Positions 1 to 64,000 of a stretch of DNA of 64,000 bases are shown here, piece after piece. The DNA comes from Amycolatopsis suaedae (GTDB lineage Bacteria > Actinomycetota > Actinomycetes > Mycobacteriales > Pseudonocardiaceae). The stretch covers positions 248,001 through 312,000 of the forward strand of contig NZ_SFCC01000001.1 of assembly GCF_004214935.1 (NCBI RefSeq), given 5' to 3'. Below the pieces are notes generated by a model. The model was not told the origin of the DNA and did no database searches. It saw nothing but the letters and a program-made list of their open reading frames with translations. Each line of letters opens with the position of its first letter. The first letter of the stretch is position 1. The translations under genes and the position numbers were made by a program.

Positions 1-758
1 GGCTGACCACCACCGCGCGGCGCAAGCCCGGTGGCGGCTGGGTGCTGTCCGGCCGCAAGGTGTTCATCTCCGGGGTCGACGAGGCCGACGCCGTGCTGGT
101 CGTCGGCCGCACCGAGGACGCGAAGACCGGCAAGCTCAAGCCGGCGCTCTACATCGTGCCCACCGACGCGCCCGGGTTCGAGTACAACCGCATCGACATG
201 GACCTGGTCTCGGCGGACAGCCAGTTCGGGCTGTTCCTCGACGACGTCGAGCTGCCGGCCGACGCGCTGGTCGGCTCCGAGGACGCCGCCATCGCGCAGC
301 TGTTCGCCGGGCTCAACCCGGAGCGGATCATGGGCGCGTCGTTCTCGCTGGGGGTGGCCAGGTTCGCACTGGACAAGGCGGTCGGCTACGCCAAACAACG
401 CAGCGTGTGGGGCACGCCGATCGGCGCCCACCAGGGGCTCGCGCACCCACTGGCGCAGGTCAAGATCGAGCTGGAACTGGCCAAGCTGATGACCCAGAAG
501 GCCGCGGCGCTCTACGACTCGGGCGACGACTTCGGCGCGGGCGAGGCGGCCAACATGGCCAAGTACGCCGCCGCCGAGGTCGCCATCCACGCCGTCGACC
601 AGGCCGTGCAGACCCACGGCGGCAACGGCCTGGCCAGCGAGTACGGTCTCGGCGCGCTGATCGCCGCGACCCGGGTCGGCCGGATCGCGCCGGTCAGCAG
701 GGAAATGGTCCTGAACTTCGTCGCGCAGCACAGCCTCGGGCTGCCGAAGTCCTACTGA
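1..758 (+). CDS. acyl-CoA dehydrogenase (5' end outside window)
   Basis: The reading frame is open from the window edge (frame 3), so the N-terminal part is missing and only about 251 C-terminal residues are seen. It carries the middle beta-barrel and C-terminal helical domain of the acyl-CoA dehydrogenase family: VLSGRKVFISG near the start, NPERIMGASFSLGVARFALDKA, and a QTHGGNGLASEYG stretch typical of the FAD-contacting end. The family oxidises acyl-CoA to trans-2-enoyl-CoA with FAD and passes electrons to ETF. The downstream SDR starts 11 bp after the stop, so the two genes are probably co-transcribed. The substrate cannot be told from sequence. Confidence 0.93.
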   Translation, partial: LTTTARRKPGGGWVLSGRKVFISGVDEADAVLVVGRTEDAKTGKLKPALYIVPTDAPGFEYNRIDMDLVSADSQFGLFLDDVELPADALVGSEDAAIAQLFAGLNPERIMGASFSLGVARFALDKAVGYAKQRSVWGTPIGAHQGLAHPLAQVKIELELAKLMTQKAAALYDSGDDFGAGEAANMAKYAAAEVAIHAVDQAVQTHGGNGLASEYGLGALIAATRVGRIAPVSREMVLNFVAQHSLGLPKSY

Positions 759-769
759 GAGGAACACCA

Positions 770-1603
770 GTGAGCCTGGCAGGAAAGACACTGATCATGT
801 CCGGCGGCAGCCGGGGCATCGGCGAGGCCATCGCCGTGCGGGCCGCCCGCGACGGCGCCAACGTCGCGTTGATCGCCAAGACCGCCGAACCGCACCCGAA
901 GCTGCCCGGCACGCTGTACACCGCGGCGAAGGCCATCGAGGAGGCCGGTGGCCAGGCGCTGCCGATCGTCGGCGACGTCCGCGACGACGCGTCGGTGGAG
1001 GCGGCGGTGGCGCAGACCGTCGAGCGGTTCGGCGGCATCGACATCGTGGTGAACAACGCCAGCGCCATCGACCTCACGCCGACCGAGCAGGTCAGCATGA
1101 AGCGCTACGACCTGATGCAGGACATCAACGCGCGCGGGTCGTTCCTGCTGTCGAAGCTCTCCATCCCGCACCTGCGCAAGTCGGCCAACGCCCACGTGCT
1201 CACGCTGTCGCCGCCGATCAGCCTGGACGAGAAGTGGTTCCGCGGCGGGCATCTCGCCTACAGCATGGCCAAGTACGGCATGAGCCTGGTGACCGTCGGG
1301 CTCGCCGCCGAACTGCGCGAGGACGGCATCGCCGCCAACTCGCTGTGGCCGCGCACCACCATCGACACCGCCGCCATCCGCAACGTCGTCGGCGCCGAGA
1401 TGGCCAACTTCTCCCGGACGCCGGAGATCATGGCCGACGCCGCGTACGCCATCCTCACCAAGCCCAGCCGCGAGGTGACCGGGAACTTCTTCATCGACGA
1501 CGAGGTGCTGGCCGCCGAGGGCGTCACCGACTTCGCGCGGTACCGGTTGTGCGAGCGGGAAGAGGACCTCGTGCCCGACTTCTGGGTGGAACCGGCGGGC
1601 TGA
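770..1603 (+). CDS. SDR family oxidoreductase, HSDL2-like
   Basis: A 277-residue short-chain dehydrogenase/reductase. The Rossmann motif is GGSRGIGEAIA near residue 12, NNAS lies near residue 100, and YSMAK (Tyr-x3-Lys catalytic pair) near residue 164. The HPKLPGTLYTAAKAIEEAGG stretch after the nucleotide site is characteristic of hydroxysteroid-dehydrogenase-like 2 proteins, which are linked to fatty acid metabolism. The GTG start at 770 follows GAGAGGAAC and leaves 11 bp to the upstream acyl-CoA dehydrogenase. The stop overlaps the ATG of the TetR gene (TGATG), so the three genes form one operon. The actual substrate is unknown. Confidence 0.9.
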   Translation: MSLAGKTLIMSGGSRGIGEAIAVRAARDGANVALIAKTAEPHPKLPGTLYTAAKAIEEAGGQALPIVGDVRDDASVEAAVAQTVERFGGIDIVVNNASAIDLTPTEQVSMKRYDLMQDINARGSFLLSKLSIPHLRKSANAHVLTLSPPISLDEKWFRGGHLAYSMAKYGMSLVTVGLAAELREDGIAANSLWPRTTIDTAAIRNVVGAEMANFSRTPEIMADAAYAILTKPSREVTGNFFIDDEVLAAEGVTDFARYRLCEREEDLVPDFWVEPAG

Positions 1604-2238
1604 TGGCGCAACCGCAACAGGAACGCAGCCGCACCACCCGCAGACGGCTGGTGGAGGCGGCCGTCGAGTGCCTGGCCGAGCACGGCTGGAGCGGCACGAC
1701 GGTGGCCGTGATCGCCGAACGGGCCGGGGTGTCCCGCGGCGCGGCCCAGCATCACTTCCCGACCAGGGAGGACCTGGTGGTGGCCGCCGTCGTGCAGGTC
1801 GGCGAGGCGCAGATCGAGCAGCTGCGCGGCCAGGTCCGCAAGCTGCCGTCCGGGGCGTCGCGGACCGAGTACGTGGCCCGGATGCTGCTCGATCTGTACA
1901 CCGGCCCGATGTTCCGCGCGGCACTGCACCTGTGGGTCGCGGCGTCCACGGACGCCACCCTGCTGGCGACGCTGGGGCCGCTGGAGGCGCGGGTGGGCAG
2001 GGAGGCCCACCGGGTGGCGCTGGAGCTGCTCGGCGTCGATGAGAGCGAGCCGGGGGTGCGGGAGACCGTGCAGGCGACGCTGGACCTGGCCAGGGGACTG
2101 GGGCTGGCGAACCTGCTCAGTGACGACACCCGGCGACGGCGGCGGATCGCCCGGCAGTGGGCGCGGATGCTGGAGCAGGCCCTGCCCGTACCAGGCGGGA
2201 ACCGAAGTGGTGTGGCTTTCGTCTCAAAAACTAGTTAA
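1603..2238 (+). CDS. TetR/AcrR family transcriptional regulator
   Basis: A 211-residue one-component repressor. The N-terminal helix-turn-helix is clear: TRRRLVEAAVECLAEHGWSG, then VAVIAERAGVSRGAAQHHFP (residues about 12-55). The C-terminal ligand domain is helical and unspecific. Its ATG overlaps the stop of the SDR gene, so it is the last gene of an acyl-CoA dehydrogenase/SDR operon and is likely to control it in response to an acyl-CoA or related ligand (inference). A sigma-70-like promoter for the next small gene overlaps its stop codon. Confidence 0.92.
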   Translation: MAQPQQERSRTTRRRLVEAAVECLAEHGWSGTTVAVIAERAGVSRGAAQHHFPTREDLVVAAVVQVGEAQIEQLRGQVRKLPSGASRTEYVARMLLDLYTGPMFRAALHLWVAASTDATLLATLGPLEARVGREAHRVALELLGVDESEPGVRETVQATLDLARGLGLANLLSDDTRRRRRIARQWARMLEQALPVPGGNRSGVAFVSKTS

Positions 2239-2263
2239 CACCTATGGAGCAACCTGCGATAGT
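2235..2263 (+). promoter_or_regulatory. putative sigma-70-type promoter for the 88-aa gene
   Basis: A TTAACA -35-like hexamer (2235-2240) and a GATAGT -10-like hexamer (2258-2263) are separated by exactly 17 bp, about 40 bp before the GTG start at 2303. The -35 overlaps the stop codon of the TetR gene. This stretch is far richer in A and T than its surroundings. Inferred from position and spacing only. Confidence 0.45.
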
Positions 2264-2302
2264 GGAGTTAACGCACAGTGATCTGGGGGAAAGGAAAGAA
2301 CA

Positions 2303-2569
2303 GTGTCCGAACCAGGTGAATCTCTGTCCTACCGCGCGCTGGCCATGCTGCGCGCGGTCGCTGCCCAGCGGGCCACGATGTCGCTGAGCTGCGAGCCCGA
2401 TCTCTTCATCGACGGCTTCTCGTGCTGCGACCAGGTGACCGCGCACGACCTCGCCCGCCACGGCTTCATCCGCCCCGGCGAGGGCGCCGGCCCGCGGGTG
2501 CGGGCCGAGATCACCGAGGCCGGCCGGGCCGCCCTCGCCGCGGCCGCGCAGTCCACCCGCGCCGCCTGA
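2303..2569 (+). CDS. small winged-helix-like hypothetical protein
   Basis: An 88-residue protein starting at GTG 2303 after a purine-rich GGGGGAAAGGAAAG ribosome binding region. The sequence YRALAMLRAVAAQ, CCDQVTAHDLARHGFIRP and RAEITEAGRAAL has the helix pattern of a small winged-helix protein, where the last part would be the wing and third strand (inference). No family name is recognised. A promoter-like sequence lies just upstream, so it is probably transcribed on its own. The 21-bp repeat array of element A begins at the first base after its stop codon. Confidence 0.65.
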   Translation: MSEPGESLSYRALAMLRAVAAQRATMSLSCEPDLFIDGFSCCDQVTAHDLARHGFIRPGEGAGPRVRAEITEAGRAALAAAAQSTRAA

Positions 2570-3059
2570 GCCTCGCGCGAGTCGTACGTTCTCCCGCGCG
2601 AGTCGTACGTTCTGACACGCGAGTTGTACGTTCCGCAGGTGCCGGGCAAGCACGTGAAGGCCACCTTCATCACGTGAGGCGTCAGGGCCCCGGCAAAGTC
2701 CGGTCGCGGGCAGGCGAGGTGGCTGGTCTCGAGCGTGGAACTCGCGTGCCGGAACGTAGAACTCACGTGCCGGAATGCAGAACTCGCGTGCGTGAGCGCA
2801 GAACTCACCATGTGGACGCCGGTTCTCACCTCGTGCCGGTCGCCCGCGTGAACGGGCCGTTCGCGCTGTCTTGCCGGGCCGGAACGCGGGTTTCGCGTTC
2901 CTGAACACGTCATTCGCGTTCCCGAACACGACACTCACCATCCGGACCCGCGAGTCCCACCGTCGTGCACGCGAGTCCCACGCTCCGGCACGCGAACTCC
3001 ACGCTCCCGACTTTGCCGGGGCCCTGATGTGAGACGTGGTGAAGGTGGCCTTCACGTGC
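2570..3059. repeat. intergenic repeat element A, with 51-bp terminal inverted repeats and 21-bp arrays
   Basis: This 640-bp gap holds no credible gene. Three 21-bp units (2570-2590, 2591-2611, 2612-2632; core GCGAGTYGTACGTT) start directly after the stop codon. Then come two 51-bp arms, 2650-2700 and 3009-3059, which are inverted repeats matching at 45 of 51 positions. Between the arms are 21-bp units in one orientation on the left (core GAACTCGCGTGCCGGAA) and the opposite orientation on the right (core GCACGCGAGTCCCACG), so the whole element can fold back on itself. Its left interior matches element E and its right interior matches element C, so it looks like a mosaic. No transposase is present. 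Confidence 0.8.
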
Positions 3060-3212
3060 TTTGTGCGGACCGGGCGGCGGCGGGGTGTCACGGGAGCGTC
3101 CTGCCGTTAGCAAGTCGTTGTCCGCAAGGTTAAGCGGTATACGATCGTCCTGTTCACCGCGTGCATCCGGTGCCGTACTGTTCGTGGGCACACGAACGGA
3201 TGTGAGGTCTTG

Positions 3213-4439
3213 GTGGGGGATGGTGTGCGGCGCACGGCGACCTTCCGGGAGACGTTCGCCGTGGGCGAGTTCCGCGCACTCTGGTTCGCCGAGCTGCAGT
3301 CGGTCTTCGGCGATCAGCTCGCCAGGGTCGCGCTGTCGGTGCTGGTGTTCGAGCGGACGTCCTCGGCCACCTGGCCCGCGCTGACCTACGCCCTGACCTA
3401 CCTTCCCGACCTCTTCGGCGGCCCGCTGCTGGGCGGGCTGGCCGACCGGCTGCCACGCCGCCAGGTCATGGTGACCACCGACGTGCTGCGGGCCCTCCTG
3501 GTCGGCCTGATGGCGGTGCCGAACCTGCCGCTGCCGGTGCTGGCCGGGGTGCTGATCCTGGTCCGGCTGCTCAACGCCCCGTTCAACGCGGCGCAGGCGG
3601 CCGTGCTGCCCAACATCCTCGACGGCGACCGCTACCTGCTCGGCCAGTCGGTACGTCAGGTGACCAGCCAGGCCGGGCAGCTGGCCGGGTTCGCCGCGGG
3701 CGGGGTGGTGGTCGCCCTCATCGGGCCGAACCGGGCGCTCGCCGTCGACGCGCTGACGTTCGCGGTGTCGGCGCTGGTGATCCGGCTGGGCCTGCGGGAC
3801 CGGCCCGCCGCCGGCTCGGCGGCACAGGGCGAGACCACCACGCTGCGCAGGCTGGCCGCGGGCGCGCGGACCATCTGGCGCGATCCGCGCCTGCGTTCGC
3901 TGGTGTCGCTGGCCTGGCTGGCCGGATTCGTGATCGTGCCCGAGGGGCTGGCCGTTCCCTACGCCGACGAGATCGGCGGGGGGCCGGTGACTGCGGGCCT
4001 GCTGCTGGCCGCGCATCCGGCCGGCATCGTCATCGGTGCCTTCGTGCTGGGCCGGTTCGTGCCTCCCGAGCTGCGCCTGCGGCTGGTCGGCATCCTCGCC
4101 GTCGGCGCGGTCGTGCCACTGCTGGCGTACTTCTTCCGGCCCGGTGTGGCGGTGACCTGTGCCCTGCTGCTGCTCTCCGGCATGTGTGCGTCGTACCAGG
4201 TCACGGCAAGCGCGACGTTCATGCGGCTGGTACCCGACGCGGAACGCGGGCAGGCGTTCGGCCTGGCCGGATCCGGCCTGATCGCGGTGCAGGGCATCGG
4301 TCTGCTGGTGGGGGGAGGGCTGGCCGCGGTGCTCGAGTCACCCGCGGTGACGGTGGGGGTGGTGGCTGCTGCCGGTGTGCTCGCGGCGGTGCCGGCTGCA
4401 GCCTCCTGGCGGAACGCGCTCCGCCATCACCCACTGTAG
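3213..4439 (+). CDS. MFS transporter (DHA3-type efflux-like)
   Basis: About 408 residues with some 12 hydrophobic segments. The first segment follows ETFAVGEFRALWFAELQSVFGDQLARVAL, which resembles the N-terminus of the MefA/DHA3 drug efflux group. GGLADRLPRRQVMV between segments 2 and 3 matches the major facilitator loop signature. Such proteins export drugs or small metabolites by proton antiport; the substrate is not deducible. The start is uncertain: GTG at 3213 follows GAGG, but GTG 3225 is also possible. It stands alone between element A and the diguanylate cyclase. Confidence 0.88.
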   Translation: MGDGVRRTATFRETFAVGEFRALWFAELQSVFGDQLARVALSVLVFERTSSATWPALTYALTYLPDLFGGPLLGGLADRLPRRQVMVTTDVLRALLVGLMAVPNLPLPVLAGVLILVRLLNAPFNAAQAAVLPNILDGDRYLLGQSVRQVTSQAGQLAGFAAGGVVVALIGPNRALAVDALTFAVSALVIRLGLRDRPAAGSAAQGETTTLRRLAAGARTIWRDPRLRSLVSLAWLAGFVIVPEGLAVPYADEIGGGPVTAGLLLAAHPAGIVIGAFVLGRFVPPELRLRLVGILAVGAVVPLLAYFFRPGVAVTCALLLLSGMCASYQVTASATFMRLVPDAERGQAFGLAGSGLIAVQGIGLLVGGGLAAVLESPAVTVGVVAAAGVLAAVPAAASWRNALRHHPL

Positions 4440-4481
4440 CGACGGATTTTGTCGGTCCGTCGTCCTATGATGAAAAGATCA

Positions 4482-4517
4482 CCAGTTCTGCCCACGAAGC
4501 GTCCAGTTCTGTCCACG
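4482..4517. repeat. two direct repeats 21 bp apart upstream of the GGDEF gene
   Basis: CCAGTTCTGCCCACG (4482-4496) recurs as CCAGTTCTGTCCACG (4503-4517), 14 of 15 identical, with a 21-bp period that puts both on the same DNA face. A GGTGATCACC palindrome follows at 4521-4530. The 185-bp gap between the MFS and GGDEF genes is otherwise AT-richer than its surroundings. Possible tandem operator; no regulator is known. Confidence 0.45.
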
Positions 4518-4624
4518 CATGGTGATCACCTCCCTTCGATAAGGTCGGCAAACGAGTTAAACCGCAACGCGACTGCTCCAGATGGCCGCGTGACAGGACG
4601 TGAACATTCGGTTACGTTGCCACA

Positions 4625-5953
4625 ATGGACGGGGGAGCGGACATGAAGGGTGCTGGTGGCCAACGTGCCCCCGGGCTATTCGGCCTGCGTGCCGTGTCCG
4701 GGTGGGGTCTGTGGCGGCTGCGGTGGGGGCTCATCGCATACGTCCTAGTCATCGATCTCGCGGCCCTGGCGGGGGCGGTGTGGGCGCTTGTCGAGGTTCC
4801 GGTCGAAGCTGGAAATCTCTTTCCATTCATCGTCCTGGTCATCTGCAGTGTCCTCTATACCGAGATGTCCCGCCCGATCGAAAAGCTGCGAGAACGTTAT
4901 TCGGTGACACCTCACATCGACCTCCAGTCGGTGTGGATGTTCGCTGCGGTGGTGACCATTCACCCCGCCTTGGCGGCCGGGGTCATCACGGCATCGTACT
5001 TCTACCGTTGGCTGCGCGTGCAGCGCAATCCGCTCTACAGGAGGACGTTCAGCACCGCCGCCACGATCGTCTGTGGGTATCTGGCGGTCGGCTTCCTCTC
5101 GCTTGTCACCGGTTTGCCACTCGCGGAGACGACCCGCGACGTTCCCGGTTTTCTCGCGCTCGTCGGTGCCGGTCTGCTTTTCCTGATCGTCAATACTGTG
5201 ACGTTGACTGTCGCGGTGTACTTCGGCAGCCCGCACGTCAGCCTGCGTACCGCGCTCGGGTCGTTCTCCGACTACAGCCTCGAGGCCGCGACGATCGGCC
5301 TCGGCATTCTGCTCGGCTGGGCGCTGGACGAATGGCCGGTCGCGTTGCTGCTGATCGTCGGGATCACGCTGGTGCTGCATCGCAGTGTGCTGGTGCGCCA
5401 GCTGCGCGAGCAGGCGCGGTCGGACCGCAAGACCGGGCTGCTCAACGCCGAGGCGTGGGCCGACGCCGCCCGCGCCGAGCTGGCCCGGGGCGAGCAGCTC
5501 AAGCACAGCAGCGGGCTGCTGGTGCTCGACCTGGACTTCTTCAAGAAGGTCAACGACACCCACGGCCACCTCGCCGGCGACGACGTGCTGCGGGCCACCG
5601 CCGCGACGCTGCAGGCCGAGGTCCGCGCGGGTGACCTGGTCGGCCGGTTCGGCGGCGAGGAGTTCGTCGTCCTGCTGCCCAACATCGGTCAGGCCGAGGC
5701 CGTGGCGATCGCCGAGCGGATCCGCAGGCGGGTCGGCGCCACGGCGGTCCCGCTGACCCAGGGCGGTGACGGCCCGGCCGACATCACGGTCACCGTGTCG
5801 ATCGGCGTGGCCTCGCACCCCAAGGACGCCAGCTCGCTGGAAGCCCTGATGCAGGCCGCGGACACGGCGCTGTACCAGGCGAAGGCCGCGGGCCGGAACC
5901 GGACGCTGCTCTACGTCGCACCGGACGAAGGTGGCTTGCGGGCGGTCGGCTAG
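4625..5953 (+). CDS. membrane-bound diguanylate cyclase (GGDEF domain)
   Basis: A 442-residue protein with an N-terminal half of about six to eight transmembrane segments (residues 30-250) and a C-terminal GGDEF domain (about 265-430). The active-site motif is GGEEF at residues 343-347, so the enzyme should convert two GTP to cyclic di-GMP. An RAGD sequence at 334-337 is exactly five residues before it, matching the RxxD inhibitory I-site, so product inhibition is expected. DLDFFKKVNDTHGH is the usual metal/GTP loop. No EAL domain is attached. The N-terminal membrane sensor is of unknown type. Direct repeats upstream may be operators. Confidence 0.93.
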   Translation: MDGGADMKGAGGQRAPGLFGLRAVSGWGLWRLRWGLIAYVLVIDLAALAGAVWALVEVPVEAGNLFPFIVLVICSVLYTEMSRPIEKLRERYSVTPHIDLQSVWMFAAVVTIHPALAAGVITASYFYRWLRVQRNPLYRRTFSTAATIVCGYLAVGFLSLVTGLPLAETTRDVPGFLALVGAGLLFLIVNTVTLTVAVYFGSPHVSLRTALGSFSDYSLEAATIGLGILLGWALDEWPVALLLIVGITLVLHRSVLVRQLREQARSDRKTGLLNAEAWADAARAELARGEQLKHSSGLLVLDLDFFKKVNDTHGHLAGDDVLRATAATLQAEVRAGDLVGRFGGEEFVVLLPNIGQAEAVAIAERIRRRVGATAVPLTQGGDGPADITVTVSIGVASHPKDASSLEALMQAADTALYQAKAAGRNRTLLYVAPDEGGLRAVG

Positions 5954-5957
5954 TCCA

Positions 5958-6443
5958 CTAGTCCACTGTGGACGGATCGACGCCGATGTCCTCGTACCAG
6001 AGCTCGGGATGCTCGTCGATGAACCGCGCCATCAGGGCGGCGCAGTGCGGGTCGTTGACGATGGTGATGTCGACGCCCGCGCGGGCCAGCCAGGCGTGCC
6101 CGCCGGAGAACGTCGTCGCCTCGCCGATCACCACCCGCGGGATGGCGAACTGGCGCACCAGGCCGCTGCAGTACCAGCACGGCGACAGCGTCGTCACCAT
6201 CACCGTGTCGCGGTAGTGCGGCCGCCTGCCAGCCGCGCGGAACGCCGCGGTCTCCGCGTGCAGTGACGGGTCACCGTCCTGGACGCGCCGGTTGTGCCCG
6301 CGCCCGAGCAGTTCCCCGTCCGTGGTGAACAACGCGGCGCCGATCGGGATCCCGCCCTCGGACTGGCCGAGCAACGCCTCCTCGCGGGCGACGGCGAGCA
6401 GGCCGGCGGCGTCGGTGGTGGTCATCCGCACAGGGTCTCGCAT
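5958..6443 (-). CDS. cytosine deaminase-like nucleoside deaminase (yeast Fcy1 type)
   Basis: A 161-residue zinc deaminase of the CDA fold. The zinc site is H62-A-E64 and P88-C89-W-Y-C92 (numbered from the longer start). Unlike bacterial CodA, it resembles the small fungal cytosine deaminase throughout: GGIPIGAALF, LLGRGHNRRVQ, LSPCWYC, IPRVVIGE and the C-terminal ELWYEDIGVD tail. Cytosine to uracil is the likely reaction, but related bacterial proteins act on other amino-substituted rings. A second ATG at 6425 could be the true start; ribosome binding sites are weak for both. The gene is divergent from the 6484 gene. Confidence 0.87.
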   Translation of the reverse strand: MRDPVRMTTTDAAGLLAVAREEALLGQSEGGIPIGAALFTTDGELLGRGHNRRVQDGDPSLHAETAAFRAAGRRPHYRDTVMVTTLSPCWYCSGLVRQFAIPRVVIGEATTFSGGHAWLARAGVDITIVNDPHCAALMARFIDEHPELWYEDIGVDPSTVD

Positions 6444-6483
6444 CCGGGCGGGCGATGGCTACGCTTGACCGCGGAGGTGTCAG

Positions 6484-6831
6484 GTGTTCGAGCCGGTGTT
6501 CTCGGCCGAGGTGTTCCGGGTGGCCGCCGGGCGGCCGGACGTCCCGCCGCGTCTGGCGCTGGCCGCCGACGCCGTCCGCGAGGGCAAGTTCACCTGGGAG
6601 GACGTGGCCGCCGGCACGTGTACCCACCCCATCGCCGCCTCGCTGTTCACCGCCAAGGCCAGGCAGTCGCTGTGGCCGGTGCTGGAGCGGATCGAGGCGG
6701 AGCTGGACGGCCCGCCGGAGCCGCAGCCCGAACCCCGGCCGCGGCGGCTGCCCGTGCCCGACGAGGACTTCAGCGAGCACACCTACCTGCACGACGCGAT
6801 GGACCCGCCGAAGCGCAACACCTGGCGCTGA
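6484..6831 (+). CDS. hypothetical protein of a WXG/ESX-like gene set
   Basis: A 115-residue acidic protein from GTG 6484. It reads VFSAEVFRVAAGRPDVPPRLALAADAVREGKFTWEDVAAGT, then a proline-rich linker (PPEPQPEPRPRRLP) and a short tail. I do not recognise a named domain. It has no signal peptide or membrane segment. It lies about 95 bp upstream of two helical ESX-like proteins on the same strand, and FTWEDVAAG-type proteins commonly accompany such pairs, so a partner role is inferred from position only. Confidence 0.7.
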   Translation: MFEPVFSAEVFRVAAGRPDVPPRLALAADAVREGKFTWEDVAAGTCTHPIAASLFTAKARQSLWPVLERIEAELDGPPEPQPEPRPRRLPVPDEDFSEHTYLHDAMDPPKRNTWR

Positions 6832-6926
6832 CCTTCGCCATCGCGACCGGTGCGGCGGCCGTGGGAACCGTCGCGCGTCCGGTAGCGTCCCCTCTCCACC
6901 AGCTAACTGTGACATGGAGGGGTGAA

Positions 6927-7250
6927 ATGACACCGCCAGGTGGATACAGCGTGCAGGTCGCCGCGCTGCGACGGGTCGCGTCCAACACCGAGGGCGTGGG
7001 GCTGCCTGCCGCCGCGGGCACGCTGCGCACGGCATCGGAGTCGATGCGGGACCTGTACGTGCAGCCGGCGGGTGCGTTCGGAGCCGACGGGTCCGGCATC
7101 GACCTCGGTCAGAAACGCAACCGGCTGATCGCCGCCATCATCTCCGGCGGTCTCGCGATCACCGAGTCCATCGAGCAGACGGCCGAGCGGCTGGACGTCA
7201 TCGCCGACGCCTACGAGCGCATCGAGCGCCAGGTCACCGGGGAGAAGTGA
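6927..7250 (+). CDS. ESX-1/type VII secretion-associated-like protein
   Basis: A 107-residue, mainly helical protein starting at ATG 6927 after a strong GGAGGGG ribosome binding site. The pattern YSVQVAALRRVASNTEGVGLP, an amphipathic middle, and ITESIEQTAERLDVIADAYERIERQ at the end resembles the type VII secretion target/excreted small proteins of actinobacteria: a helical hairpin without a signal peptide. It is 4 bp from the next gene, so the two are translationally coupled and probably form a heterodimer or toxin-type pair (inference). No ESX machinery is in the window. Confidence 0.75.
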   Translation: MTPPGGYSVQVAALRRVASNTEGVGLPAAAGTLRTASESMRDLYVQPAGAFGADGSGIDLGQKRNRLIAAIISGGLAITESIEQTAERLDVIADAYERIERQVTGEK

Positions 7251-7254
7251 CACC

Positions 7255-8271
7255 ATGGCACTGACCGACCTCGGGCCGAAGGACATGCAGGCGCTCTACG
7301 ACCGGGTGGCGCCGAAGATCCGGGCGGAGTTCCCGCACGACAACGACAGCATCTCCAACGAGGAGATCGGGATCCTGATCCCGATGAACGAGTGGCTCAA
7401 GTACGCGCTCGACGGTGACGTGGAGCTGTTCGCCGCACCCGGTGCCACCGACCCGGACGGGGCGCTGTTCCACAAGCGCAAGGCGTTCACCGACGCCAGG
7501 GCCACCCTGCAGACGATCCGGACGAAGGTCACCTCGCACTGGGCGGGGGAGGCGTCCGATCAGTTCGACAAGTACCTCAGCCTGGTGGAGACGCACCTCG
7601 ACCACTTCATCGGCGACGGGACGTCGGCGTCCAACCCCGTCGGCTACCTTCCGCAGGCCTCGGCCGTGCTGGACATGATCTTCGCGGTGGAGGTGGCGTT
7701 CAAGAACGACCTCCGGGAGCTGGTGCTCTCCGCCGAGAAGGCCGTCGAGCGGATGGACGACGTCGCCGTCGACTACCGGCCCGCGCTGATCTTCTGCGGC
7801 AAGCTGGCGCTGATCGTCGCCAAGCAGATCCCGAAGGCCGACCTGGTGATCGAGGTGGCCCAGTTGATGTGGGAGACGGCGGACATGCCGTCGCTGGAGG
7901 CCGGAACGCCGAACGGCCCCGGGGAGCGCGTCGAGATCACCGGCCGCCTGATCATCGACGTCATGCGGTCCTTCTACCAGGCTCTGACGCAGGTGGTCGA
8001 GGGCTACCAGGCGAGCCTGGCCGCCCTGCACAAGCACCTCGACGACGTGCTGGAGTTCGTCGACGACGCGAAGCTGTCGGAGCTGTCGCTCAGCGACGTC
8101 GTCCCCAAGTGGCCCGACCACGAGGGCAAGTCGCTCAAGGACCTGCTCTCGCTCGGCGAGACCCTGGAGGTCCCGGAGATCAACGACCGCGCCGCCGAGG
8201 AGAAGGCGCCGCCGATGCCCAGGGAGAAGGAGGAGCCCGCCGGCCCGCCCGGCGGCCCGGGGCCGCGCTGA
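7255..8271 (+). CDS. large WXG-like helical protein, possible type VII secretion substrate
   Basis: A 338-residue, almost wholly helical protein, starting at ATG 7255 four bases after the upstream stop. VTSHWAGEASDQFDKYLSLV (about residues 91-110) contains a W-x-G turn as in WXG100 proteins, followed by long helices. The C-terminus is proline-rich and charged (EEPAGPPGGPGPR) with no enzymatic domain. Proteins of this layout are found as long ESX substrates or immunity/partner proteins; here the assignment rests on the motif and the neighbour. The last 28 bp of the gene and stop region are duplicated downstream at 8559-8586. Confidence 0.72.
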   Translation: MALTDLGPKDMQALYDRVAPKIRAEFPHDNDSISNEEIGILIPMNEWLKYALDGDVELFAAPGATDPDGALFHKRKAFTDARATLQTIRTKVTSHWAGEASDQFDKYLSLVETHLDHFIGDGTSASNPVGYLPQASAVLDMIFAVEVAFKNDLRELVLSAEKAVERMDDVAVDYRPALIFCGKLALIVAKQIPKADLVIEVAQLMWETADMPSLEAGTPNGPGERVEITGRLIIDVMRSFYQALTQVVEGYQASLAALHKHLDDVLEFVDDAKLSELSLSDVVPKWPDHEGKSLKDLLSLGETLEVPEINDRAAEEKAPPMPREKEEPAGPPGGPGPR

Positions 8272-8586
8272 CGGCCTTCACCCGAACGACGGCCGCCCAC
8301 GTGTCCGCTGGTCCCGCAATCTGGAATCGGTGTGCCGGACAGTGGGACCGGGTGGACGGGAACGTGCAACTCGCGGGTCCGGAACGGACAACTCGCGCCC
8401 CAGAACGTACGACTCGCGCGTCAGAACCTACGACTCGCGCGAACGGGCCGTTCACGCGGGCGACCAGCGCCACGTGATAACCCGGTCCACATCGTGAGTT
8501 CTGCGCTCAGGACCGCGAGTTCTACGTTCCGGTACACGAGTTCTGCGCTCGAGACCAGCCCGGCGGTCCGGGGCCGCGCTGACGGC
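8248..8586. repeat. intergenic repeat element B between 28-bp direct repeats
   Basis: The 402-bp gap before the P450 gene holds element B (about 8315-8558). It has 21-bp units (8383-8403, 8404-8424, 8425-8445; core ACTCGCG) on the left and the reversed core (CGAGTTCTACGTTCC) on the right, about 80% like element D and like the reverse complement of element E. It lacks the 51-bp arms. The end of the upstream gene (8248-8275) is repeated at 8559-8586 with 27 of 28 bases the same, so the element sits between direct repeats as if inserted with target duplication or mobilised by recombination. Confidence 0.75.
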
Positions 8587-8592
8587 AGAAAG

Positions 8593-8666
8593 CTGCCCGT
8601 CGATGTGGATGGGCAGGTTCCGTTTCGCTACGGTGGAACCGGAACAGTTTCCTCCACATCGACGGG
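8593..8666 (+). promoter_or_regulatory. structured dyad leader before the P450 gene
   Basis: A perfect 14-bp inverted repeat, CCCGTCGATGTGGA (8596-8609) and TCCACATCGACGGG (8653-8666), has its right arm on the GGGAG ribosome binding site of the P450. A competing hairpin CTGCCC/GGGCAG (8593-8598, 8611-8616) shares the left arm. A third pairing GGTTCC/GGAACC lies at 8616-8621 and 8635-8640. It may be an attenuator-like RNA leader. If the TACGGT near 8629 is a -10 box, it is instead a DNA dyad across the promoter. Confidence 0.5.
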
Positions 8667-8673
8667 AGCAGCC

Positions 8674-9876
8674 GTGACCGAGGTCGCCGATCCCCAGTTC
8701 CCCATGGCCCGTTCGTGCCCGTTCTCGCCGCCCGCGCAGTACGCCGGCCTGCGCGAGCGGGCGCCGGTGTCGAAGGTGAGCCTGCCGTCGGGCAGGCAGG
8801 CCTGGGCGGTGACGCGCCACGACGAGCTACGGGCCATGCTCACCGACACGCGGTTCAGCTCCGACCGCACCAACCCGGACTTCCCTTATCTGGTCAAGGA
8901 GAGGCCCAAGAACGACAACAGGTTCCCGCCGACCATGATCTCCATGGACGCGCCCGAGCACACCGCGGCGCGGCGGGCCGTCGTCGGGGAGTTCACCGTG
9001 CGCCGGATGGAGGCGCTGCGGCCGAGGATCCAGCAGATCGTCGACGAGCACCTGGACGCCATGCTGGCCGGCCCGAAGCCCGCCGACCTGGTGCGGGCGC
9101 TGTCGCTGCCGGTGCCGTCGCTGGTGATCTGCGAGCTGCTCGGCGTTCCCTACGGCGACCACGAGTTCTTCCAGGCCAGCAGTTCCAGGCTGCTGGACCG
9201 CGGGGAGAGCGCCGAGGAACGCGACGAGGCCGTGCGCGGCCTGATGAACTACCTCGACGAGCTGGTCACCGCCGCCGAGGCCGAGCCGGGTGACAACCTG
9301 ATCGGCAGGCAGGTGCGCAAGCAGCGCGAGGAGGGTACCCGGGACCATCGTGGCCTGGTCGGCATGGCGTTCCTGCTGCTGATCGCCGGCCACGAGACGA
9401 CGGCGAACATGATCTCGCTGGGCACGCTGGCCCTGCTGGAGCACCCCGACCAGCTGGCGCTGCTGCGGGAGGACCGCGGCCGCACCCTGGGCGCGGTCGA
9501 GGAACTGCTGCGGTACTTCACGATCGCCGAGACCGCCGTGTCACGGGTGGCCGTGGCCGACACCGAACTGGGTGGCGTCACGATCAGGGCGGGCGAGGGT
9601 GTCCTCGGGCTCGGCAACGCCGCCAACCGCGACCCCGCGGCGTTCCCGGACGCCGACCGGCTCGACATCACCCGCTCGGCACGGCACCACGTGGCATTCG
9701 GCTTCGGGGCTCATCAATGTCTTGGCCAGAATCTGGCAAGGTTGGAGTTGCAGATCGTGTTCGACACCCTGTTCGATCGGGTGCCGGGGCTGCGGCTGGC
9801 CGCGACGCTGGAGGAGTTGCCGTTCAAGGACGACTCCACCGTCTACGGCCTGCACGAGCTTCCGGTGACCTGGTAG
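8674..9876 (+). CDS. cytochrome P450
   Basis: A 400-residue soluble bacterial P450. The I-helix oxygen-binding motif is AGHETT (238-243), the K-helix ExxR is E277-L-L-R280, and the haem loop is FGFGAHQCLG with the axial Cys349. The length and the LVICELLGVPYGDHEFFQ region match the CYP105-like actinomycete class, which hydroxylates drugs, herbicides or secondary metabolites. GTG 8674 is the best start because longer versions would read through element B. The ferredoxin gene follows after 8 bp and is its likely electron donor. No ferredoxin reductase is nearby. Confidence 0.95.
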   Translation: MTEVADPQFPMARSCPFSPPAQYAGLRERAPVSKVSLPSGRQAWAVTRHDELRAMLTDTRFSSDRTNPDFPYLVKERPKNDNRFPPTMISMDAPEHTAARRAVVGEFTVRRMEALRPRIQQIVDEHLDAMLAGPKPADLVRALSLPVPSLVICELLGVPYGDHEFFQASSSRLLDRGESAEERDEAVRGLMNYLDELVTAAEAEPGDNLIGRQVRKQREEGTRDHRGLVGMAFLLLIAGHETTANMISLGTLALLEHPDQLALLREDRGRTLGAVEELLRYFTIAETAVSRVAVADTELGGVTIRAGEGVLGLGNAANRDPAAFPDADRLDITRSARHHVAFGFGAHQCLGQNLARLELQIVFDTLFDRVPGLRLAATLEELPFKDDSTVYGLHELPVTW

Positions 9877-9884
9877 GAGGACCC

Positions 9885-10079
9885 ATGCGAATCCATGCGG
9901 ACGCCGACCGCTGTGTCGGTGCCGGCCAGTGCGTGCTCACCGAGCCGGACGTCTTCGACCAGAACGACGAGGACGGCACCGTCGTACTGCTCGCCGACCA
10001 GGCCGAGGGCGAGGTGCTGGTGCGGGTCGAGGAGGCCGTCCAGCTCTGCCCCGCCCAGGCCCTGTCGGTCGGTGAGTGA
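9885..10079 (+). CDS. 3Fe-4S ferredoxin
   Basis: A 64-residue ferredoxin. The cysteines C10, C16 and C55 (followed by Pro) have the spacing of 3Fe-4S ferredoxins that serve actinomycete P450s; the fourth cysteine of the 4Fe-4S type is replaced by Ala or Gly (CVGAGQC). The acidic surface (DVFDQNDEDG) fits binding to a P450. The start ATG 9885 follows AGGAGGACCC, and the gene lies 8 bp behind the P450, so the two are co-expressed. The stop touches the end of the convergent transporter gene. Confidence 0.94.
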   Translation: MRIHADADRCVGAGQCVLTEPDVFDQNDEDGTVVLLADQAEGEVLVRVEEAVQLCPAQALSVGE

Positions 10080-11393
10080 TCAGCCTGCCTTGGCGCGGCG
10101 GGCGAGCACGGTGATCGACGCCAGCGCGGCCGCCGCGAGCAGGATGATGTAGGCCGACACCGACATCGACGTGCCGGTGCTGTCCAGCAGCAGCACCATG
10201 ATGAACGGCGCCAGACCGCCGCCGACCACGGCGGCGATCTGGTAGCCCAGCGACGCCCCGGTGTAGCGCATCTCCGGCGTGAACAACTCGGCGAACAGCG
10301 CTGCCTGCGGGCCGTACATGATGCTGAGGAACACGCTGCCGACGAACGAGGCGATCACCAGGTTCACCATCGACGCGGTGTCGATCAGCAGGAACATCGG
10401 CACCGCCCAGACCAGCAGCCCGATCGCCCCGGCGGCGTAGATCCGCAGCCGTCCGATCCGGTCCGACAGTGCCGCGGCGAACGGGATGATGGCCAGCTGG
10501 GTGAGGCTGACCAGCAGGGTCGCGGTGAGTACCGGTCCGCGTTCCATGCCCAGCGTGCGCGTGGTGTAGTCCAGCGTCCCGGTGAGCAGGATGTAGAACG
10601 TCGCGGTGTTCACCGCGAACGACGCCCCGGCCAGCAGCACGGTGCCCAGGTGGTGGCGCAGCACGTGCCGCAGCGGTGACGCGGGCCGGGACCGCTGCTC
10701 GGCCGCGAAGCGGGCCTCCGCCTGCCGGTACTCCGGCGTCTCCTCGACGCGGGCGTGGATGTACCAGGCCAGTACCAGCACCAGCACGCCGACCAGGAAC
10801 GGCACCCGCCACGCCCAGCTGAGGAACGCCTCCGGCGGCGCGAGGTGCTCGGACAGCAGGAACACCGCGTACGCCAGCACCACGCCGATCGGCACGCCGA
10901 GCTGCACCACGCTGCCGTAGAGGCCGCGTTTGCCGGGTGGTGCGTACTCGGTGGCCAGCAGCATGGCGCCGCCCCACTGGGCGCCGACGGCGATGCCCTG
11001 CAGCAGCCGCAGCACGACCAGGATCAGCGGTGCCGCGATGCCGATCGACTCGTACGTCGGCAGCAGGCCGATGCCCGTGGTGGCCACGCCCATCAGCGCG
11101 ATCGCCATGACCAGCACGGGTTTGCGGCCGCGGCGGTCGCCGAGCGTGCCGGCCACGATGCCGCCGAGCGGGCGGGCGAGGAAGCCGACGGCGAACGTCG
11201 CGAATGACGCGAGCACCCCGGCCACCGGGCTGGCGGCTGGAAAGAACGTCTTGCCGAACACCAGCGCGGCGGCGATGCCGAAGACGAAGTAGTCGTACCA
11301 CTCGACCGCGGCCGCCATGGCCGCGGCGGTGGCCGCGCGGCGGCGCTGGGTCGTCGATGCCGGGGAAGTGCCAGTGGCGGGGTGCGCGTCCAT
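10080..11393 (-). CDS. MFS transporter, metabolite:H+ symporter (MHS) type
   Basis: About 437 residues with 12 membrane segments. AAAMAAAVEWYDYFVFG at the N-terminus and FLARPLGGIVAGTLGDRRGRKP after segment 2 are the signatures of the MHS family (proline/betaine, shikimate, alpha-ketoglutarate carriers), which import organic acids with protons. The ATG at 11393 follows CCGGAGG; a longer version would begin 63 bp upstream but lacks a good site. It ends 1 bp from the ferredoxin gene on the opposite strand. The palindrome at 11496-11513 lies in its upstream region. The substrate is unknown. Confidence 0.92.
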   Translation of the reverse strand: MDAHPATGTSPASTTQRRRAATAAAMAAAVEWYDYFVFGIAAALVFGKTFFPAASPVAGVLASFATFAVGFLARPLGGIVAGTLGDRRGRKPVLVMAIALMGVATTGIGLLPTYESIGIAAPLILVVLRLLQGIAVGAQWGGAMLLATEYAPPGKRGLYGSVVQLGVPIGVVLAYAVFLLSEHLAPPEAFLSWAWRVPFLVGVLVLVLAWYIHARVEETPEYRQAEARFAAEQRSRPASPLRHVLRHHLGTVLLAGASFAVNTATFYILLTGTLDYTTRTLGMERGPVLTATLLVSLTQLAIIPFAAALSDRIGRLRIYAAGAIGLLVWAVPMFLLIDTASMVNLVIASFVGSVFLSIMYGPQAALFAELFTPEMRYTGASLGYQIAAVVGGGLAPFIMVLLLDSTGTSMSVSAYIILLAAAALASITVLARRAKAG

Positions 11394-11495
11394 GAGTGCC
11401 GGCCTCCGGGAAAGGGGGGACATCGGGCAGAACGGAGAGCCACCGCAAGTTACCAACTGCTTAGTATGTGGTCAACGTCTCAGTGCCACGATTGG

Positions 11496-11513
11496 ATACC
11501 GACCGGCCGGTAT
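11496..11513. promoter_or_regulatory. TetR-type operator palindrome, motif 1
   Basis: ATACCGACCGGCCGGTAT is an 18-bp near-palindrome between the MHS transporter start and the end of the TetR gene. The same motif with perfect 8-bp half-sites (ATACCGAC/GTCGGTAT) is found at 20162-20179 upstream of the kinase/acyl-CoA dehydrogenase operon. The pair suggests one TetR protein controls both. Confidence 0.6.
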
Positions 11514-11531
11514 GGTGACGCGGAACCGGGA

Positions 11532-12146
11532 TCAGGAGGTCGACGCACCCAGCATGCGCAGCACCAGTTCGGCGTACTCACGCCCCAGCGCGGCGGGCGA
11601 CTTCCGCATCCGCTCGCTGTACCAGCGGGCCACGTCGACGCCCAGCGACAGCACCGCGCGGGCGGCCGTCCGCGGCTCGGTGACGACGAACTCGCCCGCG
11701 GCGACGCCGTCGGCGACCAGGGTGCGGACCAGATGCTCGATGCGCCTGCGCAGCTCGGCGACGACCTCGTACTCCCGCTCGGGCAGGGCCTGCAGTTCGT
11801 ACTGCACGACCCGGGCCACCGTGTGCCGCCTGGCGTGCCAGGCGACGAAGCCCTCGACGAGTTCGCGGATCTTCTCCTTCGGCGACGCCTGCGTGGCGAC
11901 AACGGCCTCGACGAGGGCCAGCGTCTGTTCGTGGCCGCTCTTGCTGATGGCGAACAGCAGGGCCGCCTTGGAGGGGAAGTGCACGTACAGTGCCGCCGGG
12001 CTCATCCCGGCGCCGCTGGCGATGTCGCGCGTGGTGGTGGCGTGGAATCCGCGCCGGGCGAAGGATTCGACGGCCGCGAGCATGAGGCGGCGGGCGGCTT
12101 CGGGTTGCACGTCCGGCCACAGTTCCGCGGACAGCGTCGACGTCAT
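11532..12146 (-). CDS. TetR/AcrR family transcriptional regulator
   Basis: A 204-residue repressor with the N-terminal helix-turn-helix RRLMLAAVESFARRGFHATT, then TRDIASGAGMSPAALYVHFP (residues about 19-60). The ligand-binding half is helical and divergent. It is divergent from an SDR gene, with 51 bp between starts, and the TAAGCAAGCGCTTAG palindrome sits in that gap. It is therefore expected to repress itself and the SDR pair. The same palindrome is found before the fabG-like gene at 21.4 kb. Confidence 0.93.
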   Translation of the reverse strand: MTSTLSAELWPDVQPEAARRLMLAAVESFARRGFHATTTRDIASGAGMSPAALYVHFPSKAALLFAISKSGHEQTLALVEAVVATQASPKEKIRELVEGFVAWHARRHTVARVVQYELQALPEREYEVVAELRRRIEHLVRTLVADGVAAGEFVVTEPRTAARAVLSLGVDVARWYSERMRKSPAALGREYAELVLRMLGASTS

Positions 12147-12156
12147 GACATCATTG

Positions 12157-12171
12157 TAAGCAAGCGCTTAG
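12157..12171. promoter_or_regulatory. TetR-type operator palindrome, motif 2
   Basis: TAAGCAAGCGCTTAG lies between the divergent TetR and SDR genes. It is identical to 15 bases at 21476-21490 before the fabG-like gene. Half-sites TAAGC and GCTTA surround an AAGC-type centre. Shared regulation of the two SDR loci is inferred. Confidence 0.6.
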
Positions 12172-12197
12172 TCGAAGCAGACGGGAGAGCCACAGCC

Positions 12198-12950
12198 GTG
12201 AACTCGCTCAAGGATCGCGTAGCGATCGTGACCGGCGCCAGCCGGGGTATCGGCCTGGGCATCGCCAAGGCGCTCGTCGAGCGTGGCGCGAAGGTGTGCA
12301 TCACCGCCCGCAAGCCGGAGCCGCTGGCCGAGGCCGTCACCGAGCTGGGCGGACCGGACCACGCGATCTCGGTGGCCGGCAAGGCCGACGACCCCGAGCA
12401 CCAGCGGGACGCGGTCGCCACCGTGATGGAGACCTTCGGCAGGGTGGACATGCTGGTCAACAACACCGGTATCAACCCCGTCTACGGCCCGCTGATCGAC
12501 ATCGAGGCCGGCGCGGCCGCCAAGATCCTGGGCGTCAACGTGCTGGCCCCGCTGGGGTGGACGGCGCGCGTGCGCGAGGCGTGGATGGGCGAGCACGGCG
12601 GGTCGATCGTCAACGTCGCCTCCATCGCCGGGCTGCACGCCTCGCCGGGCATCGGCATGTACGGGGTCAGCAAGGCCGCGCTGATCCGCCTCACCGTGGA
12701 GCTGGGCGCGGAGCTGGGCCCGGACATCCGGGTGAACGCCGTGGCCCCGGCCGTGGTGAAGACGAACTTCGCGACCGCGCTGTACGAGGGCCGCGAGGAG
12801 GAGGTGGCCTCGGCCTACCCGCTCAAGCGGCTCGGCGTGCCGTCCGACATCGCGGGTGCCGTGGCGTTCCTGCTCTCCGACGACGCCGGGTGGATCACCG
12901 GCCAGACCCTCGTCATCGACGGCGGGGTCACCCTGGTCGGTGGCCTGTGA
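12198..12950 (+). CDS. SDR family oxidoreductase
   Basis: A 250-residue classical short-chain dehydrogenase. The nucleotide site is GASRGIGLGIA (about residues 13-23), with NNTGINP near 90, catalytic Ser in NVASIAG, and Tyr-x3-Lys in YGVSK. SISVAG-type acidic residues after strand 2 are absent and TARKPEP is present, which favours NADP(H) (inference). It starts at GTG 12198 after GGGAGAG. The next SDR overlaps by 4 bp (GTGA). A 3-hydroxyacyl or alcohol substrate is likely given the neighbours. A TetR operator lies upstream. Confidence 0.93.
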   Translation: MNSLKDRVAIVTGASRGIGLGIAKALVERGAKVCITARKPEPLAEAVTELGGPDHAISVAGKADDPEHQRDAVATVMETFGRVDMLVNNTGINPVYGPLIDIEAGAAAKILGVNVLAPLGWTARVREAWMGEHGGSIVNVASIAGLHASPGIGMYGVSKAALIRLTVELGAELGPDIRVNAVAPAVVKTNFATALYEGREEEVASAYPLKRLGVPSDIAGAVAFLLSDDAGWITGQTLVIDGGVTLVGGL

Positions 12951-13744
12951 TCACCCGGGCCGACGTCCCGGACAACGCCGGTGTGGTGATCACCGGCGGT
13001 GGCGGCGGCATCGGCGCCGCGCTGGCCAGGCGGTTCGCCGCCGGGGGAGCGCGGGTCGTCGTCGCCGACCTCGACGGTGAGGCCGCCGCCGCGGTCGCGC
13101 GGGAGGTCGGCGGCACGGCGTTCGCCGGGGACGTCGCCGGCGAGGACGGACTGCGCCGGCTGCACGCCGAGGCGCTCGGCGTGCTCGGCGAGATCGACGT
13201 CTTCTGTGCCAACGCCGGCATCGCCGTCCACGGCGGTGCCGAGGTGTCCGAAGAGGACTGGGCGCGCTCGTGGGAGGTCAACGTGATGGCCCACGTCCGC
13301 GCGGCACGGCTGCTGCTGCCGGCCTGGCTGGAGCGCGGGCGCGGCCACTTCGTCGCTACGGTGTCCGCCGCGGGCCTGCTGACCAGTCTCGGCGCGGCGC
13401 CGTACTCGGTGACCAAGCACGGCGCGCTGGCGTTCGCCGAGTGGCTGGACGTGACCTACCGGCACCGCGGCATCTCGGTGTACGCGGTGTGCCCGCAGGG
13501 TGTGCGCACCAGGATGCTCGCCGACAGCGGCCCCGGTGGCGAGCTGATCATGGGCCCGTCCGCGATCGAGCCCGAGCAGGTCGCCGACGCGGTGTTCGAG
13601 GCGATGGCACAGGGCCGGTTCCTCGTGCTGCCGCACGAGGAGGTCGCCGGGTTCTACGCCGCGCGGGCGGGCGAGAACGAACGCTGGCTCGGCGGGATGA
13701 ACAAGCTGCAGCGCAAGGTCGAGGATCTGCTCGGCGAGCGGTAA
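12947..13744 (+). CDS. SDR family NAD(P)-dependent oxidoreductase
   Basis: A 265-residue second SDR, starting at GTG 12947 inside the stop of the first (GTGA), hence translationally coupled. It has GGGGGIGAALARRFAAGGA for cofactor binding with VADLD after strand 2 (an Asp that favours NAD), NAGIAVHGG, and YSVTKH as Tyr-x3-Lys. The C-terminal tail HEEVAGFYAARAGENERWLGG is longer than in FabG. The two SDRs may act in sequence or as a heteromer; the substrate is unknown. Confidence 0.92.
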   Translation: MITRADVPDNAGVVITGGGGGIGAALARRFAAGGARVVVADLDGEAAAAVAREVGGTAFAGDVAGEDGLRRLHAEALGVLGEIDVFCANAGIAVHGGAEVSEEDWARSWEVNVMAHVRAARLLLPAWLERGRGHFVATVSAAGLLTSLGAAPYSVTKHGALAFAEWLDVTYRHRGISVYAVCPQGVRTRMLADSGPGGELIMGPSAIEPEQVADAVFEAMAQGRFLVLPHEEVAGFYAARAGENERWLGGMNKLQRKVEDLLGER

Positions 13745-13777
13745 ATCGTTGGCCGGAAAGGAATCCGGCCGGTTACC

Positions 13778-14671
13778 GTGCGCCGCGTGATCCACGAGAA
13801 TCCACTGGCCTACGTACTGGGCATGCAGGGCGCCGCCCTGCTCCGCGCCTTCACCGGGGAGTACGACCGGGCGTTCACCGAAGCCCGGATCGCCGAGATC
13901 CGCGCCCTGCTCGACGACGAGCGCTTCGCCGGTGCCGCCGTCGACGTCGAACGGGTCGGCACGGTCGACGGGTACCGCGTGTGGTCGCGGACCTACGACG
14001 ACGAGGACAACGGCGCGTTCGACTTCGACCAGCCCGCGGTGACCGCGATCCTGGACACCCTGCCCGCCGGGGTGGCACTGGACGCGGCGTGCGGCACCGG
14101 CCGGTACGCCGCGCTGCTGGCCGAGCGCGGGCACGACGTCATCGGCGTCGACAGCTCACCGGACATGCTGGAGCGGGCGGAGCGCCGGGTGCCGTCGGGC
14201 CGGTTCCGGGCCGGTGACCTGCACCGGCTGCCGGTCGGCGACGGCGAGGTGGACCTGGTGGTGTGCGGGCTGGCGCTGGCGCACGTGCCGGACCTGGGCC
14301 CGCCGATGGCCGAGTTCGCCAGGGTGCTGCGCCCCGGCGGGCACCTGGTGATCGCCGACATGCACCCGGAGAGCATCGCGCGGGGCTCGGTCCCCACCGT
14401 GCGCGACGACACCGGGCGGCCGGGCCGGGTGGCCTGCCACCGGCACCGGATGGGCGACTACCTGCGGGCCGCGCTGGCGGCGGACCTGCGGCTGCTGCGG
14501 TGCGAGGAACCGGTGCTGCCCGTGCCGGACCCGCTGCCGCCGGCGGCGGACACGCTCGGGCCGTGGGAGGCCTGGCCGTGGTCGCTGGCAGCGGTGGTCC
14601 CGGAGGCGGCCGCGGCCGCCACCAGCGGGTCGCCGGTCACCGTCATCTGGCAGTTTCAGCTGCGCGAGTAG
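13778..14671 (+). CDS. class I SAM-dependent methyltransferase
   Basis: A 297-residue protein starting at GTG 13778. The first 95 residues are a separate helical region (GEYDRAFTEARIAEIRALL). The methyltransferase core follows: VALDAACGTGRYAALLAERGH (motif I, SAM binding), VIGVDSSPDML (motif II acidic residue) and RVLRPGGHLVIADMHPE. The target could be a small molecule; nothing points to rRNA or protein. It lies 33 bp behind the SDR pair and 9 bp before a TetR gene, so it may share the operon. Confidence 0.88.
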   Translation: MRRVIHENPLAYVLGMQGAALLRAFTGEYDRAFTEARIAEIRALLDDERFAGAAVDVERVGTVDGYRVWSRTYDDEDNGAFDFDQPAVTAILDTLPAGVALDAACGTGRYAALLAERGHDVIGVDSSPDMLERAERRVPSGRFRAGDLHRLPVGDGEVDLVVCGLALAHVPDLGPPMAEFARVLRPGGHLVIADMHPESIARGSVPTVRDDTGRPGRVACHRHRMGDYLRAALAADLRLLRCEEPVLPVPDPLPPAADTLGPWEAWPWSLAAVVPEAAAAATSGSPVTVIWQFQLRE

Positions 14672-14680
14672 GCTCTGGTC

Positions 14681-15304
14681 ATGACCAGGGCGAGCACCCG
14701 CAAGGCAGGCGCGGAGCGCGACGGCGACGAGGGTCAGGCGGCTGTTCCGCTGCGCCTGCTCTCGGTCGCCACGAAGCTGTTCGCGAAGCAGGGGTTCGAC
14801 CGGACGTCGGTGCAGGAGATCGTCGAGGCCGCCGGCGTCACCAAGGGCGCGATGTACCACTACTTCGGCTCCAAGGACGACCTGCTGTACGAGATCTACG
14901 GCCGGGTGCTGCGGGAGCAGACCGAGCAGCTGGAGCGCCTGCTGGCCACCGAGGCGCCGCTGCGGGAACGGCTCAGCGCGGCCGCGTCCGACGTCGTGGT
15001 GAGCACGATCGCCAACCTCGACGACGCGACGATCTTCATGCAGTCGATGCACCACCTCAGCCCGGAGAAGCAGCGCAGTGTGCGCGCCGAGCGGCGCCGC
15101 TACCACGAGCGGTTCCGTTCGATGATCGAGGAGGGGCAGGCGTCCGGGGAGTTTCGCGCCGACAAGCCCGCCGACGTGATCATGGACTTCTTCTTCGGCG
15201 CCGTGCACCACCTCGGCTCGTGGTACCGCCCGAGCGGCAGCCTGTCGGCGCAGCAGGTCGGCGACCACTACGCCGACCTGCTGCTGTCCGCCTTACGTCC
15301 CTGA
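14681..15304 (+). CDS. TetR/AcrR family transcriptional regulator
   Basis: A 207-residue regulator with helix-turn-helix LLSVATKLFAKQGFDRTSVQ, then IVEAAGVTKGAMYHYFGSKD (residues about 26-68), like fatty-acid/acyl-CoA responsive TetR proteins of the FadR/KstR2 style. Its C-terminal domain has several His and Met residues (IFMQSMHHLSPEK). It ends the 12-15 kb plus-strand run and converges on the acyl-CoA dehydrogenase operon. Element C lies between them. Motif 1 or the nearby acyl-CoA dehydrogenase promoter is a possible target (inference). Confidence 0.92.
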   Translation: MTRASTRKAGAERDGDEGQAAVPLRLLSVATKLFAKQGFDRTSVQEIVEAAGVTKGAMYHYFGSKDDLLYEIYGRVLREQTEQLERLLATEAPLRERLSAAASDVVVSTIANLDDATIFMQSMHHLSPEKQRSVRAERRRYHERFRSMIEEGQASGEFRADKPADVIMDFFFGAVHHLGSWYRPSGSLSAQQVGDHYADLLLSALRP

Positions 15305-15328
15305 ACTTGTCGCCGCACCGGACGGCCC

Positions 15329-15633
15329 AAAGCTCGTGAAGGCCACCTTCATTACGTCTCACGTGCTGAAGGTGGCCTTCACGTGCTTGGACGGCCGCTG
15401 GTCCCGGCGGGAGGTGCGCGCGAGCGTGGGACTCGCGTGCCGGAAGGTGGAGTTCGCGTGCGCGAGGGTGGAGTTCACCAGGTGAGACAGCCGCCTCACC
15501 ACGCGGGCACGCGAGTCCCACCGTCATGCACGCGAGTTCCACGTTCCAGCACGCGAACTCCACCGTCCCGCACCACGACTCCCGACTTTGCGGGACCCTG
15601 ACGTCTCACGTGCTGAAGGTGGCCTTCGCGTGC
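15329..15633. repeat. intergenic repeat element C
   Basis: The 354-bp gap between two convergent genes begins with a hairpin at 15329-15389. Its 20-bp arms at 15332-15351 and 15367-15386 pair through TGAAGGTGGCCTTCA. Then come 21-bp-type units in opposite orientations (left core GACTCGCGTGCCGGA, right core GCACGCGAGTTCCACG) and a second full 50-bp arm at 15584-15633. The hairpin is 59/61 identical to that of element E at 60302-60362. It has no U-tract, so it is not a classic rho-independent terminator, but it could stop or process both transcripts. Confidence 0.75.
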
Positions 15634-15658
15634 TTGGCGCGGGACCGGCGGACGAGCG

Positions 15659-16732
15659 CTAGGCCGGGAGGTCCACCAGGGTGGCCAGGCGGCGGCGGTG
15701 CGCGCCGGGGGTGCCCAGGGCGATCTGGTCGCTCTTCGCCCGCTTCAGGTACAGGTGCGCCGGGTGCTCCCAGGTCATGCCGATGCCGCCGTGCAGCTGC
15801 ACGCATTCCTCGGCCGCGTGCACGGCCACGTCGGAACACCTGGCCTGGGCCAGCGCCGCCGCCACCGCGACGTCGTCGCTGCCGGTGGCCACGGCGTCGG
15901 CCGCGTAGCGGGCCGTCGCCCGCGCCGCCACGACGTCCAGCCAGACGTCGGCCAGCCGGTGCTTGAGCGCCTGGAACGACCCGACCGGCCGTCCGAACTG
16001 GTAGCGCTGCTTGACGTAGCGCACCGTCTCCTCCAGGCACCACTGCGCGATCCCCAGCTGCTCCGACGCCAGCAGCGCGGCACCGGCGGTCAGCGCACCG
16101 TCCACAGCGGACACCGCGGCTTCGCCGGAGAGCACCGGGGTCGCCGCCGCACCGTCGAACGTCACGTCCGCCAGCCTGCGGGTCAGGTCCAGCGGGGTCA
16201 CCTCGGTGACCGTGACCGCCGACGCCTCCACCGCGTACAGCGCCGGACCCTCCACCGGCACCAGCAGCACGTCGGCCACCGTCGCGTCGGCGACCGTGCT
16301 CACCCGGCCGGTCAGCCGGTCACCCTCGGCCCGCACCGTGGCGGGAAAACCGCCCGGCGCGGTCGACAGCGGAACGGCCAGCGTGCCGATCGCCTCCCCG
16401 GTGGCCAGCCTGCGCAGCAGGTCACCCTCGGGCAGCGCCAGGGTGGCCAGCACGGCGCTGCCCAGGAACGGCACCGGCGCGAGCGCACGGCCCAGCTCTT
16501 CGAGCACCAGCGCGGTCTCCCGCACCGACGCGCCCTGACCGCCGCAGGCCTCGGCCACCGGCAGGCCGGCCACGCCCAGGTCGACCGCCAGCGTCCGCCA
16601 GAGCTTGCGGTCGTAGGGCTCGTCACCCTCGATCCGGCCCAGCAGCGTGTCCGGCGCGCACCGGTCGGTGAGCAGGTCACGCACGCTGGCCCGCAGGTCC
16701 TCCTCGACGTCGCTGTAGCGCAGGTCGGTCAT
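15659..16732 (-). CDS. acyl-CoA dehydrogenase, partner-subunit type
   Basis: A 357-residue acyl-CoA dehydrogenase family protein. It has YSDVEEDLRASVRDLL at the N-terminus, the FAD/middle domain, and the C-terminal QLHGGIGMTWEHPAHLYLKR motif. Short subunits of this type usually pair with a longer acyl-CoA dehydrogenase as alpha2beta2 heterotetramers in actinobacterial side-chain degradation. Its ATG at 16732 overlaps the stop of the upstream acyl-CoA dehydrogenase by 4 bp (ATGA), which supports pairing. It is the last gene of the minus-strand operon. Oxidation of a branched or steroid-like acyl-CoA is possible but not proved. Confidence 0.92.
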   Translation of the reverse strand: MTDLRYSDVEEDLRASVRDLLTDRCAPDTLLGRIEGDEPYDRKLWRTLAVDLGVAGLPVAEACGGQGASVRETALVLEELGRALAPVPFLGSAVLATLALPEGDLLRRLATGEAIGTLAVPLSTAPGGFPATVRAEGDRLTGRVSTVADATVADVLLVPVEGPALYAVEASAVTVTEVTPLDLTRRLADVTFDGAAATPVLSGEAAVSAVDGALTAGAALLASEQLGIAQWCLEETVRYVKQRYQFGRPVGSFQALKHRLADVWLDVVAARATARYAADAVATGSDDVAVAAALAQARCSDVAVHAAEECVQLHGGIGMTWEHPAHLYLKRAKSDQIALGTPGAHRRRLATLVDLPA

Positions 16733-17910
16733 CGGGGCAGGTCCTTCCACGCGACGTCCTTGTCCACCCTCGGTTCGGCGGGCAGGCCGAGGACCCGTTC
16801 GGCGATGATGTTGCGCAGGATCTCCGACGTGCCGCCCTCGATCGAGTTGCCCTTCGCCCGCAGGTAGCGGTACCCGGCCTCGCGGCCGGTGAAGTCGACG
16901 ATCTCCGGCCGCCGCATCGTCCAGTCGTCGTAGCGCAGGCCGTCCTCGCCGAGGAACTCCACCTCGAGCCCGGCGAGTTTCTGGCTCAGCTCCGCGAAGG
17001 CCAGCTTCATCGCCGAACCCTCCGGCCCCGGCTGCCCGGCAGCGAGCTGCTGGCGCAGCCGGACACCGGCCAGCCGCACGGACTCGGCCTCCACCCACAG
17101 CCGCAGCAGCCGGTCGTGCAGCTCGGGCGTGCGCAGCTCCGGGCGGTCCCGCCAGGCCGACGCGACCACGCCCACCATGCCGCCCTCCCGGGGAACGGCG
17201 CTGCCGCCGATGGCCACCCGCTCGTTCATCAGCGTGGTCTGGGCGACCTTCCAGCCCTCGCCGACCTCGCCGAGCCGGTGGGCGTCGGGAATGCACACCT
17301 CGGTGAGGAACACCTCGTTGAACTCGGCCTCGCCGGTGATCTGCCGCAGCGGCCGCACCTCGACGCCCGGCGCGGTCATGTCGCAGACGAAGTAGGTCAT
17401 GCCCTGGTGCTTGGGCACGTCCGGGTCGGTGCGGGCGACCAGGATCGCCCACCGCGCGGTGTGCGCGCTCGACGTCCACACCTTCTGCCCGGTGACCACC
17501 CAGTCGTCACCGTCGCGCACCGCCCTGGTGCCCAGCGCGGCCAGGTCCGAACCCGCGCCCGGTTCGCTGAACAGCTGGCACCACACCTCCTCGCCGGTCC
17601 ACAGTGGACGCAGGAAGCGGCGCTTGTTCTCCTCGGAACCGAACCGCAGGATGGTCGGCGCCGCCATGCCCAGGCCGATGCCGATCCGGCGCGGGTCGTT
17701 GTCCGGCGCGCCCGCCGCGGCGAGTTCGGCGTCCACCACCGCCTGCAGCGACCGCGGCGCGTCCAGCCCGCCGAGCCCGGCGGGGAAGTGGACCCAGGCC
17801 AGCCCCGCGTCGAAGCGGGCCCGCAGGAACTCCAGGCGGGGCGTGGTGGCGGGGTCGTGTGCGGCGAGCAGTTCGGCGACCAGCTCGCGCAGGCGATCGG
17901 CCCCGGTCAC
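16729..17910 (-). CDS. acyl-CoA dehydrogenase
   Basis: A 393-residue enzyme starting at GTG 17910, which overlaps the previous stop (GTGA). The FAD-binding stretch is WCQLFSEPGAGSDLA, followed by VVTGQKVWTSSAH and, at the C-terminus, RAKGNSIEGGTSEILRNIIA, the usual adenine-contacting and dimer motif. It catalyses alpha,beta-desaturation of an acyl-CoA and gives electrons to ETF. It is sandwiched between two other acyl-CoA dehydrogenases with overlapping codons; the pair with the downstream 357-residue protein looks heteromeric. The frame could be extended upstream, but that would run into the preceding gene. Confidence 0.93.
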   Translation of the reverse strand: MTGADRLRELVAELLAAHDPATTPRLEFLRARFDAGLAWVHFPAGLGGLDAPRSLQAVVDAELAAAGAPDNDPRRIGIGLGMAAPTILRFGSEENKRRFLRPLWTGEEVWCQLFSEPGAGSDLAALGTRAVRDGDDWVVTGQKVWTSSAHTARWAILVARTDPDVPKHQGMTYFVCDMTAPGVEVRPLRQITGEAEFNEVFLTEVCIPDAHRLGEVGEGWKVAQTTLMNERVAIGGSAVPREGGMVGVVASAWRDRPELRTPELHDRLLRLWVEAESVRLAGVRLRQQLAAGQPGPEGSAMKLAFAELSQKLAGLEVEFLGEDGLRYDDWTMRRPEIVDFTGREAGYRYLRAKGNSIEGGTSEILRNIIAERVLGLPAEPRVDKDVAWKDLPR

Positions 17911-19118
17911 GGCAGGTACTTCTTCAGCTCGCGGCGGGCCAGCGACCGCTTGTGCACCTCGTCCGGGCCGTCGGCCAGCCGCAGCGTGCGCGCGCCCGCC
18001 CACAGCTCGGCCAGCGGGAAGTCCTGGCTGACTCCGCCGGCGCCGTGTGCCTGGATGGCCTTGTCCAGGATCCGCTCGACGGCGACCGGCGTGGCGATCT
18101 TGATCGACTGGATCTCGGTGTGCGCGCCTTGGTTGCCGACGGTGTCCATCAGCCAGGCGGTCTTGAGCACCAGCAGCCGCAGCTGTTCGACGGTCACCCG
18201 CGCCTCGGCGATCCAGTCCTGCACGACGCCCTGCTCGGCGATGGGCTTGCCGAACGTCGAGCGGCTCAGCGCGCGGCGGCACATCAGCTCGATGGCCCGC
18301 TCGGCCATGCCGATCAGCCGCATGCAGTGGTGGATCCGGCCGGCGCCCAGCCGGGCCTGGGCGATGGCGAACCCGGCGCCCTCGGCGTCGATCAGGTTCT
18401 CCGCGGGCACCCGGACGTCGGTGAACACCATCTCGGCGTGACCGCCGTGGTCGCCGTCGGTGTAGCCGAACACGTGCATCCCGCGCACGATCTCCAGTCC
18501 CGGGGTGTCCCGGGGGACCAGGATCATGCTCTGCTGCTTGTGCGGGGCGGCGTCCGGGTCGGTCTTGCCCATCACGATGAAGATGCGGCAGTTCGGGTTC
18601 ATCGCCCCGGAGATGAACCACTTGCGGCCGTTGATGACGTAGTCGTCGCCGTCGCGCACGATGCGGGTGCTGATGTTGCGCGCGTCCGACGAGGCCACGT
18701 CCGGCTCGGTCATCGCGAACCCGGAGCGGATCTCACCGTCGAGCAGCGGCCGCAGCCACTGCTTACGCTGCTGCTCGGTGCCGAACATGGCCAGCACCTC
18801 CATGTTGCCGGTGTCCGGCGCGGCGCAGTTCAGCGCTGTCGGTGCCAGCCGGGGGCTGCGGCCGGTGATCTCGGCCAGCGGCGCGTACTGCAGGTTGGTC
18901 AGCCCCGCGCCGTGCTCGCCGGGCAGGAAGAAGTTCCACAGGCCGCGGCGGCGGGCCTCGGCCTTCAGCTCCTCGACGACGGGCACGCTGCTCCACTCGT
19001 CGTCGCGCTCGGCCAGCTGCCGTTCGAACACCGGCTCGGCCGGGTAGACGTGCTCGTCCATGAACGCGAGCAGCTCGGTCCGTAGTTTCTCGGTCCGCTC
19101 GTCGTAGCCGAAATCCAT
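17907..19118 (-). CDS. acyl-CoA dehydrogenase, ACAD10/11-like
   Basis: About 403 residues. The ATG at 19118 is inside the stop of the kinase gene (TGATG); GTG 19121 is an alternative. RTELLAFMDEHVYPAEPVF, RSGFAMTEPDVASSDARNI, INGRKWFISGAMNPNCRIF and LSRSTFGKPIAEQGVVQDWI match the dehydrogenase part of mammalian ACAD10/11. Those proteins carry a kinase domain fused upstream and handle 4-hydroxy fatty acyl-CoA. Here the kinase is the separate adjacent gene, so the pair may perform the same two steps (inference). Confidence 0.93.
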   Translation of the reverse strand: MDFGYDERTEKLRTELLAFMDEHVYPAEPVFERQLAERDDEWSSVPVVEELKAEARRRGLWNFFLPGEHGAGLTNLQYAPLAEITGRSPRLAPTALNCAAPDTGNMEVLAMFGTEQQRKQWLRPLLDGEIRSGFAMTEPDVASSDARNISTRIVRDGDDYVINGRKWFISGAMNPNCRIFIVMGKTDPDAAPHKQQSMILVPRDTPGLEIVRGMHVFGYTDGDHGGHAEMVFTDVRVPAENLIDAEGAGFAIAQARLGAGRIHHCMRLIGMAERAIELMCRRALSRSTFGKPIAEQGVVQDWIAEARVTVEQLRLLVLKTAWLMDTVGNQGAHTEIQSIKIATPVAVERILDKAIQAHGAGGVSQDFPLAELWAGARTLRLADGPDEVHKRSLARRELKKYLP

Positions 19119-20140
19119 CACTTCTCCTTGAGAATCTCGTTGCCGTGGGCGACCAGCGGCGCGACGCCCTTGCCGGCCAGCTCGAAGCCGGTACCGACGG
19201 TCTTGCCCTGGGTGAAGCGGAAGTAGATGCCCTCCAGGATCACGGCCAGCTTGAAGAACGCGAACCCGACGTACCAGTCCAATGTGGACACATCGCGGCC
19301 GGACCGTTCGGCGTAGCGGGCGATCACCTCGTCCCTGCTGGGGTAGCCGGGTGCCAGCGTCGCCGTGGCGACGAAGTGCAGGTTGGCGGAGTCGCGTTCG
19401 GCGTAGGCGATCATCAGCGCGAGGTCGGTGAGCGGGTCGCCGAGGGTGGACATCTCCCAGTCCAGCACCGCGGTGATCCGGTCCCGCTCGTCGACCAGCA
19501 CGTTGTCCAGCCGGTAGTCACCGTGGACCACGGTGGCCGGGCCGGACACCGGCACCGACGCGGCCAGGCGGTCGTGCAGCCGGTCGATGCCGGGCACGTC
19601 GCGGCTGCGCGAGGCGTCCAGCTGCTTCTTCCACCGCCGCAGCTGCCGTTCCAGGAAACCCTCCGGCCGCCCGAAGTCGCCCAGGCCGACCTCGCCCGGG
19701 TCGACGGCGTGCAGGTCGACCAGCGTGTCGATCAGCCGGTGCGCGATCGTCGCGGTGCGCTCGGCGCCGAGCGCCTCCATCTCCGCCTGGGTGCGGTAGG
19801 GCGTGCCCGGCACGAACTCCATGACGTAGAACGGCGCGCCCAGCACCTCGGTGTCCTGGCACAGCAGCAGCGTTTCCGGCACCGGCACCACGGTCGGGTG
19901 CAGCCCGGTGATGACCCGGTACTCGCGGGCCATGTCGTGGGCGGTCGGCAGGACGTGGCCCAGCGGCGGGCGGCGGACCACCCAGCGGCCGGTGCCGTCG
20001 CTCACCACGTAGGTGAGGTTGGACCGGCCGCCCTGGATCACTTCGGCGGTCAGCGGCCCGCTCAGCAGGCCGGGCAGCTCCCGGTCCAGCTGGGTTCGCA
20101 GGCCGGCGAGGTCCAGGCCGGGCGGGTCGGAGTTGGGCAT
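19118..20140 (-). CDS. APH-like phosphotransferase of the ACAD10/11 kinase type
   Basis: A 340-residue aminoglycoside-phosphotransferase-fold kinase. GGRSNLTYVVSDGTGRWVVRR is the nucleotide loop, VVHGDYRLDNVLVD has the catalytic H206, D208 and N213, and VLDWEMSTLGDPLTDLAL has the metal Asp227. This subgroup sits beside acyl-CoA dehydrogenases rather than resistance genes, and in animals is fused to them. The likely job is phosphorylating a hydroxyacyl-CoA so that water or phosphate can leave. ATG 20140 is preferred because GGAGAAAG lies 8 bp ahead; 20152 is the other option. A TetR palindrome lies 22 bp upstream. Confidence 0.9.
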   Translation of the reverse strand: MPNSDPPGLDLAGLRTQLDRELPGLLSGPLTAEVIQGGRSNLTYVVSDGTGRWVVRRPPLGHVLPTAHDMAREYRVITGLHPTVVPVPETLLLCQDTEVLGAPFYVMEFVPGTPYRTQAEMEALGAERTATIAHRLIDTLVDLHAVDPGEVGLGDFGRPEGFLERQLRRWKKQLDASRSRDVPGIDRLHDRLAASVPVSGPATVVHGDYRLDNVLVDERDRITAVLDWEMSTLGDPLTDLALMIAYAERDSANLHFVATATLAPGYPSRDEVIARYAERSGRDVSTLDWYVGFAFFKLAVILEGIYFRFTQGKTVGTGFELAGKGVAPLVAHGNEILKEK

Positions 20141-20161
20141 CGCTTTCTCCATCCGGTCACG

Positions 20162-20179
20162 ATACCGACTGGTCGGTAT
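20162..20179. promoter_or_regulatory. TetR-type operator palindrome, motif 1
   Basis: ATACCGACTGGTCGGTAT has perfect 8-bp half-sites around a 2-bp centre, and lies directly upstream of the kinase/acyl-CoA dehydrogenase operon. It matches the site at 11496-11513. Expected to be the operator that controls the four-gene operon. Confidence 0.65.
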
Positions 20180-20228
20180 GTCGTACAGTCGCCGGTGCGC
20201 GCCGGCCACCGGGCACGGCGCACACCGG

Positions 20229-20681
20229 TCAGGCGATCAGCCGGCTGACCATCTCAGCCACGCAGGCGGGCTTGCTCTCGCCGTCGATCTCGATCGTCCA
20301 CCGGACCACCGCCTGCTTGCCACCCGGGACGTCGCTCACCTCGAGCAGTTCCGCCCCGGCGCGTACCCGGGCGCCGACCTTCACCGGCTGCGGGAACCGG
20401 ACCTTGTTGAGGCCGTAGTTGATGCCCATGGTCAGGTTGGTGACCTGGTAGAGCTCCTGGCCGAACCGGGGGATCAGCGACAGGGTGAGGTAGCCGTGCG
20501 CGATGGTTCCGCCGAACGGGCCCGCCGCGGCACGCTCGGTGTCCAGGTGGATCCACTGGTGGTCGCCGGTGGCGTCGGCGAACAGCTGGACCTGCTCCTG
20601 GGTGATCGTGGTCCAGCCGGTGTAGCCGAAGTGCTCGCCCGCCGCGGCGGCGAACTCGTCGACGTCGGTGAAGACCCGCAT
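20229..20681 (-). CDS. MaoC family (R)-enoyl-CoA hydratase
   Basis: A 150-residue single hot-dog fold protein. ADATGDHQWIHLDTERAAAG, then GPFGGTIAHGYLTLSLIP, is the hydratase-2 motif, with the catalytic Asp/His pair in D-x4-H and G-x2-AHG. It adds water to trans-2-enoyl-CoA to give (R)-3-hydroxyacyl-CoA, which would link the acyl-CoA dehydrogenases to the FabG-like SDR 10 bp away. It ends shortly before the motif-1 operator of the next operon. Confidence 0.92.
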   Translation of the reverse strand: MRVFTDVDEFAAAAGEHFGYTGWTTITQEQVQLFADATGDHQWIHLDTERAAAGPFGGTIAHGYLTLSLIPRFGQELYQVTNLTMGINYGLNKVRFPQPVKVGARVRAGAELLEVSDVPGGKQAVVRWTIEIDGESKPACVAEMVSRLIA

Positions 20682-20691
20682 GCCGCCCTCC

Positions 20692-21447
20692 TCAGTCCTT
20701 CGGCCCGCCGGCCACGTAGATGACCTGGCCGGACACGAATCCGGCGCCCTCGCTGACCAGGAACGACACGGTGTGGGCGATGTCGTCGGGGGTGCCGACG
20801 CGGGCCACCGGGATCTGCTGCGCCGCGGCGGCCTTGAACTCCTCGAACCCCACCCCGAGCCGCTCGGCGGTCGCGGCGGTCATGTCGGTGGCGATGAACC
20901 CGGGCGCGATCGCATTGGCGGTCACCCCGAACTTGCCCAGCTCGATGGCCAGCGTCTTGGTGAAGCCCTGCATGCCGGCCTTGGCCGCGGAGTAGTTGAC
21001 CTGACCACGGTTGCCCAGCGCCGAGGTCGAGGACAGGTTGACGATGCGGCCGAAGCGCTGCTCGGTCATGTACTTCTGCGCCGCCCTGGTCATCAGGAAC
21101 GAGCCCCGCAGGTGCACGTTGATGACCGAGTCCCAGTCCTCCTCGGACATCTTGAACAGCAGGTTGTCCCTGGTGATGCCGGCGTTGTTGATCAGGACGG
21201 TCGGCGGGCCGAGCTCGTCGGCGACCTTGGTGACCGCGGCCTCGACCTGGCCGGCGTCGCTGACGTCGAGCCCGACGCCGATGGCTTTGCCCGCGCCGAT
21301 CGCCTCGGCGCCCTGCTTCGCGGCGGACTCGTCGAGGTCCAGCAGCGCGACGGCCATTCCGTCGGCGGCCAGCCGGGCGGCGACCGCGGCACCGATTCCC
21401 CGGCCGGCACCGGTGACGATGGCGACGCGGGTCTGGGACTCGGTCAC
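20692..21447 (-). CDS. fabG: SDR family 3-oxoacyl-ACP/CoA reductase, FabG-like
   Basis: A 251-residue classical SDR. GAGRGIGAAVAARLAADG binds the cofactor, NNAGITRDNLLFKMSEEDW is the FabG signature, and catalytic Ser is in NLSSTSALG with YSAAK as Tyr-x3-Lys. The length and NAIAPGFIATDMT also match FabG. It reduces or oxidises 3-oxo/3-hydroxyacyl groups; beside MaoC and acyl-CoA dehydrogenases, a catabolic 3-hydroxyacyl-CoA role is likely. The motif-2 operator lies just upstream of the start. The ribosome binding site is AGGAGGAAC. Confidence 0.92.
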   Translation of the reverse strand: MTESQTRVAIVTGAGRGIGAAVAARLAADGMAVALLDLDESAAKQGAEAIGAGKAIGVGLDVSDAGQVEAAVTKVADELGPPTVLINNAGITRDNLLFKMSEEDWDSVINVHLRGSFLMTRAAQKYMTEQRFGRIVNLSSTSALGNRGQVNYSAAKAGMQGFTKTLAIELGKFGVTANAIAPGFIATDMTAATAERLGVGFEEFKAAAAQQIPVARVGTPDDIAHTVSFLVSEGAGFVSGQVIYVAGGPKD

Positions 21448-21474
21448 GTTGTTCCTCCTTGAACGGCTGGGTGA

Positions 21475-21490
21475 CTAAGCAAGCGCTTAG
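21475..21490. promoter_or_regulatory. TetR-type operator palindrome, motif 2
   Basis: CTAAGCAAGCGCTTAG is upstream of fabG-like (start 21447) and shares TAAGCAAGCGCTTAG with 12157-12171. Inverted CTAAGC/GCTTAG half-sites flank AAGC. Likely the operator for the fabG-maoC pair. Confidence 0.6.
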
Positions 21491-21518
21491 GACCGTACCG
21501 CAGCCGTCCCGGAGCTGA

Positions 21519-22223
21519 CTAGGTGAGCTGGAGCGCGTCGGACCTCGACGGCTGGGGCCGCAGCAGACCGGCGGTCAGCGCGCCGAGCGCGAGCACCTCG
21601 TTGACGGCCATGAACCGTTCCACCAGACCGAGCGGGACGAACGTCCACCACGGGCCGCCGCCCGTCAGCATCACGACGACGCCGGTGAGGATGACGCCGA
21701 ACCACATCAGCGAGGTGACGCCGAGTGCGACGGTGAGCCTGCGCGGGACGGGGGAGTCGGGGTAGACCCGGCGGGCCGCCGCGATCACCGCGAGCGGCAG
21801 GCTGACGAACGCGACGACGCTGGCCCACCGGTGGATGGTGCCGCCCACGCTCGGCCCGATCGCCCAGTTGGTCTTCTGGAAGAAGATCAGCACGATCAGG
21901 CTGGCCACCCAGAGAAACCCGAGGAAGCTGGTGAAGCTCAGGGTGGCGACGATCCGGCGGCGGATCAGGGTCGCGAACACCGCCGCCGAACCGGCGGCCA
22001 CCACCGCGATCCCGAGGTCGAACAGCCACCGGCTGTCGGTCAGCGCGTACTGGCTGATCGTGGAGTACACCGGGCTGATGGCGTCGGTCGGCGGCAGCAC
22101 GTGCAGCAGCAGGAGCAGCGCCGACCCGGCGAGCAGAGCGGCGACGCCCGCGAAGGGGAGGGCGCGGGCGTCGCCGGGGCCCGCGGGCGCCGGAGCGGCG
22201 AGGGTGTCGGCGGAGGGGGACAT
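21519..22223 (-). CDS. DUF998 family membrane protein
   Basis: A 234-residue protein with about six transmembrane helices. SPVYSTISQYALTDSRWLFD near the N-terminus and GTIHRWASVVAFVSLP in the middle are typical of the DUF998 family of actinobacteria. The function is unknown. It is a single gene between the fabG operon and the FAD monooxygenase, both on the same strand, with no shared spacing that suggests an operon. Confidence 0.85.
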   Translation of the reverse strand: MSPSADTLAAPAPAGPGDARALPFAGVAALLAGSALLLLLHVLPPTDAISPVYSTISQYALTDSRWLFDLGIAVVAAGSAAVFATLIRRRIVATLSFTSFLGFLWVASLIVLIFFQKTNWAIGPSVGGTIHRWASVVAFVSLPLAVIAAARRVYPDSPVPRRLTVALGVTSLMWFGVILTGVVVMLTGGGPWWTFVPLGLVERFMAVNEVLALGALTAGLLRPQPSRSDALQLT

Positions 22224-22297
22224 GCTGCGAGGTTATCGACGCCGGTGTGTGCTCACGCTGAGAGCAACCTGTCGAAAACCTGTCGGCTTGTCCGGTT

Positions 22298-23506
22298 TCA
22301 CGTCGCCGTGGCCGGGGCCGGGTAGTCCTTCAGCTCGATCGAGTCGTAGAGCCGCAGCCCCTGCGACTGGAGGCGCACCAGGGCCCGGCCGGCCTTCGAC
22401 GGCAGGACCGACAGCAGCCGGGCGGCTTGGACCAGCCCCCACATGCCGGAGCGGGACGCGGGGATCAGCGTCCTGGCCGCGCGCAGCGCGAGTGCGCGGC
22501 TGCCGCGTACCGGCTCGGCCATTTCCCGCTCGTAGGCGGCGAAGGCGCGCTCGTGGTCGCCGCGTGCCGCGGCCAGCTCGCCGGCCAGGACGTAGGCGCC
22601 GAGCATCGCCAGCGTCGTGCTGCCGCCGACGGCCGGGCCCGGGCAGTAACCCGCGTCGCCGACCAGCGTGACCCGGCCCTTCGACCAGCTGTCCAGGCGG
22701 AGCTGGGTGATGGCGTCGAAGTAGAACGCCTGCGTGGTGTCCAGCTCGCCCAGCCAGCGGTCGACGTCGGGGTGCATGCCGGTGTACGCCTCGCGCAGCA
22801 GCTCCTTCTGCCGCTCGGTGTCGCGGTGGTGGTAGTCCAGTTCCTCGCTGTGGAACAGGAACACCGCCCGCGCGGCCACCCCGTCGCGGGTTCCGTAGAG
22901 CGCGGCGATCCTGCCGACGTCGAGGTGCGCGTGGTACTCGCCGTTGGTCGCCAGGTCCTGGGGTACCGACAGCACGCCCAGGTGGGCACCGATGAAGTTG
23001 CTGAACAGGTGCTCCTCGCCGAACACCAGCCGTCGCACGGTGGAGTGCAGCCCGTCGGCGCCCACCACGAGGTCGAACCGGCGCCGGGTGCCGCTGTCGA
23101 AGGTGACCTCGCCGTCGTCGATGGCCGCGACGGAGTCGGCGAAGACGTACTCGACGTCCGCGCGGGTCGCGTCGTAGAGGACCTCGCTGAGGTCGTCGCG
23201 CATGATCTCGACGTGGCGTTCCGCGGTGCCGCCGAGGATGTTGTCGAGGTTGACGCGAACCGGGCGCGCGACGCCCTGGCGGTACATCAGCATCCGGCTC
23301 ATTCCGGTCGCCAGCGCCTCGACCTGGGGGAGCACGCCCATCTTCTCGACGATGTCCATGCCGGGGCGGAACAGGTCGACGGCGTGCCCGCCGGTCTTGC
23401 GCAGGGTGGGCGCCCGCTCGACGACGGTGACGTCGAAGCCGTACCTGGTGAGCCAGTACGCGAGGGCGGGACCCGCGACGCTGGCGCCGGAGATCAGGAC
23501 GCGCAT
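22298..23506 (-). CDS. FAD-dependent monooxygenase (PHBH/TetX-like)
   Basis: A 402-residue group A flavoprotein. ISGASVAGPALAYWLTRYG is the GxGxxG-like ADP-binding site, with VVERAP as the acidic end of strand 2; VVGADGLHSTVRR is the DG motif and GRVTLVGDAGYCPGPAVGG the second FAD motif. Such enzymes hydroxylate aromatic substrates or drugs with NAD(P)H and oxygen. It diverges from a TetR gene with a long inverted repeat in the 74-bp gap, so it is probably a TetR-controlled detoxification or catabolic gene. Confidence 0.92.
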   Translation of the reverse strand: MRVLISGASVAGPALAYWLTRYGFDVTVVERAPTLRKTGGHAVDLFRPGMDIVEKMGVLPQVEALATGMSRMLMYRQGVARPVRVNLDNILGGTAERHVEIMRDDLSEVLYDATRADVEYVFADSVAAIDDGEVTFDSGTRRRFDLVVGADGLHSTVRRLVFGEEHLFSNFIGAHLGVLSVPQDLATNGEYHAHLDVGRIAALYGTRDGVAARAVFLFHSEELDYHHRDTERQKELLREAYTGMHPDVDRWLGELDTTQAFYFDAITQLRLDSWSKGRVTLVGDAGYCPGPAVGGSTTLAMLGAYVLAGELAAARGDHERAFAAYEREMAEPVRGSRALALRAARTLIPASRSGMWGLVQAARLLSVLPSKAGRALVRLQSQGLRLYDSIELKDYPAPATAT

Positions 23507-23517
23507 GAAGCCTCCTT

Positions 23518-23564
23518 ACTTAACGGAAGGTCAGGATACCAGCGTTCCTTACCTACCGTTAAGT
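23518..23564. promoter_or_regulatory. inverted repeat between FAD monooxygenase and TetR
   Basis: ACTTAACGGAAGGT (23518-23531) and ACCTACCGTTAAGT (23551-23564) pair at 13 of 14 positions around a 19-bp centre. It fills the gap between the divergent genes and overlaps both promoters. Likely the operator of the TetR protein at 23581. Confidence 0.65.
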
Positions 23565-23580
23565 CAAGTACGCTTGACCG

Positions 23581-24117
23581 GTGCCCCGTGAGTCGAACAC
23601 CAAGCAGCGCATCCAGGACGCCGCCCGTGAGCTCTTCAGCCAGAAGGGCGTGCAGAAGACGAGCCTGCAGGAGATCGCCGACCGGCTCGGCATCACCAAG
23701 CCCGCGCTCTACTACCACTTCTCGTCGCGGGACGAACTGGTGCGCAGCATCGTCCAGCCGCTGATCGACGAGGGCGAGGCGTTCCTGCGGGCGTACGAGA
23801 AGCGGGACCGGATCGACCCGAGGGCGTTGCTGGAGGGCTACTTCGACTTCCACTACGAGCGCCGGGACGTGCTGATGCTGGTCCTGGCGGAGATGACCAC
23901 GCTCGCCGACCTCGGGCTGATCGACCTGGTCGTGGCCTGGCGGGCACGGCTGTCGGAGATGGTGGTCGGCCCGGACCCCACGCTGGCGCAGGCGACCCGG
24001 GGTGTGATGGCCTTCGGCGGGCTGCAGGACTGCGCCATCCAGTTCGCTCATGTTCCCGCGGACGAGTTGCGGCCGGCCGCGGTGGACGCGGCCATGGCCG
24101 CGCTGGGACTGTCGTGA
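23581..24117 (+). CDS. TetR/AcrR family transcriptional regulator
   Basis: A 178-residue TetR protein, GTG start at 23581. RIQDAARELFSQKGVQKTSL, then EIADRLGITKPALYYHFSSR is the helix-turn-helix (residues about 9-48). The ligand domain is short. It is divergent from the FAD monooxygenase and its stop overlaps the GTG of the amidohydrolase gene (GTGA), so the latter is co-transcribed. The ligand is probably a substrate of the monooxygenase (inference). Confidence 0.92.
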   Translation: MPRESNTKQRIQDAARELFSQKGVQKTSLQEIADRLGITKPALYYHFSSRDELVRSIVQPLIDEGEAFLRAYEKRDRIDPRALLEGYFDFHYERRDVLMLVLAEMTTLADLGLIDLVVAWRARLSEMVVGPDPTLAQATRGVMAFGGLQDCAIQFAHVPADELRPAAVDAAMAALGLS

Positions 24118-24911
24118 CCGGCGTCGACGTGCACGCCCACGTGCTCGCCGAGGACACCGTGGCGGTGACCGGCGCCGGGTACCGGCCGTTCGCCGCCCCG
24201 GTCGGCGACTACCTGCGCCACCTCGGCGCGGTGGGCCTGTCCAGGGGCGTGCTGGTCAACCCGAGTGCCTACGGCCAGGACCACACGGTGCTGCTGGCCG
24301 CGCTGCGTGCCCATCCGGACCGGCTGCGCGGCGTGGCCGTCCTGCCGTCCACTGTGGAATCGTCCACTGTGGAGGAGCTGCACGCCGCCGGGGTACGCGC
24401 GGTGCGGGTCCAGGACCGGCTGGCAGGCGGGCTGCCGGTCGCGGAGTTGCCGGCGTGGCTGCCGCGCCTGGCCGAACTGGGCTGGCACGCCGAGGTGTGG
24501 ACCGACCTGGCCGAGCACGGCGACACCGTGCTGGCGGCCGTCGAGTCGGCGCGGGTGCCGGTCCTGCTGGACCACCTGGGCAACCTCCCGCCCGGCGACG
24601 AGGGGACGGCGACGCTGCTGCGGCTGCTGGACGCGGGGCCGTGCTGGGTGACGTTGTCCGGCGCGTACCGGCTCGCCCCCGGCCTGGCGGAGGCCGGGGC
24701 CGCGGCGCGGCTGGCCGACCGGGTGGCCGCGGTGCTGGACGCGGCGCCGGACCGGGTGGTGTGGGGTTCGGACTGGCCCTACGTCGCCCCGCCGGGCCCG
24801 GTCCCGGCCGCGGCCGACCACCGTGCCGTCCTGGACGCGTGGCTGCCCGACCCGCGGGTGCGGGAGCGGGTGCTGCAGGACAACCCGGCGGTACTCTACG
24901 ACTGGGGGTGA
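24114..24911 (+). CDS. amidohydrolase family protein (PDC hydrolase-like)
   Basis: A 265-residue metal-dependent hydrolase of the TIM-barrel amidohydrolase_2 group. VDVHAHVL at the N-terminus is the first HxH metal motif, LDHLGNLP is in the middle, and VWGSDWPYVAPP near the C-terminus carries the last metal Asp. This resembles 2-pyrone-4,6-dicarboxylate lactonase and other small lactonases. It starts at GTG 24114 inside the TetR stop, so it belongs to that operon. It could open a lactone formed after oxidation by the monooxygenase (inference). Confidence 0.85.
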   Translation: MTGVDVHAHVLAEDTVAVTGAGYRPFAAPVGDYLRHLGAVGLSRGVLVNPSAYGQDHTVLLAALRAHPDRLRGVAVLPSTVESSTVEELHAAGVRAVRVQDRLAGGLPVAELPAWLPRLAELGWHAEVWTDLAEHGDTVLAAVESARVPVLLDHLGNLPPGDEGTATLLRLLDAGPCWVTLSGAYRLAPGLAEAGAAARLADRVAAVLDAAPDRVVWGSDWPYVAPPGPVPAAADHRAVLDAWLPDPRVRERVLQDNPAVLYDWG

Positions 24912-24914
24912 GGG

Positions 24915-25454
24915 ATGACACCGGGCCTGTTGACCGTCGACGAGTACGCCGCACTCGGTGCGCTGGAGTCCGGCTACACCGAGCTCGTCGAAGGACGCCT
25001 GCTGCTGGTACCGGATGACGGGCGTGATCACGACTCCGTCACCGACACGTTGGCCAAGACGCTGGAGCGGCAGTTGCCCGATGGCGTCGAGTTGCTGGTG
25101 CGGGCCGACCTGGACCTGCGCCTGGCTGCCGCCGGGGAGCCCGGCTACTCCCGTCGGCCTGATCTGATGCTGGTCCGGGACGCCGCGGGTGGGCTGGTGA
25201 GGTCCGGCGAGGTCGTCGTCGTGATCGAAGTCGCGGCGGAGGGGTCGCGGCGCACCGATTACGTCGCCAAGCGGGCCGAGTACGCCGACGCCGGTATCCC
25301 GCACTACTGGATCGTGGACCTCGACGAGCCGGTGTCGCTGACCGCCTGCCACCTCGCCGGTGAGTTCGGCTATCAGGACAGCGGTGCGGTGACCGGCACG
25401 TTCACCACCGCCGACCCGATCTCCGTGTCACTGGACCTCGACCGTTTGCTTTGA
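24915..25454 (+). CDS. Uma2 family endonuclease-like protein (DUF820)
   Basis: A 179-residue protein of the Uma2 group, a restriction-endonuclease fold family. TVDEYAAL and EGRLLLVPDDGRDHDSV are at the N-terminus, RRPDLMLVRD gives the PD part, and VVVVIEVAAEGSRRTDYVAKRAEYADAG the ExK-like motif plus the YAxAGIPHYWIVD segment. The nuclease activity is not generally proven. Many actinomycetes carry several scattered copies. It lies 3 bp behind the amidohydrolase and 7 bp before the VOC gene. Confidence 0.9.
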   Translation: MTPGLLTVDEYAALGALESGYTELVEGRLLLVPDDGRDHDSVTDTLAKTLERQLPDGVELLVRADLDLRLAAAGEPGYSRRPDLMLVRDAAGGLVRSGEVVVVIEVAAEGSRRTDYVAKRAEYADAGIPHYWIVDLDEPVSLTACHLAGEFGYQDSGAVTGTFTTADPISVSLDLDRLL

Positions 25455-25461
25455 TGCTTCC

Positions 25462-25854
25462 GTGCGGCTGGAACTGGTGACCCTCGTCGTCGACGAGTAC
25501 GACCCCGCGATCACCTTCTTCACCGAGGTCCTCGGTTTCGAGCTGGCGGACGACTCGCCTTCGCTGACCAACGACGGCAGGCCCAAGCGCTGGGTCGTCG
25601 TGCGGCCGCCCGGCGCGCAGACCGGCATCCTGCTCGCGCGCGCCGACGGTGAGCACCAGCGCGGAGCCGTCGGCAACCAGACCGCCGGCCGGGTCGGGTT
25701 CTTCCTGCGGGTGGACGACTTCGACGCCACCCACCGCCGCATGCTCGACGCCGGTGTCACGTTCGTGACCGAGCCGCGGACCGAACCCTACGGCCGTCTC
25801 GCGGTGTTCCTCGACATCGCGGGCAACAGGTGGGACCTGCTCGGCCCGCGCTGA
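25462..25854 (+). CDS. VOC family (glyoxalase-like) protein
   Basis: A 130-residue protein from GTG 25462. It has two beta-alpha-beta-beta-beta units: RLELVTLVVDEYDPAITFFTEVLGFEL and GRVGFFLRVDDFDATHRRMLDAGVTF, ending RLAVFLDIAGNRWDLLGP. The family includes glyoxalases, dioxygenases and antibiotic-binding proteins; metal ligands are not clear here, so function is open. It is 7 bp behind the Uma2 gene, and ends in the gap with element G. Confidence 0.87.
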   Translation: MRLELVTLVVDEYDPAITFFTEVLGFELADDSPSLTNDGRPKRWVVVRPPGAQTGILLARADGEHQRGAVGNQTAGRVGFFLRVDDFDATHRRMLDAGVTFVTEPRTEPYGRLAVFLDIAGNRWDLLGPR

Positions 25855-25859
25855 CCGGG

Positions 25860-26030
25860 ACTCCGCACGCCCGGTAGCCCCACCAGTCACCCCGAACGAG
25901 ACGACATCGGGTCAATGCCACCGCTACGAACGGCACCGTGGTAGCGCAACGCGCAACCAAGGTGCCCTTGGCAGCACCCCGGAAGCCCGACCACCCGACT
26001 TTGCCGGGGCCCTGGCACCTGACGTGCCTT
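25860..26030. repeat. intergenic repeat element G (half element)
   Basis: The 174-bp gap between convergent genes holds one arm only. GACTTTGCCGGGGCCCTG at 25997-26014 matches the arms of A, D and F but ends at 26030, against the stop codon of the GH2 gene. The preceding 70 bp (25928-25977, containing ACCAAGGTGCCCTT) resemble the interior of element F at 60589-60637 rather than the 21-bp arrays. Confidence 0.65.
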
Positions 26031-28659
26031 ACGACGTCACCCGCCGGGGCGCGGCGTTCCAGCCGCCCACCTCGACCACCGGCCGGGGACCGGCGTCGGC
26101 GGGCTGGTAGTCCGCCCGCAGGGTGATCGACTCGCCCGGCCACAGCGCGACGTAGTTGTCGGTCCACGTCACCGGCAGCACCCGGCTGCCGTCGGCCTTG
26201 CGCAGCGTGACCCGCACCGCGGGCGCGATGCTGCCGGACGTGTTCCGCAGCGTCACCTCGGTCGACGCGCCGGCCGTGCGCGTGCTCACCTCGATGTCCG
26301 CGCGTGGCAGGGCGGCCAGCCCGCTCAGGTCGGCGTAGCTGCTCACCGGCGTGTAGTACCACTGCGAATTGTCCCAGTCGACGACGTCCGGCCGCGCCGA
26401 CAGCCAGTACGTGTTGCGGCTGACCGTCGTGCCCGTGCCGTCGTCGAGCCACAGGCGCACGAAGTACGCACCGGTCACGCCCGCGGGCGGCGGCAGCGTG
26501 AACGCCTTCGTGACACCCAGCGCCGGCACCGTCAGGCCGGACTGCTCCTGCCGGTGCAGCAGCGTGCCGTCCAGCCGGTACATCTCGGCCCGCACCGTGA
26601 GCCCCGCCGCCTGCCCGGGACCGCGGCCGACGACCACCACCGAACGGTCGTCGTAGCTGTACTGGACGTGCAGCGGCTCGTTGCCCTTCTTCGCACCGAA
26701 GTAGGCACCGCCGGGGTTGAGGTAGTGGTCGTAGAGGTGCCAGTTCAGCGACGGCCAGGCGTTGTTGAGCATCCAGTACACCAGCCCGGTCGCCTTGCGC
26801 GGCGCCGTCTGCTGGCGGCCGTAGGCCTCGAACTGCGCCCTGGTCATCTCGTAGTTGGCCAGCTGCGCCTTCTCGACGTAGTCGGTCAGCCCGGTCGGCT
26901 GCCCGTAGCGCTGCGCGAGCGCGGTGCTGAACAGCTTGAGGTTGTTGAACGGCTCGGTGCCGCGGCCGGTGTGGTACTGCGGCGCGGCCGGATCCTTCCA
27001 CAGCGCCTCCCGCTCGGCGGGTGAGAGCATCTCGCGCAGGCTGTCCTCGGTCGGGATGGAATGTCCTGCACTCAGCTCACCGGCGAAGCCGAACGCGGCG
27101 CCGACCTTGTCGCCGTACCAGTAGTCCGGCGGCACCCAGTCGTACGGGCCCTCCATCTTGATGCCCGACGATCCCAGCGGCGGCGGGGCGTTGCGCATGG
27201 CGGCGGCCGGGATGACCGGGTTCGGCCAGCCCGCGCCCGCCAGCGCGGCCAGGTACATCCGCTGCACGTCCTCCGGTGGCGCGATGTCGCTGGAGATCAT
27301 GAACGCGATGACGCTGGGATGGTTGCGCAGCAACCGCGCCTGCGCGGCCATCGACCCGCCCGCGATCGGGTAGTCGGACTCGGTCCACGCCTCGCCGCCC
27401 CAGCCCGACCACGGTTCCCACTTGTCGCAGCACTCCCAGCCGGGCAGCAGCAGGATGCCGTAGCGGTCGGCCAGGTCGTACAGCTCGGGCGTGTCCAGCT
27501 TGCCCTCCAGCCGGATGGCGTTGAGCCCGAGGTCACGCACGTACCGCAGCTGGGCCTCGAGTCTGCCCGGCTGGCTGCGCAGCAGCAGGTCCGACGCCCA
27601 GCCGCCACCCCGGATCTGGACCTGCCTGCCGTTGATCACGAACTCCCTGTCGCCGCTGGCATTCAGCGGCGCCTGGACGTCGCGGACACCGAACGTGGTC
27701 GTCACGGCGTCGGACACCCGGCCGCCTGCCGACACCGACAGCGCGAACCGGTACAGCGGCTGGGCGCCCAGCTGTGCGGGCCACCACACGTTCGGCCGCT
27801 GCAGGGTGACCGGCGGCAGCGCGACGGTGCGGGTCTCGCCCGCCGCGAGCGTCACCGTGTGCCGGACGGGCAGGTCGCCGACGGTGCCGCCGAGCGTCAC
27901 CTGCTGGGCGGCGGGCAGGTTGTTACGCAGCTCGGCGAACGGCTTCAGTTCCGCGGAGGCCATGCCCGGCAGCGCGAGCCTGGTGTGCACGTACGAGCCC
28001 AGCAGCGTCACCGGCCCGCTGCGCACCAGCTCGACGTCGCGGAAGATGCCCATGTTGTTGTCCGGCGCCGGCTGTGCCCAGTCGATCCAGCTGATCGTGA
28101 AGTGCTTCTGCGGGTCGGCCGGGTGCACCCGCAGTGCCACGGCGTTGCGGCCCGGTTTGAGCAGCGGGCCGATGTCGAACTCCCTGGCGTTGTAGGTGCC
28201 GGTGACCTCGCCGATCCGCACGCCGTTGAGCCAGACGTCGGCCCGCGACGTCGCGCCGGGAACCCGGAGGAACGCGTGCCGCTCCGGGCCGCGGGCGAGG
28301 AACTCCGAGCGGTACCACCACGGCACCGCGAAGTCGGCGCGGTCGACCTTGTCCCGCATGTTCGTCGAGTGGAACAGGTCGGGGTAACGGCCGTTGGCGA
28401 CCAGGCCGGCCATGATCGTCGTCCTCGGCGCCACCGGGTACCAGCCCGCGCTGCCGAAGCCGGGCCGCGACACCTCCTCGCCGCCCGCGGGAACCGCAGC
28501 CGAGGACTGGATGCGCCACCCGCCGAGGCGGGTCGTGCCGCCGGAGGCCTCGGGTAGCACGGCACCGGTTTCCGGCGGTGCCTGCTGGGCGAGCGCGGCG
28601 GGTGCGAGCGCGATGCCGAGCAGAAGCGCGAGCAGCAGGGCGAGACGGGACCGGAGCAT
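26029..28659 (-). CDS. csxA: secreted exo-beta-D-glucosaminidase, GH2 (CsxA-like)
   Basis: An 876-residue GH2 enzyme with an N-terminal signal peptide (LALLLALLLGIALAPAALAQ). A sugar-binding jelly roll, immunoglobulin-like domain and TIM barrel (about residues 340-610) follow. SSDIAP and GFAGELSAG fit the subgroup of exo-1,4-beta-D-glucosaminidases, with likely acid/base D458 and nucleophile E528 (70 apart, 72 in CsxA of Amycolatopsis orientalis). It would remove glucosamine from chitosan ends outside the cell. MEGPYDWVPPDYWY is also conserved in that group. The ATG 28659 follows a GGAGAC-type site. A CsnR-like palindrome lies upstream. Confidence 0.88.
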   Translation of the reverse strand: MLRSRLALLLALLLGIALAPAALAQQAPPETGAVLPEASGGTTRLGGWRIQSSAAVPAGGEEVSRPGFGSAGWYPVAPRTTIMAGLVANGRYPDLFHSTNMRDKVDRADFAVPWWYRSEFLARGPERHAFLRVPGATSRADVWLNGVRIGEVTGTYNAREFDIGPLLKPGRNAVALRVHPADPQKHFTISWIDWAQPAPDNNMGIFRDVELVRSGPVTLLGSYVHTRLALPGMASAELKPFAELRNNLPAAQQVTLGGTVGDLPVRHTVTLAAGETRTVALPPVTLQRPNVWWPAQLGAQPLYRFALSVSAGGRVSDAVTTTFGVRDVQAPLNASGDREFVINGRQVQIRGGGWASDLLLRSQPGRLEAQLRYVRDLGLNAIRLEGKLDTPELYDLADRYGILLLPGWECCDKWEPWSGWGGEAWTESDYPIAGGSMAAQARLLRNHPSVIAFMISSDIAPPEDVQRMYLAALAGAGWPNPVIPAAAMRNAPPPLGSSGIKMEGPYDWVPPDYWYGDKVGAAFGFAGELSAGHSIPTEDSLREMLSPAEREALWKDPAAPQYHTGRGTEPFNNLKLFSTALAQRYGQPTGLTDYVEKAQLANYEMTRAQFEAYGRQQTAPRKATGLVYWMLNNAWPSLNWHLYDHYLNPGGAYFGAKKGNEPLHVQYSYDDRSVVVVGRGPGQAAGLTVRAEMYRLDGTLLHRQEQSGLTVPALGVTKAFTLPPPAGVTGAYFVRLWLDDGTGTTVSRNTYWLSARPDVVDWDNSQWYYTPVSSYADLSGLAALPRADIEVSTRTAGASTEVTLRNTSGSIAPAVRVTLRKADGSRVLPVTWTDNYVALWPGESITLRADYQPADAGPRPVVEVGGWNAAPRRVTS

Positions 28660-28693
28660 GCGGGGTCTCCTCGGCTGGGGCGGGAATCCCAGT

Positions 28694-28712
28694 AATAGGA
28701 AGGTTTCCTATT
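28694..28712. promoter_or_regulatory. CsnR-box-like palindrome upstream of csxA-like gene
   Basis: AATAGGAAGGTTTCCTATT is a perfect inverted repeat (8-bp arms, 3-bp centre), 35 bp before the start of the glucosaminidase gene. The AGGAA(N)TTTCCT core is the known target of the ROK-family repressor CsnR at chitosanase/glucosaminidase genes. No ROK gene is in the window. Confidence 0.7.
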
Positions 28713-28733
28713 TCCGTCAAACCCGTCACCCGG

Positions 28734-30287
28734 TCAGTCCAACAGCACGCCCGGATTCAGGATGCCCTGCGGATCCACGGTCTTCTTGACCGCCCGCAGC
28801 GCCTCGGCGAACAGGTCCGGCCGCTGCCGGTCGTAGCCGGGCCGGTGATCCCGGCCGACGGCGTGGTGGTGGGTGATCGTGGCCCGGTGGCGGTCCAGCA
28901 CCTCGCTCGCGGCGGCCTTGATGTCGTCCCACATGGCCAGCTCCGACCCGGGCCTGCCGGGGGCCAGCACGGTGAAGTACGGCGCGGCGCCGTCGGCGTA
29001 GACGTGCGTGAGCCGGCAGTTCACGATGCCGGGCGCACCGCACACCCGCTCGACCGCGGCGGCGACCTCGGTGTGCACCTCGGAGTACAGCTTGAGCAGG
29101 CGGTCCCAGGTGGTGGCCGTCTCGAAGGTCTCGACCACCGTCCCGGTCCTGGCCAGCGCGTCACGCAGGTAGGGCATGCGCAGGAAGCCCGAGCGCCACG
29201 TCTCGACGATGTCCGCGCCGTCCTGGTTGGGCCGGACGGTGCCGCCGTGCATGCGGGCGATCTCCACGGCCGCGTCCCGCGGGGCGAGCACCGGGTGCGC
29301 GGGCGACTCGAAGCCCAGGATGAGCACGCTCTCGCCGCAGCGGGCGGCCCCGGCCAGTGCCGCCTCGCCCGCGTCGAGCAGCCTGCACCCGGCCGGTGAG
29401 AGTCCACTCTGGACTATGGCGCGGACGGCGGCGATACCGTCGGCGAAGTCCGGGAACGTCACGGCGGCCGACGCCCGGTGGGCCGGCCGGTCCTGCAGCC
29501 GCATCCACGCCTCGGTGAGGATGCCGAGGATCCCCTCCGAGCCGAGCAGCAGCCGGTCCGGCGACGGGCCCGCGCCGGAGCCGGGCAGGCGCCGGGACTC
29601 GCTGATGCCGCGCGGGGTGACCACCCGCAGCGACTCGACGAAGTCGTCGATGTGCGTGGTCGTGGTCGAGTAGTGCCCACCGGCCCTGGTCGCGAGCCAG
29701 CCGCCGAGGCTGGAGAACTCGAAGCTCTGCGGAAAGTGCCGCAGGGTCAGGCCGTGCGGCCGCAGCCGGTCCTCCAGTGCGGGCCCGAGGATTCCACAGT
29801 GGACACGGGCGGCGCGGCTGGTGCGGTCGATCTCCAGCACCTGGTTGAGCCGGGACAGGTCGACGCACACCCAGGGCAGCTCGCCGCGGTACTCCACACC
29901 GCCGACGACGGAACTGCCGCCGCCGTAGGGAACGACCGCGGCACCCACGCCGCCTGCCCAGTCCAGTACGGCGACGATCTCGCCCTCGGTACGCGGGTAG
30001 GCGACGAGGTCGGGGCAGCGTTCGAACCGGCCGGCCAGTGCGCGGACGACATCGCGGTAGGCCTTGCCGTAGGTGTGGGCTGCTCTGGCCAGGGGAGTGG
30101 TGGTGCAGAACTCGGCCACGGCGGCGGGCGGCCGCAGCCGGATCGCGGGCAGTTCCAGTGCGGCCGGGTCGGGGATCCGCTTGGGCTTGCTGGGCATTCC
30201 CGGCAGGCCGCGGGCGAGCTGGACGCATTCGCTGTCGGCGAGGGCGTTGTCCGCCCAGCCCCAGCCCCACCAGGAACGTTCGCGCAT
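28734..30287 (-). CDS. FAD-binding oxidase, alkyl-DHAP synthase-like
   Basis: A 517-residue protein of the FAD_binding_4/FAD-oxidase_C family. RERSWWGWGWAD is the usual alkyldihydroxyacetone phosphate synthase start. YPRTEGEIVAVLDWA, VPYGGGSSVVGGVEY (FAD phosphates), and QSFEFSSLGGWLATRAGGHY follow; THHHAVGRDHRPGY and DPQGILNPGVLL end it. In animals the enzyme makes ether lipids; in actinomycetes homologues are common but mostly uncharacterised. The ATG at 30287 leaves room for the divergent promoter of the GntR gene. The regulator is likely the neighbour GntR. Confidence 0.85.
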   Translation of the reverse strand: MRERSWWGWGWADNALADSECVQLARGLPGMPSKPKRIPDPAALELPAIRLRPPAAVAEFCTTTPLARAAHTYGKAYRDVVRALAGRFERCPDLVAYPRTEGEIVAVLDWAGGVGAAVVPYGGGSSVVGGVEYRGELPWVCVDLSRLNQVLEIDRTSRAARVHCGILGPALEDRLRPHGLTLRHFPQSFEFSSLGGWLATRAGGHYSTTTTHIDDFVESLRVVTPRGISESRRLPGSGAGPSPDRLLLGSEGILGILTEAWMRLQDRPAHRASAAVTFPDFADGIAAVRAIVQSGLSPAGCRLLDAGEAALAGAARCGESVLILGFESPAHPVLAPRDAAVEIARMHGGTVRPNQDGADIVETWRSGFLRMPYLRDALARTGTVVETFETATTWDRLLKLYSEVHTEVAAAVERVCGAPGIVNCRLTHVYADGAAPYFTVLAPGRPGSELAMWDDIKAAASEVLDRHRATITHHHAVGRDHRPGYDRQRPDLFAEALRAVKKTVDPQGILNPGVLLD

Positions 30288-30366
30288 GGTGAGAACGGTA
30301 GTCCTCCCTCCGGGCGCGGGGAACGGGTTCTTGACACTACGGGGTCCCGATGCCAATTTGAGCGGT

Positions 30367-31053
30367 ATGAACCTGTCAGGCAGGCGGACAGCTCGCCGGG
30401 TCAGTGCCATGGAGGTCGTTCTCGACGAGATCCGTGGCGCGATCGAGCGTGGCGAGTACGCGGTGGGCGACAAGCTGCCCGCCGAATCCGCGCTGGCGCA
30501 GGAGTTCGAGGTCAGCCGGTCGGTCATCCGGGAGGCACTGCGGGCCACCGCGGCGCTCGGCCTGACGGTGTCGCGCACCGGCAAGGGAACCTACGTCCAG
30601 GCGGCCGGGCCGGTGGAGAACCCGATCTTCGGTGACTACACGGCACGTGACCTGTGGGAGGTCCGTCGGCACGTCGAGGTGCCGGTCGCCGGTTACGCGG
30701 CGACCCGGCACCGGGCGCCCGACCTGGAACGGCTGCAGCGGCTGGTGGCAGGCATGGAGGCGGAGGAGTCCGACCTGGAGTGGGTCGCGCTGGACGCCCG
30801 GTTCCACACCGGCATCGCCGCCGCGTGCGGCAACCCGGTCTTCACCACGGTGATCGAGGAGATCGGCGAGGCGCTGCGGCAGCAGTCGTTCGTGCTCAAC
30901 CAGCTTGCCGACCGGCGGGAGTGCTCCAACGCCGAGCACCGGGCGATCGTCGAGGCCATCGCGGCCCGCGACAGCGAACGGGCCGAGGAAGCCATGCGCG
31001 AGCACCTGGCCAGGGTCGAGCAGGCGCTGGCCGGGATCGTCGGCGGTAGCTAG
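30367..31053 (+). CDS. GntR family (FadR/FCD) transcriptional regulator
   Basis: A 228-residue regulator. The N-terminal winged helix is IRGAIERGEYAVGDKLPAES, then LAQEFEVSRSVIREALRATA (about residues 20-65), with the GKGTYV wing. The C-terminal FCD domain has DARFHTGIAAACGN and AEHRAIVEAIAARD, the metal/carboxylate pocket. It is divergent from the AGPS-like oxidase with 79 bp between starts, so it likely controls that gene. TTGACA at 30331-30336 with CAATTT 17 bp on could be its promoter, just upstream of the start. Its stop overlaps the convergent DUF1761 gene by 4 bp. Confidence 0.9.
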   Translation: MNLSGRRTARRVSAMEVVLDEIRGAIERGEYAVGDKLPAESALAQEFEVSRSVIREALRATAALGLTVSRTGKGTYVQAAGPVENPIFGDYTARDLWEVRRHVEVPVAGYAATRHRAPDLERLQRLVAGMEAEESDLEWVALDARFHTGIAAACGNPVFTTVIEEIGEALRQQSFVLNQLADRRECSNAEHRAIVEAIAARDSERAEEAMREHLARVEQALAGIVGGS

Positions 31054-31469
31054 CGCAGTAACCCGATCGGGACCGCCATCCCGACGAACAGCACGAGCTG
31101 GTAGGCGCTGTTGATCACGGTGAGCCTGCCGGGCTTCTGCTCGAAACCGTTGTGCTGCGCCAGGGTCGACAGCGAGAAGCCGAGCCATGCCGCGAACCCG
31201 ACCGCCACGGCCACCCAGAACGAGTCGGTGCCGAAGAAGCCGGACGCGAGGGAATTGGCGGCCGCGAGAGCCAGTGCGGTGACGACGATCGACGCCACCA
31301 GGACCACGAACGGTCCCTTACCGGCTCGCACCGAGTCCTCCTTGGTCACGCCGGTCAGCTTCCGCCAGACGCCGCCGAGCAGCCCCCAGTCGCTGTACCA
31401 GATCCAGGCGACCGCCATTCCGGCGACGATCGCGACCACGACAGCCGGCCAGCTGATGCTCAGTGCCAC
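31050..31469 (-). CDS. DUF1761 family membrane protein
   Basis: A 139-residue protein with four transmembrane helices, starting at GTG 31469 after GAGGGG. WPAVVVAIVAGMAVAWIWYS and the AWLGFSLSTLAQHNGFEQKP turn match the DUF1761 family, which is widespread and unknown in function. The longer version of 161 residues has a poor, hydrophilic N-terminus. It is divergent from an HxlR regulator 53 bp away, which very likely controls it. Confidence 0.85.
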   Translation of the reverse strand: MALSISWPAVVVAIVAGMAVAWIWYSDWGLLGGVWRKLTGVTKEDSVRAGKGPFVVLVASIVVTALALAAANSLASGFFGTDSFWVAVAVGFAAWLGFSLSTLAQHNGFEQKPGRLTVINSAYQLVLFVGMAVPIGLLR

Positions 31470-31501
31470 GGGAATCCCCTCTTCTCGACATCCAGGCCTG
31501 T

Positions 31502-31518
31502 GGTTGAGATAATCAACC
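31502..31518. promoter_or_regulatory. HxlR-type operator dyad
   Basis: GGTTGAGATAATCAACC has perfect 6-bp arms around a 5-bp centre, lying 3 bp before the HxlR ATG and between the two divergent genes. A third GTCAACC half lies at 31530. Likely the autoregulatory site. Confidence 0.6.
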
Positions 31519-31521
31519 GCG

Positions 31522-32154
31522 ATGGAAAAAGTCAACCGCAGCGGCCCGCGTTCCTACGGACAGTTCTGCGCTCTCGCGCGCTCGCTGGACGTCGTCGGTG
31601 ACCGGTGGACGCTGCTCATCGTGCGGGAACTGCTGCCGGGCCCGATGCGCTACACCGAGCTGAAGACCTCGCTCACCGGCATCGCCACGAACCTCCTGGC
31701 CGAACGGCTGAAGACCATGGAGGCGAACGGGATCGTCGAGCGCCGCCTCGACGGCGCGGGTGTGGTCTACGCCCTCACACCGTGGGGGGCGGGGCTGCGC
31801 GAGCCGATGGAGGCGCTCGGCCGGTGGGGTGCGCCGCTGCTGGCGAGCGGCCGGGGCGAGGACGCCTTTCAGCCGCGCTGGCTGACCCTGGCGCTCCCCG
31901 CCCTGCTCCGGGGCGTGACCGCCGCTCCGCCCGTCGAACTCGGCATCGAGACCGACGGCTTCCTGATGACCCTGCGGGTCGGCGAGGACGGCCCGAGCGC
32001 GTTCGTGCCCCGACGGGAGCCGGCCTCGGTGCTCACTGCCGCTCCGGACGTGGTCGTCGCACTGGCATCCGGAGCGATCAGCGTCGAGCAGGCCGTCGCC
32101 GCGGGTGCGTTCCGGGGCGACTCGCACGTCCTGCGCACCGTGTTCGCCCGGTAG
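31522..32154 (+). CDS. HxlR family transcriptional regulator
   Basis: A 210-residue winged-helix protein. CALARSLDVVGDRWTLLIVR, ELLPGPMRYTELKTSLTGIA and NLLAERLKTMEANGIVERR are the HxlR/MarR-like domain (residues about 16-80). A C-terminal SCP2-like tail (PRWLTLALPALLRGV...VLTAAPDVVVALASG) is added, a common fusion in actinobacteria. It is divergent from the DUF1761 membrane protein with a dyad between them. HxlR proteins often respond to aldehydes, quinones or redox stress; the ligand is unknown. Confidence 0.9.
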   Translation: MEKVNRSGPRSYGQFCALARSLDVVGDRWTLLIVRELLPGPMRYTELKTSLTGIATNLLAERLKTMEANGIVERRLDGAGVVYALTPWGAGLREPMEALGRWGAPLLASGRGEDAFQPRWLTLALPALLRGVTAAPPVELGIETDGFLMTLRVGEDGPSAFVPRREPASVLTAAPDVVVALASGAISVEQAVAAGAFRGDSHVLRTVFAR

Positions 32155-32157
32155 TCC

Positions 32158-33306
32158 CTAGGGCTCGTACGGCAGGCTCGCCGTGACCCGGAATCCGCCG
32201 TCCGGACGGGGTCCGGCGTCGAACCGTCCTGAGTAGACGGCCACCCGCTCACGCATCCCGATCAGCCCGTGCCCCTCGGGGGCCCGCGGGCGCGCCGTCC
32301 CGGGCGGACCGCTGGTCACCTCGATCCGCAGCTCGCCGGGCAGCGCCTCCACCCGCACCACGCACTCGGCGGGGGCCGCGTGCTTGACCACGTTGGTCAG
32401 CGCCTCCTGGACGATCCGGTAGGCCGACAGTGCCACGCCGTCGGGCAGGTCCGCCCGCTCCGGGGCCTGAAGCGTCACCCGCACGCCCGCCTGCTCCGCG
32501 TGCTCGGCCAGCTCGCGCAGGCCGGCCAGTCCGGGGACGGGCGCGAGTTCCATCCCGGGTTCCTCGGCGGAGCGCAGCACGCCGAGGACGTGACGCATCT
32601 CCACCAGCGCCGCCCTGCTGGTGGTCTCGATCGTGCGCAGCGCGCGGACGGCCTCGGCCGGGTTCTGTTCGGCGACGTGGTTGGCGACGCCCGCCTTCAC
32701 CGCGATGAGGCTCATGCTGTGCGCCACCACGTCGTGCAGTTCCCGTGCGATGCGCAGGCGCTGGTCGGTCAGCGCCCGCGCGGCGGCCCGCTCGGCCTCG
32801 GCGGCCCGGGCGAGACGGCCCTGCCGCATGCCCCTGCCCAGCACCCACGCCGTGCCGATCACCAGCCACACCGCCGCGGTCGTGCCGACCGTGTCGCCGG
32901 GCAGCGGCTCGCTGACGGCGAGCGCGGTCGCGGCGGCGGCGAGTGCGACGGCCAGCGTCACCACGGCACGCCACCACCGCTCGGCCAGCCCGACCAGGTA
33001 GGCAGCGCAGCCGAGGGCGAGGTGGGGCTCCAGCACCATGTGCAGCAGGCTGGCCGCGACGGTCCCGCTCAGCACGACGGCGAACACCGGCAACGGCCAG
33101 CGCCTGCGGACCGCGAGCGGGACGCCGACCGCCGCGGCCACCAGCCAGCCCAGCCACACCGGGCCGGTGAACCCGGGCTGGGCAGGCGTGCTCGGGGCGT
33201 AGGAGAAGCTGACGTACGCCGCGGTCGCGGCCACCGCCAGCAGCGCGTCGAACAGGTAGAGATGCGGCGCGCGGGGTACGGCTGCTGACCGGCCGGTCGA
33301 GGTCAC
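32158..33306 (-). CDS. orphan NarL-type sensor histidine kinase
   Basis: A 382-residue kinase. Five or six membrane helices (residues 18-160) form the sensor, followed by a HisKA_3 dimerisation domain with the phosphorylated H191 in RIARELHDVVAHS, and a HATPase domain with RIVQEALTNVVKHA (N-box) and GHGLIGMRERV (G-box). No response regulator is next to it; the HxlR and ChaA genes are unrelated. It may phosphorylate a regulator coded elsewhere. The HATPase domain looks complete. Confidence 0.92.
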   Translation of the reverse strand: MTSTGRSAAVPRAPHLYLFDALLAVAATAAYVSFSYAPSTPAQPGFTGPVWLGWLVAAAVGVPLAVRRRWPLPVFAVVLSGTVAASLLHMVLEPHLALGCAAYLVGLAERWWRAVVTLAVALAAAATALAVSEPLPGDTVGTTAAVWLVIGTAWVLGRGMRQGRLARAAEAERAAARALTDQRLRIARELHDVVAHSMSLIAVKAGVANHVAEQNPAEAVRALRTIETTSRAALVEMRHVLGVLRSAEEPGMELAPVPGLAGLRELAEHAEQAGVRVTLQAPERADLPDGVALSAYRIVQEALTNVVKHAAPAECVVRVEALPGELRIEVTSGPPGTARPRAPEGHGLIGMRERVAVYSGRFDAGPRPDGGFRVTASLPYEP

Positions 33307-33426
33307 CGGCCGAAACTACCGCCCGATGCCGCCCGGCGGATCGGCCCTGGAGCCGTCATACCCCGGTCGGGCGGGACGCACGCTCCCGCCCGCGCGGGCG
33401 CATGGGCGGCATGTCAGGGTGGAGCC

Positions 33427-34530
33427 ATGGCCGCCGTACGTAGTTCCATGCTGTCCTGGACCGTTGTCGTGCCGCTGCTGGCGCTGGTGGCGCTGGCGCT
33501 GACGTGGGGCCGGGAACTCGGGACCGTGCTGGTGATCCTGGTCGCGTTCGTGCTGGCAGGAGCCGTGCTGTCGGCGGTGCACCACGCCGAGGTGGTCGCT
33601 CACCGGGTGGGGGAACCGTACGGATCACTGGTGCTGGCGGTCGCGGTGACGATCATCGAGGTCGCGCTGATCGTCACCCTGATGGTGTCCGGTGGCCCGG
33701 AGTCGGCGTCGCTGGCGCGGGACACGGTCTTCGCGGCTGTGATGATCACCACCAACGGCATCGTCGGGCTGGCGCTGATGGTGGGTTCGCTGCGGCACGG
33801 GCTGGCCCTGTTCAACGCCGAGGGCACCGGCGCCGCGCTGGCGACGGTGGCGACCCTGTCCGGCATGTGCCTGGTGGTGCCGACGTTCACCACGACCACG
33901 CCGGGCCCGGGCTTCTCCGCCGCCCAGCTGGCGTTCGCGGCGATCGCCTCACTGCTGCTCTACGGCCTGTTCGTGATGACGCAGACGGTGCGCCACCGCG
34001 ACTTCTTTCTTCCGGTGGAACACGGCGAGGGGCCGAAGGACGCCGACGGCGACGGCCACGCCGACCCGCCCAGCAACAAGGCCGCCGCGGCGAGCCTCGG
34101 GCTGCTGCTGGTGGCGCTGGTGGCGGTGGTCGGCCTGGCGAAGGTCGAGTCGCCTGCCATCGAGTCGGCGGTGAAGGCCGCCGGGTTCCCGCCCTCGTTC
34201 GTCGGTGTGGTGATCGCGTTGCTGGTGCTGCTGCCGGAGACCCTGGCCGCGGTGCGGGCCGCCGCCCGGCAGCGGGTGCAGATCAGCCTGAACCTGGCCT
34301 ACGGCTCGGCGATGGCCAGCATCGGCCTCACCATCCCGGCCATCGCGGTCGCCAGCATCTGGCTGGAGGGACCGCTGGAACTGGGGCTGGGGCCGGTGCA
34401 CATGGTGCTGCTCGCGCTCACGATCGTGGTCAGCGTGCTGACCGTGGTGCCCGGCCGGGCGACCCGCCTGCAGGGCGGTGTCCACCTGGTGCTGCTGGCG
34501 GCGTTCCTCTTCCTCGCCATCAACCCGTGA
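33427..34530 (+). CDS. chaA: Ca2+(Na+)/H+ antiporter, ChaA-like
   Basis: A 367-residue cation exchanger of the CaCA superfamily with about 11 transmembrane helices. GEPYGSLVLAVAVTIIEVAL is the first alpha repeat with its key Glu, and VVIALLVLLPETLAAVRAA the second. A short acidic loop EHGEGPKDADGDGHAD lies in the middle and may bind cations. It exports calcium or sodium/potassium in exchange for protons. ATG 33427 follows TGGAGCC. It stands alone, divergent from the kinase gene. Confidence 0.92.
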   Translation: MAAVRSSMLSWTVVVPLLALVALALTWGRELGTVLVILVAFVLAGAVLSAVHHAEVVAHRVGEPYGSLVLAVAVTIIEVALIVTLMVSGGPESASLARDTVFAAVMITTNGIVGLALMVGSLRHGLALFNAEGTGAALATVATLSGMCLVVPTFTTTTPGPGFSAAQLAFAAIASLLLYGLFVMTQTVRHRDFFLPVEHGEGPKDADGDGHADPPSNKAAAASLGLLLVALVAVVGLAKVESPAIESAVKAAGFPPSFVGVVIALLVLLPETLAAVRAAARQRVQISLNLAYGSAMASIGLTIPAIAVASIWLEGPLELGLGPVHMVLLALTIVVSVLTVVPGRATRLQGGVHLVLLAAFLFLAINP

Positions 34531-34580
34531 CCGGGTTCCCGCCACCCGCCCTCGCTGGGTGGCGGGAACGTGCGGAGCGG

Positions 34581-35123
34581 TCAGCAGCCGCCGCAGTTGT
34601 AGTAGGTGACGTCCCAGTGGTTCGACTCGAGGTAGTAGATGTTCCCCGAGCCGGAACGCCACTTGTTCCCGCCGATCGACGTGAACGTGTTGCGGATGTA
34701 GCTGTTGAGGCAGTTGCTCAGTGAGAAGTCGAGCTTGTAGCCGTTCCAGTGGCTGTACGTCCCGCTGGCGTGACCCGTCTCGGTGCCCCCGGTGACGTTC
34801 AGCGCGCAGCGGGAGGCGGACTTGAGCGTCTGGGCACCCTGGATGGTCGCCAGGTTGACCTGCTCGAACGACGTGCAGCGCGGGTTGTTGCGGTTGCTGC
34901 AGCCGCCGCTGGACGACCAGGTGATGCCCGACGACCGCAGGCGCGACGTCGCCTGCGAGTGGCTGAGCTTGGTCACCTGGACGGTCGGCGTGCCGGCGTC
35001 CGGCGCGCCGACCGGGTCGGTGCCCTTGCTCTCCGCGGACGCGCCCGCGGGCACGCCGGAGGCCAGTAGGCCCAGCGCGGCGAACGCACCCACCGCCGCC
35101 GAGCGCAGCAGAACCTTGCGCAT
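34581..35123 (-). CDS. secreted small M15-like peptidase or related protein
   Basis: A 180-residue protein with a signal peptide (RKVLLRSAAVGAFAALGLLA...GASA). The mature part has the Cys-rich start TWSSSGGCSNRNNPRCTSF. GHASGTYSHWNGYKLDF resembles the zinc motif SxHxxGxAxD of M15 (VanY/D-Ala-D-Ala) peptidases, and YLESNHWDVTYY could be the second ExxHW zinc motif. Peptidoglycan peptide cleavage is thus possible but not certain. GGAGGAG lies 7 bp before the ATG. Perfect palindromes lie in the leader. Confidence 0.7.
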   Translation of the reverse strand: MRKVLLRSAAVGAFAALGLLASGVPAGASAESKGTDPVGAPDAGTPTVQVTKLSHSQATSRLRSSGITWSSSGGCSNRNNPRCTSFEQVNLATIQGAQTLKSASRCALNVTGGTETGHASGTYSHWNGYKLDFSLSNCLNSYIRNTFTSIGGNKWRSGSGNIYYLESNHWDVTYYNCGGC

Positions 35124-35135
35124 GTAACTCCTCCA

Positions 35136-35216
35136 AACCGGTTTCGAGGCAGCCTCGACCGGCCCGTGCAGGCTGGAGAAATGGCCGAGAACTGCCGCAG
35201 GGGTTTCGAACCGGTT
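35136..35216. promoter_or_regulatory. palindromes upstream of the secreted peptidase-like gene
   Basis: AACCGGTT occurs at 35136-35143 and 35209-35216, and between them is the 15-bp palindrome TCGAGGCAGCCTCGA (35144-35158). The following 90 bp up to 35310 are AT-rich for this genome and probably hold the promoter. They may be operator sites or a leader hairpin. Confidence 0.45.
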
Positions 35217-35320
35217 GGGAGCGTAACAATCATTGGCCAAATGCCACAGTTTGCGGAGAAGGATTTTCTTCCGGAAACATACTTTCGTCGTAGGGCGAAA
35301 AGCCGTCTTTTCTGCGCCGG

Positions 35321-35887
35321 TCAGCCCACCGCGTTCGCGGTGGTACGGGTGCGGCGCTGCGGAATCGCTTTGCGGCCGCGGCGGGTGCGGCCCCACGGCT
35401 TGTAAACCGAAAGGACGACACTGGTCAGGTACATGGTCGTCGACACGCACCCGGCGACGATGAGGTTCGGCGCGTACGGCCCGATGTCGGCGAGCGTGCC
35501 GGCGGGCACGGCCGTCACGACGGCCACCATTTCGTGGATACCGGGCAGCAGCGACAGCGGAATCAGGATCACCGGAATGACGGTGAGCACGAATTTGGCG
35601 ATAACCCAGCGGTATTTCAGCAGGCCCCATTGCGTGCCGAGGCCGAGCCACAGTCCGCTGACGAACGACAGCAGGCTCGCCGGGATCAGCAGGGTGTCGC
35701 CGACGATGCCCATCGCCACGAACGCCGAGCGCTGCACGTCGGCGGTGTCGGCGAGCAGCCCGGTCAGTGCCAGCGCGAGGTTGCCGACGTTGATGCCGAG
35801 CCAGCTGACCGACGACACGATGTGCACCAGCAGCACGGCCTTGCGAAGCCGCGGGGACATGCGGGGGAACGTGGCGGTGGAAGTCAT
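35321..35887 (-). CDS. DUF2269 family membrane protein
   Basis: A 188-residue protein with four transmembrane helices: RLRKAVLLVHIVSSVSWLGIN, GDTLLIPASLLSFVSGLWLGL, KYRWVIAKFVLTVIPVILIP and NLIVAGCVSTTMYLTSVVLS. The first helix with VHxxSSxxWLG matches DUF2269/YkoI-type proteins. The function is unknown. The ATG 35887 is preferred over one 54 bp upstream because the extension is arginine-rich and atypical. It is separate from its neighbours. Confidence 0.8.
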   Translation of the reverse strand: MTSTATFPRMSPRLRKAVLLVHIVSSVSWLGINVGNLALALTGLLADTADVQRSAFVAMGIVGDTLLIPASLLSFVSGLWLGLGTQWGLLKYRWVIAKFVLTVIPVILIPLSLLPGIHEMVAVVTAVPAGTLADIGPYAPNLIVAGCVSTTMYLTSVVLSVYKPWGRTRRGRKAIPQRRTRTTANAVG

Positions 35888-35975
35888 GGCGATCAGTGTT
35901 GCCGCGGCGGTGCCGTCACGGCGTCCGTCGCGGCGCGGCACTCGCGCCTACGCCGCCCGTCGTACGCTCACGCGG

Positions 35976-36404
35976 TCACGAGCTGCGCTCGGCGGCCCGG
36001 CGGCGTTCCCGGACCCGGTGGTGGCTGTAGCCGAGCAGCACGAACAGCACGATCCCGGACAGGATGAGGCTGGAGCCGACGCTCCAGCCGCCCAGCGGCA
36101 GCCCGGGCACGAGACCCCACACCACGCCCGCCGCCACGAGCGCGAGGCCGGCGAGGACCGAGCCGGCGATGCGCAGCGGCGAGGACACGCTGTCCTCCGC
36201 CGCCTTCATCGCCCGGTCCCGCACCGGGTCGACGTAGCGCTCCAGCTTCGGGAACTCCGACGCGAGCGTCACCAGGCCGGCGAGGACCAGCAGCAGGCCG
36301 GGCCCGGGCAGGACCAGCAGCGCGATGCCGACGAGCGTGAGCGCGCCACCCACGACGAGGACGACGGCGCGTTTGAAGTGGTTGGGCCTGGTCACAGCGG
36401 TCAC
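35976..36404 (-). CDS. PGPGW (TIGR02611) family membrane protein
   Basis: A 142-residue protein. VVLVVGGALTLVGIALLVLPGPGLLLVLAGLVTLASEFP carries the PGPGW-type VLPGPG motif between two membrane helices, and a second pair of helices follows. The family is widespread in actinobacteria and unknown in function. The GTG at 36404 avoids overlapping the thioesterase gene; a longer start at 36458 would overlap it by 26 bp. Confidence 0.82.
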   Translation of the reverse strand: MTAVTRPNHFKRAVVLVVGGALTLVGIALLVLPGPGLLLVLAGLVTLASEFPKLERYVDPVRDRAMKAAEDSVSSPLRIAGSVLAGLALVAAGVVWGLVPGLPLGGWSVGSSLILSGIVLFVLLGYSHHRVRERRRAAERSS

Positions 36405-36432
36405 GCTACCCCCGGGTGCCGCGCTCGGCACG

Positions 36433-36831
36433 TCAGCCGAACGCGGCCCGGATGTCATCGGGCGGCGTGACCGGCCGCATCGTCTCGGTGCTGACCCAGA
36501 CGTAGCGGTTGATCACCTCGGTGGCCAGCTCGTCGCCCCGCCGGACGGCGAACCTGAGCACGAGCGAGGACCGGCCGACCCGTTCGGTGAACACCTCGAC
36601 GACCAGTTCGTCGTCGAACCGGCACGGCAGGTGGTAGCGCAGGTTCGACTCGGCGACCACCAGGTCGACGCCCCGCGCGGTCACCGCGGCGTGGGAGCCG
36701 AACAGTTCCCGCAGGCACTCGAAGCTGGCCATGTCGGCATAGGCGAGATAGTGCGCGTTGAACACCACCGACTGCGGGTCGCACTCGTGGAAGCGCACCC
36801 GCAGGGGCATCCGCACCAAAGGCTCGGTCAT
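36433..36831 (-). CDS. acyl-CoA thioesterase (4HBT hot-dog fold)
   Basis: A 132-residue thioesterase. VRFHECDPQSVVFNAHYLAYAD is the 4-hydroxybenzoyl-CoA thioesterase motif with its catalytic Asp, and LRYHLPCRFDDELVVEVFTE and RYVWVSTETMRPVT are typical strands. It hydrolyses an acyl-CoA to the acid and CoA. It is divergent from a TetR regulator with 43 bp between starts, occupied by two direct 15-bp repeats, so it is expected to be controlled by that TetR. Confidence 0.9.
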   Translation of the reverse strand: MTEPLVRMPLRVRFHECDPQSVVFNAHYLAYADMASFECLRELFGSHAAVTARGVDLVVAESNLRYHLPCRFDDELVVEVFTERVGRSSLVLRFAVRRGDELATEVINRYVWVSTETMRPVTPPDDIRAAFG

Positions 36832-36838
36832 GCGGGCA

Positions 36839-36874
36839 GTGTACAGCGTAGACCGTCACGTGTACGGTGTAGAC
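36839..36874. promoter_or_regulatory. tandem TetR operator repeats
   Basis: GTGTACAGCGTAGAC (36839-36853) and GTGTACGGTGTAGAC (36860-36874) are direct repeats 21 bp apart. Each is an imperfect palindrome of the form GTNTACNNNGTANAC. The second ends at the base before the TetR ATG and the first is 7 bp before the thioesterase start. Two dimers on one DNA face are expected. Confidence 0.65.
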
Positions 36875-37468
36875 ATGACCGAGAAGGGGACGGCGGAACG
36901 GATCGCCGACGCGGCACTGGCGATCCTGCTGGCCGAGGGCGCCGACGCCGTGTCGATGCGCCGGGTGGCCGCGGACGCCGGCGTCACGGCGATGGCGACC
37001 TACCGGCACTACCCGAACCGCGAGACCCTGCTGCGTACGGTCGTCGACGCCGCGGTGGCCGAGCTGAGCAGGGACTGGGGCAGGCGCCGGGGCGCCACCA
37101 CGTTCACCGGCAGGCTCGACGAGCTGACCGACGACTTCCTCGACTTCGCACTGGGCAAGCCGAACCTGTACCGGTTCGTCGTCACCGAACGGCGCGAGGG
37201 CGTCCGGCAGTTCCCCGGGGACTTCCGCGCCGGCGGCACGCCGACGTTCGGCCCGGTGTTCGACGCGGTCGAGCAGGCGATCGGCGACGGCGTGCTGCGG
37301 GCGGACGACCCGCTGGAGGTCACGCTCGCCATCACGATGCCGGCGATGGGGCTGGTGCAGCTCTACCACGGCGGCCGCATCGCACTGTCCGAAGAGGACT
37401 TCCGCCTGCTCTGCAAGCGGACCATTGCCCGGGTGCTCTCGGGCCTGACCGCGGGGGAGAGCGGATGA
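36875..37468 (+). CDS. TetR/AcrR family transcriptional regulator
   Basis: A 197-residue TetR protein. ERIADAALAILLAEGADAVS, then MRRVAADAGVTAMATYRHYP is the helix-turn-helix (about residues 7-45). The C-terminal half includes a TetR_C_33-type helix set. The ATG at 36875 directly follows the operator repeats, giving a very short leader. The stop overlaps the ATG of a hydrolase gene (ATGA). It should repress both the thioesterase and its own operon. Confidence 0.92.
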   Translation: MTEKGTAERIADAALAILLAEGADAVSMRRVAADAGVTAMATYRHYPNRETLLRTVVDAAVAELSRDWGRRRGATTFTGRLDELTDDFLDFALGKPNLYRFVVTERREGVRQFPGDFRAGGTPTFGPVFDAVEQAIGDGVLRADDPLEVTLAITMPAMGLVQLYHGGRIALSEEDFRLLCKRTIARVLSGLTAGESG

Positions 37469-38613
37469 GACGGAAGGTCCTGATCGGACTGGCGGTCCTG
37501 CTGGTGCTGGTCGTCGGGGCGTCGTTCGGCCTGGCGTGGTGGGGCAGCGGCGAGGCGATCGAACCCGATCACCGGCACTACACCAACCCCGACCGCTCCA
37601 ACATCGTGCGCGAGGTGCGCTGGTCGGGCAGCACGCGGACGGTGGTGATCGGCTCGCCGAACGACTTCGCCCGCAGGCTCGGCACGCACCGGATGGTGTG
37701 GGACGGCGTCGACGCCACCGTGGGCCCGGCGCTGGCCGAGACGGCCGACACGGTGGAGCGGCCGATCGTCGAGGGGCCCGCCCCCTCGGTGGGGACGACC
37801 GTGGCCGTGACCGGCGTGATGATCACCGATCCGAAGTCCACGTTCGGGTTCGACTACACCGAGGTCATGGTGCCCACCGAGCTCGGCCCCGCGCCGGCCT
37901 GGCGGATCCCGGCGACCGGCCCCGCCGAGGACACCTGGGTGATCGCCGTCCACGGCCGCAACGCCCGCCGCAACGCCATGGTCGCCATCCCGGCGTTCCA
38001 CCGGCTCGGCCTGCCGGTCCTGGCCATCACCTACCGCAACGACGAGGGCGCGCCGCCCGCGCCGGACGGGTTCCTGCACTACGGCGAGTCCGAGTACCGC
38101 GACGTCGAGGCGGCCGTGCGGTACGCGCAGGGTCAGGGTGCCCGCCGTGTCGTGCTCTACGGCGGGTCGATGGGCGGCATGATCGTCGGCCAGTTCCTGC
38201 GGCACTCGCCGCTGGCGTCCACGGTCACGGCGACGGTCCTGGACTCACCGCTGCTGAGCATGCCCGCCGTGACCGAGCACGCGGCAGGCCAGTACGGCGT
38301 GCCACCGCCGGCCGCCTGGCTCAGCACGGTGCTCGTCAACTGGCGCAGCGGTGTCGACCTGGACGAACTCGACCTCGTCACGCACCCGCCCGCGACCCGG
38401 CCGCCGATGCTGCTGTTCGGCGCGGGTGCCGACTCCCAGGCGCCGCCGCGTATGACCCGCGACTTCGTCGCCGCCGCACCGGCGCTGAACTGGCCGGTGA
38501 CCTACGAGGAGTTCCCCGGCGCCGAGCATGTCGAGTCCTGGAACGCCGACCCGCCCCGGTATGAGCGGGCGATCTCCGGCTTCGTCTCGCGTACCGTGCT
38601 CGGCAGGCCGTGA
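37465..38613 (+). CDS. membrane-anchored alpha/beta hydrolase
   Basis: A 382-residue hydrolase. An N-terminal anchor (KVLIGLAVLLVLVVGASFGLAWW) places the rest outside the membrane. WVIAVHGRNARRNAM is the HG oxyanion motif, VVLYGGSMGGMI carries the nucleophile Ser, and FGAGADSQAPP and GAEHVESW supply the Asp and His. It is likely a lipase or esterase for long acyl chains, fitting the thioesterase/TetR neighbours (inference). The start overlaps the TetR stop by 4 bp. Its last 112 bp overlap a possible small gene on the other strand. Confidence 0.9.
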   Translation: MRRKVLIGLAVLLVLVVGASFGLAWWGSGEAIEPDHRHYTNPDRSNIVREVRWSGSTRTVVIGSPNDFARRLGTHRMVWDGVDATVGPALAETADTVERPIVEGPAPSVGTTVAVTGVMITDPKSTFGFDYTEVMVPTELGPAPAWRIPATGPAEDTWVIAVHGRNARRNAMVAIPAFHRLGLPVLAITYRNDEGAPPAPDGFLHYGESEYRDVEAAVRYAQGQGARRVVLYGGSMGGMIVGQFLRHSPLASTVTATVLDSPLLSMPAVTEHAAGQYGVPPPAAWLSTVLVNWRSGVDLDELDLVTHPPATRPPMLLFGAGADSQAPPRMTRDFVAAAPALNWPVTYEEFPGAEHVESWNADPPRYERAISGFVSRTVLGRP

Positions 38614-38765
38614 CCGAGCCAGCGCAGGTCGGCGCGCGTCCGGTCCAGGTCCCGGTCGGGCACGCCGGATCCACGCAGCCGTGGCTCCGGCCGCGCCCGG
38701 CGCCGGTGGGCGCGTTCCAGCGCGACCACCACGGCCACCGCGAACAGCAGGACGGCGCACCACAT
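38502..38765 (-). CDS. possible small single-span membrane protein
   Basis: An 87-residue frame begins at ATG 38765, which overlaps the methyltransferase stop (TGATG). WCAVLLFAVAVVVALERAHR is one membrane helix, then a basic linker and RTRADLRWLGHGLP. The upstream half seems plausible, but the last 112 bp are antisense to the alpha/beta hydrolase gene, so the protein could end differently or not exist. No family is recognised. Confidence 0.4.
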   Translation of the reverse strand: MWCAVLLFAVAVVVALERAHRRRARPEPRLRGSGVPDRDLDRTRADLRWLGHGLPSTVRETKPEIARSYRGGSAFQDSTCSAPGNSS

Positions 38766-39577
38766 CAGGCCCTCACCGCGGTGCCCTTGAAGAACGTGTA
38801 GTGGAACGTGCCGTCCTGGCCCGCGGCGCGGTGCAGGTCGGCGATGCCGCGGTCCCACTCGTCCGGTGTGGACAGTCCGGCGGCCAGTGCCTCCTCGCGG
38901 ACACCGTCGACCATGGCGATGAAGGTGTTGCGGGTGAACCCGTCCACCAGGCCGGGCCGGGAGCCGTCGACATAGACCGTCCGGGGCTCGACCACGACCT
39001 CCCGCAGGCCCGCGGCACACAGGAGCGGGTGCAGCCGCCTGCCGATGAGCCCGTCGCCACCCGCGGCGGCCTGCAGGCCGACCAGGTGATCGATCGTCGC
39101 CTGCGCGGCGGTGCTGCGCGGGTGGAAGAACGCGGAGCCGTGGTCGCCCTCGATCACGGTCGCCGTGCCGCCCGGCCGCACCAGCTCACGCACGGCCGCC
39201 AGCGCGGCGACCGGGTCGGGCAGGTGCTCCAGCACGAAGCACACGAAGGCGTGGTCGAACCCCGTGGCGGGCAGGTCGAACAGGTCGGCGTGCAGCCACC
39301 GGACGTGCGCGCCCGGAAACCGCCGCGCCACCGTCTCCCTGGCGGTCGCGAGCGACTCGGCGGAGCGGTCGACGGCGGTCAGCTCGATGTGCGGGCTGGC
39401 GGCCAGCAGGTGGACCGTCTGCGCGCCGACCCCGCAGCCGACCTCCAGGACGCTGCTGCCGGCCGGGAACCGGGTACCGGCGTGCAGGAGGCCGGCCAGT
39501 ACGTCGGCCTGGTCCCCGAGACGGCGGGCCTCCGGCCCGGAGTAGCCGTGGACGTAACGTGGGAAATCGACGCGCAT
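38765..39577 (-). CDS. class I SAM-dependent methyltransferase
   Basis: A 270-residue methyltransferase. SSVLEVGCGVGAQTVHLL is motif I, LTAVDRSAESL motif II, and RWLHADLFDLP and RELVRPGGTATVIEGDHGS motifs III-IV. The GLREVVVEPRTVYVDGS tail and HYTFFKGTAVRA are typical of the UbiE/arsenite-like small-molecule group. The substrate is unknown. It is divergent from the MocR gene 29 bp away and may be its target. Confidence 0.9.
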   Translation of the reverse strand: MRVDFPRYVHGYSGPEARRLGDQADVLAGLLHAGTRFPAGSSVLEVGCGVGAQTVHLLAASPHIELTAVDRSAESLATARETVARRFPGAHVRWLHADLFDLPATGFDHAFVCFVLEHLPDPVAALAAVRELVRPGGTATVIEGDHGSAFFHPRSTAAQATIDHLVGLQAAAGGDGLIGRRLHPLLCAAGLREVVVEPRTVYVDGSRPGLVDGFTRNTFIAMVDGVREEALAAGLSTPDEWDRGIADLHRAAGQDGTFHYTFFKGTAVRA

Positions 39578-39599
39578 AACGCCAGCGTGGCGCTACTCT

Positions 39600-39642
39600 G
39601 GTCCAGTGAACAGGTCCAAAGCGGACGTGATCGACGGGTCCA
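39600..39642. promoter_or_regulatory. GGTCCA repeats at the MocR start
   Basis: GGTCCA occurs at 39600-39605, 39613-39618 and 39637-39642, all in the same orientation, spaced by 13 and 24 bp. MocR regulators bind direct repeats of this type. The last two copies lie inside the coding start, so autoregulation is likely. Confidence 0.45.
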
Positions 39643-41081
39643 AAATCGTGGGCTCCGACTTCCTCCAGCTGTCCCGCGCCGACGTGCCGAGGGGCGGGCT
39701 CGCCGACTGGCTGACCGGGCGGCTGCGGCAGGCGATCGCCGACGGCAGCCTCGCGGTGGGCAGCCGCCTGCCACCCACCCGCGTGCTGGCCGCGGAGCTG
39801 CGGGTGTCGCGCGGGGTGGTCACCGAGGCCTACCAGCGGCTGGTGGAGGACGGCCAGATCGCGGGCAGGGGCCGGCTTGGCACCGTCGTCGTGGCGGCGC
39901 CCGCGCCGCCGGTCACCCCGGCCGGTTCCCCCGGCGTGCCCGCGGTGTTCGCCGGGCGGCCCGGCCCGGACGTGTTCGACGTGCTGCGTGCCGCACCGGC
40001 GCGGATCGACCTCTCGCCGGGCGTCCCGGACCTGGCCGCGTTCCCCCGTACTGCCTGGCTGCGCGCGGAGCGGGCGGTGCTGAGCCGGCTGTCGGCGGCC
40101 GACCTGGCCTACGGCGACCCGCGGGGCGCGCCCGCGCTGCGGGAGGCGGTCGCGCACCGGCTGGCCAGGACCCGCGGGATCCGCGCCGACCCTGCCGACG
40201 TGGTGGTCGTCGCCGGCGTCGCGCAGGCGCTGAGCCTGCTCGCGCAGCTGTTCGTCGCCGAGGGCATCACCGAGATGGCCGTGGAGGACCCCGGCTCGCT
40301 CGGCGCGCGGCAGCACCTGGGCAACTGGCTGGAGCGCACCCCGCCGGTCCCGGTCGACGAGGACGGCCTGGTGGTGCGGCGGCTGCGGGAGCTGGGCAGC
40401 CCCGCGGTCCTGCTCACGCCCGCCCACCAGTTCCCGACCGGGGTGGTGCTCGGCGGCGACCGGCGTCGTGACCTGATGCGCTGGGCCGCCGACGGGGGCC
40501 TGATCGTCGAGGACGACTACGACGCCGAACACCGCTACGACCGCCCGCCGGTTCCCGCGCTGCGCTCACTGCTGGCCGAGCAGGTCTGCTACGCGGGCAG
40601 CGTGTCGAAGCTGCTGGCTCCGGCGCTGCGCGTCGGCTGGGTGCTGGTGCCCGCCCGCTTCCGCGAGGCGTTCGTCGCGGCCAAGCGCTACGCCGATCTC
40701 GGCAACGCGGTGCTGCCGCAGCTGGTGGTGGCCCGGCTGATGGAGTCCGGTGAACTCGACCGGCAGCTGCGGCTGTTGCGGGGCAGGCACCGGCGCCGCC
40801 GCGACGTGATGATCGCCGCGGTCGCGAAGCATCTGCCGGGAGCCGTCGTCCACGGTGCCGCGGCCGGGCTGCATCTGACGATCACGTTCCCCGGCCGGGC
40901 GGTGTCCGATGTGGACATCGCGGCCGGTGCGCTGGAACGCGGGGTGAAGGTGCAGCCGCTGTCCTGGCACTGCCAGCGCCCGCACGACCCCGGGCTGGTG
41001 CTCGGCTACGCGGCCAGCGCGGCGACGGAGATCGAGGACGGCGTCGCCGCGCTGGGCGCGGTGCTGTCACGAACCGAGTGA
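39606..41081 (+). CDS. MocR-type GntR regulator with aminotransferase domain
   Basis: A 491-residue fusion: an N-terminal GntR winged helix (TGRLRQAIADGSLAVGSRLP, then VLAAELRVSRGVVTEAYQRL, about residues 35-80) and a PLP-dependent fold-type I domain, with Lys335 in AGSVSKLLAPALRVGW as the aldimine lysine. MocR proteins sense PLP, GABA, taurine or amino acids. The GTG at 39606 is the best start. GGTCCA repeats overlap the start region. The neighbour methyltransferase gene is divergent and is the likely target. Confidence 0.93.
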   Translation: MNRSKADVIDGSKIVGSDFLQLSRADVPRGGLADWLTGRLRQAIADGSLAVGSRLPPTRVLAAELRVSRGVVTEAYQRLVEDGQIAGRGRLGTVVVAAPAPPVTPAGSPGVPAVFAGRPGPDVFDVLRAAPARIDLSPGVPDLAAFPRTAWLRAERAVLSRLSAADLAYGDPRGAPALREAVAHRLARTRGIRADPADVVVVAGVAQALSLLAQLFVAEGITEMAVEDPGSLGARQHLGNWLERTPPVPVDEDGLVVRRLRELGSPAVLLTPAHQFPTGVVLGGDRRRDLMRWAADGGLIVEDDYDAEHRYDRPPVPALRSLLAEQVCYAGSVSKLLAPALRVGWVLVPARFREAFVAAKRYADLGNAVLPQLVVARLMESGELDRQLRLLRGRHRRRRDVMIAAVAKHLPGAVVHGAAAGLHLTITFPGRAVSDVDIAAGALERGVKVQPLSWHCQRPHDPGLVLGYAASAATEIEDGVAALGAVLSRTE

Positions 41082-44000
41082 GATCCGGTCCAGGTCCGGT
41101 GCCCCCTCGTCGGGATTGAACAGCCGGATGGTGTTGGCCCCCGCGGTCAGCGTCACCGGCAGGGATTCCGTCTGGGGCTCGGTGTTGCCCAGGCCGGTCC
41201 CGGTGACCCGGGCGGGCGGACCGCCGTTGACCGACACCAGGTAGGACCGGGTGCCGTTGACCGTGAAGTCGACGAACAGGCGGTAGACCCCGGCCGAGGG
41301 CACCGTCACGTCACCGAAGACGACGTGGGCGTCCGGCGAACCGCCGATGTTGCGGACCTTCTGCTCGCCGGAGCAGCGGCCGCAGCCGGTCACGCCGGAG
41401 CTGCCGATCTGGTTGCGGGAGTCCTCGGCCTCGCGCACGAACACCCGGTCGGCCGGACGCGGGCGGACCTTAACCGGCTTGGCCACCGACTTCGCCCTGC
41501 CCAGTGTCCGGAACGACGCCGTGACCGGGATTTCGGTGGCGGTGACGTCCTGGCCGGCCGGTGAGGTCAGCGTCCAGGTGCCGTGCAGCAGCTGTCCCAG
41601 CCGCAGCGACGGGGCGCTCGCCGGTGCTCCGGTGACCGTCCAGCCCGCCGGGACGGCCGGGGCGAGACTCACCTGGTCCAGTGCGTCGTCGACGTCCATC
41701 CGCAGCGTCGCCGACACAGTGATCGACTGGCGGCCGGAGCCGAGCCACTGGACGCCGTGTGGTTCGACGGTCAGCGTCGTCCTCGGCACGTACGACGACG
41801 GCGGCATCGGCCCGGCCGACACCCGGTCGAGGCCGGGACCGCGGGGTGCCGTGCTGTAGACCGTGACCGAGTTGGCGCCCGCCCGCAGCGGCACCGGGAT
41901 CGCGGTGCTCACCGGCACGTCCCGGCCACCGGCGGGGACGGCGACCTCCACCGGATCGCCGCCGTTGACCCGTACGGTCAGGCTCGTCGGCGCCTCGGCG
42001 GTGTGGTCGAGCTGGAGCCGGTGCTCGCCTGCGGTGGCGGCGGTCAGCCCGTCGATGGTGACGGCGTTGCCCGCGCCGCCGCCGAGCCCGGTCACCTGCG
42101 CCGAGCCGGAGCAGGCCCGGCAGGTGGCCGGCGCCGCGGTGCCGGTGAGCGCGGCCGACTCCGCCTCGCCCGGGGCTTCCCCCGCGGCCCGCGGGTAGCC
42201 GTAGCCGACCTTGATCTCGTCGATCTTGAGCTGCCGGTGGAACGGTGGCGCCTGCGGGCCGCTCCAGGTGTTGGCGACCTCGAGCCGGACGAACCGTGCC
42301 TGCCGGTCGCCGATGTCGACGAACTGCACGCCGCGGGCACTGGGCATCGCCGTCGCGCGTACCGGGGCACCCCAGGACACGCCGTCGTCGCTGAGCCGGA
42401 CGCGGTAGTCCTTGATCCGGGCCGAGTCCTCCGGCCTGCCGAACGACTCCCGCGCGTAGGTCGGCGACCACTCCCGCTGGTTGACCGCGAAGTGGGTGAC
42501 CGGCCGCCGCCTGCCGAGGTCGAGGGTCACCGACACGGGCAGCGTGCCGCCCGCGTCCCAGAACTTCTCGAAGCTGCCGTCGGCGAGATTGGCCGCCGGG
42601 TGATCGGGGTGCGCGGCGGAGGCGATCGCCCGGATCACCGAGGGGTCGTAGTAGAACCGCTGCCCGGCGGTGCGGACCCGGAACACGGTGTCGTAGGCGT
42701 CCCATTCGGTGATGCCCAGAATGGTGAGATATCCGCCGGACTGGGTGAACTCCTTGCGCTTGCCGGTGCGCAGGTCGGTGACCTCGGTGATCTGGTAGCC
42801 GTTGTCCCGCAGCCGGACCTGGTCGGTGCGCGGGCGGGTGAGCACGTGCACGTACTGGGTGGCAGCGCCCGGGGCGACGGTGACGACGCCGTGCGCGCCG
42901 TCGTTCCAGAAGCCCGGCTGCATGCCGCCGTACATGTAGCCGCCACCCTCGGTGCCGCGCAGCGACTCCTGGATCGGCGGCACCCAGCGGGACATGAACT
43001 CGTTGAACTGTTCCTGCTGCGGCGGGAACCTGCCGTTGACCATCGGGGTCTCGGCCATCAGCGACTTCATCGACGATCCGGCGTTGGTGATGTAGCGGCC
43101 CGTGCTCAGCCGGACGTCGACCGGGTGATCGCCGCCGTCGTACCACCAGGAGCCGGTGGTCGGCAGCTTGTAGTCGGCCTCGGTGAGCCGCGGCATGGGG
43201 GTGAACGCCGCCTGCGGGTAGTCGTAGGACGGCGTCATCCCGGTCTTCTGCTCGTTGCTGACCGTGTCCATGATCGGCGTGTCCTCGTTGTTGTTGCTCA
43301 GCAACCAGGACGGGCGCTTCTCGCGGATCTGCTCGTAGAGCCGGTTGCGCTCCCAGTACTCGTTGTCGTTGTCGATCCAGAAGCCGGCGAGGTCGGCGTA
43401 GTTGTCCATGACCTCGAAGAACAGGTCGTAGCTGTACCTGCCGAAGCCTGGCCGGGTGGTGAGGTCGACCTGCTCGCCCTTGTACGCCGAGTAGGCCGCC
43501 GAGTCCAAAGAGGACTTGCCTTGCTCGTTGTGCCACTGGGGATCGTCGGTCATGTACAGGATGATCTTGACGTCCTTGGCCTTGCCCGCCGCGACCAGTT
43601 CGCCGAGCAGGTCCCGCTTGGTCGCGCAGCTGCCCGGGATCTTCGACGGCCAGGGCCGGGCGTAGCCGAGCCTGCTGTGGAACGTGGCCAGCACGATGTA
43701 GGACGCGCCCAGCTTGCGTGCCTGGTCGACCCAGTAGTCGGCGGACCAGCCGCCCGCGGTGACGTCGCGTTCCCATTCGGCGCAGTCCAGGTGCTTGGGC
43801 GCGGTGTACATGCCCCAGTGCAGGAACAGGCCCGCCGTCGACGCGCGCAGCCACTGCTGGCGGGGATGGTGCACCTCGGCGGTGGCGGCGGGAGCGCTCA
43901 GCAGCGTCGTCAGCAGCGCGAGGACGGCGGCGAGGCCGGCGAGCCGCCGGAGGCGGGATGGACGGGTGCGGCGCAGTGGTCGAAGCGGTCGAAGTCCCAT
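41067..44000 (-). CDS. secreted alpha-L-fucosidase-like GH29 multidomain protein
   Basis: A 977-residue secreted enzyme with a basic signal peptide. AGLFLHWGMYTAPKHLD at residues 56-72 is the GH29 barrel start, and AGFWIDNDNEYW holds the likely nucleophile D210. The usual HHDGF motif is replaced by ATFHSRLGY, so it is a divergent GH29. An F5/8C-like domain (residues 455-600) and two CBM6/35-like modules with AEDSRNQI or AESAAL starts follow. It would act on fucosylated or related glycans. Element D and a shared 13-mer lie upstream. The last 15 bp overlap the end of the MocR gene. Confidence 0.82.
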   Translation of the reverse strand: MGLRPLRPLRRTRPSRLRRLAGLAAVLALLTTLLSAPAATAEVHHPRQQWLRASTAGLFLHWGMYTAPKHLDCAEWERDVTAGGWSADYWVDQARKLGASYIVLATFHSRLGYARPWPSKIPGSCATKRDLLGELVAAGKAKDVKIILYMTDDPQWHNEQGKSSLDSAAYSAYKGEQVDLTTRPGFGRYSYDLFFEVMDNYADLAGFWIDNDNEYWERNRLYEQIREKRPSWLLSNNNEDTPIMDTVSNEQKTGMTPSYDYPQAAFTPMPRLTEADYKLPTTGSWWYDGGDHPVDVRLSTGRYITNAGSSMKSLMAETPMVNGRFPPQQEQFNEFMSRWVPPIQESLRGTEGGGYMYGGMQPGFWNDGAHGVVTVAPGAATQYVHVLTRPRTDQVRLRDNGYQITEVTDLRTGKRKEFTQSGGYLTILGITEWDAYDTVFRVRTAGQRFYYDPSVIRAIASAAHPDHPAANLADGSFEKFWDAGGTLPVSVTLDLGRRRPVTHFAVNQREWSPTYARESFGRPEDSARIKDYRVRLSDDGVSWGAPVRATAMPSARGVQFVDIGDRQARFVRLEVANTWSGPQAPPFHRQLKIDEIKVGYGYPRAAGEAPGEAESAALTGTAAPATCRACSGSAQVTGLGGGAGNAVTIDGLTAATAGEHRLQLDHTAEAPTSLTVRVNGGDPVEVAVPAGGRDVPVSTAIPVPLRAGANSVTVYSTAPRGPGLDRVSAGPMPPSSYVPRTTLTVEPHGVQWLGSGRQSITVSATLRMDVDDALDQVSLAPAVPAGWTVTGAPASAPSLRLGQLLHGTWTLTSPAGQDVTATEIPVTASFRTLGRAKSVAKPVKVRPRPADRVFVREAEDSRNQIGSSGVTGCGRCSGEQKVRNIGGSPDAHVVFGDVTVPSAGVYRLFVDFTVNGTRSYLVSVNGGPPARVTGTGLGNTEPQTESLPVTLTAGANTIRLFNPDEGAPDLDRISLGS

Positions 44001-44105
44001 GGGCCGGTCGCTCCCTCATCGGTCCTGCTCGGCAGAGATCCGATGATTTCACCGTGACCAATGGCAGGCAAGCCTCCCTTCGGAGTCTGACTCGGGCAGG
44101 CATCC

Positions 44106-44118
44106 GACGTATACCGTG
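44106..44118. promoter_or_regulatory. shared 13-mer upstream of GH29 and GH2 genes
   Basis: GACGTATACCGTG lies 106 bp upstream of the GH29 start and recurs at 51868-51880, 49 bp before the GH2 beta-galactosidase start, but in opposite orientation relative to each gene. Its centre GTATAC is palindromic. It may be an operator shared by the two glycosidase genes. Confidence 0.4.
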
Positions 44119-44135
44119 CACCGGTGACCGTCAGA

Positions 44136-44487
44136 GCACGTGAAGGCCACCTTCCTGCCCGGTCGGCCAGGCGAGGACAGGACTGGTCTCGCGATCTGGA
44201 CCCGGCACGCCAAGCAGTGGGACCAGACAGGCGGGAACGTGCAACTCGCGGGTCCGGAACGGTCGACTCGCGGGTCGGGAACGGAGGACTCGCGCGAACG
44301 GGCCGGTCGCGTGAGCGACCGGCACCGGGTGAGAACCTGGTCCACATCGTGAGTTCTGCGCTCACGCACGCGAGTTCTACGTTCCGGCACGCGAGTTCTA
44401 CGCTCGGGACCAGCCACCTCGCCCTGCCCACACCTGGACTTTGCCGGGGCCATGACGTGTGACGTGCTGAAGGTGGCCTTCACGTGC
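44136..44487. repeat. intergenic repeat element D
   Basis: The 510-bp gap between two same-strand glycosidase genes holds no gene. The element runs from GCACGTGAAGGCCACCTTC at 44136-44154 to a full 51-bp arm at 44437-44487. Its interior has 21-bp-type units in both orientations (44236-44296 and 44343-44410) and is about 80% like element B, and like the reverse complement of E. It lies downstream of GH43 and upstream of the GH29 promoter. Confidence 0.75.
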
Positions 44488-44510
44488 TTGGCGCGGGACA
44501 GGAGCCGGGA

Positions 44511-45431
44511 TCAGCCGATGACCGGGCGGCCGCCGGGCTCGAACCGCACCGGCAGCGAGTAGACCCCGCGCGCGATCCGCTGCCCGTTGAGCCAGCCGTG
44601 GAAGTAGATCCTGCCGTCGACCACGTCCGCGCCACCGGGCCCGTCGACGGCGCCGCCGACCTCGGCGGTCGTCAGCAACGGTTCCGCCGCCTTGGTGAAC
44701 GGGCCGGCCGGGGCCGGCGCCGTGGCGTATCCGGTGTGGTAGCCGGTGCTGTCGAACCGGTCGCCGGAGTAGAGCAGCACGTAGCCGCGCGGCACCCGCA
44801 CCATCGCCGGTGCCTCCACCACCCCGTTCTCCCCGGGCCGGTCGGCCCGCAGGATCAGCCGCCGCTGCCCGGCCAGGCCCAGGCCGTCGGCGGTGACCTC
44901 CTGCAGCCAGATCCCCGACGGGACCGTGCCGCTCTTGTACAGCAGGTACCGGCGGCCGTCGGCGTCGACGAACGACTCCGGGTCGATGTCGCCGTGGTCC
45001 TCCGGTACGCAGACCAGCGGAGCGTCGCCGACGGGGTGGTAGGGACCGGCCGCCTCGGCCGAGAGTGCCGCGCCGATGCACAACCGGTCCGTGCCAGCGG
45101 GCTGGGCGGCGAAATACATCAGGAAGTCGCCGCCCCGCGACGACACGTCGGGCGCCCAGAACCTGCCGTCGCCGTCGGCCCAGCGAGGGGGGTCGGCGAG
45201 GGCGTCACCGCCGACGGTCCAGGGGCCCGTCGCCGATGGTGCGCGTGCCACCGGGATGCGTCCGGCCTGCCCGCCGGTGGCGAACGCGGTGAACCCGTCG
45301 CCGGTACGCAGCACGTCGGGATCGGCGAAATCCTGGTTGATCAGCAGGACCGGTTCCACCGCGGCCGCCGGGGGAGCGGTCAGCAGGGCCGCCCCCAACG
45401 TCACCGACAAGACTGCCGAACTCCACCGCAC
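44511..45431 (-). CDS. secreted GH43-family glycosidase
   Basis: A 306-residue secreted protein with signal SSAVLSVTLGAALLTAPPAAA. A five-blade propeller follows: DFADPDVL has the catalytic base Asp, DIDPESFVD the pKa-modulating Asp, and GVVEAPAMVRV the acid Glu. Fold and motifs match GH43 arabinosidases/xylosidases, with related activities possible. The GTG at 45431 follows GGAAGG and avoids a long non-secretory extension. It lies upstream of element D and the GH29 gene, all on the minus strand. Confidence 0.88.
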   Translation of the reverse strand: MRWSSAVLSVTLGAALLTAPPAAAVEPVLLINQDFADPDVLRTGDGFTAFATGGQAGRIPVARAPSATGPWTVGGDALADPPRWADGDGRFWAPDVSSRGGDFLMYFAAQPAGTDRLCIGAALSAEAAGPYHPVGDAPLVCVPEDHGDIDPESFVDADGRRYLLYKSGTVPSGIWLQEVTADGLGLAGQRRLILRADRPGENGVVEAPAMVRVPRGYVLLYSGDRFDSTGYHTGYATAPAPAGPFTKAAEPLLTTAEVGGAVDGPGGADVVDGRIYFHGWLNGQRIARGVYSLPVRFEPGGRPVIG

Positions 45432-45539
45432 GCTGCCGCCTTCCGCCGCCGTTGCCGGTCCGGGTAACCCGGCGGCGGCGCGGTCATGCCCGCAAACGGC
45501 GACGATCACCCGACCGTGCCGGGAATGTCGGCTGTGGAC

Positions 45540-45701
45540 CTACGCTTCGTGCGAGACCTGTTCGATGATGTGCACCATCAACGCGGGCATGGAGACGCCG
45601 ATCTGCCGCGCTTCCTCGACCATCGGATCGACAACGTGGGCGAAGAAGTTTTCCTGCCGCTCCAATGTTCCCAGCTCAGGTCCGATCGAATCTTCAACCA
45701 T
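45540..45701 (-). CDS. small 53-residue hypothetical protein
   Basis: A short gene with a strong GGAGGCCGC site 6 bp before ATG 45701. The product is MVEDSIGPELGTLERQENFF, then AHVVDPMVEEARQIGVSMPA and LMVHIIEQVSHEA. It is a single long amphipathic, acidic helix pair with no signal or membrane segment. No family is recognised. A palindrome (ACGTTGTGACAACGT) is 39 bp upstream. It is unusual in that it lies alone between the GH43 and PucR genes and looks well expressed. Confidence 0.65.
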   Translation of the reverse strand: MVEDSIGPELGTLERQENFFAHVVDPMVEEARQIGVSMPALMVHIIEQVSHEA

Positions 45702-45739
45702 TTCGCGGCCTCCGGCGTTCGGTCGGTGAAAATACCTTG

Positions 45740-45754
45740 ACGTTGTGACAACGT
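45740..45754. promoter_or_regulatory. dyad upstream of the 53-residue gene
   Basis: ACGTTGTGACAACGT is a perfect inverted repeat with 6-bp arms around TGA, 39 bp from the small gene's start. Reads as an operator or part of a promoter. The regulator is unknown. Confidence 0.45.
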
Positions 45755-45803
45755 TAGCCCAGCGCGAATGCGGTGCGTGTCGATCCGGGGAGGCAAACCG
45801 GAG

Positions 45804-46955
45804 TCATACCTCAGGCTGATCCAGCCAGGAGCGCAACCCCCACCACATGCGTAGACCTCGTAGGACGCCCGGTTGATCACCGGGGGCTCCCGCCTCGACG
45901 GACAGCCCGGTGATCTCGCGCAGCCGGTCCAATCGGTACCGAACCGTGTTCGGGTGGACATGCAGGGCGGCGGCCGTGTGGTCGAGCCTGCGGTCGTTGT
46001 CCAGGTACGCCAGCGCGGTGAACGCCAGCTGCCGGTGGAACCGGTCGGCGGGGTCGAGCGCGCCGAGCAGGGTGGTGCCGAGCAGCGCGCCCAGCGCGGG
46101 CTGGGCGGCCAGGGCCACCTCGCCGGCCAGCTCGGTGAGCAGGTGCCTGCCGCGGGCACGACGGCGTTTCGCCGTGCCGAGGGCGGTGACGCACAGTGAG
46201 TACAGCGCGGGGATCTCGTCCAGCGGAACGGCGGGGGTCACCACGGTCAGCGCCGTCCCACCCGCGCCGGGGGCCGGCAGCCGGGGCAGCAGACCGGTGA
46301 GCCGGCCGTCGACGAGGCCGAAGACGCCCTCGCCGAGTTCGTGCTCCAGGGTGCGGGCCTGCACCGGGTCGCTGACGTCGGAGACCAGGCAGTGCTGCGG
46401 GCCGTCCGGGCAGATCCCGGCCTGGGTCAGCTCCTCGTCGGACGGCCGCCGGCCCAGGACGGCGCGGCGCAGCAGCTGGGTCCGCGCGTCGCGGGCGGTG
46501 CGGGACAGTTCCAGCTCCGCCGTGTGGTAGCCGGTGATGACCTGACGTTCCAGCTCGCCGATGTGCCGGTCCACGTCGAGCAGGGTCTCCACCAGTACCT
46601 GCTCGGGCACCCCGGCCGCGCGCCCCCGCGCGATGGCGATCTCCACCGCCCGGCTGCGCCCGGCCTGCACCCCGCGCAGCAGCGCCGTGATCGGCACACC
46701 CTGGGCGGCGCGGTCGGCGCCGAGCGAGGCAGCCGCGGCGAAGCCGCTGTCGTCGGGCTCGGCCGCCTCGTCGAACAGCGCCAGGCCCGCGGCGAGCAGC
46801 ACCGCGATGTGCCGCCGGTTCTCCGCCTCGGGCAGCCGGGCCACCTCGGGCGCCGCCGCCCGTGCCGTCGCCACGACCTCGTCGAGCACGCCCTGGTCGG
46901 CAGCCATCTCGCGCAGGATCCGGCCCACCCGGTCACTCCACTGGCCGACGGTCAT
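45804..46955 (-). CDS. PucR-type helix-turn-helix regulator
   Basis: A 383-residue regulator. The N-terminal part is helical (SDRVGRILREMAADQGVLDE), the middle (residues 180-300) is a GGDEF-like purine catabolism regulator fold, and the C-terminal HTH_30 is LDNDRRLDHTAAALHVHPNT, VRYRLDRLREITG. This class controls purine, amino acid or redox metabolism. ATG 46955 follows AAAGGGGCGG. The possible targets are neighbours such as the small 53-residue gene, as no purine genes are nearby. Confidence 0.9.
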   Translation of the reverse strand: MTVGQWSDRVGRILREMAADQGVLDEVVATARAAAPEVARLPEAENRRHIAVLLAAGLALFDEAAEPDDSGFAAAASLGADRAAQGVPITALLRGVQAGRSRAVEIAIARGRAAGVPEQVLVETLLDVDRHIGELERQVITGYHTAELELSRTARDARTQLLRRAVLGRRPSDEELTQAGICPDGPQHCLVSDVSDPVQARTLEHELGEGVFGLVDGRLTGLLPRLPAPGAGGTALTVVTPAVPLDEIPALYSLCVTALGTAKRRRARGRHLLTELAGEVALAAQPALGALLGTTLLGALDPADRFHRQLAFTALAYLDNDRRLDHTAAALHVHPNTVRYRLDRLREITGLSVEAGAPGDQPGVLRGLRMWWGLRSWLDQPEV

Positions 46956-47018
46956 CCGTCCCGCCCCTTTCTGGCAGCCACCGCAACGTAACAGCACCGC
47001 ACGCCCTACTGTGGGGCC

Positions 47019-47609
47019 GTGTCAGGCAGCCAGGTTCCGTTGTGGGTTCCCATCGTCGTCGGCCTTCTCGGGCTCGCCGGGGTGATCGGCGCGCAACTGG
47101 TCGCCGGATGGCGCGAGGACCGCAGATGGCGGCGGGAGACCGCCCGCGAGGAGTTGCGCTGGCAGCGGGAACGCGAGCGGGAACGGGAGAATCGCAGCTA
47201 CGAGGGGCGGGCGCAGGCCTACGCCGAGGTCGTCGGCGCGATCGAGGCGTTCGACTGGGTGCTCTACCGCGCCAGGGAAATCGCCGACGGCCAACTGGAC
47301 GAGCATCTGGAGGCCGAGCTGCGGGAGGTGGCCGCGCGTGCCCGCGACTCCCTCGGCACGATCAACGTCCACGCGCCGGAGAGCGTCCGCCGGATGCTGC
47401 GGGAGTCGATGCTGCGCCGGTCCACCGTCGCGATCGGGTTGCTGAACACGCCACGCCACCCCGACGAGCAGCGGCTCTGGGACGAGGGCCTGCGGGAGTA
47501 CCGGCTGCTGCGCGCGGCCATGCGCCGCGACCTCGGCCTCGACGCCGAGGACGACGCGACCGTGCACGCCGAGTACGCCGACATCCTGGGGCCACCGCCG
47601 CGGGACTGA
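47019..47609 (+). CDS. membrane-anchored coiled-coil hypothetical protein
   Basis: A 196-residue protein with one N-terminal membrane helix (WVPIVVGLLGLAGVIGAQLV), then a charged Arg/Glu-rich coiled coil (WRRETAREELRWQRERERER, 36-58) and a helical domain. This arrangement is common in small actinomycete proteins of unknown role. The GTG 47019 is the only reasonable start. It is divergent from the PucR gene with 64 bp between starts. Confidence 0.75.
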   Translation: MSGSQVPLWVPIVVGLLGLAGVIGAQLVAGWREDRRWRRETAREELRWQRERERERENRSYEGRAQAYAEVVGAIEAFDWVLYRAREIADGQLDEHLEAELREVAARARDSLGTINVHAPESVRRMLRESMLRRSTVAIGLLNTPRHPDEQRLWDEGLREYRLLRAAMRRDLGLDAEDDATVHAEYADILGPPPRD

Positions 47610-47633
47610 CACCGCGCCGAATACCGTGACGGC

Positions 47634-48452
47634 ATGGAGACGATCACGGGTACCGCGGCGGGCGTGCCGTACACGGCACTGGCACCGGAGGGCGGCGGCC
47701 CGGCGCCGTTGATCGTCACCTGGCACATGCTGGACGCGCCGCGGACGGACGCGGCGTTCGCGGCGGCGCTGCCGATGACCGGGGTACCGGCCTGGCGGGT
47801 CCACCTCGGCATGCCGATGTGTGGCGCGCGGATGGTCGACGGCCGGCTCGACGCCGCCGTCGCGCTGGCCCGCGAGGACGTGCTGCTGTCCTTCCTGGCG
47901 CCGTTCGCCCGGCAGGCCGCCGCCGAGTTTCCCGCCGCGCTGGCCGCGCTGCGCGACCAGCTGCCGGTCGGCGACGGGCCGGTCAGCGTGCTCGGCGCCT
48001 CGCTCGGCGGAGCCGTCGCCCTGCGGGTGCTGACCACCTCGGAGATCCCGCTCAGGTCGGTCGCGCTGGTCAACCCGGCGGTGCGGGTGCGGTCGGCGGT
48101 CGGGCTCGCCGAGGGCCTGGCCGGGCACCCGTACCGGTGGACCGAGCAAGCCGAGCGGACCGCCGGTGAACTGGACTTCGTCGCCCGTGCCGCGGACATC
48201 GCGGCGCAGCCGCCGCTGCTGCTGGTCAGCGGCGAACAGGACCACCCCGGCTTCCGCGCCGACGCCGCCGAGCTGGTCGCCACCCTGCGCGGCCGTTACG
48301 ACCGCCCGGCCGACGTCGAGCTGGTCACCGTGCCCGGCCTGGCGCACCCGCTGGCCGACGAACCGGGCCTCGAGCCGGCGCCACAGCTGCCCGCCGCCAG
48401 GGCGGTCGACGAGATCCTCACCGGATGGTTCCGCGCGCGGCTGGCGGCCTGA
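47634..48452 (+). CDS. alpha/beta hydrolase
   Basis: A 272-residue hydrolase. PLIVTWHMLDAP is the oxyanion region, VSVLGASLGGAVALR has the nucleophile Ser, LLLVSGEQDHPGF the Asp, and PGLAHPLADEPG the His. It lacks a signal peptide or anchor, so it is cytoplasmic. The substrate could be a small ester. It is 24 bp behind the coiled-coil gene and the LuxR gene follows 37 bp later. Confidence 0.87.
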   Translation: METITGTAAGVPYTALAPEGGGPAPLIVTWHMLDAPRTDAAFAAALPMTGVPAWRVHLGMPMCGARMVDGRLDAAVALAREDVLLSFLAPFARQAAAEFPAALAALRDQLPVGDGPVSVLGASLGGAVALRVLTTSEIPLRSVALVNPAVRVRSAVGLAEGLAGHPYRWTEQAERTAGELDFVARAADIAAQPPLLLVSGEQDHPGFRADAAELVATLRGRYDRPADVELVTVPGLAHPLADEPGLEPAPQLPAARAVDEILTGWFRARLAA

Positions 48453-48489
48453 CGGCGTATCTGGCGGCCCATCGCCGCCTCTTGCACCC

Positions 48490-49257
48490 GTGGGCGAGCA
48501 GCTGGACGCACGTGACCTGCGGGGCGCGCTGGACGTGGTGGGCGCGCTGACCGAATGCGGGCACGAAGCCGAGGTCTCCGGTGCGGGCCTGGCCTTGCTG
48601 GCACGGCTGGTCGGCAGCGATGCCGCGGCGTGCGTCCAGACCGACCACGTCACCGGCCGCGTGCTCGGCGCCGTGACCGACCGGCCGGAGGCCAACCTCT
48701 CCGGCAGCCCCGAACTCGGCGCGCTGGTCCACCAGCACCCCGGCTTCGCCGCCTACCGGACCGGCAGGCTGACGGTGGGCGGGTCGGTCGCGCTGAGCGA
48801 TCTCGCCGGCATGCGGCAGTTGCGGCGCCTGCCGCTGTACACCGACTTCTACCGGCCGAGAGGCACCGTCGACCAGCTGCTGTGCGTGGTCGGCGTCGAC
48901 GACCGGCACGGCAGCGTGCTGACCGTGAACCGCTCCCGCAGCGGATTCACCGCACGCGACCGGATGCTGGTCGAGCTGATCGCGCCGCACCTGGCCAGGG
49001 CGCTGGCCTGGCAGCGGCTGCTCGCGGCACAGCCGCGTCCGGAGGTCCTGGCCTGCCTCACCCCGAGGCAGCGCCAGATCGCCGGGCTGGTCGCCAGGGG
49101 CCGGACGGACCGGGAGATCGCCCGTGAACTGGCGATCAGTCCCCGGACCGTCCACAAACACCTGGAGCTGACCTACCGCACGCTCGGCCTGACCAACCGC
49201 ACCGGACTGGTGGCCGCGCTGACCGGTCAGGTGGCGGCCTGGCCGACCACCACGTAG
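48490..49257 (+). CDS. LuxR family transcriptional regulator
   Basis: About 255 residues. The N-terminal part (ALTECGHEAEVSGAGLALLARLVGSDAA) is a GAF-like sensor without recognisable ligand residues. The C-terminal HTH is LTPRQRQIAGLVARGRTDRE, IARELAISPRTVHKHLELTY, RTLGLTNRTGL. It resembles single-domain GerE regulators that respond to small signals. The GTG 48490 is the sole reasonable start. Its stop overlaps the end of the lectin-like gene on the other strand by 31 bp. Confidence 0.88.
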   Translation: MGEQLDARDLRGALDVVGALTECGHEAEVSGAGLALLARLVGSDAAACVQTDHVTGRVLGAVTDRPEANLSGSPELGALVHQHPGFAAYRTGRLTVGGSVALSDLAGMRQLRRLPLYTDFYRPRGTVDQLLCVVGVDDRHGSVLTVNRSRSGFTARDRMLVELIAPHLARALAWQRLLAAQPRPEVLACLTPRQRQIAGLVARGRTDREIARELAISPRTVHKHLELTYRTLGLTNRTGLVAALTGQVAAWPTTT

Positions 49258-49592
49258 TCGCACTCGAACAGCCCGCCGGCCCCCACGCCGACGGCGTTGT
49301 TCGTCGCCGAGATCTTGATCTGCGTCCCGGTCGTGCCCAGCGGCGTCACCGTGACGTTGTAGACCACGAAGGCGACCCCGCCCGCCGCCGGGTTCTCCCT
49401 CGGATGCACCAGTGCCGTGACCGTCGGCCGCCCGACGAACCGGACCGGCAGCTCGATGAACACCTGCCGCACGTGATCGCCACCCAAGGGCACGAACGTC
49501 GGCTCGATACCCGAGCAGATGTAGGAGTCACCGACCCGCAGGATGTTCGGCCCCACCGCCGTCCCGCGGTCCACCACCTCTGTCCTGTCCAC
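49227..49592 (-). CDS. small beta-rich protein, possible H-type lectin
   Basis: A 121-residue protein starting at GTG 49592 after GGGGGAAGG. FIELPVRFVGRPTVTALVHP and NVTVTPLGTTGTQIKISATN resemble the repeated pattern of H-type lectin or similar beta-sandwich proteins, but the metal/sugar residues are unclear. It lacks a signal peptide. The start could be longer (up to 49781) but the extra residues are basic and unlike a fold. It is divergent from the APH(6)-like gene with 205 bp between starts. Confidence 0.6.
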   Translation of the reverse strand: MDRTEVVDRGTAVGPNILRVGDSYICSGIEPTFVPLGGDHVRQVFIELPVRFVGRPTVTALVHPRENPAAGGVAFVVYNVTVTPLGTTGTQIKISATNNAVGVGAGGLFECDYVVVGQAAT

Positions 49593-49750
49593 TGACCTTC
49601 CCCCTTGCCGAATGCCGTTGTGAGACAGCGACAGCACACCACCCGGCGGGCCCGCGGCTCCATACGCAGTTGTACGTAACCCCGATGATCGTTTTTCGGT
49701 AGCATCGCGGGCATGCGTTGACGCCAGCCCGGCATCCGGGCACCCCCGCG

Positions 49751-49788
49751 CTCCTTCGTGGCCAGTGAAATCCCATCCCACGAAGGAG
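49751..49788 (+). promoter_or_regulatory. hairpin covering the ribosome binding site of the APH-like gene
   Basis: CTCCTTCGTGG (49751-49761) and CCACGAAGGAG (49778-49788) form a perfect 11-bp inverted repeat; the right arm contains the GAAGGAG that binds the ribosome, 9 bp before ATG 49797. A further hairpin GCCCGG/CCGGGC lies at 49727-49741, and a two-codon frame (ATG CGT TGA) at 49713-49721. Could be a translational attenuator. Confidence 0.6.
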
Positions 49789-49796
49789 AAACACCG

Positions 49797-50705
49797 ATGT
49801 CACCGTCGGCATCCGTCGACATTCCCGACACGTTCACCGCGTTGCACCGCGACGAGCACGGCACCTGGGTGGCCGGGCTGCCGTCGCTGATCGGCGACTG
49901 CATGGACCGCTGGGCGGTCCGGCCGGACGGCCCGTCCGCGCACGGCATGGGCTCGCTCGTCGTCCCGGTGGTACGCGACGACGGCCTGCGGGCCGTGCTG
50001 AAGTTCCAGCCGGTCACCGACGAGAACGCCGGCGCACCGGCGGCGTTGCGGCGGTGGAACGGTGACGGCATCGTCCACCTGCTCGACCTGGACGAGCCCA
50101 CCGGAACCATGCTGCTGGAACGACTCGACGCCGCCCGGCCGCTGTCCGCGCTGCGCGACGACGACGCGCGGCTGCGGGTCGTCACCGGCCTGCTCGCGCG
50201 GCTCGTCGCCGTACCGGCCCCGCCCGGCATGCGGCGGCTGGGCGACATCGCCGCGGCGATGGTCGACGACACCGGGCGCGCGCTGCCCGCGCTGGCCGAC
50301 CCCGGCGAGCGGGCCCTGCTGCGGGTCTGCGCCGGGGCGGTGGCCGAGCTGGTGCCCGAGCCGGGCGACCGGCTGCTGCACTGGGATCTGCACCGGGACA
50401 ACGTCCTTGCCGGGCAACGGGAACCGTGGATCGCGATCGACCCGGTCCCGCTGGCGGGCGACCCGGGCTTCGAGCTGCTGCCCGCACTCGGCGACCCGTG
50501 GGACGACGGCGCGGGCACGGTTCGCGGCGTGCTCCGCCGTTTCGACCTGATGACCGAGGCACTCGGACTGGACCGTCCGCGTGCGGCAGGCTGGACCCTG
50601 GGCAGGGTCCTGCAGAACGCGCTCTGGGACATCGAGGACGGAAAGTCCACAATGGACCCGGAGCAGGTCGGTATCGCCCGGACGTTGTTGCTGTACCGGC
50701 GATGA
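49797..50705 (+). CDS. APH(6)-like aminoglycoside/hydroxyurea phosphotransferase family kinase
   Basis: A 302-residue kinase of the APH_6_hur family (streptomycin 6-kinase-like). LHWDLHRDNVLAG carries the catalytic Asp and Asn, and IAIDPVPLAGDPGFELLPAL the second metal Asp. The N-terminal nucleotide segment is GSLVVPVVRDDGLRAVLKFQ. It might inactivate an aminoglycoside or phosphorylate a small sugar-like metabolite. The ATG at 49797 follows GAAGGAG, which is hidden in a hairpin. The gene is alone. It might give resistance to a self-made or environmental compound (inference). Confidence 0.87.
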   Translation: MSPSASVDIPDTFTALHRDEHGTWVAGLPSLIGDCMDRWAVRPDGPSAHGMGSLVVPVVRDDGLRAVLKFQPVTDENAGAPAALRRWNGDGIVHLLDLDEPTGTMLLERLDAARPLSALRDDDARLRVVTGLLARLVAVPAPPGMRRLGDIAAAMVDDTGRALPALADPGERALLRVCAGAVAELVPEPGDRLLHWDLHRDNVLAGQREPWIAIDPVPLAGDPGFELLPALGDPWDDGAGTVRGVLRRFDLMTEALGLDRPRAAGWTLGRVLQNALWDIEDGKSTMDPEQVGIARTLLLYRR

Positions 50706-50939
50706 CGGGCTCAGTGTCCGGCGGGCTCCGGCGGCCGGCCCGGGCGGCCAGCCGGAGCAGGCCCGGCGTGAGCAGCCACGCGGGCATGCCGGACGCTCCT
50801 TGCCGGCGGATGATCACGAGACGCGGGAGCGTAGGCCGCGACCGGCCGGGGACGCTCGTGGTTTTCCGCCGGGTCCGGCGGGCGGAGGCGGGCCGTCCGC
50901 TACGGTGAACGGCGACAACCGAACCGGTGAGGAGTGCGC

Positions 50940-51788
50940 ATGGCGGCCCAGGATCCCGACTTCGTTCCCGAGGGTGTCGACCTGGAACACCCCAACCCGG
51001 CGCGGATCTACGACTGGTTCCTCGGCGGCACGGCGAACTGGGCCATCGACAGGGAGTTCGGCGCCAGGGCGGTCGCGGCGTTCCCCGGGGTCCGGGTGCT
51101 GGCGAAGGTGGGCAGGGAGTTCCTCGGCCGCGGCGTGCAGTACCTCGCCGAGCAGGGCGTGAACCAGTTCCTCGACCTCGGCTCCGGCGTGCCGACCGTG
51201 GGCAACGTCCACGAGATCGCCGACGAGGTCAACCCGGGCAGCCGGTGCGTCTACGTCGACATCGAGCCGGTCGCGGTGGCCCACTCGAAGGTGTTGCTGG
51301 AGCGCGAGGGCGACCCGAAGCGGCACGCGGTCATCCAGGGTGACCTGCGTGATCCGGAGACGATCTGGCGCCGGGCGCTGGACACCGGGGTGCTCGACCC
51401 GTCGCAGCCGATCGGCCTGATCGTGGTCGGCGTTCTCTACTTCGTCGGCCCGGAGGACAACCCGCACGCCATCATCGGGCACTACCGCGACCTGCTGCCG
51501 TCGGGCTCGTACTTCCTGTGCTCGCACCTGACCGTCGACGACGAGCCGACGGAGGAGGGCGACCGCCGGGAGGAGGTCCGCCAGCAGTACCGGCAGCACA
51601 GCACCGAGCTGCACATGCGCGACCGGGCGGAGTTCACCCGGTTCTTCGACGGCTGGGAGCTGGTCGACCCCGGCGTGGTGTGGATCCCGCAGTGGCGGCC
51701 CGACCTGCGGCCCTCGCCGGCGACGCGGGAGTTCGCCGGCAACCCGTCGAGCAGCAGCGGCTACGCCGGGCTCGGCCGCAAGCCCTGA
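50940..51788 (+). CDS. DUF574-family SAM-dependent methyltransferase
   Basis: A 282-residue protein. HPNPARIYDWFLGGTANWAID at the N-terminus is typical of this actinomycete-specific family, with LDLGSGVPTVGNVHEIA as the SAM site and VYVDIEPVAVAHSKVLL the acidic motif. Family members are numerous in Streptomyces and related genera, but few are characterised. The ATG 50940 follows GGTGAGGAG; a GTG 6 bp earlier is too close to it. It lies 235 bp behind the APH gene, with no clear link. Confidence 0.92.
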   Translation: MAAQDPDFVPEGVDLEHPNPARIYDWFLGGTANWAIDREFGARAVAAFPGVRVLAKVGREFLGRGVQYLAEQGVNQFLDLGSGVPTVGNVHEIADEVNPGSRCVYVDIEPVAVAHSKVLLEREGDPKRHAVIQGDLRDPETIWRRALDTGVLDPSQPIGLIVVGVLYFVGPEDNPHAIIGHYRDLLPSGSYFLCSHLTVDDEPTEEGDRREEVRQQYRQHSTELHMRDRAEFTRFFDGWELVDPGVVWIPQWRPDLRPSPATREFAGNPSSSSGYAGLGRKP

Positions 51789-51834
51789 CTCCTGCCCCTG
51801 GCGTACACGGCGAAAGTCGGGTGCTCGGGCCGTG

Positions 51835-51848
51835 TGTGAGCGCTAACA
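51835..51848. promoter_or_regulatory. LacI-type operator-like site
   Basis: TGTGAGCGCTAACA is one pair off the palindrome TGTTAGCGCTAACA common for LacI-family sugar regulators. It lies 81 bp before the GH2 gene, next to ATTGACGTATACC, which could be promoter elements. No LacI gene is in the window. Confidence 0.5.
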
Positions 51849-51909
51849 GTCCTCCTAACGCACTATTGACGTATACCGTGAATTGTTGTTGTCTCATGTT
51901 CGATCTTGT

Positions 51910-51927
51910 TTGAACATGGAGGTTCAA
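51910..51927 (+). promoter_or_regulatory. dyad over the GH2 ribosome binding site
   Basis: TTGAACATGGAGGTTCAA has 6-bp inverted arms around ATGGAG, just before the ATG 51929, so the GGAGG lies in the loop and right arm. A weak leader hairpin. Confidence 0.4.
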
Positions 51928-51928
51928 C

Positions 51929-54900
51929 ATGCGCCGCCGCGGTGGGCTGCTCGCTGCCCTCGTGCTTCCGCTGACCATGGTCGTCGCCGTTCCGGCGTCG
52001 GCCGGACCGCCGGGTGACCTGTACTCCTACCTCGAAGACCCGAGCAAGGTGGGGGAGAACCAGGAGCCGGCCCACGCCAGCCTGCTGCCCTACGCCGACG
52101 CGGACTCCGCCGCCAAGGGCGCCCCGGAGACGCCGTTCACCCGCAGCCTCGACGGGCAGTGGCGGATCGCCATGGCCGACCGGCCCGAGGAGGTCCCCGC
52201 CGGTTTCCACGCCGACGGCTACGACGTGTCGGACTGGCGGCAGGTGAACGTCCCGCACACCTGGCAGACCGACGGCCTGGATCACCCGATCTTCCGCAAC
52301 ATCGCCACCGAGATCCAGCCGGACGACCCGCCGAAGGTGCCGAGGGACGTCAACCCGACCGGCGCCTACGTCCGCGACTTCGACCTGCCGGCCGACTGGT
52401 CGGGCCGCAGCACCTTCCTCCGCTTCGAGGGCGTCACCTCGGCGTACTTCGTCTGGGTCAACGGCCGTTACGTCGGTTACGACCAGGGCGGCTACACGCC
52501 CGCCGAGTTCGACATCGGTGCCGCGCTCCGCCCCGGCAAGAACCGCGTCGCGGTGCAGGTGCACCGCTGGAGCGCCGGTGCCTACCTCGAAGACGTCGAC
52601 CAGTGGCGCTACGCCGGGATCTTCCGCTCGGTCAGCCTGCGGTCGACGCCGTCCACCTACGTCGAGGACGTCACCCTGCGCACCGACCTGGACGACACCT
52701 ACACCGACGCGACGCTGTCCGCCGCCGTCGAGCTGGGCCACAAGGCGGGCGGCACCACCGGCAGGCACCGGCTCACCGCCAGCCTGCGCGACGCCAGCGG
52801 CGCCGAGGTCGCCACGGCCGCCACCGAGGTCGACGTCACCGGCCCGGACGCGACCGCGAACCTGACCATGCCGGTGCGCAACCCGGCGAAGTGGACCGAC
52901 GAGACGCCCAACGTGTACACGGTGGTGCTCACGCTCACCGCGCCCGACGGCACGACCCACATCACCAGCGAGACCACCGGTTTCCGGGAACTCCAGATCC
53001 GCGAAAAGCAGTTGCTGGTCAACGGAAAGCGGGTGCTGTTCAAGGGCGTCAACCGCGCCGAGACCGACCCCCGTACCGGCCGGCACGCCACCCGTGCCGC
53101 GCAGGAACGCGACGTCGCACTGATGAAGCAGCTCAACGTCAACGCCGTGCGTACCTCGCACTACCCGTCCGACCCCTACCTCTACGACCTCGCCGACCGG
53201 CAGGGCATCTGGATCGGCGACGAGGTCGACATCGAGACGCACAACCACGAGGACTGCTCGAAGTGGTGCCAGGCCAACCAGCCCGAATGGAAGAACGCCT
53301 TCCTGGACAGGCTGATCGGCATGGTGGAACGCGACAAGAACCACCCGAGCGTCTTCCTCTGGGACACCGGCAACGAGGCCGGTCTCGGCGCCCACCACTT
53401 CGCGATGGCCGAGTGGCTGGACGCCAACGAGCCGACCCGGCCGATCTACCACCAGTCCAACAACCCCGACGGTGACGCGCCGTTCGCCGACATCTGGGGA
53501 CCGCGTTACCCGTCGCCGGAGAAATTCGCCGAACAGGCCCGGACCACGACCAAGCCGCTCATCTTCGGCGAGTACGCCCACGCGATGGGCAACAGCCTCG
53601 GCAACTTCCGCGAGTTCTGGGACATCATCCGGGCCAACCCGGCCACCCAGGGCGGATTCATCTGGGACTGGGCCGAGCAGAGTATCCGGCAGGACATCCG
53701 CATCGTGCCCGACCGGTCCGGCAACAACATCTCCACCCACCTGTCCGGAATGCCGGAACATGTGCCCGGCCGCGACGCCCAGGCGGGCAAGGCACTGCAC
53801 CTGAGCGGCCTGGACGACTTCGTCGAGGTCTACCGTGACCGCAAGCTCGACATCACGGGCAAGGCGGTCACCCTGGACGCCTGGGTCAAACCGGCGCCGT
53901 GGACCGGTGACTTCCGCATCGTCGGCAAGGGCGATCACCAGTACGCACTGAAGATGAAGGACAGGGACACCCTGGAGTTCTTCATCCACAGTGGAACGTG
54001 GCGGACCGCCCAGGCCAAGGTGCCTGCCGACTTCTACGGCAACTGGCACCGGGTCAGCGGCACCTACGACGGCACCGCGGTCCGCCTGTTCATCGACGGC
54101 AGGCAGGTCGCCAGCACACCGTTCGACGGCCCCATCGACGGATCCTCGGCCGAGGTGAACATCGGGCGGGACTTCGAGATGTCCTGGAACGACCCCAGCG
54201 AGGTCGGCAGGATGGCCCACGGCACGGTGGATGACGTCCGGATCTACGACCGGGCACTGACACCCGCCGAACTGGGTACCCGCGAAGCCGCGCCGAAACC
54301 GGTGCTGGCACTGGACTTCGACGAGATCCACCAGCGCGGCACCCACCTGTCCTACGGTTCCACGATGTCCGGTGTGGACGGCATGATCACCCCGGACCGG
54401 CAACCGCAGCCGGAGACCACCCAGCTGGCGTGGGCCCACCAGCCCATCCGGTTCGCCTTCGACGCTGGCGCGCTGTCGATCCGCAACGAACGGCAGTTCA
54501 CCGGCACCGACGACCTGACCCTGCGCTGGCAGGTCACCGAGGGGACCCGGCAGGTGGCCGGCGCGCGGCAGCCGCTGCGGGCCGGACCGGACGCCACCGT
54601 GACCGTCCGGCCGGCGATCCCGCCCAACCCGGGTGACCGCGAACGGTTCCTGACCGTGGAGGCCGTCACCGCCGACGGTCACGTGCTCGCCCACGACCAG
54701 TTCACGCTGGGCGGCAAGCGGATCCCCGGGCTCGACCGGCCCGGGACGGCCGGGGCCGCCCAGGTGACCGAGACGGCCACCGCGGTGACCGCCACCGCCG
54801 GCCGGACCGTCTACACCGTGGACAAGAACACCGGCACGCTGTCCTCGATCCGCGCGCAGGGCAAGGAACTGCTGGCCGGTGGCCCGAAACTGGACGCCTG

Positions 54901-55648
54901 GCGGGCACCGATCAGCAACGAGACCTGGGCCTGGGGCCGTGCGGAAGGGGAGGACTGGCGCCGCGCCGGGCTGGACCGCCTGCGTACCACCGTCACCGGC
55001 GTCCGGGTGGAACCCGGCCCGCGGATCGTCGTCGATTCCCGGGTCGCCGCACCGGACGTGGCGGGTGCGTGGTTCGACCAGACCATGACCTACACCGTCA
55101 CCCCGGCGGGCGAGCTGAAGCTGGATCACCGCGTCGTGCCCCAGGGCAGCGTGCGGACACTGCCGTACCTGCCACGCATCGGGGTGTCGCTGGCCGTGCC
55201 CGACTCGTTCGACCGGTTCAGCTGGTACGGCCGCCGCGACGAGAGCTACAACGACCGCCGCGACGGCACCCCGATCGGCGTGCACTCCAGCACCGTCGAC
55301 GAGCAGTACGTCGACTACCACCGGCCGCAGGACTACGGCAACCACACCGACAGCCGGTGGGCGCTGCTGTCCGACGGCAGGCTCGGCGGGTTGCTCGTCG
55401 CCGGTGCCAAGGACGTCAGCGTGACCCCCTTCGACGACCTGGACCGGGCCGCGTACCCGTTCCAGCTCCAGCGCAACAAGGGCTGGTTCACCCTGCACGC
55501 GAGTCACGCGGCCACCGGTGTCGGCGACACCCCGAACCCGGTGCGTAAGCAGTACCAGGTCGCCGCCGACGCCACCTACGAGTACAGCCTCACGCTGCGG
55601 CCGCTCACCCCGGCCGAGGCGCGCGCCGGCCTGCCCGCCGGCGCCTGA
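51929..55648 (+). CDS. secreted GH2 beta-galactosidase with inserted LamG domain
   Basis: A 1239-residue secreted enzyme with signal GLLAALVLPLTMVVAVPASA. It has the LacZ-like order of sugar-binding, immunoglobulin-like and TIM-barrel domains, with acid/base E483 in DTGNEAG and nucleophile E548 in FGEYAHAMGNS. A LamG/Concanavalin-like module (about 618-795) is inserted after the barrel, before the C-terminal beta-sandwich (domain 5) with GAWFDQTMTYTVTPAGEL. LacZ lacks such a module. It probably releases galactose from polymers outside the cell. The GH27 gene follows 22 bp later in the same operon. A LacI-like site lies upstream. Confidence 0.9.
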   Translation: MRRRGGLLAALVLPLTMVVAVPASAGPPGDLYSYLEDPSKVGENQEPAHASLLPYADADSAAKGAPETPFTRSLDGQWRIAMADRPEEVPAGFHADGYDVSDWRQVNVPHTWQTDGLDHPIFRNIATEIQPDDPPKVPRDVNPTGAYVRDFDLPADWSGRSTFLRFEGVTSAYFVWVNGRYVGYDQGGYTPAEFDIGAALRPGKNRVAVQVHRWSAGAYLEDVDQWRYAGIFRSVSLRSTPSTYVEDVTLRTDLDDTYTDATLSAAVELGHKAGGTTGRHRLTASLRDASGAEVATAATEVDVTGPDATANLTMPVRNPAKWTDETPNVYTVVLTLTAPDGTTHITSETTGFRELQIREKQLLVNGKRVLFKGVNRAETDPRTGRHATRAAQERDVALMKQLNVNAVRTSHYPSDPYLYDLADRQGIWIGDEVDIETHNHEDCSKWCQANQPEWKNAFLDRLIGMVERDKNHPSVFLWDTGNEAGLGAHHFAMAEWLDANEPTRPIYHQSNNPDGDAPFADIWGPRYPSPEKFAEQARTTTKPLIFGEYAHAMGNSLGNFREFWDIIRANPATQGGFIWDWAEQSIRQDIRIVPDRSGNNISTHLSGMPEHVPGRDAQAGKALHLSGLDDFVEVYRDRKLDITGKAVTLDAWVKPAPWTGDFRIVGKGDHQYALKMKDRDTLEFFIHSGTWRTAQAKVPADFYGNWHRVSGTYDGTAVRLFIDGRQVASTPFDGPIDGSSAEVNIGRDFEMSWNDPSEVGRMAHGTVDDVRIYDRALTPAELGTREAAPKPVLALDFDEIHQRGTHLSYGSTMSGVDGMITPDRQPQPETTQLAWAHQPIRFAFDAGALSIRNERQFTGTDDLTLRWQVTEGTRQVAGARQPLRAGPDATVTVRPAIPPNPGDRERFLTVEAVTADGHVLAHDQFTLGGKRIPGLDRPGTAGAAQVTETATAVTATAGRTVYTVDKNTGTLSSIRAQGKELLAGGPKLDAWRAPISNETWAWGRAEGEDWRRAGLDRLRTTVTGVRVEPGPRIVVDSRVAAPDVAGAWFDQTMTYTVTPAGELKLDHRVVPQGSVRTLPYLPRIGVSLAVPDSFDRFSWYGRRDESYNDRRDGTPIGVHSSTVDEQYVDYHRPQDYGNHTDSRWALLSDGRLGGLLVAGAKDVSVTPFDDLDRAAYPFQLQRNKGWFTLHASHAATGVGDTPNPVRKQYQVAADATYEYSLTLRPLTPAEARAGLPAGA

Positions 55649-55670
55649 CAGTCCGGAAAGGACGGTTGAC

Positions 55671-56909
55671 GTGACGTTGTCAGGGAAGATCGCGGCCGCC
55701 TGCGTGCTCGTGCTGGCCTGCACGCAGGCGGTTCCCGCCGCCGCGGCCGAACCGGCCCCCACGCCGCCGCTGGGCTGGAATTCGTGGAACACCTTCGGCT
55801 GCGACATCAACGAACAGCTGATCCGCGACACCGCGGATTCGATGGTGTCGTCCGGGATGGCCCGCGCCGGTTACCGGTACGTGGTGATCGACGACTGCTG
55901 GTTCGATCCGCAGCGTGCCGCCGACGGCAGCCTGCGGGCGCACCCGCAACGGTTTCCCAGCGGTATCAAGGCACTGGCCGACTACATCCACGGCAAGGGC
56001 CTGAAGTTCGGCATCTACCAGGTGCCGACCGAGAAGACCTGCGCGCAGCGCGGTGGCGCCTACCCGGGCGCCACCGGCAGCAGGGGACACGAGGTGCGCG
56101 ACGCCCGCACGTTCGCCGAGTGGGGCGTGGACTACCTCAAGTACGACTGGTGCTCGCCGGAGGGCACGCTGGCCGACCAGATCGCGGCGTTCACCGTGAT
56201 GCGGGACGCGCTGCGGTCCACCGGCCGCGACATCGTCTACAGCATCAACGCCAACAGCTACCACGACGAGAAGAACGGCGCGAAGTACGACTGGTCCGCG
56301 ATCGCCGACCAGTGGCGCACCACCGAGGACATCAAGCCGGTGTGGCGCACCGGCAACCCCAACACCTATCCGATGGGCGTCACCGACATCATCGACGTCA
56401 CCGAGCCGCTGCGGGACTGGGCGGGGCCGGGGCACTGGAACGACCCGGACATGCTCGAGGTCGGGGTGTACAACGTGGAAGGCTTCCCCGGCCTGACCGA
56501 CACCGAGGCCAGGGCGCACTTCAGTATGTGGGCCATGCTGGCTGCGCCGATGATCGCGGGCAACGACCTGCGGGCCATGCCGGGCGAAATCAGGAAGATC
56601 CTCACCAACCGCGGCGTGCTGGCGGTCAGCCAGGACCGCCGCGGCGTCGCCGCCGACCGGGTACGCGACGACGGCGACCTGGAGGTCTGGGCCCGGCCGC
56701 TGGCCGGCGGTGACGTCGCGGTGGCGTTGTTCAACCGGTCCGAGCGGGCCGCGCGGATCACCGCGCGGACCGGGGAAGTGGGGCTGCGCCCGGGTCCGCA
56801 CCTGGTCACCGACCTGTGGACCGGGCGGAAGTCGGTGAGCCGGGGCGAGTTGTCGGCGGAGGTGCCGGTACACGGGGTGGTACTGCTGCGGGTGCGGCCG
56901 CTGACGTGA
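55671..56909 (+). CDS. secreted alpha-galactosidase, GH27
   Basis: A 412-residue secreted enzyme with a signal peptide (KIAAACVLVLACTQAVPAAAA). PPLGWNSWNTFGCDIN is the GH27 start, VIDDCWFD follows, KYDWC holds the nucleophile D159 and HWNDPDML the acid/base D260. A small C-terminal beta domain completes it. It would release alpha-linked galactose, e.g. from galactomannan or raffinose. It starts at GTG 55671 after GGAAAGGA, 22 bp after the GH2 gene; the two are co-transcribed for galactose-containing glycans. Confidence 0.94.
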   Translation: MTLSGKIAAACVLVLACTQAVPAAAAEPAPTPPLGWNSWNTFGCDINEQLIRDTADSMVSSGMARAGYRYVVIDDCWFDPQRAADGSLRAHPQRFPSGIKALADYIHGKGLKFGIYQVPTEKTCAQRGGAYPGATGSRGHEVRDARTFAEWGVDYLKYDWCSPEGTLADQIAAFTVMRDALRSTGRDIVYSINANSYHDEKNGAKYDWSAIADQWRTTEDIKPVWRTGNPNTYPMGVTDIIDVTEPLRDWAGPGHWNDPDMLEVGVYNVEGFPGLTDTEARAHFSMWAMLAAPMIAGNDLRAMPGEIRKILTNRGVLAVSQDRRGVAADRVRDDGDLEVWARPLAGGDVAVALFNRSERAARITARTGEVGLRPGPHLVTDLWTGRKSVSRGELSAEVPVHGVVLLRVRPLT

Positions 56910-56970
56910 GGCTGGTCCGCGCGGCGGGTCACTGGCAGTATCGGACCGACCACGACGTCGAGGAGGATTC

Positions 56971-57447
56971 GTGACCGGCGAGGAGATCGTGCTGGGGCCC
57001 CTGCCCAAGGGGATCACGCTCGCGGGCGAGGGCATGCGGAGCAAGGTGTGGAACGTGCTCGGGCACACCTACTCCATGAAGGCGTCGAGCGAGTCGAGCT
57101 TCGCCTTCGAGACCTACGACCCACCGGGCACCGGCGTGCCACCACACGTCCACCCCACCCAGGACGAGCACATCTACGTGCTGGACGGTGTGTTCACGCT
57201 GTACCTGGACGGCCAGTGGGAGACCGCCGGGCCCGGTGACACCGTGCGGATGCCGAAGGGCCTGCCGCACGCGTACTACAACCGCAGCGAGGCGCCCACC
57301 CGCGCGTTGTTCTGGGTGAGCCCGGCGGGACGGCTGGCGGAGCTGTTCGACCGGCTGCACGACCTCGACGACCTGGAGGAGGCTGTGCGCCGGTCGGCCG
57401 AGTGCGACGTGAACTTCCTGCCGCCCGGTTCGGTGGACGGTGCCTGA
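56971..57447 (+). CDS. cupin domain protein
   Basis: A 158-residue single-cupin protein. PPHVHPTQDEHIYVLDGVFTL and GPGDTVRMPKGLPHAYYN are cupin motifs 1 and 2, with metal ligands in HVH, E and H. Function could be as an isomerase, dioxygenase or sensor. It starts at GTG 56971 after AGGAGGATTC and overlaps the NCS1 permease gene by 8 bp, so the two are co-expressed. Confidence 0.87.
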   Translation: MTGEEIVLGPLPKGITLAGEGMRSKVWNVLGHTYSMKASSESSFAFETYDPPGTGVPPHVHPTQDEHIYVLDGVFTLYLDGQWETAGPGDTVRMPKGLPHAYYNRSEAPTRALFWVSPAGRLAELFDRLHDLDDLEEAVRRSAECDVNFLPPGSVDGA

Positions 57448-58807
57448 GGCCGCCATCGAGCGGCGTTCCATCGACCCGGTTCCCGAGGCCGAGCGGCACG
57501 GGCACCCCCGGAGCCTGTTCACGCTGTGGTTCGCGGCGAACATGCAGATCACCGCCGCGGTGACCGGGGCGCTGACGGTGCTGGTCGGCGTGCACCCGTT
57601 GTGGGCGCTGGTCGCTGTCGTGCTGGGCAACGCGCTGGGCGGCGTGCCGATGGCGTTGCACGCCGCCCAGGGGCCGCGGCTGGGCATCCCGCAGATGATC
57701 CAGTCGCGGGCGCAGTTCGGCGTCTACGGCGCCGTGCTGCCGTTGCTGCTGGTCGTCGTGATGTACCTGGGCTACTTTGCCAGCGGCAACGTGCTCGGCG
57801 GGCAGGCGGTCGCCCAGATCACCGGCCTGCCGACCGACGTGGCGATCGTGGGCTACGCCGCCGCGTCGGCGGCGATCGCGGTCGTCGGCTACCGGCTGAT
57901 CCACCGGTTCGGCTGGGTGGCCTCGGCGTTGTCGGTGGTCGTGTTCGTGTACCTGAGCGTCCGGCTGGTCGGTGGCCACGACCTCGGCGCGGTGCTCGCC
58001 GAGCCGCGGCTGGACCTGCCCAAGTTCCTGCTGGCGTTGTCGCTGACCGCGTCCTGGCAGCTGACGTTCGGCCCGTACGTGGCCGACACCTCGCGGTACC
58101 TGCCTGCCACGACGTCGGTGCGGTCGACGTTCTGGTGGACCTACGGCGGTACCGTCCTCGGCGCGGCCTGGGCCATGTCGTTCGGCGCGCTCGCCTACGC
58201 CGTCGCGGGCAACGCGTTCAAGGGCCGCGAGGTGGCCTACATCGTCGGGCTCGGGGGAGAGGCGCTGGTCGTCCCGCTGCTGCTGGCGATCGCGCTGGGC
58301 AAGTTCACCGTCAACGTGCTCAACATCTACGGCGGCTACATGACGGTCGCCACCACGCTGACCGCCGTCAGCAGGAAGGTGGCGCTCTCGCAGGCGGCGC
58401 GGATCGGCTACATCGCGGCGGTCGGGGTGCTCGGTGGCGTGATCGCGGTGCTGGGCCGCGGTGAGTTTCTCGGCAACTTCGTGCTGTTCCTGCACTTCCT
58501 GCTGTACTTTCTCACCCCGTGGAGTTCGATCAACCTGGTCGACTTCTACCTGGTGCGCAAGGAACGTTACGACCTGGACGCCATCTACGACCCGGGCGGC
58601 CGCTACGGCCGCTGGGCGGCACCGGCGTTGCTCGCCTACGTCGCCGGCATGCTGGTCCAGGTGCCGTTCTCCAATGTGGACGGTGTGTACGTCGGCGTGC
58701 TGGTCGGGCTGCTGGGCGGGGCCGATCTGGCGTGGGTGCTCGGACTGGTCGTGCCCGGTGTGCTGTACGCCGTGCTGATGCGCCGGTCTAGGGAGCGGGA
58801 TTGGTGA
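57440..58807 (+). CDS. NCS1-type purine/cytosine permease
   Basis: A 455-residue transporter with about 12 membrane helices. SLFTLWFAANMQITAAVTGA, RLGIPQMIQSRAQFGVYGAV, GPYVADTSRYLPATTSVRSTF and FLTPWSSINLVDFYLVRKE are characteristic of the NCS1 family that imports nucleobases, hydantoins or thiamine precursors with sodium or protons. The GTG 57440 overlaps the cupin gene. The cupin may act on the imported substrate (inference). It overlaps the next gene on the other strand by 20 bp. Confidence 0.93.
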   Translation: MPEAAIERRSIDPVPEAERHGHPRSLFTLWFAANMQITAAVTGALTVLVGVHPLWALVAVVLGNALGGVPMALHAAQGPRLGIPQMIQSRAQFGVYGAVLPLLLVVVMYLGYFASGNVLGGQAVAQITGLPTDVAIVGYAAASAAIAVVGYRLIHRFGWVASALSVVVFVYLSVRLVGGHDLGAVLAEPRLDLPKFLLALSLTASWQLTFGPYVADTSRYLPATTSVRSTFWWTYGGTVLGAAWAMSFGALAYAVAGNAFKGREVAYIVGLGGEALVVPLLLAIALGKFTVNVLNIYGGYMTVATTLTAVSRKVALSQAARIGYIAAVGVLGGVIAVLGRGEFLGNFVLFLHFLLYFLTPWSSINLVDFYLVRKERYDLDAIYDPGGRYGRWAAPALLAYVAGMLVQVPFSNVDGVYVGVLVGLLGGADLAWVLGLVVPGVLYAVLMRRSRERDW

Positions 58808-59885
58808 CGAGGGGGTGCAGGGCGGCGTCGAAGGCGGCGTCGTCCGGGGGTGTCTCGTAGTCGCTGCTGCGGTCCGAGTCCGGGTTCACCATGATCCGCG
58901 GCGAGCAGCCGGGTTCCGGCATGGTCCCGTCGGCGGGGAAGGAGTGGACCGGGCGGCCGGTACGGGCCTCGTACACCTCGACCTGCCAGCGGCCCTGGGA
59001 GGACGACGTCGAGTAGCCGCCCGAGTAGGAACAGCTCTTCGAGCCGCTGTCGTTGGTCCCGACCAGGCGGGCGCATGCCACGAGCTGCAGTTCCGTGGCC
59101 GGCGGCCAGCGCTCGTCGCTCTCGGCGAAACCGGCCGTGTGCTCGGGGTAGGAGTCCTCGCTGTCGGTGCCGAGGAAGACGGCCACCGGGTGCGGCCCGG
59201 GGCCGGTGTATTCGGCGGCGCGGCCGAACGGCTCGCCGCCGAAGCACATCCGGCCGAAGTCCTTGATGTGGTGTGGTGGCCGTCCCGCCACCAGGTTCAC
59301 CGTCTCGGGCAGAATGGCGAACCAGAGGGCGGCGGCCGCGGCGATGCCGGTGGTGGCGCGGAGTGCGACCCGTCCCTTGGACAGCGGCAGGAGCGGGCCG
59401 CCCTGGCGGACGGCGCGGAGCAGGTCGTCGTGCCTGCTCATCGAGGGGACAGGGAGGACCTGCCGTTCGCCGTCCTCGGTCCACACCAGTTCCTGGCGGG
59501 TGTTCGGCACCGTTCCCACAATCCGCAGGGACAGCCGGTCCCACGGAACGGGTGTCGGGCTGACGTCGAGCCCGGTCTGCCAGACCACCAGCCCGCCCTC
59601 GGCGACGGCGAGGTAGTGCCTGCCCTCCAGGCTGGCCACCGGGCCCCAGCGCAGCCAGAGCAGGCCGAGGCACAGCAGCGCGGCCCAGCCGACGATCGGC
59701 AGCCGCCAGTACGGCGTGTCCTCCAGCAGCAGCGGAAGCACCGAGATGGCGGCGGGCACGGAGGTCAGCGTCAGCAGCGTGATCACCGCGGCCAGGCTGC
59801 TGTACTGGTAGTGGATCCGGACGACCCTGCCGAAACCCGCCTGCTCCGCCGCCTCGGTGAGCAGCCGCCGTGGTCTGCTGGTCAC
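58788..59885 (-). CDS. membrane protein with PH-like cytoplasmic region, unknown
   Basis: A 365-residue protein. It has two N-terminal membrane helices (SLAAVITLLTLTSVPAAISV and WAALLCLGLLWLRWGPVAS), a PH-like beta stretch (GLVVWQTGLDVSPTPVPWDR), a third helix around residue 180, and an extracytoplasmic C-terminal part with paired Cys (MCFGGEPFG, CARLVG, SCSYSGGYS). I do not recognise a family. It converges on the NCS1 gene and starts 80 bp before element E. Confidence 0.72.
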   Translation of the reverse strand: MTSRPRRLLTEAAEQAGFGRVVRIHYQYSSLAAVITLLTLTSVPAAISVLPLLLEDTPYWRLPIVGWAALLCLGLLWLRWGPVASLEGRHYLAVAEGGLVVWQTGLDVSPTPVPWDRLSLRIVGTVPNTRQELVWTEDGERQVLPVPSMSRHDDLLRAVRQGGPLLPLSKGRVALRATTGIAAAAALWFAILPETVNLVAGRPPHHIKDFGRMCFGGEPFGRAAEYTGPGPHPVAVFLGTDSEDSYPEHTAGFAESDERWPPATELQLVACARLVGTNDSGSKSCSYSGGYSTSSSQGRWQVEVYEARTGRPVHSFPADGTMPEPGCSPRIMVNPDSDRSSDYETPPDDAAFDAALHPLVTNPAP

Positions 59886-59964
59886 TACTCATTCATACCT
59901 CACCGGCACCGGGACCCGTCCCGGTTGGCACACTCCTGCCGGACTCCGCGCCCCCTGGTGCCGG

Positions 59965-60362
59965 TGCCGTGAAGGTGCCCCCACGGCATGAGACGCCAGG
60001 GTCCGGCAAAGGTCCGGTGGCGGGCAGGCGAGGTGGCTGGTCTCGAGCGTGGAACTCGCGTGCCGGAACGTAAAACTCGCGTGCCGGAATGCAGAACTCG
60101 CGTGCGTGAGCGCAGAACTCACCATGTGGATCGGGTTCTCACGTGGTGCCGCCGGTCGCCCGCGCGACTGGGCCGTTCGTGCGAGTCCTCCGTTCCCGAC
60201 CCGCGAGTCGACCGTTGCGGACCCGCGAGTTGCACGTTCCCGTCCGCCTGGTCCCACTGTCCGGCACGCCGGTTCCAGACGGCGAGACACCGGCCCTGGG
60301 TAAAGCTCGTGAAGGCCACCTTCATTACGTCTCATGTGGTGAAGGTGGCCTTCACGTGCTTG
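59965..60362. repeat. intergenic repeat element E
   Basis: In the 852-bp gap between two minus-strand genes. A degenerate left arm lies at 59965-60014. Four exact 21-bp units (60049-60069, 60070-60090, 60091-60111, 60112-60132; core GAACTCGCGTGCCGGAA) are followed by reversed units. The right end is a hairpin at 60302-60362 with 20-bp arms, 59/61 identical to element C. The interior is the reverse complement of B and D. Confidence 0.78.
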
Positions 60363-60471
60363 TGCCCGACGTGCGAGGGTCTCGTTCGTGGTGGCCGGTG
60401 GGACTGCTGAGCGCGTTGTGCCTGTTGTGCACGTTGTGCTCGCCGAGGCGGCGGGAGCCGGGCCGGGAAGC

Positions 60472-60709
60472 GCATGAAGGCCACCTTCATCAAGTCAGAC
60501 GACAGGAACTCGGCCTTCACACCAACCCAGCTGACCGGCCACCACAACGGCACCGCCGGTCACACGAACGAGACCCCACACTCGCAGCCAACGGCACCAT
60601 CCTGGCGAATCTCGCCACCAAGGTGCCCTTCGCAGCAGCGCTGCGGCCGCGGTCACCGGACTTTGCCGGGACCCTGACGTCTCATGTGATGAAGGGGGCC
60701 TTCACGTGC
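60472..60709. repeat. intergenic repeat element F
   Basis: A second element 110 bp after E. A short left arm with TGAAGGCCACCTTCA is at 60475-60489, and a full 51-bp right arm at 60659-60709. The interior differs from the 21-bp arrays and instead matches element G (ACCAAGGTGCCCTT). The gap between E and F has three 9-bp GTTGTGC-type repeats near 60413-60439. Confidence 0.72.
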
Positions 60710-60737
60710 TGTGGCGCGCAGCCGGTTGCCGCCGCTG

Positions 60738-61913
60738 TCAGCCCTTCTTGGCGAACGAGATCCGGTGCAGGCGCCCGGGTACCTCGTCGGCCAGGTACAG
60801 CTCACCCTGGGCGTCGGTGCCGAACGCGGTCGCGTCGAGCGGGAACTGGCCGATCTGGCCGCTGGCGTAGGTGCCGTCGGCGTTCTTGCGCACCGCCCAC
60901 GCCGTGCCGCGGCAGAAGTCGGTCGCCAGGTAGGTGCCCGCCGCGAGGCCGGCGAACTTCCTGCCGCGGTAGACGTAGCCGCCGATCACCGCACAGCCCT
61001 GCTCGCCGGAGATGTAGTGGAACACCGGGTCGGTGTACTTCGCGTCCGGGCTGCACCGGGTCTCGTCGTAGACCACCGGGCCCTCCTTGCACGACCAGCC
61101 GAAGTTGACCCCGCCCTGGTTGCCGCCGATGTGGTCGACCTCCTCGAAGCGGCCCTGCCCGACGTCGCCGATCCACAGCGACCTGTCCGCCCGGTCGAAC
61201 GAGAACTGCCACGGGTTACGCAGGCCGTAGGACCAGATCTCCGGGCGGGCGCCCGGGGTGCGGACGAACGGGTTGTCGGCGGGGACGCAGTACGGCAGCG
61301 GGGCGCAGGCACGGCTGACGTCGATCCGCAGGATCTTGCCCAGCAGGGTGTCCAGCTTCTGCCCGGTGGCCAGCGGGTCGCCCGCGCCGCCGCCGTCACC
61401 GATGCCCCAGTACAGCTTGCCGTCCGGGCCGAACGCCAGCTGCCCGCCGTTGTGGTTGGGGTAGCGCGAATGCTCCTGGGAGAGCAGTTCCTGCACCTGG
61501 TTGGAGCCGAACCTGGTCCGCCCCAGCGTCACGGCGTTGTCGGACTTGCGGGTGTAGGCGACGTAGACCTGCCTGTCCGTGGCGATGGCGAGACCGAGCA
61601 GGCCGCGTTCGACGTCGGCCGCGTTCACCTTGTCGCTGATGTCGAGCAGGGGCTCGGCGGCCAGGCCGGTCCGCGGGTGGTAGGCACGGACGACGCCGCG
61701 CTTCTCGGTGACCGCGATGCGGCCGCTGCCGTCGTTGAGCGCGGTGATCGCGGTCGGGTTGCGCAGGCCGGTGGCGACCTCGGTGGCCGTAGCGGTCAGC
61801 TGGTCCAGCGGTACGCCCGCACGGGTCTCCGTCCCGCTCGCCGCGGGCATCGCGGTGCCGAGCAACGTGAGCACGGCCAGCGAGGCGACCACGGGCAGGT
61901 GTCGTCGCGACAT
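60738..61913 (-). CDS. PQQ-dependent sugar dehydrogenase (soluble, GSDH-like)
   Basis: A 391-residue secreted enzyme with a signal peptide (LPVVASLAVLTLLGTAMPAAS). ATGLRNPTAITALNDGSGRI, RGLLGLAIATDRQVYVAY, HNGGQLAFGPDGKLYWGIGDGG and RGKILR-type/GLRNPWQFSFD motifs are of the six-blade GSDH family. It oxidises aldose sugars outside the cell with PQQ. Several Cys likely form disulphides. A dre-like palindrome is 17-36 bp upstream. No PQQ biosynthesis genes are in the window. Confidence 0.88.
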   Translation of the reverse strand: MSRRHLPVVASLAVLTLLGTAMPAASGTETRAGVPLDQLTATATEVATGLRNPTAITALNDGSGRIAVTEKRGVVRAYHPRTGLAAEPLLDISDKVNAADVERGLLGLAIATDRQVYVAYTRKSDNAVTLGRTRFGSNQVQELLSQEHSRYPNHNGGQLAFGPDGKLYWGIGDGGGAGDPLATGQKLDTLLGKILRIDVSRACAPLPYCVPADNPFVRTPGARPEIWSYGLRNPWQFSFDRADRSLWIGDVGQGRFEEVDHIGGNQGGVNFGWSCKEGPVVYDETRCSPDAKYTDPVFHYISGEQGCAVIGGYVYRGRKFAGLAAGTYLATDFCRGTAWAVRKNADGTYASGQIGQFPLDATAFGTDAQGELYLADEVPGRLHRISFAKKG

Positions 61914-61929
61914 GTGAGCTCCAAACGCC

Positions 61930-61954
61930 GTTGAATGGTCTAATCCAATTCAAC
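61930..61954. promoter_or_regulatory. dyad with dre-like core upstream of the sugar dehydrogenase
   Basis: GTTGAAT and ATTCAAC are perfect inverted arms (61930-61936, 61948-61954). The centre AATGGTCTAATCCAAT (61934-61949) agrees with the DasR site ACTGGTCTAGACCACT at 12 of 16 positions. Suggests control by DasR or a related GntR sugar regulator, encoded elsewhere. Confidence 0.5.
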
Positions 61955-62002
61955 CAAGCGCCGGGCGCGCCGCGGTACCTCCATAAGTGAGTTCGTCCGG
62001 TT

Positions 62003-63208
62003 TCACCGGCGGCGGCGCCTGCGGGTGATCAGCCAGGTGCCGCCGATGACCAGCAGCGCGAACAGCAGCAGGCCGGTGCCGAACGTAGCGATGATCAGCA
62101 CCCGGTCACCGACCGACAATGTCCCGGCCAGCGTGACCTGCAGCGAGCCGACGGCGAAGGCGATGGCCGCGGTGAAGACCGTGACCAGCTCGATCGCCCG
62201 CACCGTCGACGTCTGCAGGGTGCGGCGCAGGTCGTCGGTGCTCTCCTGCTGACGGGTCCACTGCCGTTTCTGCTCGGCGGTCCAGGTGGCCAGCTGCTGT
62301 CCCTGCTGGATGGTGGCCCGTTCGACGAGGAACTGTTGCTGGAACTCGTTGTGGCTGCTGCGGGAACCGATGGCGGGCAGCAGCCGCAGCGCCGTGTCGA
62401 TGCTGTCCAGCGCGGCGTCGAAGTCCTGGCACATCCGCTGCCCGGCAGCCAGCCGGAACCGGAAGATGGCGGATGTGGGATGCGCCGCGACGGCCTGCTC
62501 GGCGCGGGACCGCAGCAGCTCGGGCTGCCCGTCGAACGGCGGACAGGCCGCGAGCGCGTGGAGGCAGAGGTCGATGACCGCGTAGCCGCGGCCGGGGGAG
62601 TCCCAGGCGCGGTCGAGCAACGTGCGGGCGTGCTCGGCCCGCACCACCCGGCTGCCGAACGCGGCGAACGCCTCCAGCGCCACGAACAGCGGATCCTCCC
62701 GATGCTGGTCGCACGCCAGAGCCAGCGGCGACGAGTCGAGGAACGTGCGCAGGTCGTCGAAGACGAAGTTCGCCCGGAGCTTGCCCGCGTGGTAGAGCGT
62801 GGCGAAGTAGGCGATACCGGCGTCGCCGCGGTGCTCGCTCAGGATCGCCGCGACGGCCTCGGTCAGCTCACCGGCGGACTCCACGCTGTCCCTGGTGACG
62901 AACGCGTACCCGAGCGCCCACTTCTGTTCGACCGCGTCGTGGTGGCCGGGATCGACGTGGCGGGTCATCCACTGGCGGCAGCGGACGGCGGTGTCGACGG
63001 TCGGGCGGTCCAGGAAACGTAGCCGCCAGTAGCGGTCGGCGCAGATCAGGAACGGGTCGGTGGCGAAGTCGGCCGACTCCACCCGGAACGGCGGCTCGAC
63101 GCCGGCGGCGATCAGATCCTTGGCCGCGGTCTCGCAGATCCGGTCCAGCTCCCGCGAACCCGTGGCGGCGGCGTGCCGCAGGGTCTCGGTCAGTGCGCGC
63201 TCGTCCAT
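62003..63208 (-). CDS. TPR-like protein with C-terminal membrane helices
   Basis: A 401-residue, mostly helical protein. It starts at ATG 63208 after GAGGGG. Its helices (RSRAEQAVAAHPTSAIFRFR, GQRMCQDFDAALDSIDTALR) resemble TPR repeats. Two C-terminal membrane helices (VTVFTAAIAFAVGSLQVTLA and VLIIATFGTGLLLFALLVIG) end in RRRRRR. Proteins like this occur as solo STAND/TIR-less sensors, but no such domain is found here, so function is unknown. It is divergent from the glycosyltransferase. Confidence 0.7.
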   Translation of the reverse strand: MDERALTETLRHAAATGSRELDRICETAAKDLIAAGVEPPFRVESADFATDPFLICADRYWRLRFLDRPTVDTAVRCRQWMTRHVDPGHHDAVEQKWALGYAFVTRDSVESAGELTEAVAAILSEHRGDAGIAYFATLYHAGKLRANFVFDDLRTFLDSSPLALACDQHREDPLFVALEAFAAFGSRVVRAEHARTLLDRAWDSPGRGYAVIDLCLHALAACPPFDGQPELLRSRAEQAVAAHPTSAIFRFRLAAGQRMCQDFDAALDSIDTALRLLPAIGSRSSHNEFQQQFLVERATIQQGQQLATWTAEQKRQWTRQQESTDDLRRTLQTSTVRAIELVTVFTAAIAFAVGSLQVTLAGTLSVGDRVLIIATFGTGLLLFALLVIGGTWLITRRRRRR

Positions 63209-63285
63209 GAGTCCCCTCAAGCCATGGGTGTGCTGTCCCACTACCTACCACAGTCGGGCGGTCACGGGTGGTAGACACTACGGCC

Positions 63286-64000
63286 GTGCGGGTTGACGTG
63301 GTGACCGCGGTACACGCGGACTATGCCTCCTTCCTGCCGGACGCCTACCGCTCCCTGCGGGACCAGACCCACCCGGACTGGCGGTGGTTCGTGCAGTTCG
63401 ACGGCTGGGACGACGCGGGGGTGACGGCGGCACTGGCCGTGACCGGCGCCCTGTCCGACGACCGGGTCTCGTTCGCGGGCAACGGCGAGAGCGCCGGGCC
63501 GGCCGTGACCCGCAACATCGCCCTCGCCCGCACCGGCGCGCCGTACGTGCAGAACCTCGACGCCGACGACGAACTGGAGCCGGCGGCGCTGACGACCCTG
63601 CTCGCCGCGCTGCGTGCCGCGCCGTCGGCAGGGTTCGCCGCGGGCCACGCCCGGGACCTGCTGCCCGGCGGCAGCCTGCGGGACCACCCGCTGCCGGTGA
63701 GCCCGGGGCCGCTGCCGAGGGGCAAGCTGGCCGAGGAATGGTTGCGTGACCCCACGCGGCCCCCGCCCATTCACCCCGCCGGGGTGCTGTGGCATCGCGA
63801 GCTGGTCGTCGAACTGGGCGGCTGGACGGCGTTGCACGGCATGGAGGACACCGGCCTGCTCATGGCCGCGTCCGCCGTGGCCGACGGCGTGCTGGCCGAC
63901 GCGGCGACCCTGCGCTACCGCAAGCATCCCCGCCAGCTGTCGCGGCGGAGGGAAACCTCGAAATTCGCCGGGGGGGGGGCGCATCGGACGCTGGTCCGGC
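63286..64000 (+). CDS. glycosyltransferase family 2 (3' end outside window)
   Basis: An open reading frame from GTG 63286 to the window edge, at least 238 residues. VDVVTAVHADYASFLPDAYR and SLRDQTHPDWRWFVQFDG form the nucleotide-binding half, NLDADDELEPAALTTLL the DxD metal motif, and GGWTALHGMEDTGLLM the acceptor ED region. It transfers a sugar to an acceptor, often a wall polymer or metabolite. A run of ten G (63970-63979) inside it could be a frameshift hot spot. Confidence 0.85.
   Translation, partial: MRVDVVTAVHADYASFLPDAYRSLRDQTHPDWRWFVQFDGWDDAGVTAALAVTGALSDDRVSFAGNGESAGPAVTRNIALARTGAPYVQNLDADDELEPAALTTLLAALRAAPSAGFAAGHARDLLPGGSLRDHPLPVSPGPLPRGKLAEEWLRDPTRPPPIHPAGVLWHRELVVELGGWTALHGMEDTGLLMAASAVADGVLADAATLRYRKHPRQLSRRRETSKFAGGGAHRTLVR

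What the first reader, a model, noticed from the sequence alone, without database searches (positions are those of the whole stretch)
2570..60709. Family of seven non-coding elements made of 51-bp arms and 21-bp unit arrays
Seven intergenic elements (A 2570-3059, B 8315-8558, C 15329-15633, D 44136-44487, E 59965-60362, F 60472-60709, G 25860-26030) share two building blocks. One is a 51-bp arm: GACTTTGCCGG(G)GCCCTG near one end and TGAAGGTGGCCTTCA near the other. The other is an array of 21-bp units (core GAACTCGCGTGCCGGAA or its complement). In A-E the two halves are inverted, so an RNA of the element folds into a long hairpin. Sequence conservation between copies is high while no open frame is conserved. 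They resemble MITE or BIME/REP families, but 21-bp units giving same-face binding sites are not usual for those. Seven in 64 kb is dense. I know no named family with this layout.
Basis: partly seen in the sequence, partly recalled or inferred. Interest (0 to 1): 0.85.

Follow-up and report, generated by a model that had tools for sequence, protein, structure and literature searches.

The report
Hairpin-homing mini-transposons carrying repeat arrays
In what is likely an Amycolatopsis bacterium, most of the seven repeated blocks are gene-less mini-transposons or their remnants, mostly joined to halves of hairpins that are common just after genes and often carrying 21-base repeats that recur at gene ends in many genomes of the family; the hairpins likely help to end transcripts, and the repeats would serve as docking sites for a still unknown protein.

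Summary
A is a complete ISAs1-type MITE in a hairpin centre; C-F keep one TIR end with a half-hairpin flank; G keeps a TIR only; B has neither. The genome has 220 TIR-like places and no detected ISAs1 transposase. Hairpin-centre insertion is also seen in three other Amycolatopsis genomes with other centre sequences; full-length relatives examined sit at non-palindromic sites. The hairpins favour convergent gaps (23 of 42) over divergent ones (0 of 106), show two-sided stem changes, and no RAYT was found in 20 genomes. The 21/22-bp units are a separate repeat: 70 of 297 family genomes (18 genera), 8 of 391 outside. They also occur without MITEs near gene 3' ends, with strict period and no covariation between facing halves, which favours a DNA-level role. 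Known kind (MITE in a REP-like hairpin) with new features: ISAs1 family, hairpin-centre preference, and a family-wide 3'-end array not found in my paper searches. Function is inferred.

The parts
2574..2633 (-). Stand-alone 21-bp array (3 units) directly after the stop codon at 2569, outside MITE A
2648..2671 (.). Element A: left half of the host hairpin (palindrome 2655-2669)
2672..2682 (.). Element A: left target duplication ACGTGAGGCGT
   Evidence: 11 bp, 2 mismatches to the right copy
2683..3026 (.). Element A: complete ISAs1-type MITE, 344 bp, TIRs 2683-2700 and 3009-3026 (both 0 mismatches), inverted 21-bp arrays 2738-2806 (+) and 2936-3007 (-)
3027..3061 (.). Element A: right target duplication ATGTGAGACGT (3027-3037) and right half-hairpin (palindrome 3040-3054)
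8308..8560 (.). Element B: MITE interior cassette without TIRs or hairpin; arrays 8360-8441 (+) and 8496-8550 (-)
   Evidence: tandem gap 8271-8674
15329..15389 (.). Intact (empty) twin-palindrome hairpin, spacer 15 nt, loop CTC; 65-nt segment folds at -45.6 kcal/mol, z -10.0
   Evidence: palindrome starts 32 bp after the upstream stop codon, convergent gap 15304-15659
15390..15628 (.). Element C: MITE remnant; arrays 15418-15476 (+) and 15507-15573 (-), degenerate right TIR 15584-15600, 11-bp flank ACGTCTCACGT 15601-15611, half-hairpin palindrome 15614-15628 (1 mismatch)
25860..26025 (.). Element G: second MITE subtype (no array), right TIR 25997-26014, no TGAAGG-N3-CCTTCA palindrome in the right flank; between convergent stop codons 25854 and 26029
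44136..44490 (.). Element D: left palindrome 44141-44155 (1 mismatch), left TIR lost, arrays 44244-44294 (+) and 44351-44405 (-), right TIR 44437-44454, 11-bp flank 44455-44465, half-hairpin palindrome 44468-44482
59965..60290 (.). Element E: left half-palindrome of another hairpin type (by eye), degenerate left TIR 59997-60014, arrays 60053-60120 (+) and 60181-60242 (-), right TIR lost
60302..60362 (.). Intact (empty) twin-palindrome hairpin; 65-nt segment folds at -46.3 kcal/mol, z -11.1
60468..60709 (.). Element F: second MITE subtype; left palindrome 60475-60489, right TIR 60659-60676, 11-bp flank ACGTCTCATGT 60677-60687, half-hairpin palindrome 60690-60704 (1 mismatch); ends about 29 bp from the stop codon at 60738

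Best explanation
A typical element is a gene-less ISAs1-type mini-transposon (MITE, 18-bp terminal inverted repeats), or its remnant, lying at the centre of a ~57-bp hairpin of a kind common just behind genes, where it was likely inserted by an ISAs1-family transposase acting in trans that was not detected in this genome. The MITE splits the twin palindrome in its 3-nt loop and leaves an 11-bp duplication of the loop plus 4 bp on either side. The 51-bp arm is therefore TIR + duplication + half-hairpin. Shown: TIR identity, duplications in part of the copies, empty and filled hairpins, absence of a detectable transposase, 3'-end placement, two-sided stem changes. Inferred: that the transposase prefers the hairpin tip (extruded cruciform) rather than a sequence; that the hairpins work as bidirectional transcript-end or mRNA-protecting signals, which makes them harmless landing sites; and that the 21/22-bp arrays, which also stand alone at gene ends in many genomes of the family, are phased DNA sites for a protein and were captured by the MITE.
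For: TIR: the 18-mer bounds elements of 1.28-1.67 kb in other actinomycetes. The 400-aa protein between the TIRs in L170 is an ISAs1 transposase (NF033564, E 3.4e-62; PF13808 + PF01609). Congener G141 (L188) has ISAs1 coding sequence, in two frames, between TIRs of 2 mismatches each with a perfect 10-bp duplication. Own genome: 220 TIR places, 0 ISAs1 transposases at E 0.001. Site: 46 TIR ends (up to 3 mismatches) in 800 kb own DNA; 3 in called genes dropped; of 43 left, 36 have the palindrome (up to 3 mismatches) within 40 nt, 30 of them at an offset of exactly 13 nt (11-bp duplication + 2), against 4.5-5.2% of random intergenic positions for any offset. Of 13 own L-R pairs, 7 have both half-hairpins and an 11-bp duplication (5 with 1-2 mismatches, 2 with 3-4), rejoined stem 13-16 of 18 against controls of 5.0-6.5. 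The same in G246 (3 of 8 rows: 259715, L183, L185), G231 (L176 and L178, not L177) and A. eburnea (L072), with other centre sequences. Hairpins: divergent gaps 0 of 106, convergent 23 of 42, tandem 27 of 184; G246 3 of 59, 21 of 43, 14 of 104; divergent against convergent p 2.8e-12 (C11), 2.9e-4 (C8), 4.2e-7 (G246). 12 of 27 stem pairs with two-sided changes in own, 6 of 27 in G246. The 20 orthologous gaps of C that I fetched (of 80 genomes matched) hold no hairpin of this kind, TIR or array.
Against: The palindrome arms TGAAGG..CCTTCA are shared by own, G246 and G231, so the arms could be recognised by sequence; only A. eburnea (one locus) has other arms. In G246 only 6 of 15 intergenic TIR ends (18 less 3 in genes) are flanked by the palindrome, and G246 pair 336536 has a perfect 11-bp duplication at a non-palindromic site. 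Own copies 330383 and 556937 lack the left duplication, and 430298, 537732 and 410319 have mismatched or one-sided flanks. Full-length ISAs1-TIR elements (21 rows, 17 distinct) have duplications, 10 bp, in 9 rows (6 distinct) at non-palindromic sites (stem 7.1 against control 6.6). Divergent against tandem gaps is not significant in C8 (p 0.54) and G246 (p 0.11). The longest T-run in the 20 nt after a hairpin is 1-4; no transcript data were available. Compensatory counts are between paralogous copies, not corrected for relatedness, partly from one subtype of three copies; pairs 6 and 27 pair no better than shuffled. Gene calls are from my own script. Large-scale data place ISAs1 elements in convergent gaps in general (PMC9208149, passage), which a survival bias would explain too.
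Confidence: 0.7

Rival explanations
1. The whole arm-array-arm block is one mobile element whose ends are the outer hairpin edges; the ISAs1-like TIR lies inside by descent, and the block moves or spreads by recombination between hairpins.
For: Flanking hairpin halves are very similar between copies. C, E and F have a complete or degenerate hairpin on one side and TIR plus half-hairpin on the other. Some copies lack a duplication.
Against: Hairpins without MITE in their centre are common (33 twins in 800 kb). MITEs of other sequence sit at the centre of other hairpins in other species, and MITEs outside hairpins exist (L042, L093, L187) with 10-11 bp duplications.
Confidence: 0.12
2. No homing: MITEs inserted everywhere, and only those in hairpins behind genes survived because those sites are harmless.
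For: Hairpins lie in gaps where insertions hurt least; the full-length relatives examined do not favour palindromes; ISAs1 elements are over-represented between convergent genes in general (PMC9208149, passage).
Against: 30 of 43 own ends sit at one exact offset from the palindrome, not spread over the gap; ordinary intergenic DNA is far more abundant than hairpin centres.
Confidence: 0.14
3. The hairpins have no role for the cell: they are short selfish palindromes (REP-like) that are purged from promoters, so their 3'-end placement is only what selection left.
For: Copy number varies from 0 to 1231 between congeners; no hairpin of this kind at C in the 20 orthologues examined.
Against: Tight spacing behind stop codons (median 49 bp own C11, 61 bp own C8, 42 bp G246) and two-sided stem changes are more than mere tolerance predicts; no RAYT in the 20 genomes examined, so a known mover is missing.
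Confidence: 0.35
4. The 21/22-bp arrays work as long RNA or DNA hairpins (modular terminators), not as protein sites.
For: Inverted arrays run from stop codon to stop codon in convergent gaps of G268.
Against: Facing units are no more alike than non-facing ones (0.479 against 0.494, p 0.72, 30 loci); 35 of 42 loci show units in one orientation only by the three-unit rule.
Confidence: 0.3

Closest known systems
ISAs1-family insertion sequences and MITEs derived from insertion sequences
   Same: 18-bp TIR shared with ISAs1-family elements, 10-11 bp target duplication, no transposase gene
   Different: No ISAs1 transposase detected in the genome, target is a hairpin centre, interior carries 21/22-bp arrays; the six papers listed for ISAs1 + MITE (listing) and the passages of PMC9208149 name no such element
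REP/BIME palindromes with IS targeting (IS1397, ISKpn1, IS621, ISPpu9/10, ISRm22; PMC1525189)
   Same: Repeated extragenic palindromes, often between convergent genes, used as IS targets; ISRm22 (IS4 family) sites are palindromic (PMC1525189 Discussion part 1)
   Different: That paper lists IS3, IS110, IS4, IS256 and IS5, not ISAs1; here the palindrome is a 45-nt twin with a 15-nt spacer and no RAYT was found in 20 genomes
Bidirectional intrinsic terminators
   Same: Strong hairpin usually 10-60 bp after stop codons, shared by convergent genes, absent from divergent gaps in own DNA
   Different: T-runs of 4 at most, repeated sequence family, lineage-specific at C
Prokaryotic tandem-repeat satellites (PMC6749651, passages seen)
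   Same: Short tandem units
   Different: 3-12 units, strict 21/22-bp steps, the same 7-bp core pattern found in 18 genera, gene 3' ends

Membership tests
MITE of the ISAs1 family | TIR shared with an autonomous ISAs1 element | tested here: met
   0-2 mismatches to TIRs of elements encoding NF033564 proteins
MITE of the ISAs1 family | Target duplication like that of the full elements | tested here: met
   11 bp in 7 of 13 own pairs (5 with 1-2 mismatches) and in G246, 10-11 bp elsewhere; full elements 10 bp where found
MITE of the ISAs1 family | Mobilised by an ISAs1 transposase | not testable with these tools
   No transposase detected in own genome; mobility needs an assay
REP/REPIN with RAYT | Short extragenic palindrome, high copy | tested here: met
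   253 GTGAAGGNNNCCTTCAC places in own genome, control 0
REP/REPIN with RAYT | RAYT (Y1_Tnp) in the genome | tested here: not met
   PF01797: 0 of 20 genomes including own; 5 of 14 control genomes ring
Intrinsic terminator | Stable hairpin behind stop codons | tested here: met
Intrinsic terminator | U-tract after the hairpin | tested here: not met
   longest T-run in 20 nt, better of both directions: 1-4 in 63 twins, 4 in only three
Intrinsic terminator | Transcripts end there | not testable with these tools
   no RNA data
IS110 element | IS110 transposase (PF02371) | tested here: not met
   0 in own genome; first guess from C-terminal context, dropped
Known RNA family (Rfam 15) | Match at gathering score | tested here: not met
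   0 in the window

The most novel reading that the evidence does not exclude
The 21/22-bp ACTCGCG arrays are an undescribed class of gene-3'-end DNA element spread over the Pseudonocardiaceae: helically phased docking sites for a dedicated protein that seals gene ends (termination or supercoil control). A MITE line homing by shape to hairpin tips captured these arrays and now deals them out to new gene ends.
Probability: 0.25. Interest if true: 0.82.

Novelty: new variant of a known kind. Interest (0 to 1): 0.6.

Why it matters
If the site choice is by shape, this is a natural transposition system that recognises a hairpin tip whatever its centre sequence, with ready targets from four species to test. 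The arrays would point to an unknown protein that marks the ends of genes in a large antibiotic-producing family. Both can be tested with a reporter, a pull-down and a transposition assay.

Tried and rejected
IS110 right end: the 18-mer follows transposase stop codons in many actinomycetes, which I first took for IS110; rejected after TIR pairs, the ISAs1 match and 0 PF02371 hits in own genome. RAYT-driven REP: 0 of 20 genomes. Plasmid or phage origin: no match of A in either collection. Known RNA: none at gathering score. Arrays as covarying hairpins: not supported. Single-unit 51-bp arm: disfavoured by the exact 13-nt offset and by empty hairpins.

Literature: ten searches (two searches returned nothing). 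I saw the listings (titles and starts of abstracts; 8 of 17, 10 of 421, 8 of 9), passages of PMC6749651, PMC1525189 and PMC9208149 and Discussion part 1 of PMC1525189. None of what I saw names these hairpins, MITEs or arrays; most subscription journals are not held, so this is not proof that they are unpublished. That actinobacterial hairpins without U-tract can terminate is recalled, not from a call.

Full report
What was checked. The window is C11:248001-312000 of a 7.54-Mb draft genome in 32 contigs. Its genus holds G283, whose TIR coordinates coincide with those of A. roodepoortensis contigs, so I take it to be Amycolatopsis; that is an inference.

The arm is a composite. GACTTTGCCGGGGCCCTG occurs 220 times in the genome at up to 2 mismatches (reversed control 0) and in 44 of 297 family genomes at up to 1 mismatch, often as facing pairs 0.2-0.5 kb or ~1.35 kb apart. 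L170, a ~1.4-kb pair, encodes a 400-aa ISAs1-family protein between the two ends. The 18-mer is thus a terminal inverted repeat. Outside it, in 30 of 43 intergenic ends of 800 kb own DNA (46 ends, 3 in called genes dropped), the TGAAGG-N3-CCTTCA palindrome starts at exactly 13 nt; in 6 more it lies elsewhere within 40 nt, and in 7 it is absent. At random intergenic positions it is found in 4.5-5.2%. The 11 nt next to the TIR are duplicated in A (ACGTGAGGCGT / ATGTGAGACGT). Of 13 own L-R pairs under 900 bp, 7 show such a duplication with both half-hairpins (5 with 1-2 mismatches, 2 with 3-4). The other 6 are a nested end (116667), two without left duplication (330383, 556937), and three with a mismatched or one-sided flank (410319, 430298, 537732).

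The hairpin. Without MITE it is TGAAGGCCACCTTCA - 15 nt - TGAAGGTGGCCTTCA, usually with a near-palindromic spacer. With up to 2 mismatches and G-U allowed, the stem is 22-32 pairs in 30 of 33 own twins (4, 9 and 9 in the others) and in 29 of 30 of G246 (13 in one), around a 3-nt loop. Two empty copies lie in the window (15329-15389, 60302-60362; -45.6 and -46.3 kcal/mol, z -10.0 and -11.1). Neighbouring palindromes less than 100 nt apart have a 15-nt spacer in 33 of 39 own cases and 30 of 35 in G246, the rest 49-92 nt. Centre triplets are complementary in 31 of 33 own twins and 24 of 30 in G246. Own hairpins (32 distinct) have two-sided changes at 12 of 27 pairs, 37 cells; G246 (30 distinct) at 6 of 27, 25 cells; pairs 6 and 27 of own pair no better than shuffled. 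These are paralogous copies, so relatedness is not controlled. Palindromes occur in 0 of 106 divergent, 23 of 42 convergent and 27 of 184 tandem gaps of own DNA and in 3 of 59, 21 of 43 and 14 of 104 in G246. Divergent against convergent is significant in all three sets; divergent against tandem only in C11 (p 7e-6; C8 0.54, G246 0.11). The median distance to a stop codon is 49 bp (C11), 61 bp (C8) and 42 bp (G246) (gene calls by my script). No T-run longer than 4 follows any of the 63 twins. Across 297 family genomes GTGAAGGNNNCCTTCAC is present in 71, from 1 to 1231 places, with controls of 0-1. In 20 orthologues of the convergent gap of C, chosen from the 80 genomes matched, I found no hairpin of this kind, TIR or array core. 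No RAYT was found in 20 genomes.

Targeting. MITEs sit at hairpin centres also in G246 (pair 259715, L183, L185; 3 of 8 rows), G231 (L176, L178) and A. eburnea (L072). Their centre sequences differ, but own, G246 and G231 share the TGAAGG..CCTTCA arms; only A. eburnea has other arms (TGAATGAGTCATTCA). L177 of G231, the other G246 rows (one, 336536, with a perfect 11-bp duplication) and MITEs of other genera (L042, L093, L187) are not at hairpin centres. In G246 only 6 of 15 intergenic ends are flanked by the palindrome, those 6 at offset 13. Long elements with the same TIR (21 rows, 17 distinct loci; duplications in 9 rows, 6 distinct) have 10-bp duplications and non-palindromic sites. My reading is that a transposase of an Amycolatopsis ISAs1 line, not detected here (0 hits; among 20 genomes one over the cut-off, G141, and weaker hits in G114 and G246), preferred hairpin tips. 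Survival bias and recognition of the arm sequence remain rivals.

The arrays. Strict search finds 33 arrays of 3-4 units in 800 kb own DNA (mean of scrambled controls 0); the looser first scan found 37 in 21 loci, 17 of them with a TIR within 450 bp (controls 0, 1, 0 and 7). So in this genome arrays are mostly MITE cargo. Elsewhere they are not: three exact cores at 21-22 bp steps occur in 70 of 297 family genomes and 18 of 46 genera, in many at 50-230 places (overlapping matches in longer arrays counted apart), control 0 in most (up to 12 in G041); G246 has TIRs but no array match. Outside the family 8 of 391 sampled genomes of the class have 1-11. Of 59 array loci were duplicates and 3 had no array by my rule; the remaining 42 lie in tandem (21), convergent (16), divergent (2) and undetermined (3) gaps, none in a called gene, and 27 of 39 measurable ones lie within 50 bp of a gene's stop codon. 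In stretches, gaps with arrays are 0 of 91 divergent and 5 of 36 convergent (C11, p 0.0015), 1 of 15 and 2 of 6 (C8, p 0.18), 1 of 53 and 3 of 27 (G268, p 0.11). Orientation to the gene end shows no preference (13 and 15 in C11, 5 and 8 in G268; only 4 scored in C8, all one way). In G268 inverted arrays run from stop codon to stop codon of convergent genes. Spacings of the exact core fall almost only on multiples of 21 or 22 in C11, G268 and G106. Facing units of inverted arrays are not more alike than others (0.479 against 0.494, p 0.72, 30 loci), unlike the hairpins.

Verdict. The finding is a stack of three repeats. The MITE-in-hairpin part is a new variant of a known kind (IS targeting of extragenic palindromes; PMC1525189 lists five other IS families). 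The array is the least explained and most interesting part.

Noticed in passing
L091, L125, L072, L058: A. roodepoortensis, A. sp. WAC 01376 and A. eburnea carry the TIR next to other palindrome types; A. eburnea (L072) has TGAATGAGTCATTCA arms.
   Followed up: partly
C11:330383-330774 and 556937-557328 of the own genome: Two MITEs of 392 bp whose left TIR abuts CCTTCATT with no left duplication, the spacer being present only on the right.
   Followed up: no
window 15329-15389 and 60302-60362; own C11:655816: Complete hairpin on one side of a MITE remnant whose TIR on that side is missing (C, E and F types): a recurrent one-sided configuration that simple insertion does not explain.
   Followed up: no
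G246: Congener with 1231 GTGAAGGNNNCCTTCAC places in 6.9 Mb, the highest of the 297 genomes searched.
   Followed up: partly
G691: One genome outside the family has 11 array matches with a different linker (CCCGCAACCC), perhaps an independent array.
   Followed up: no
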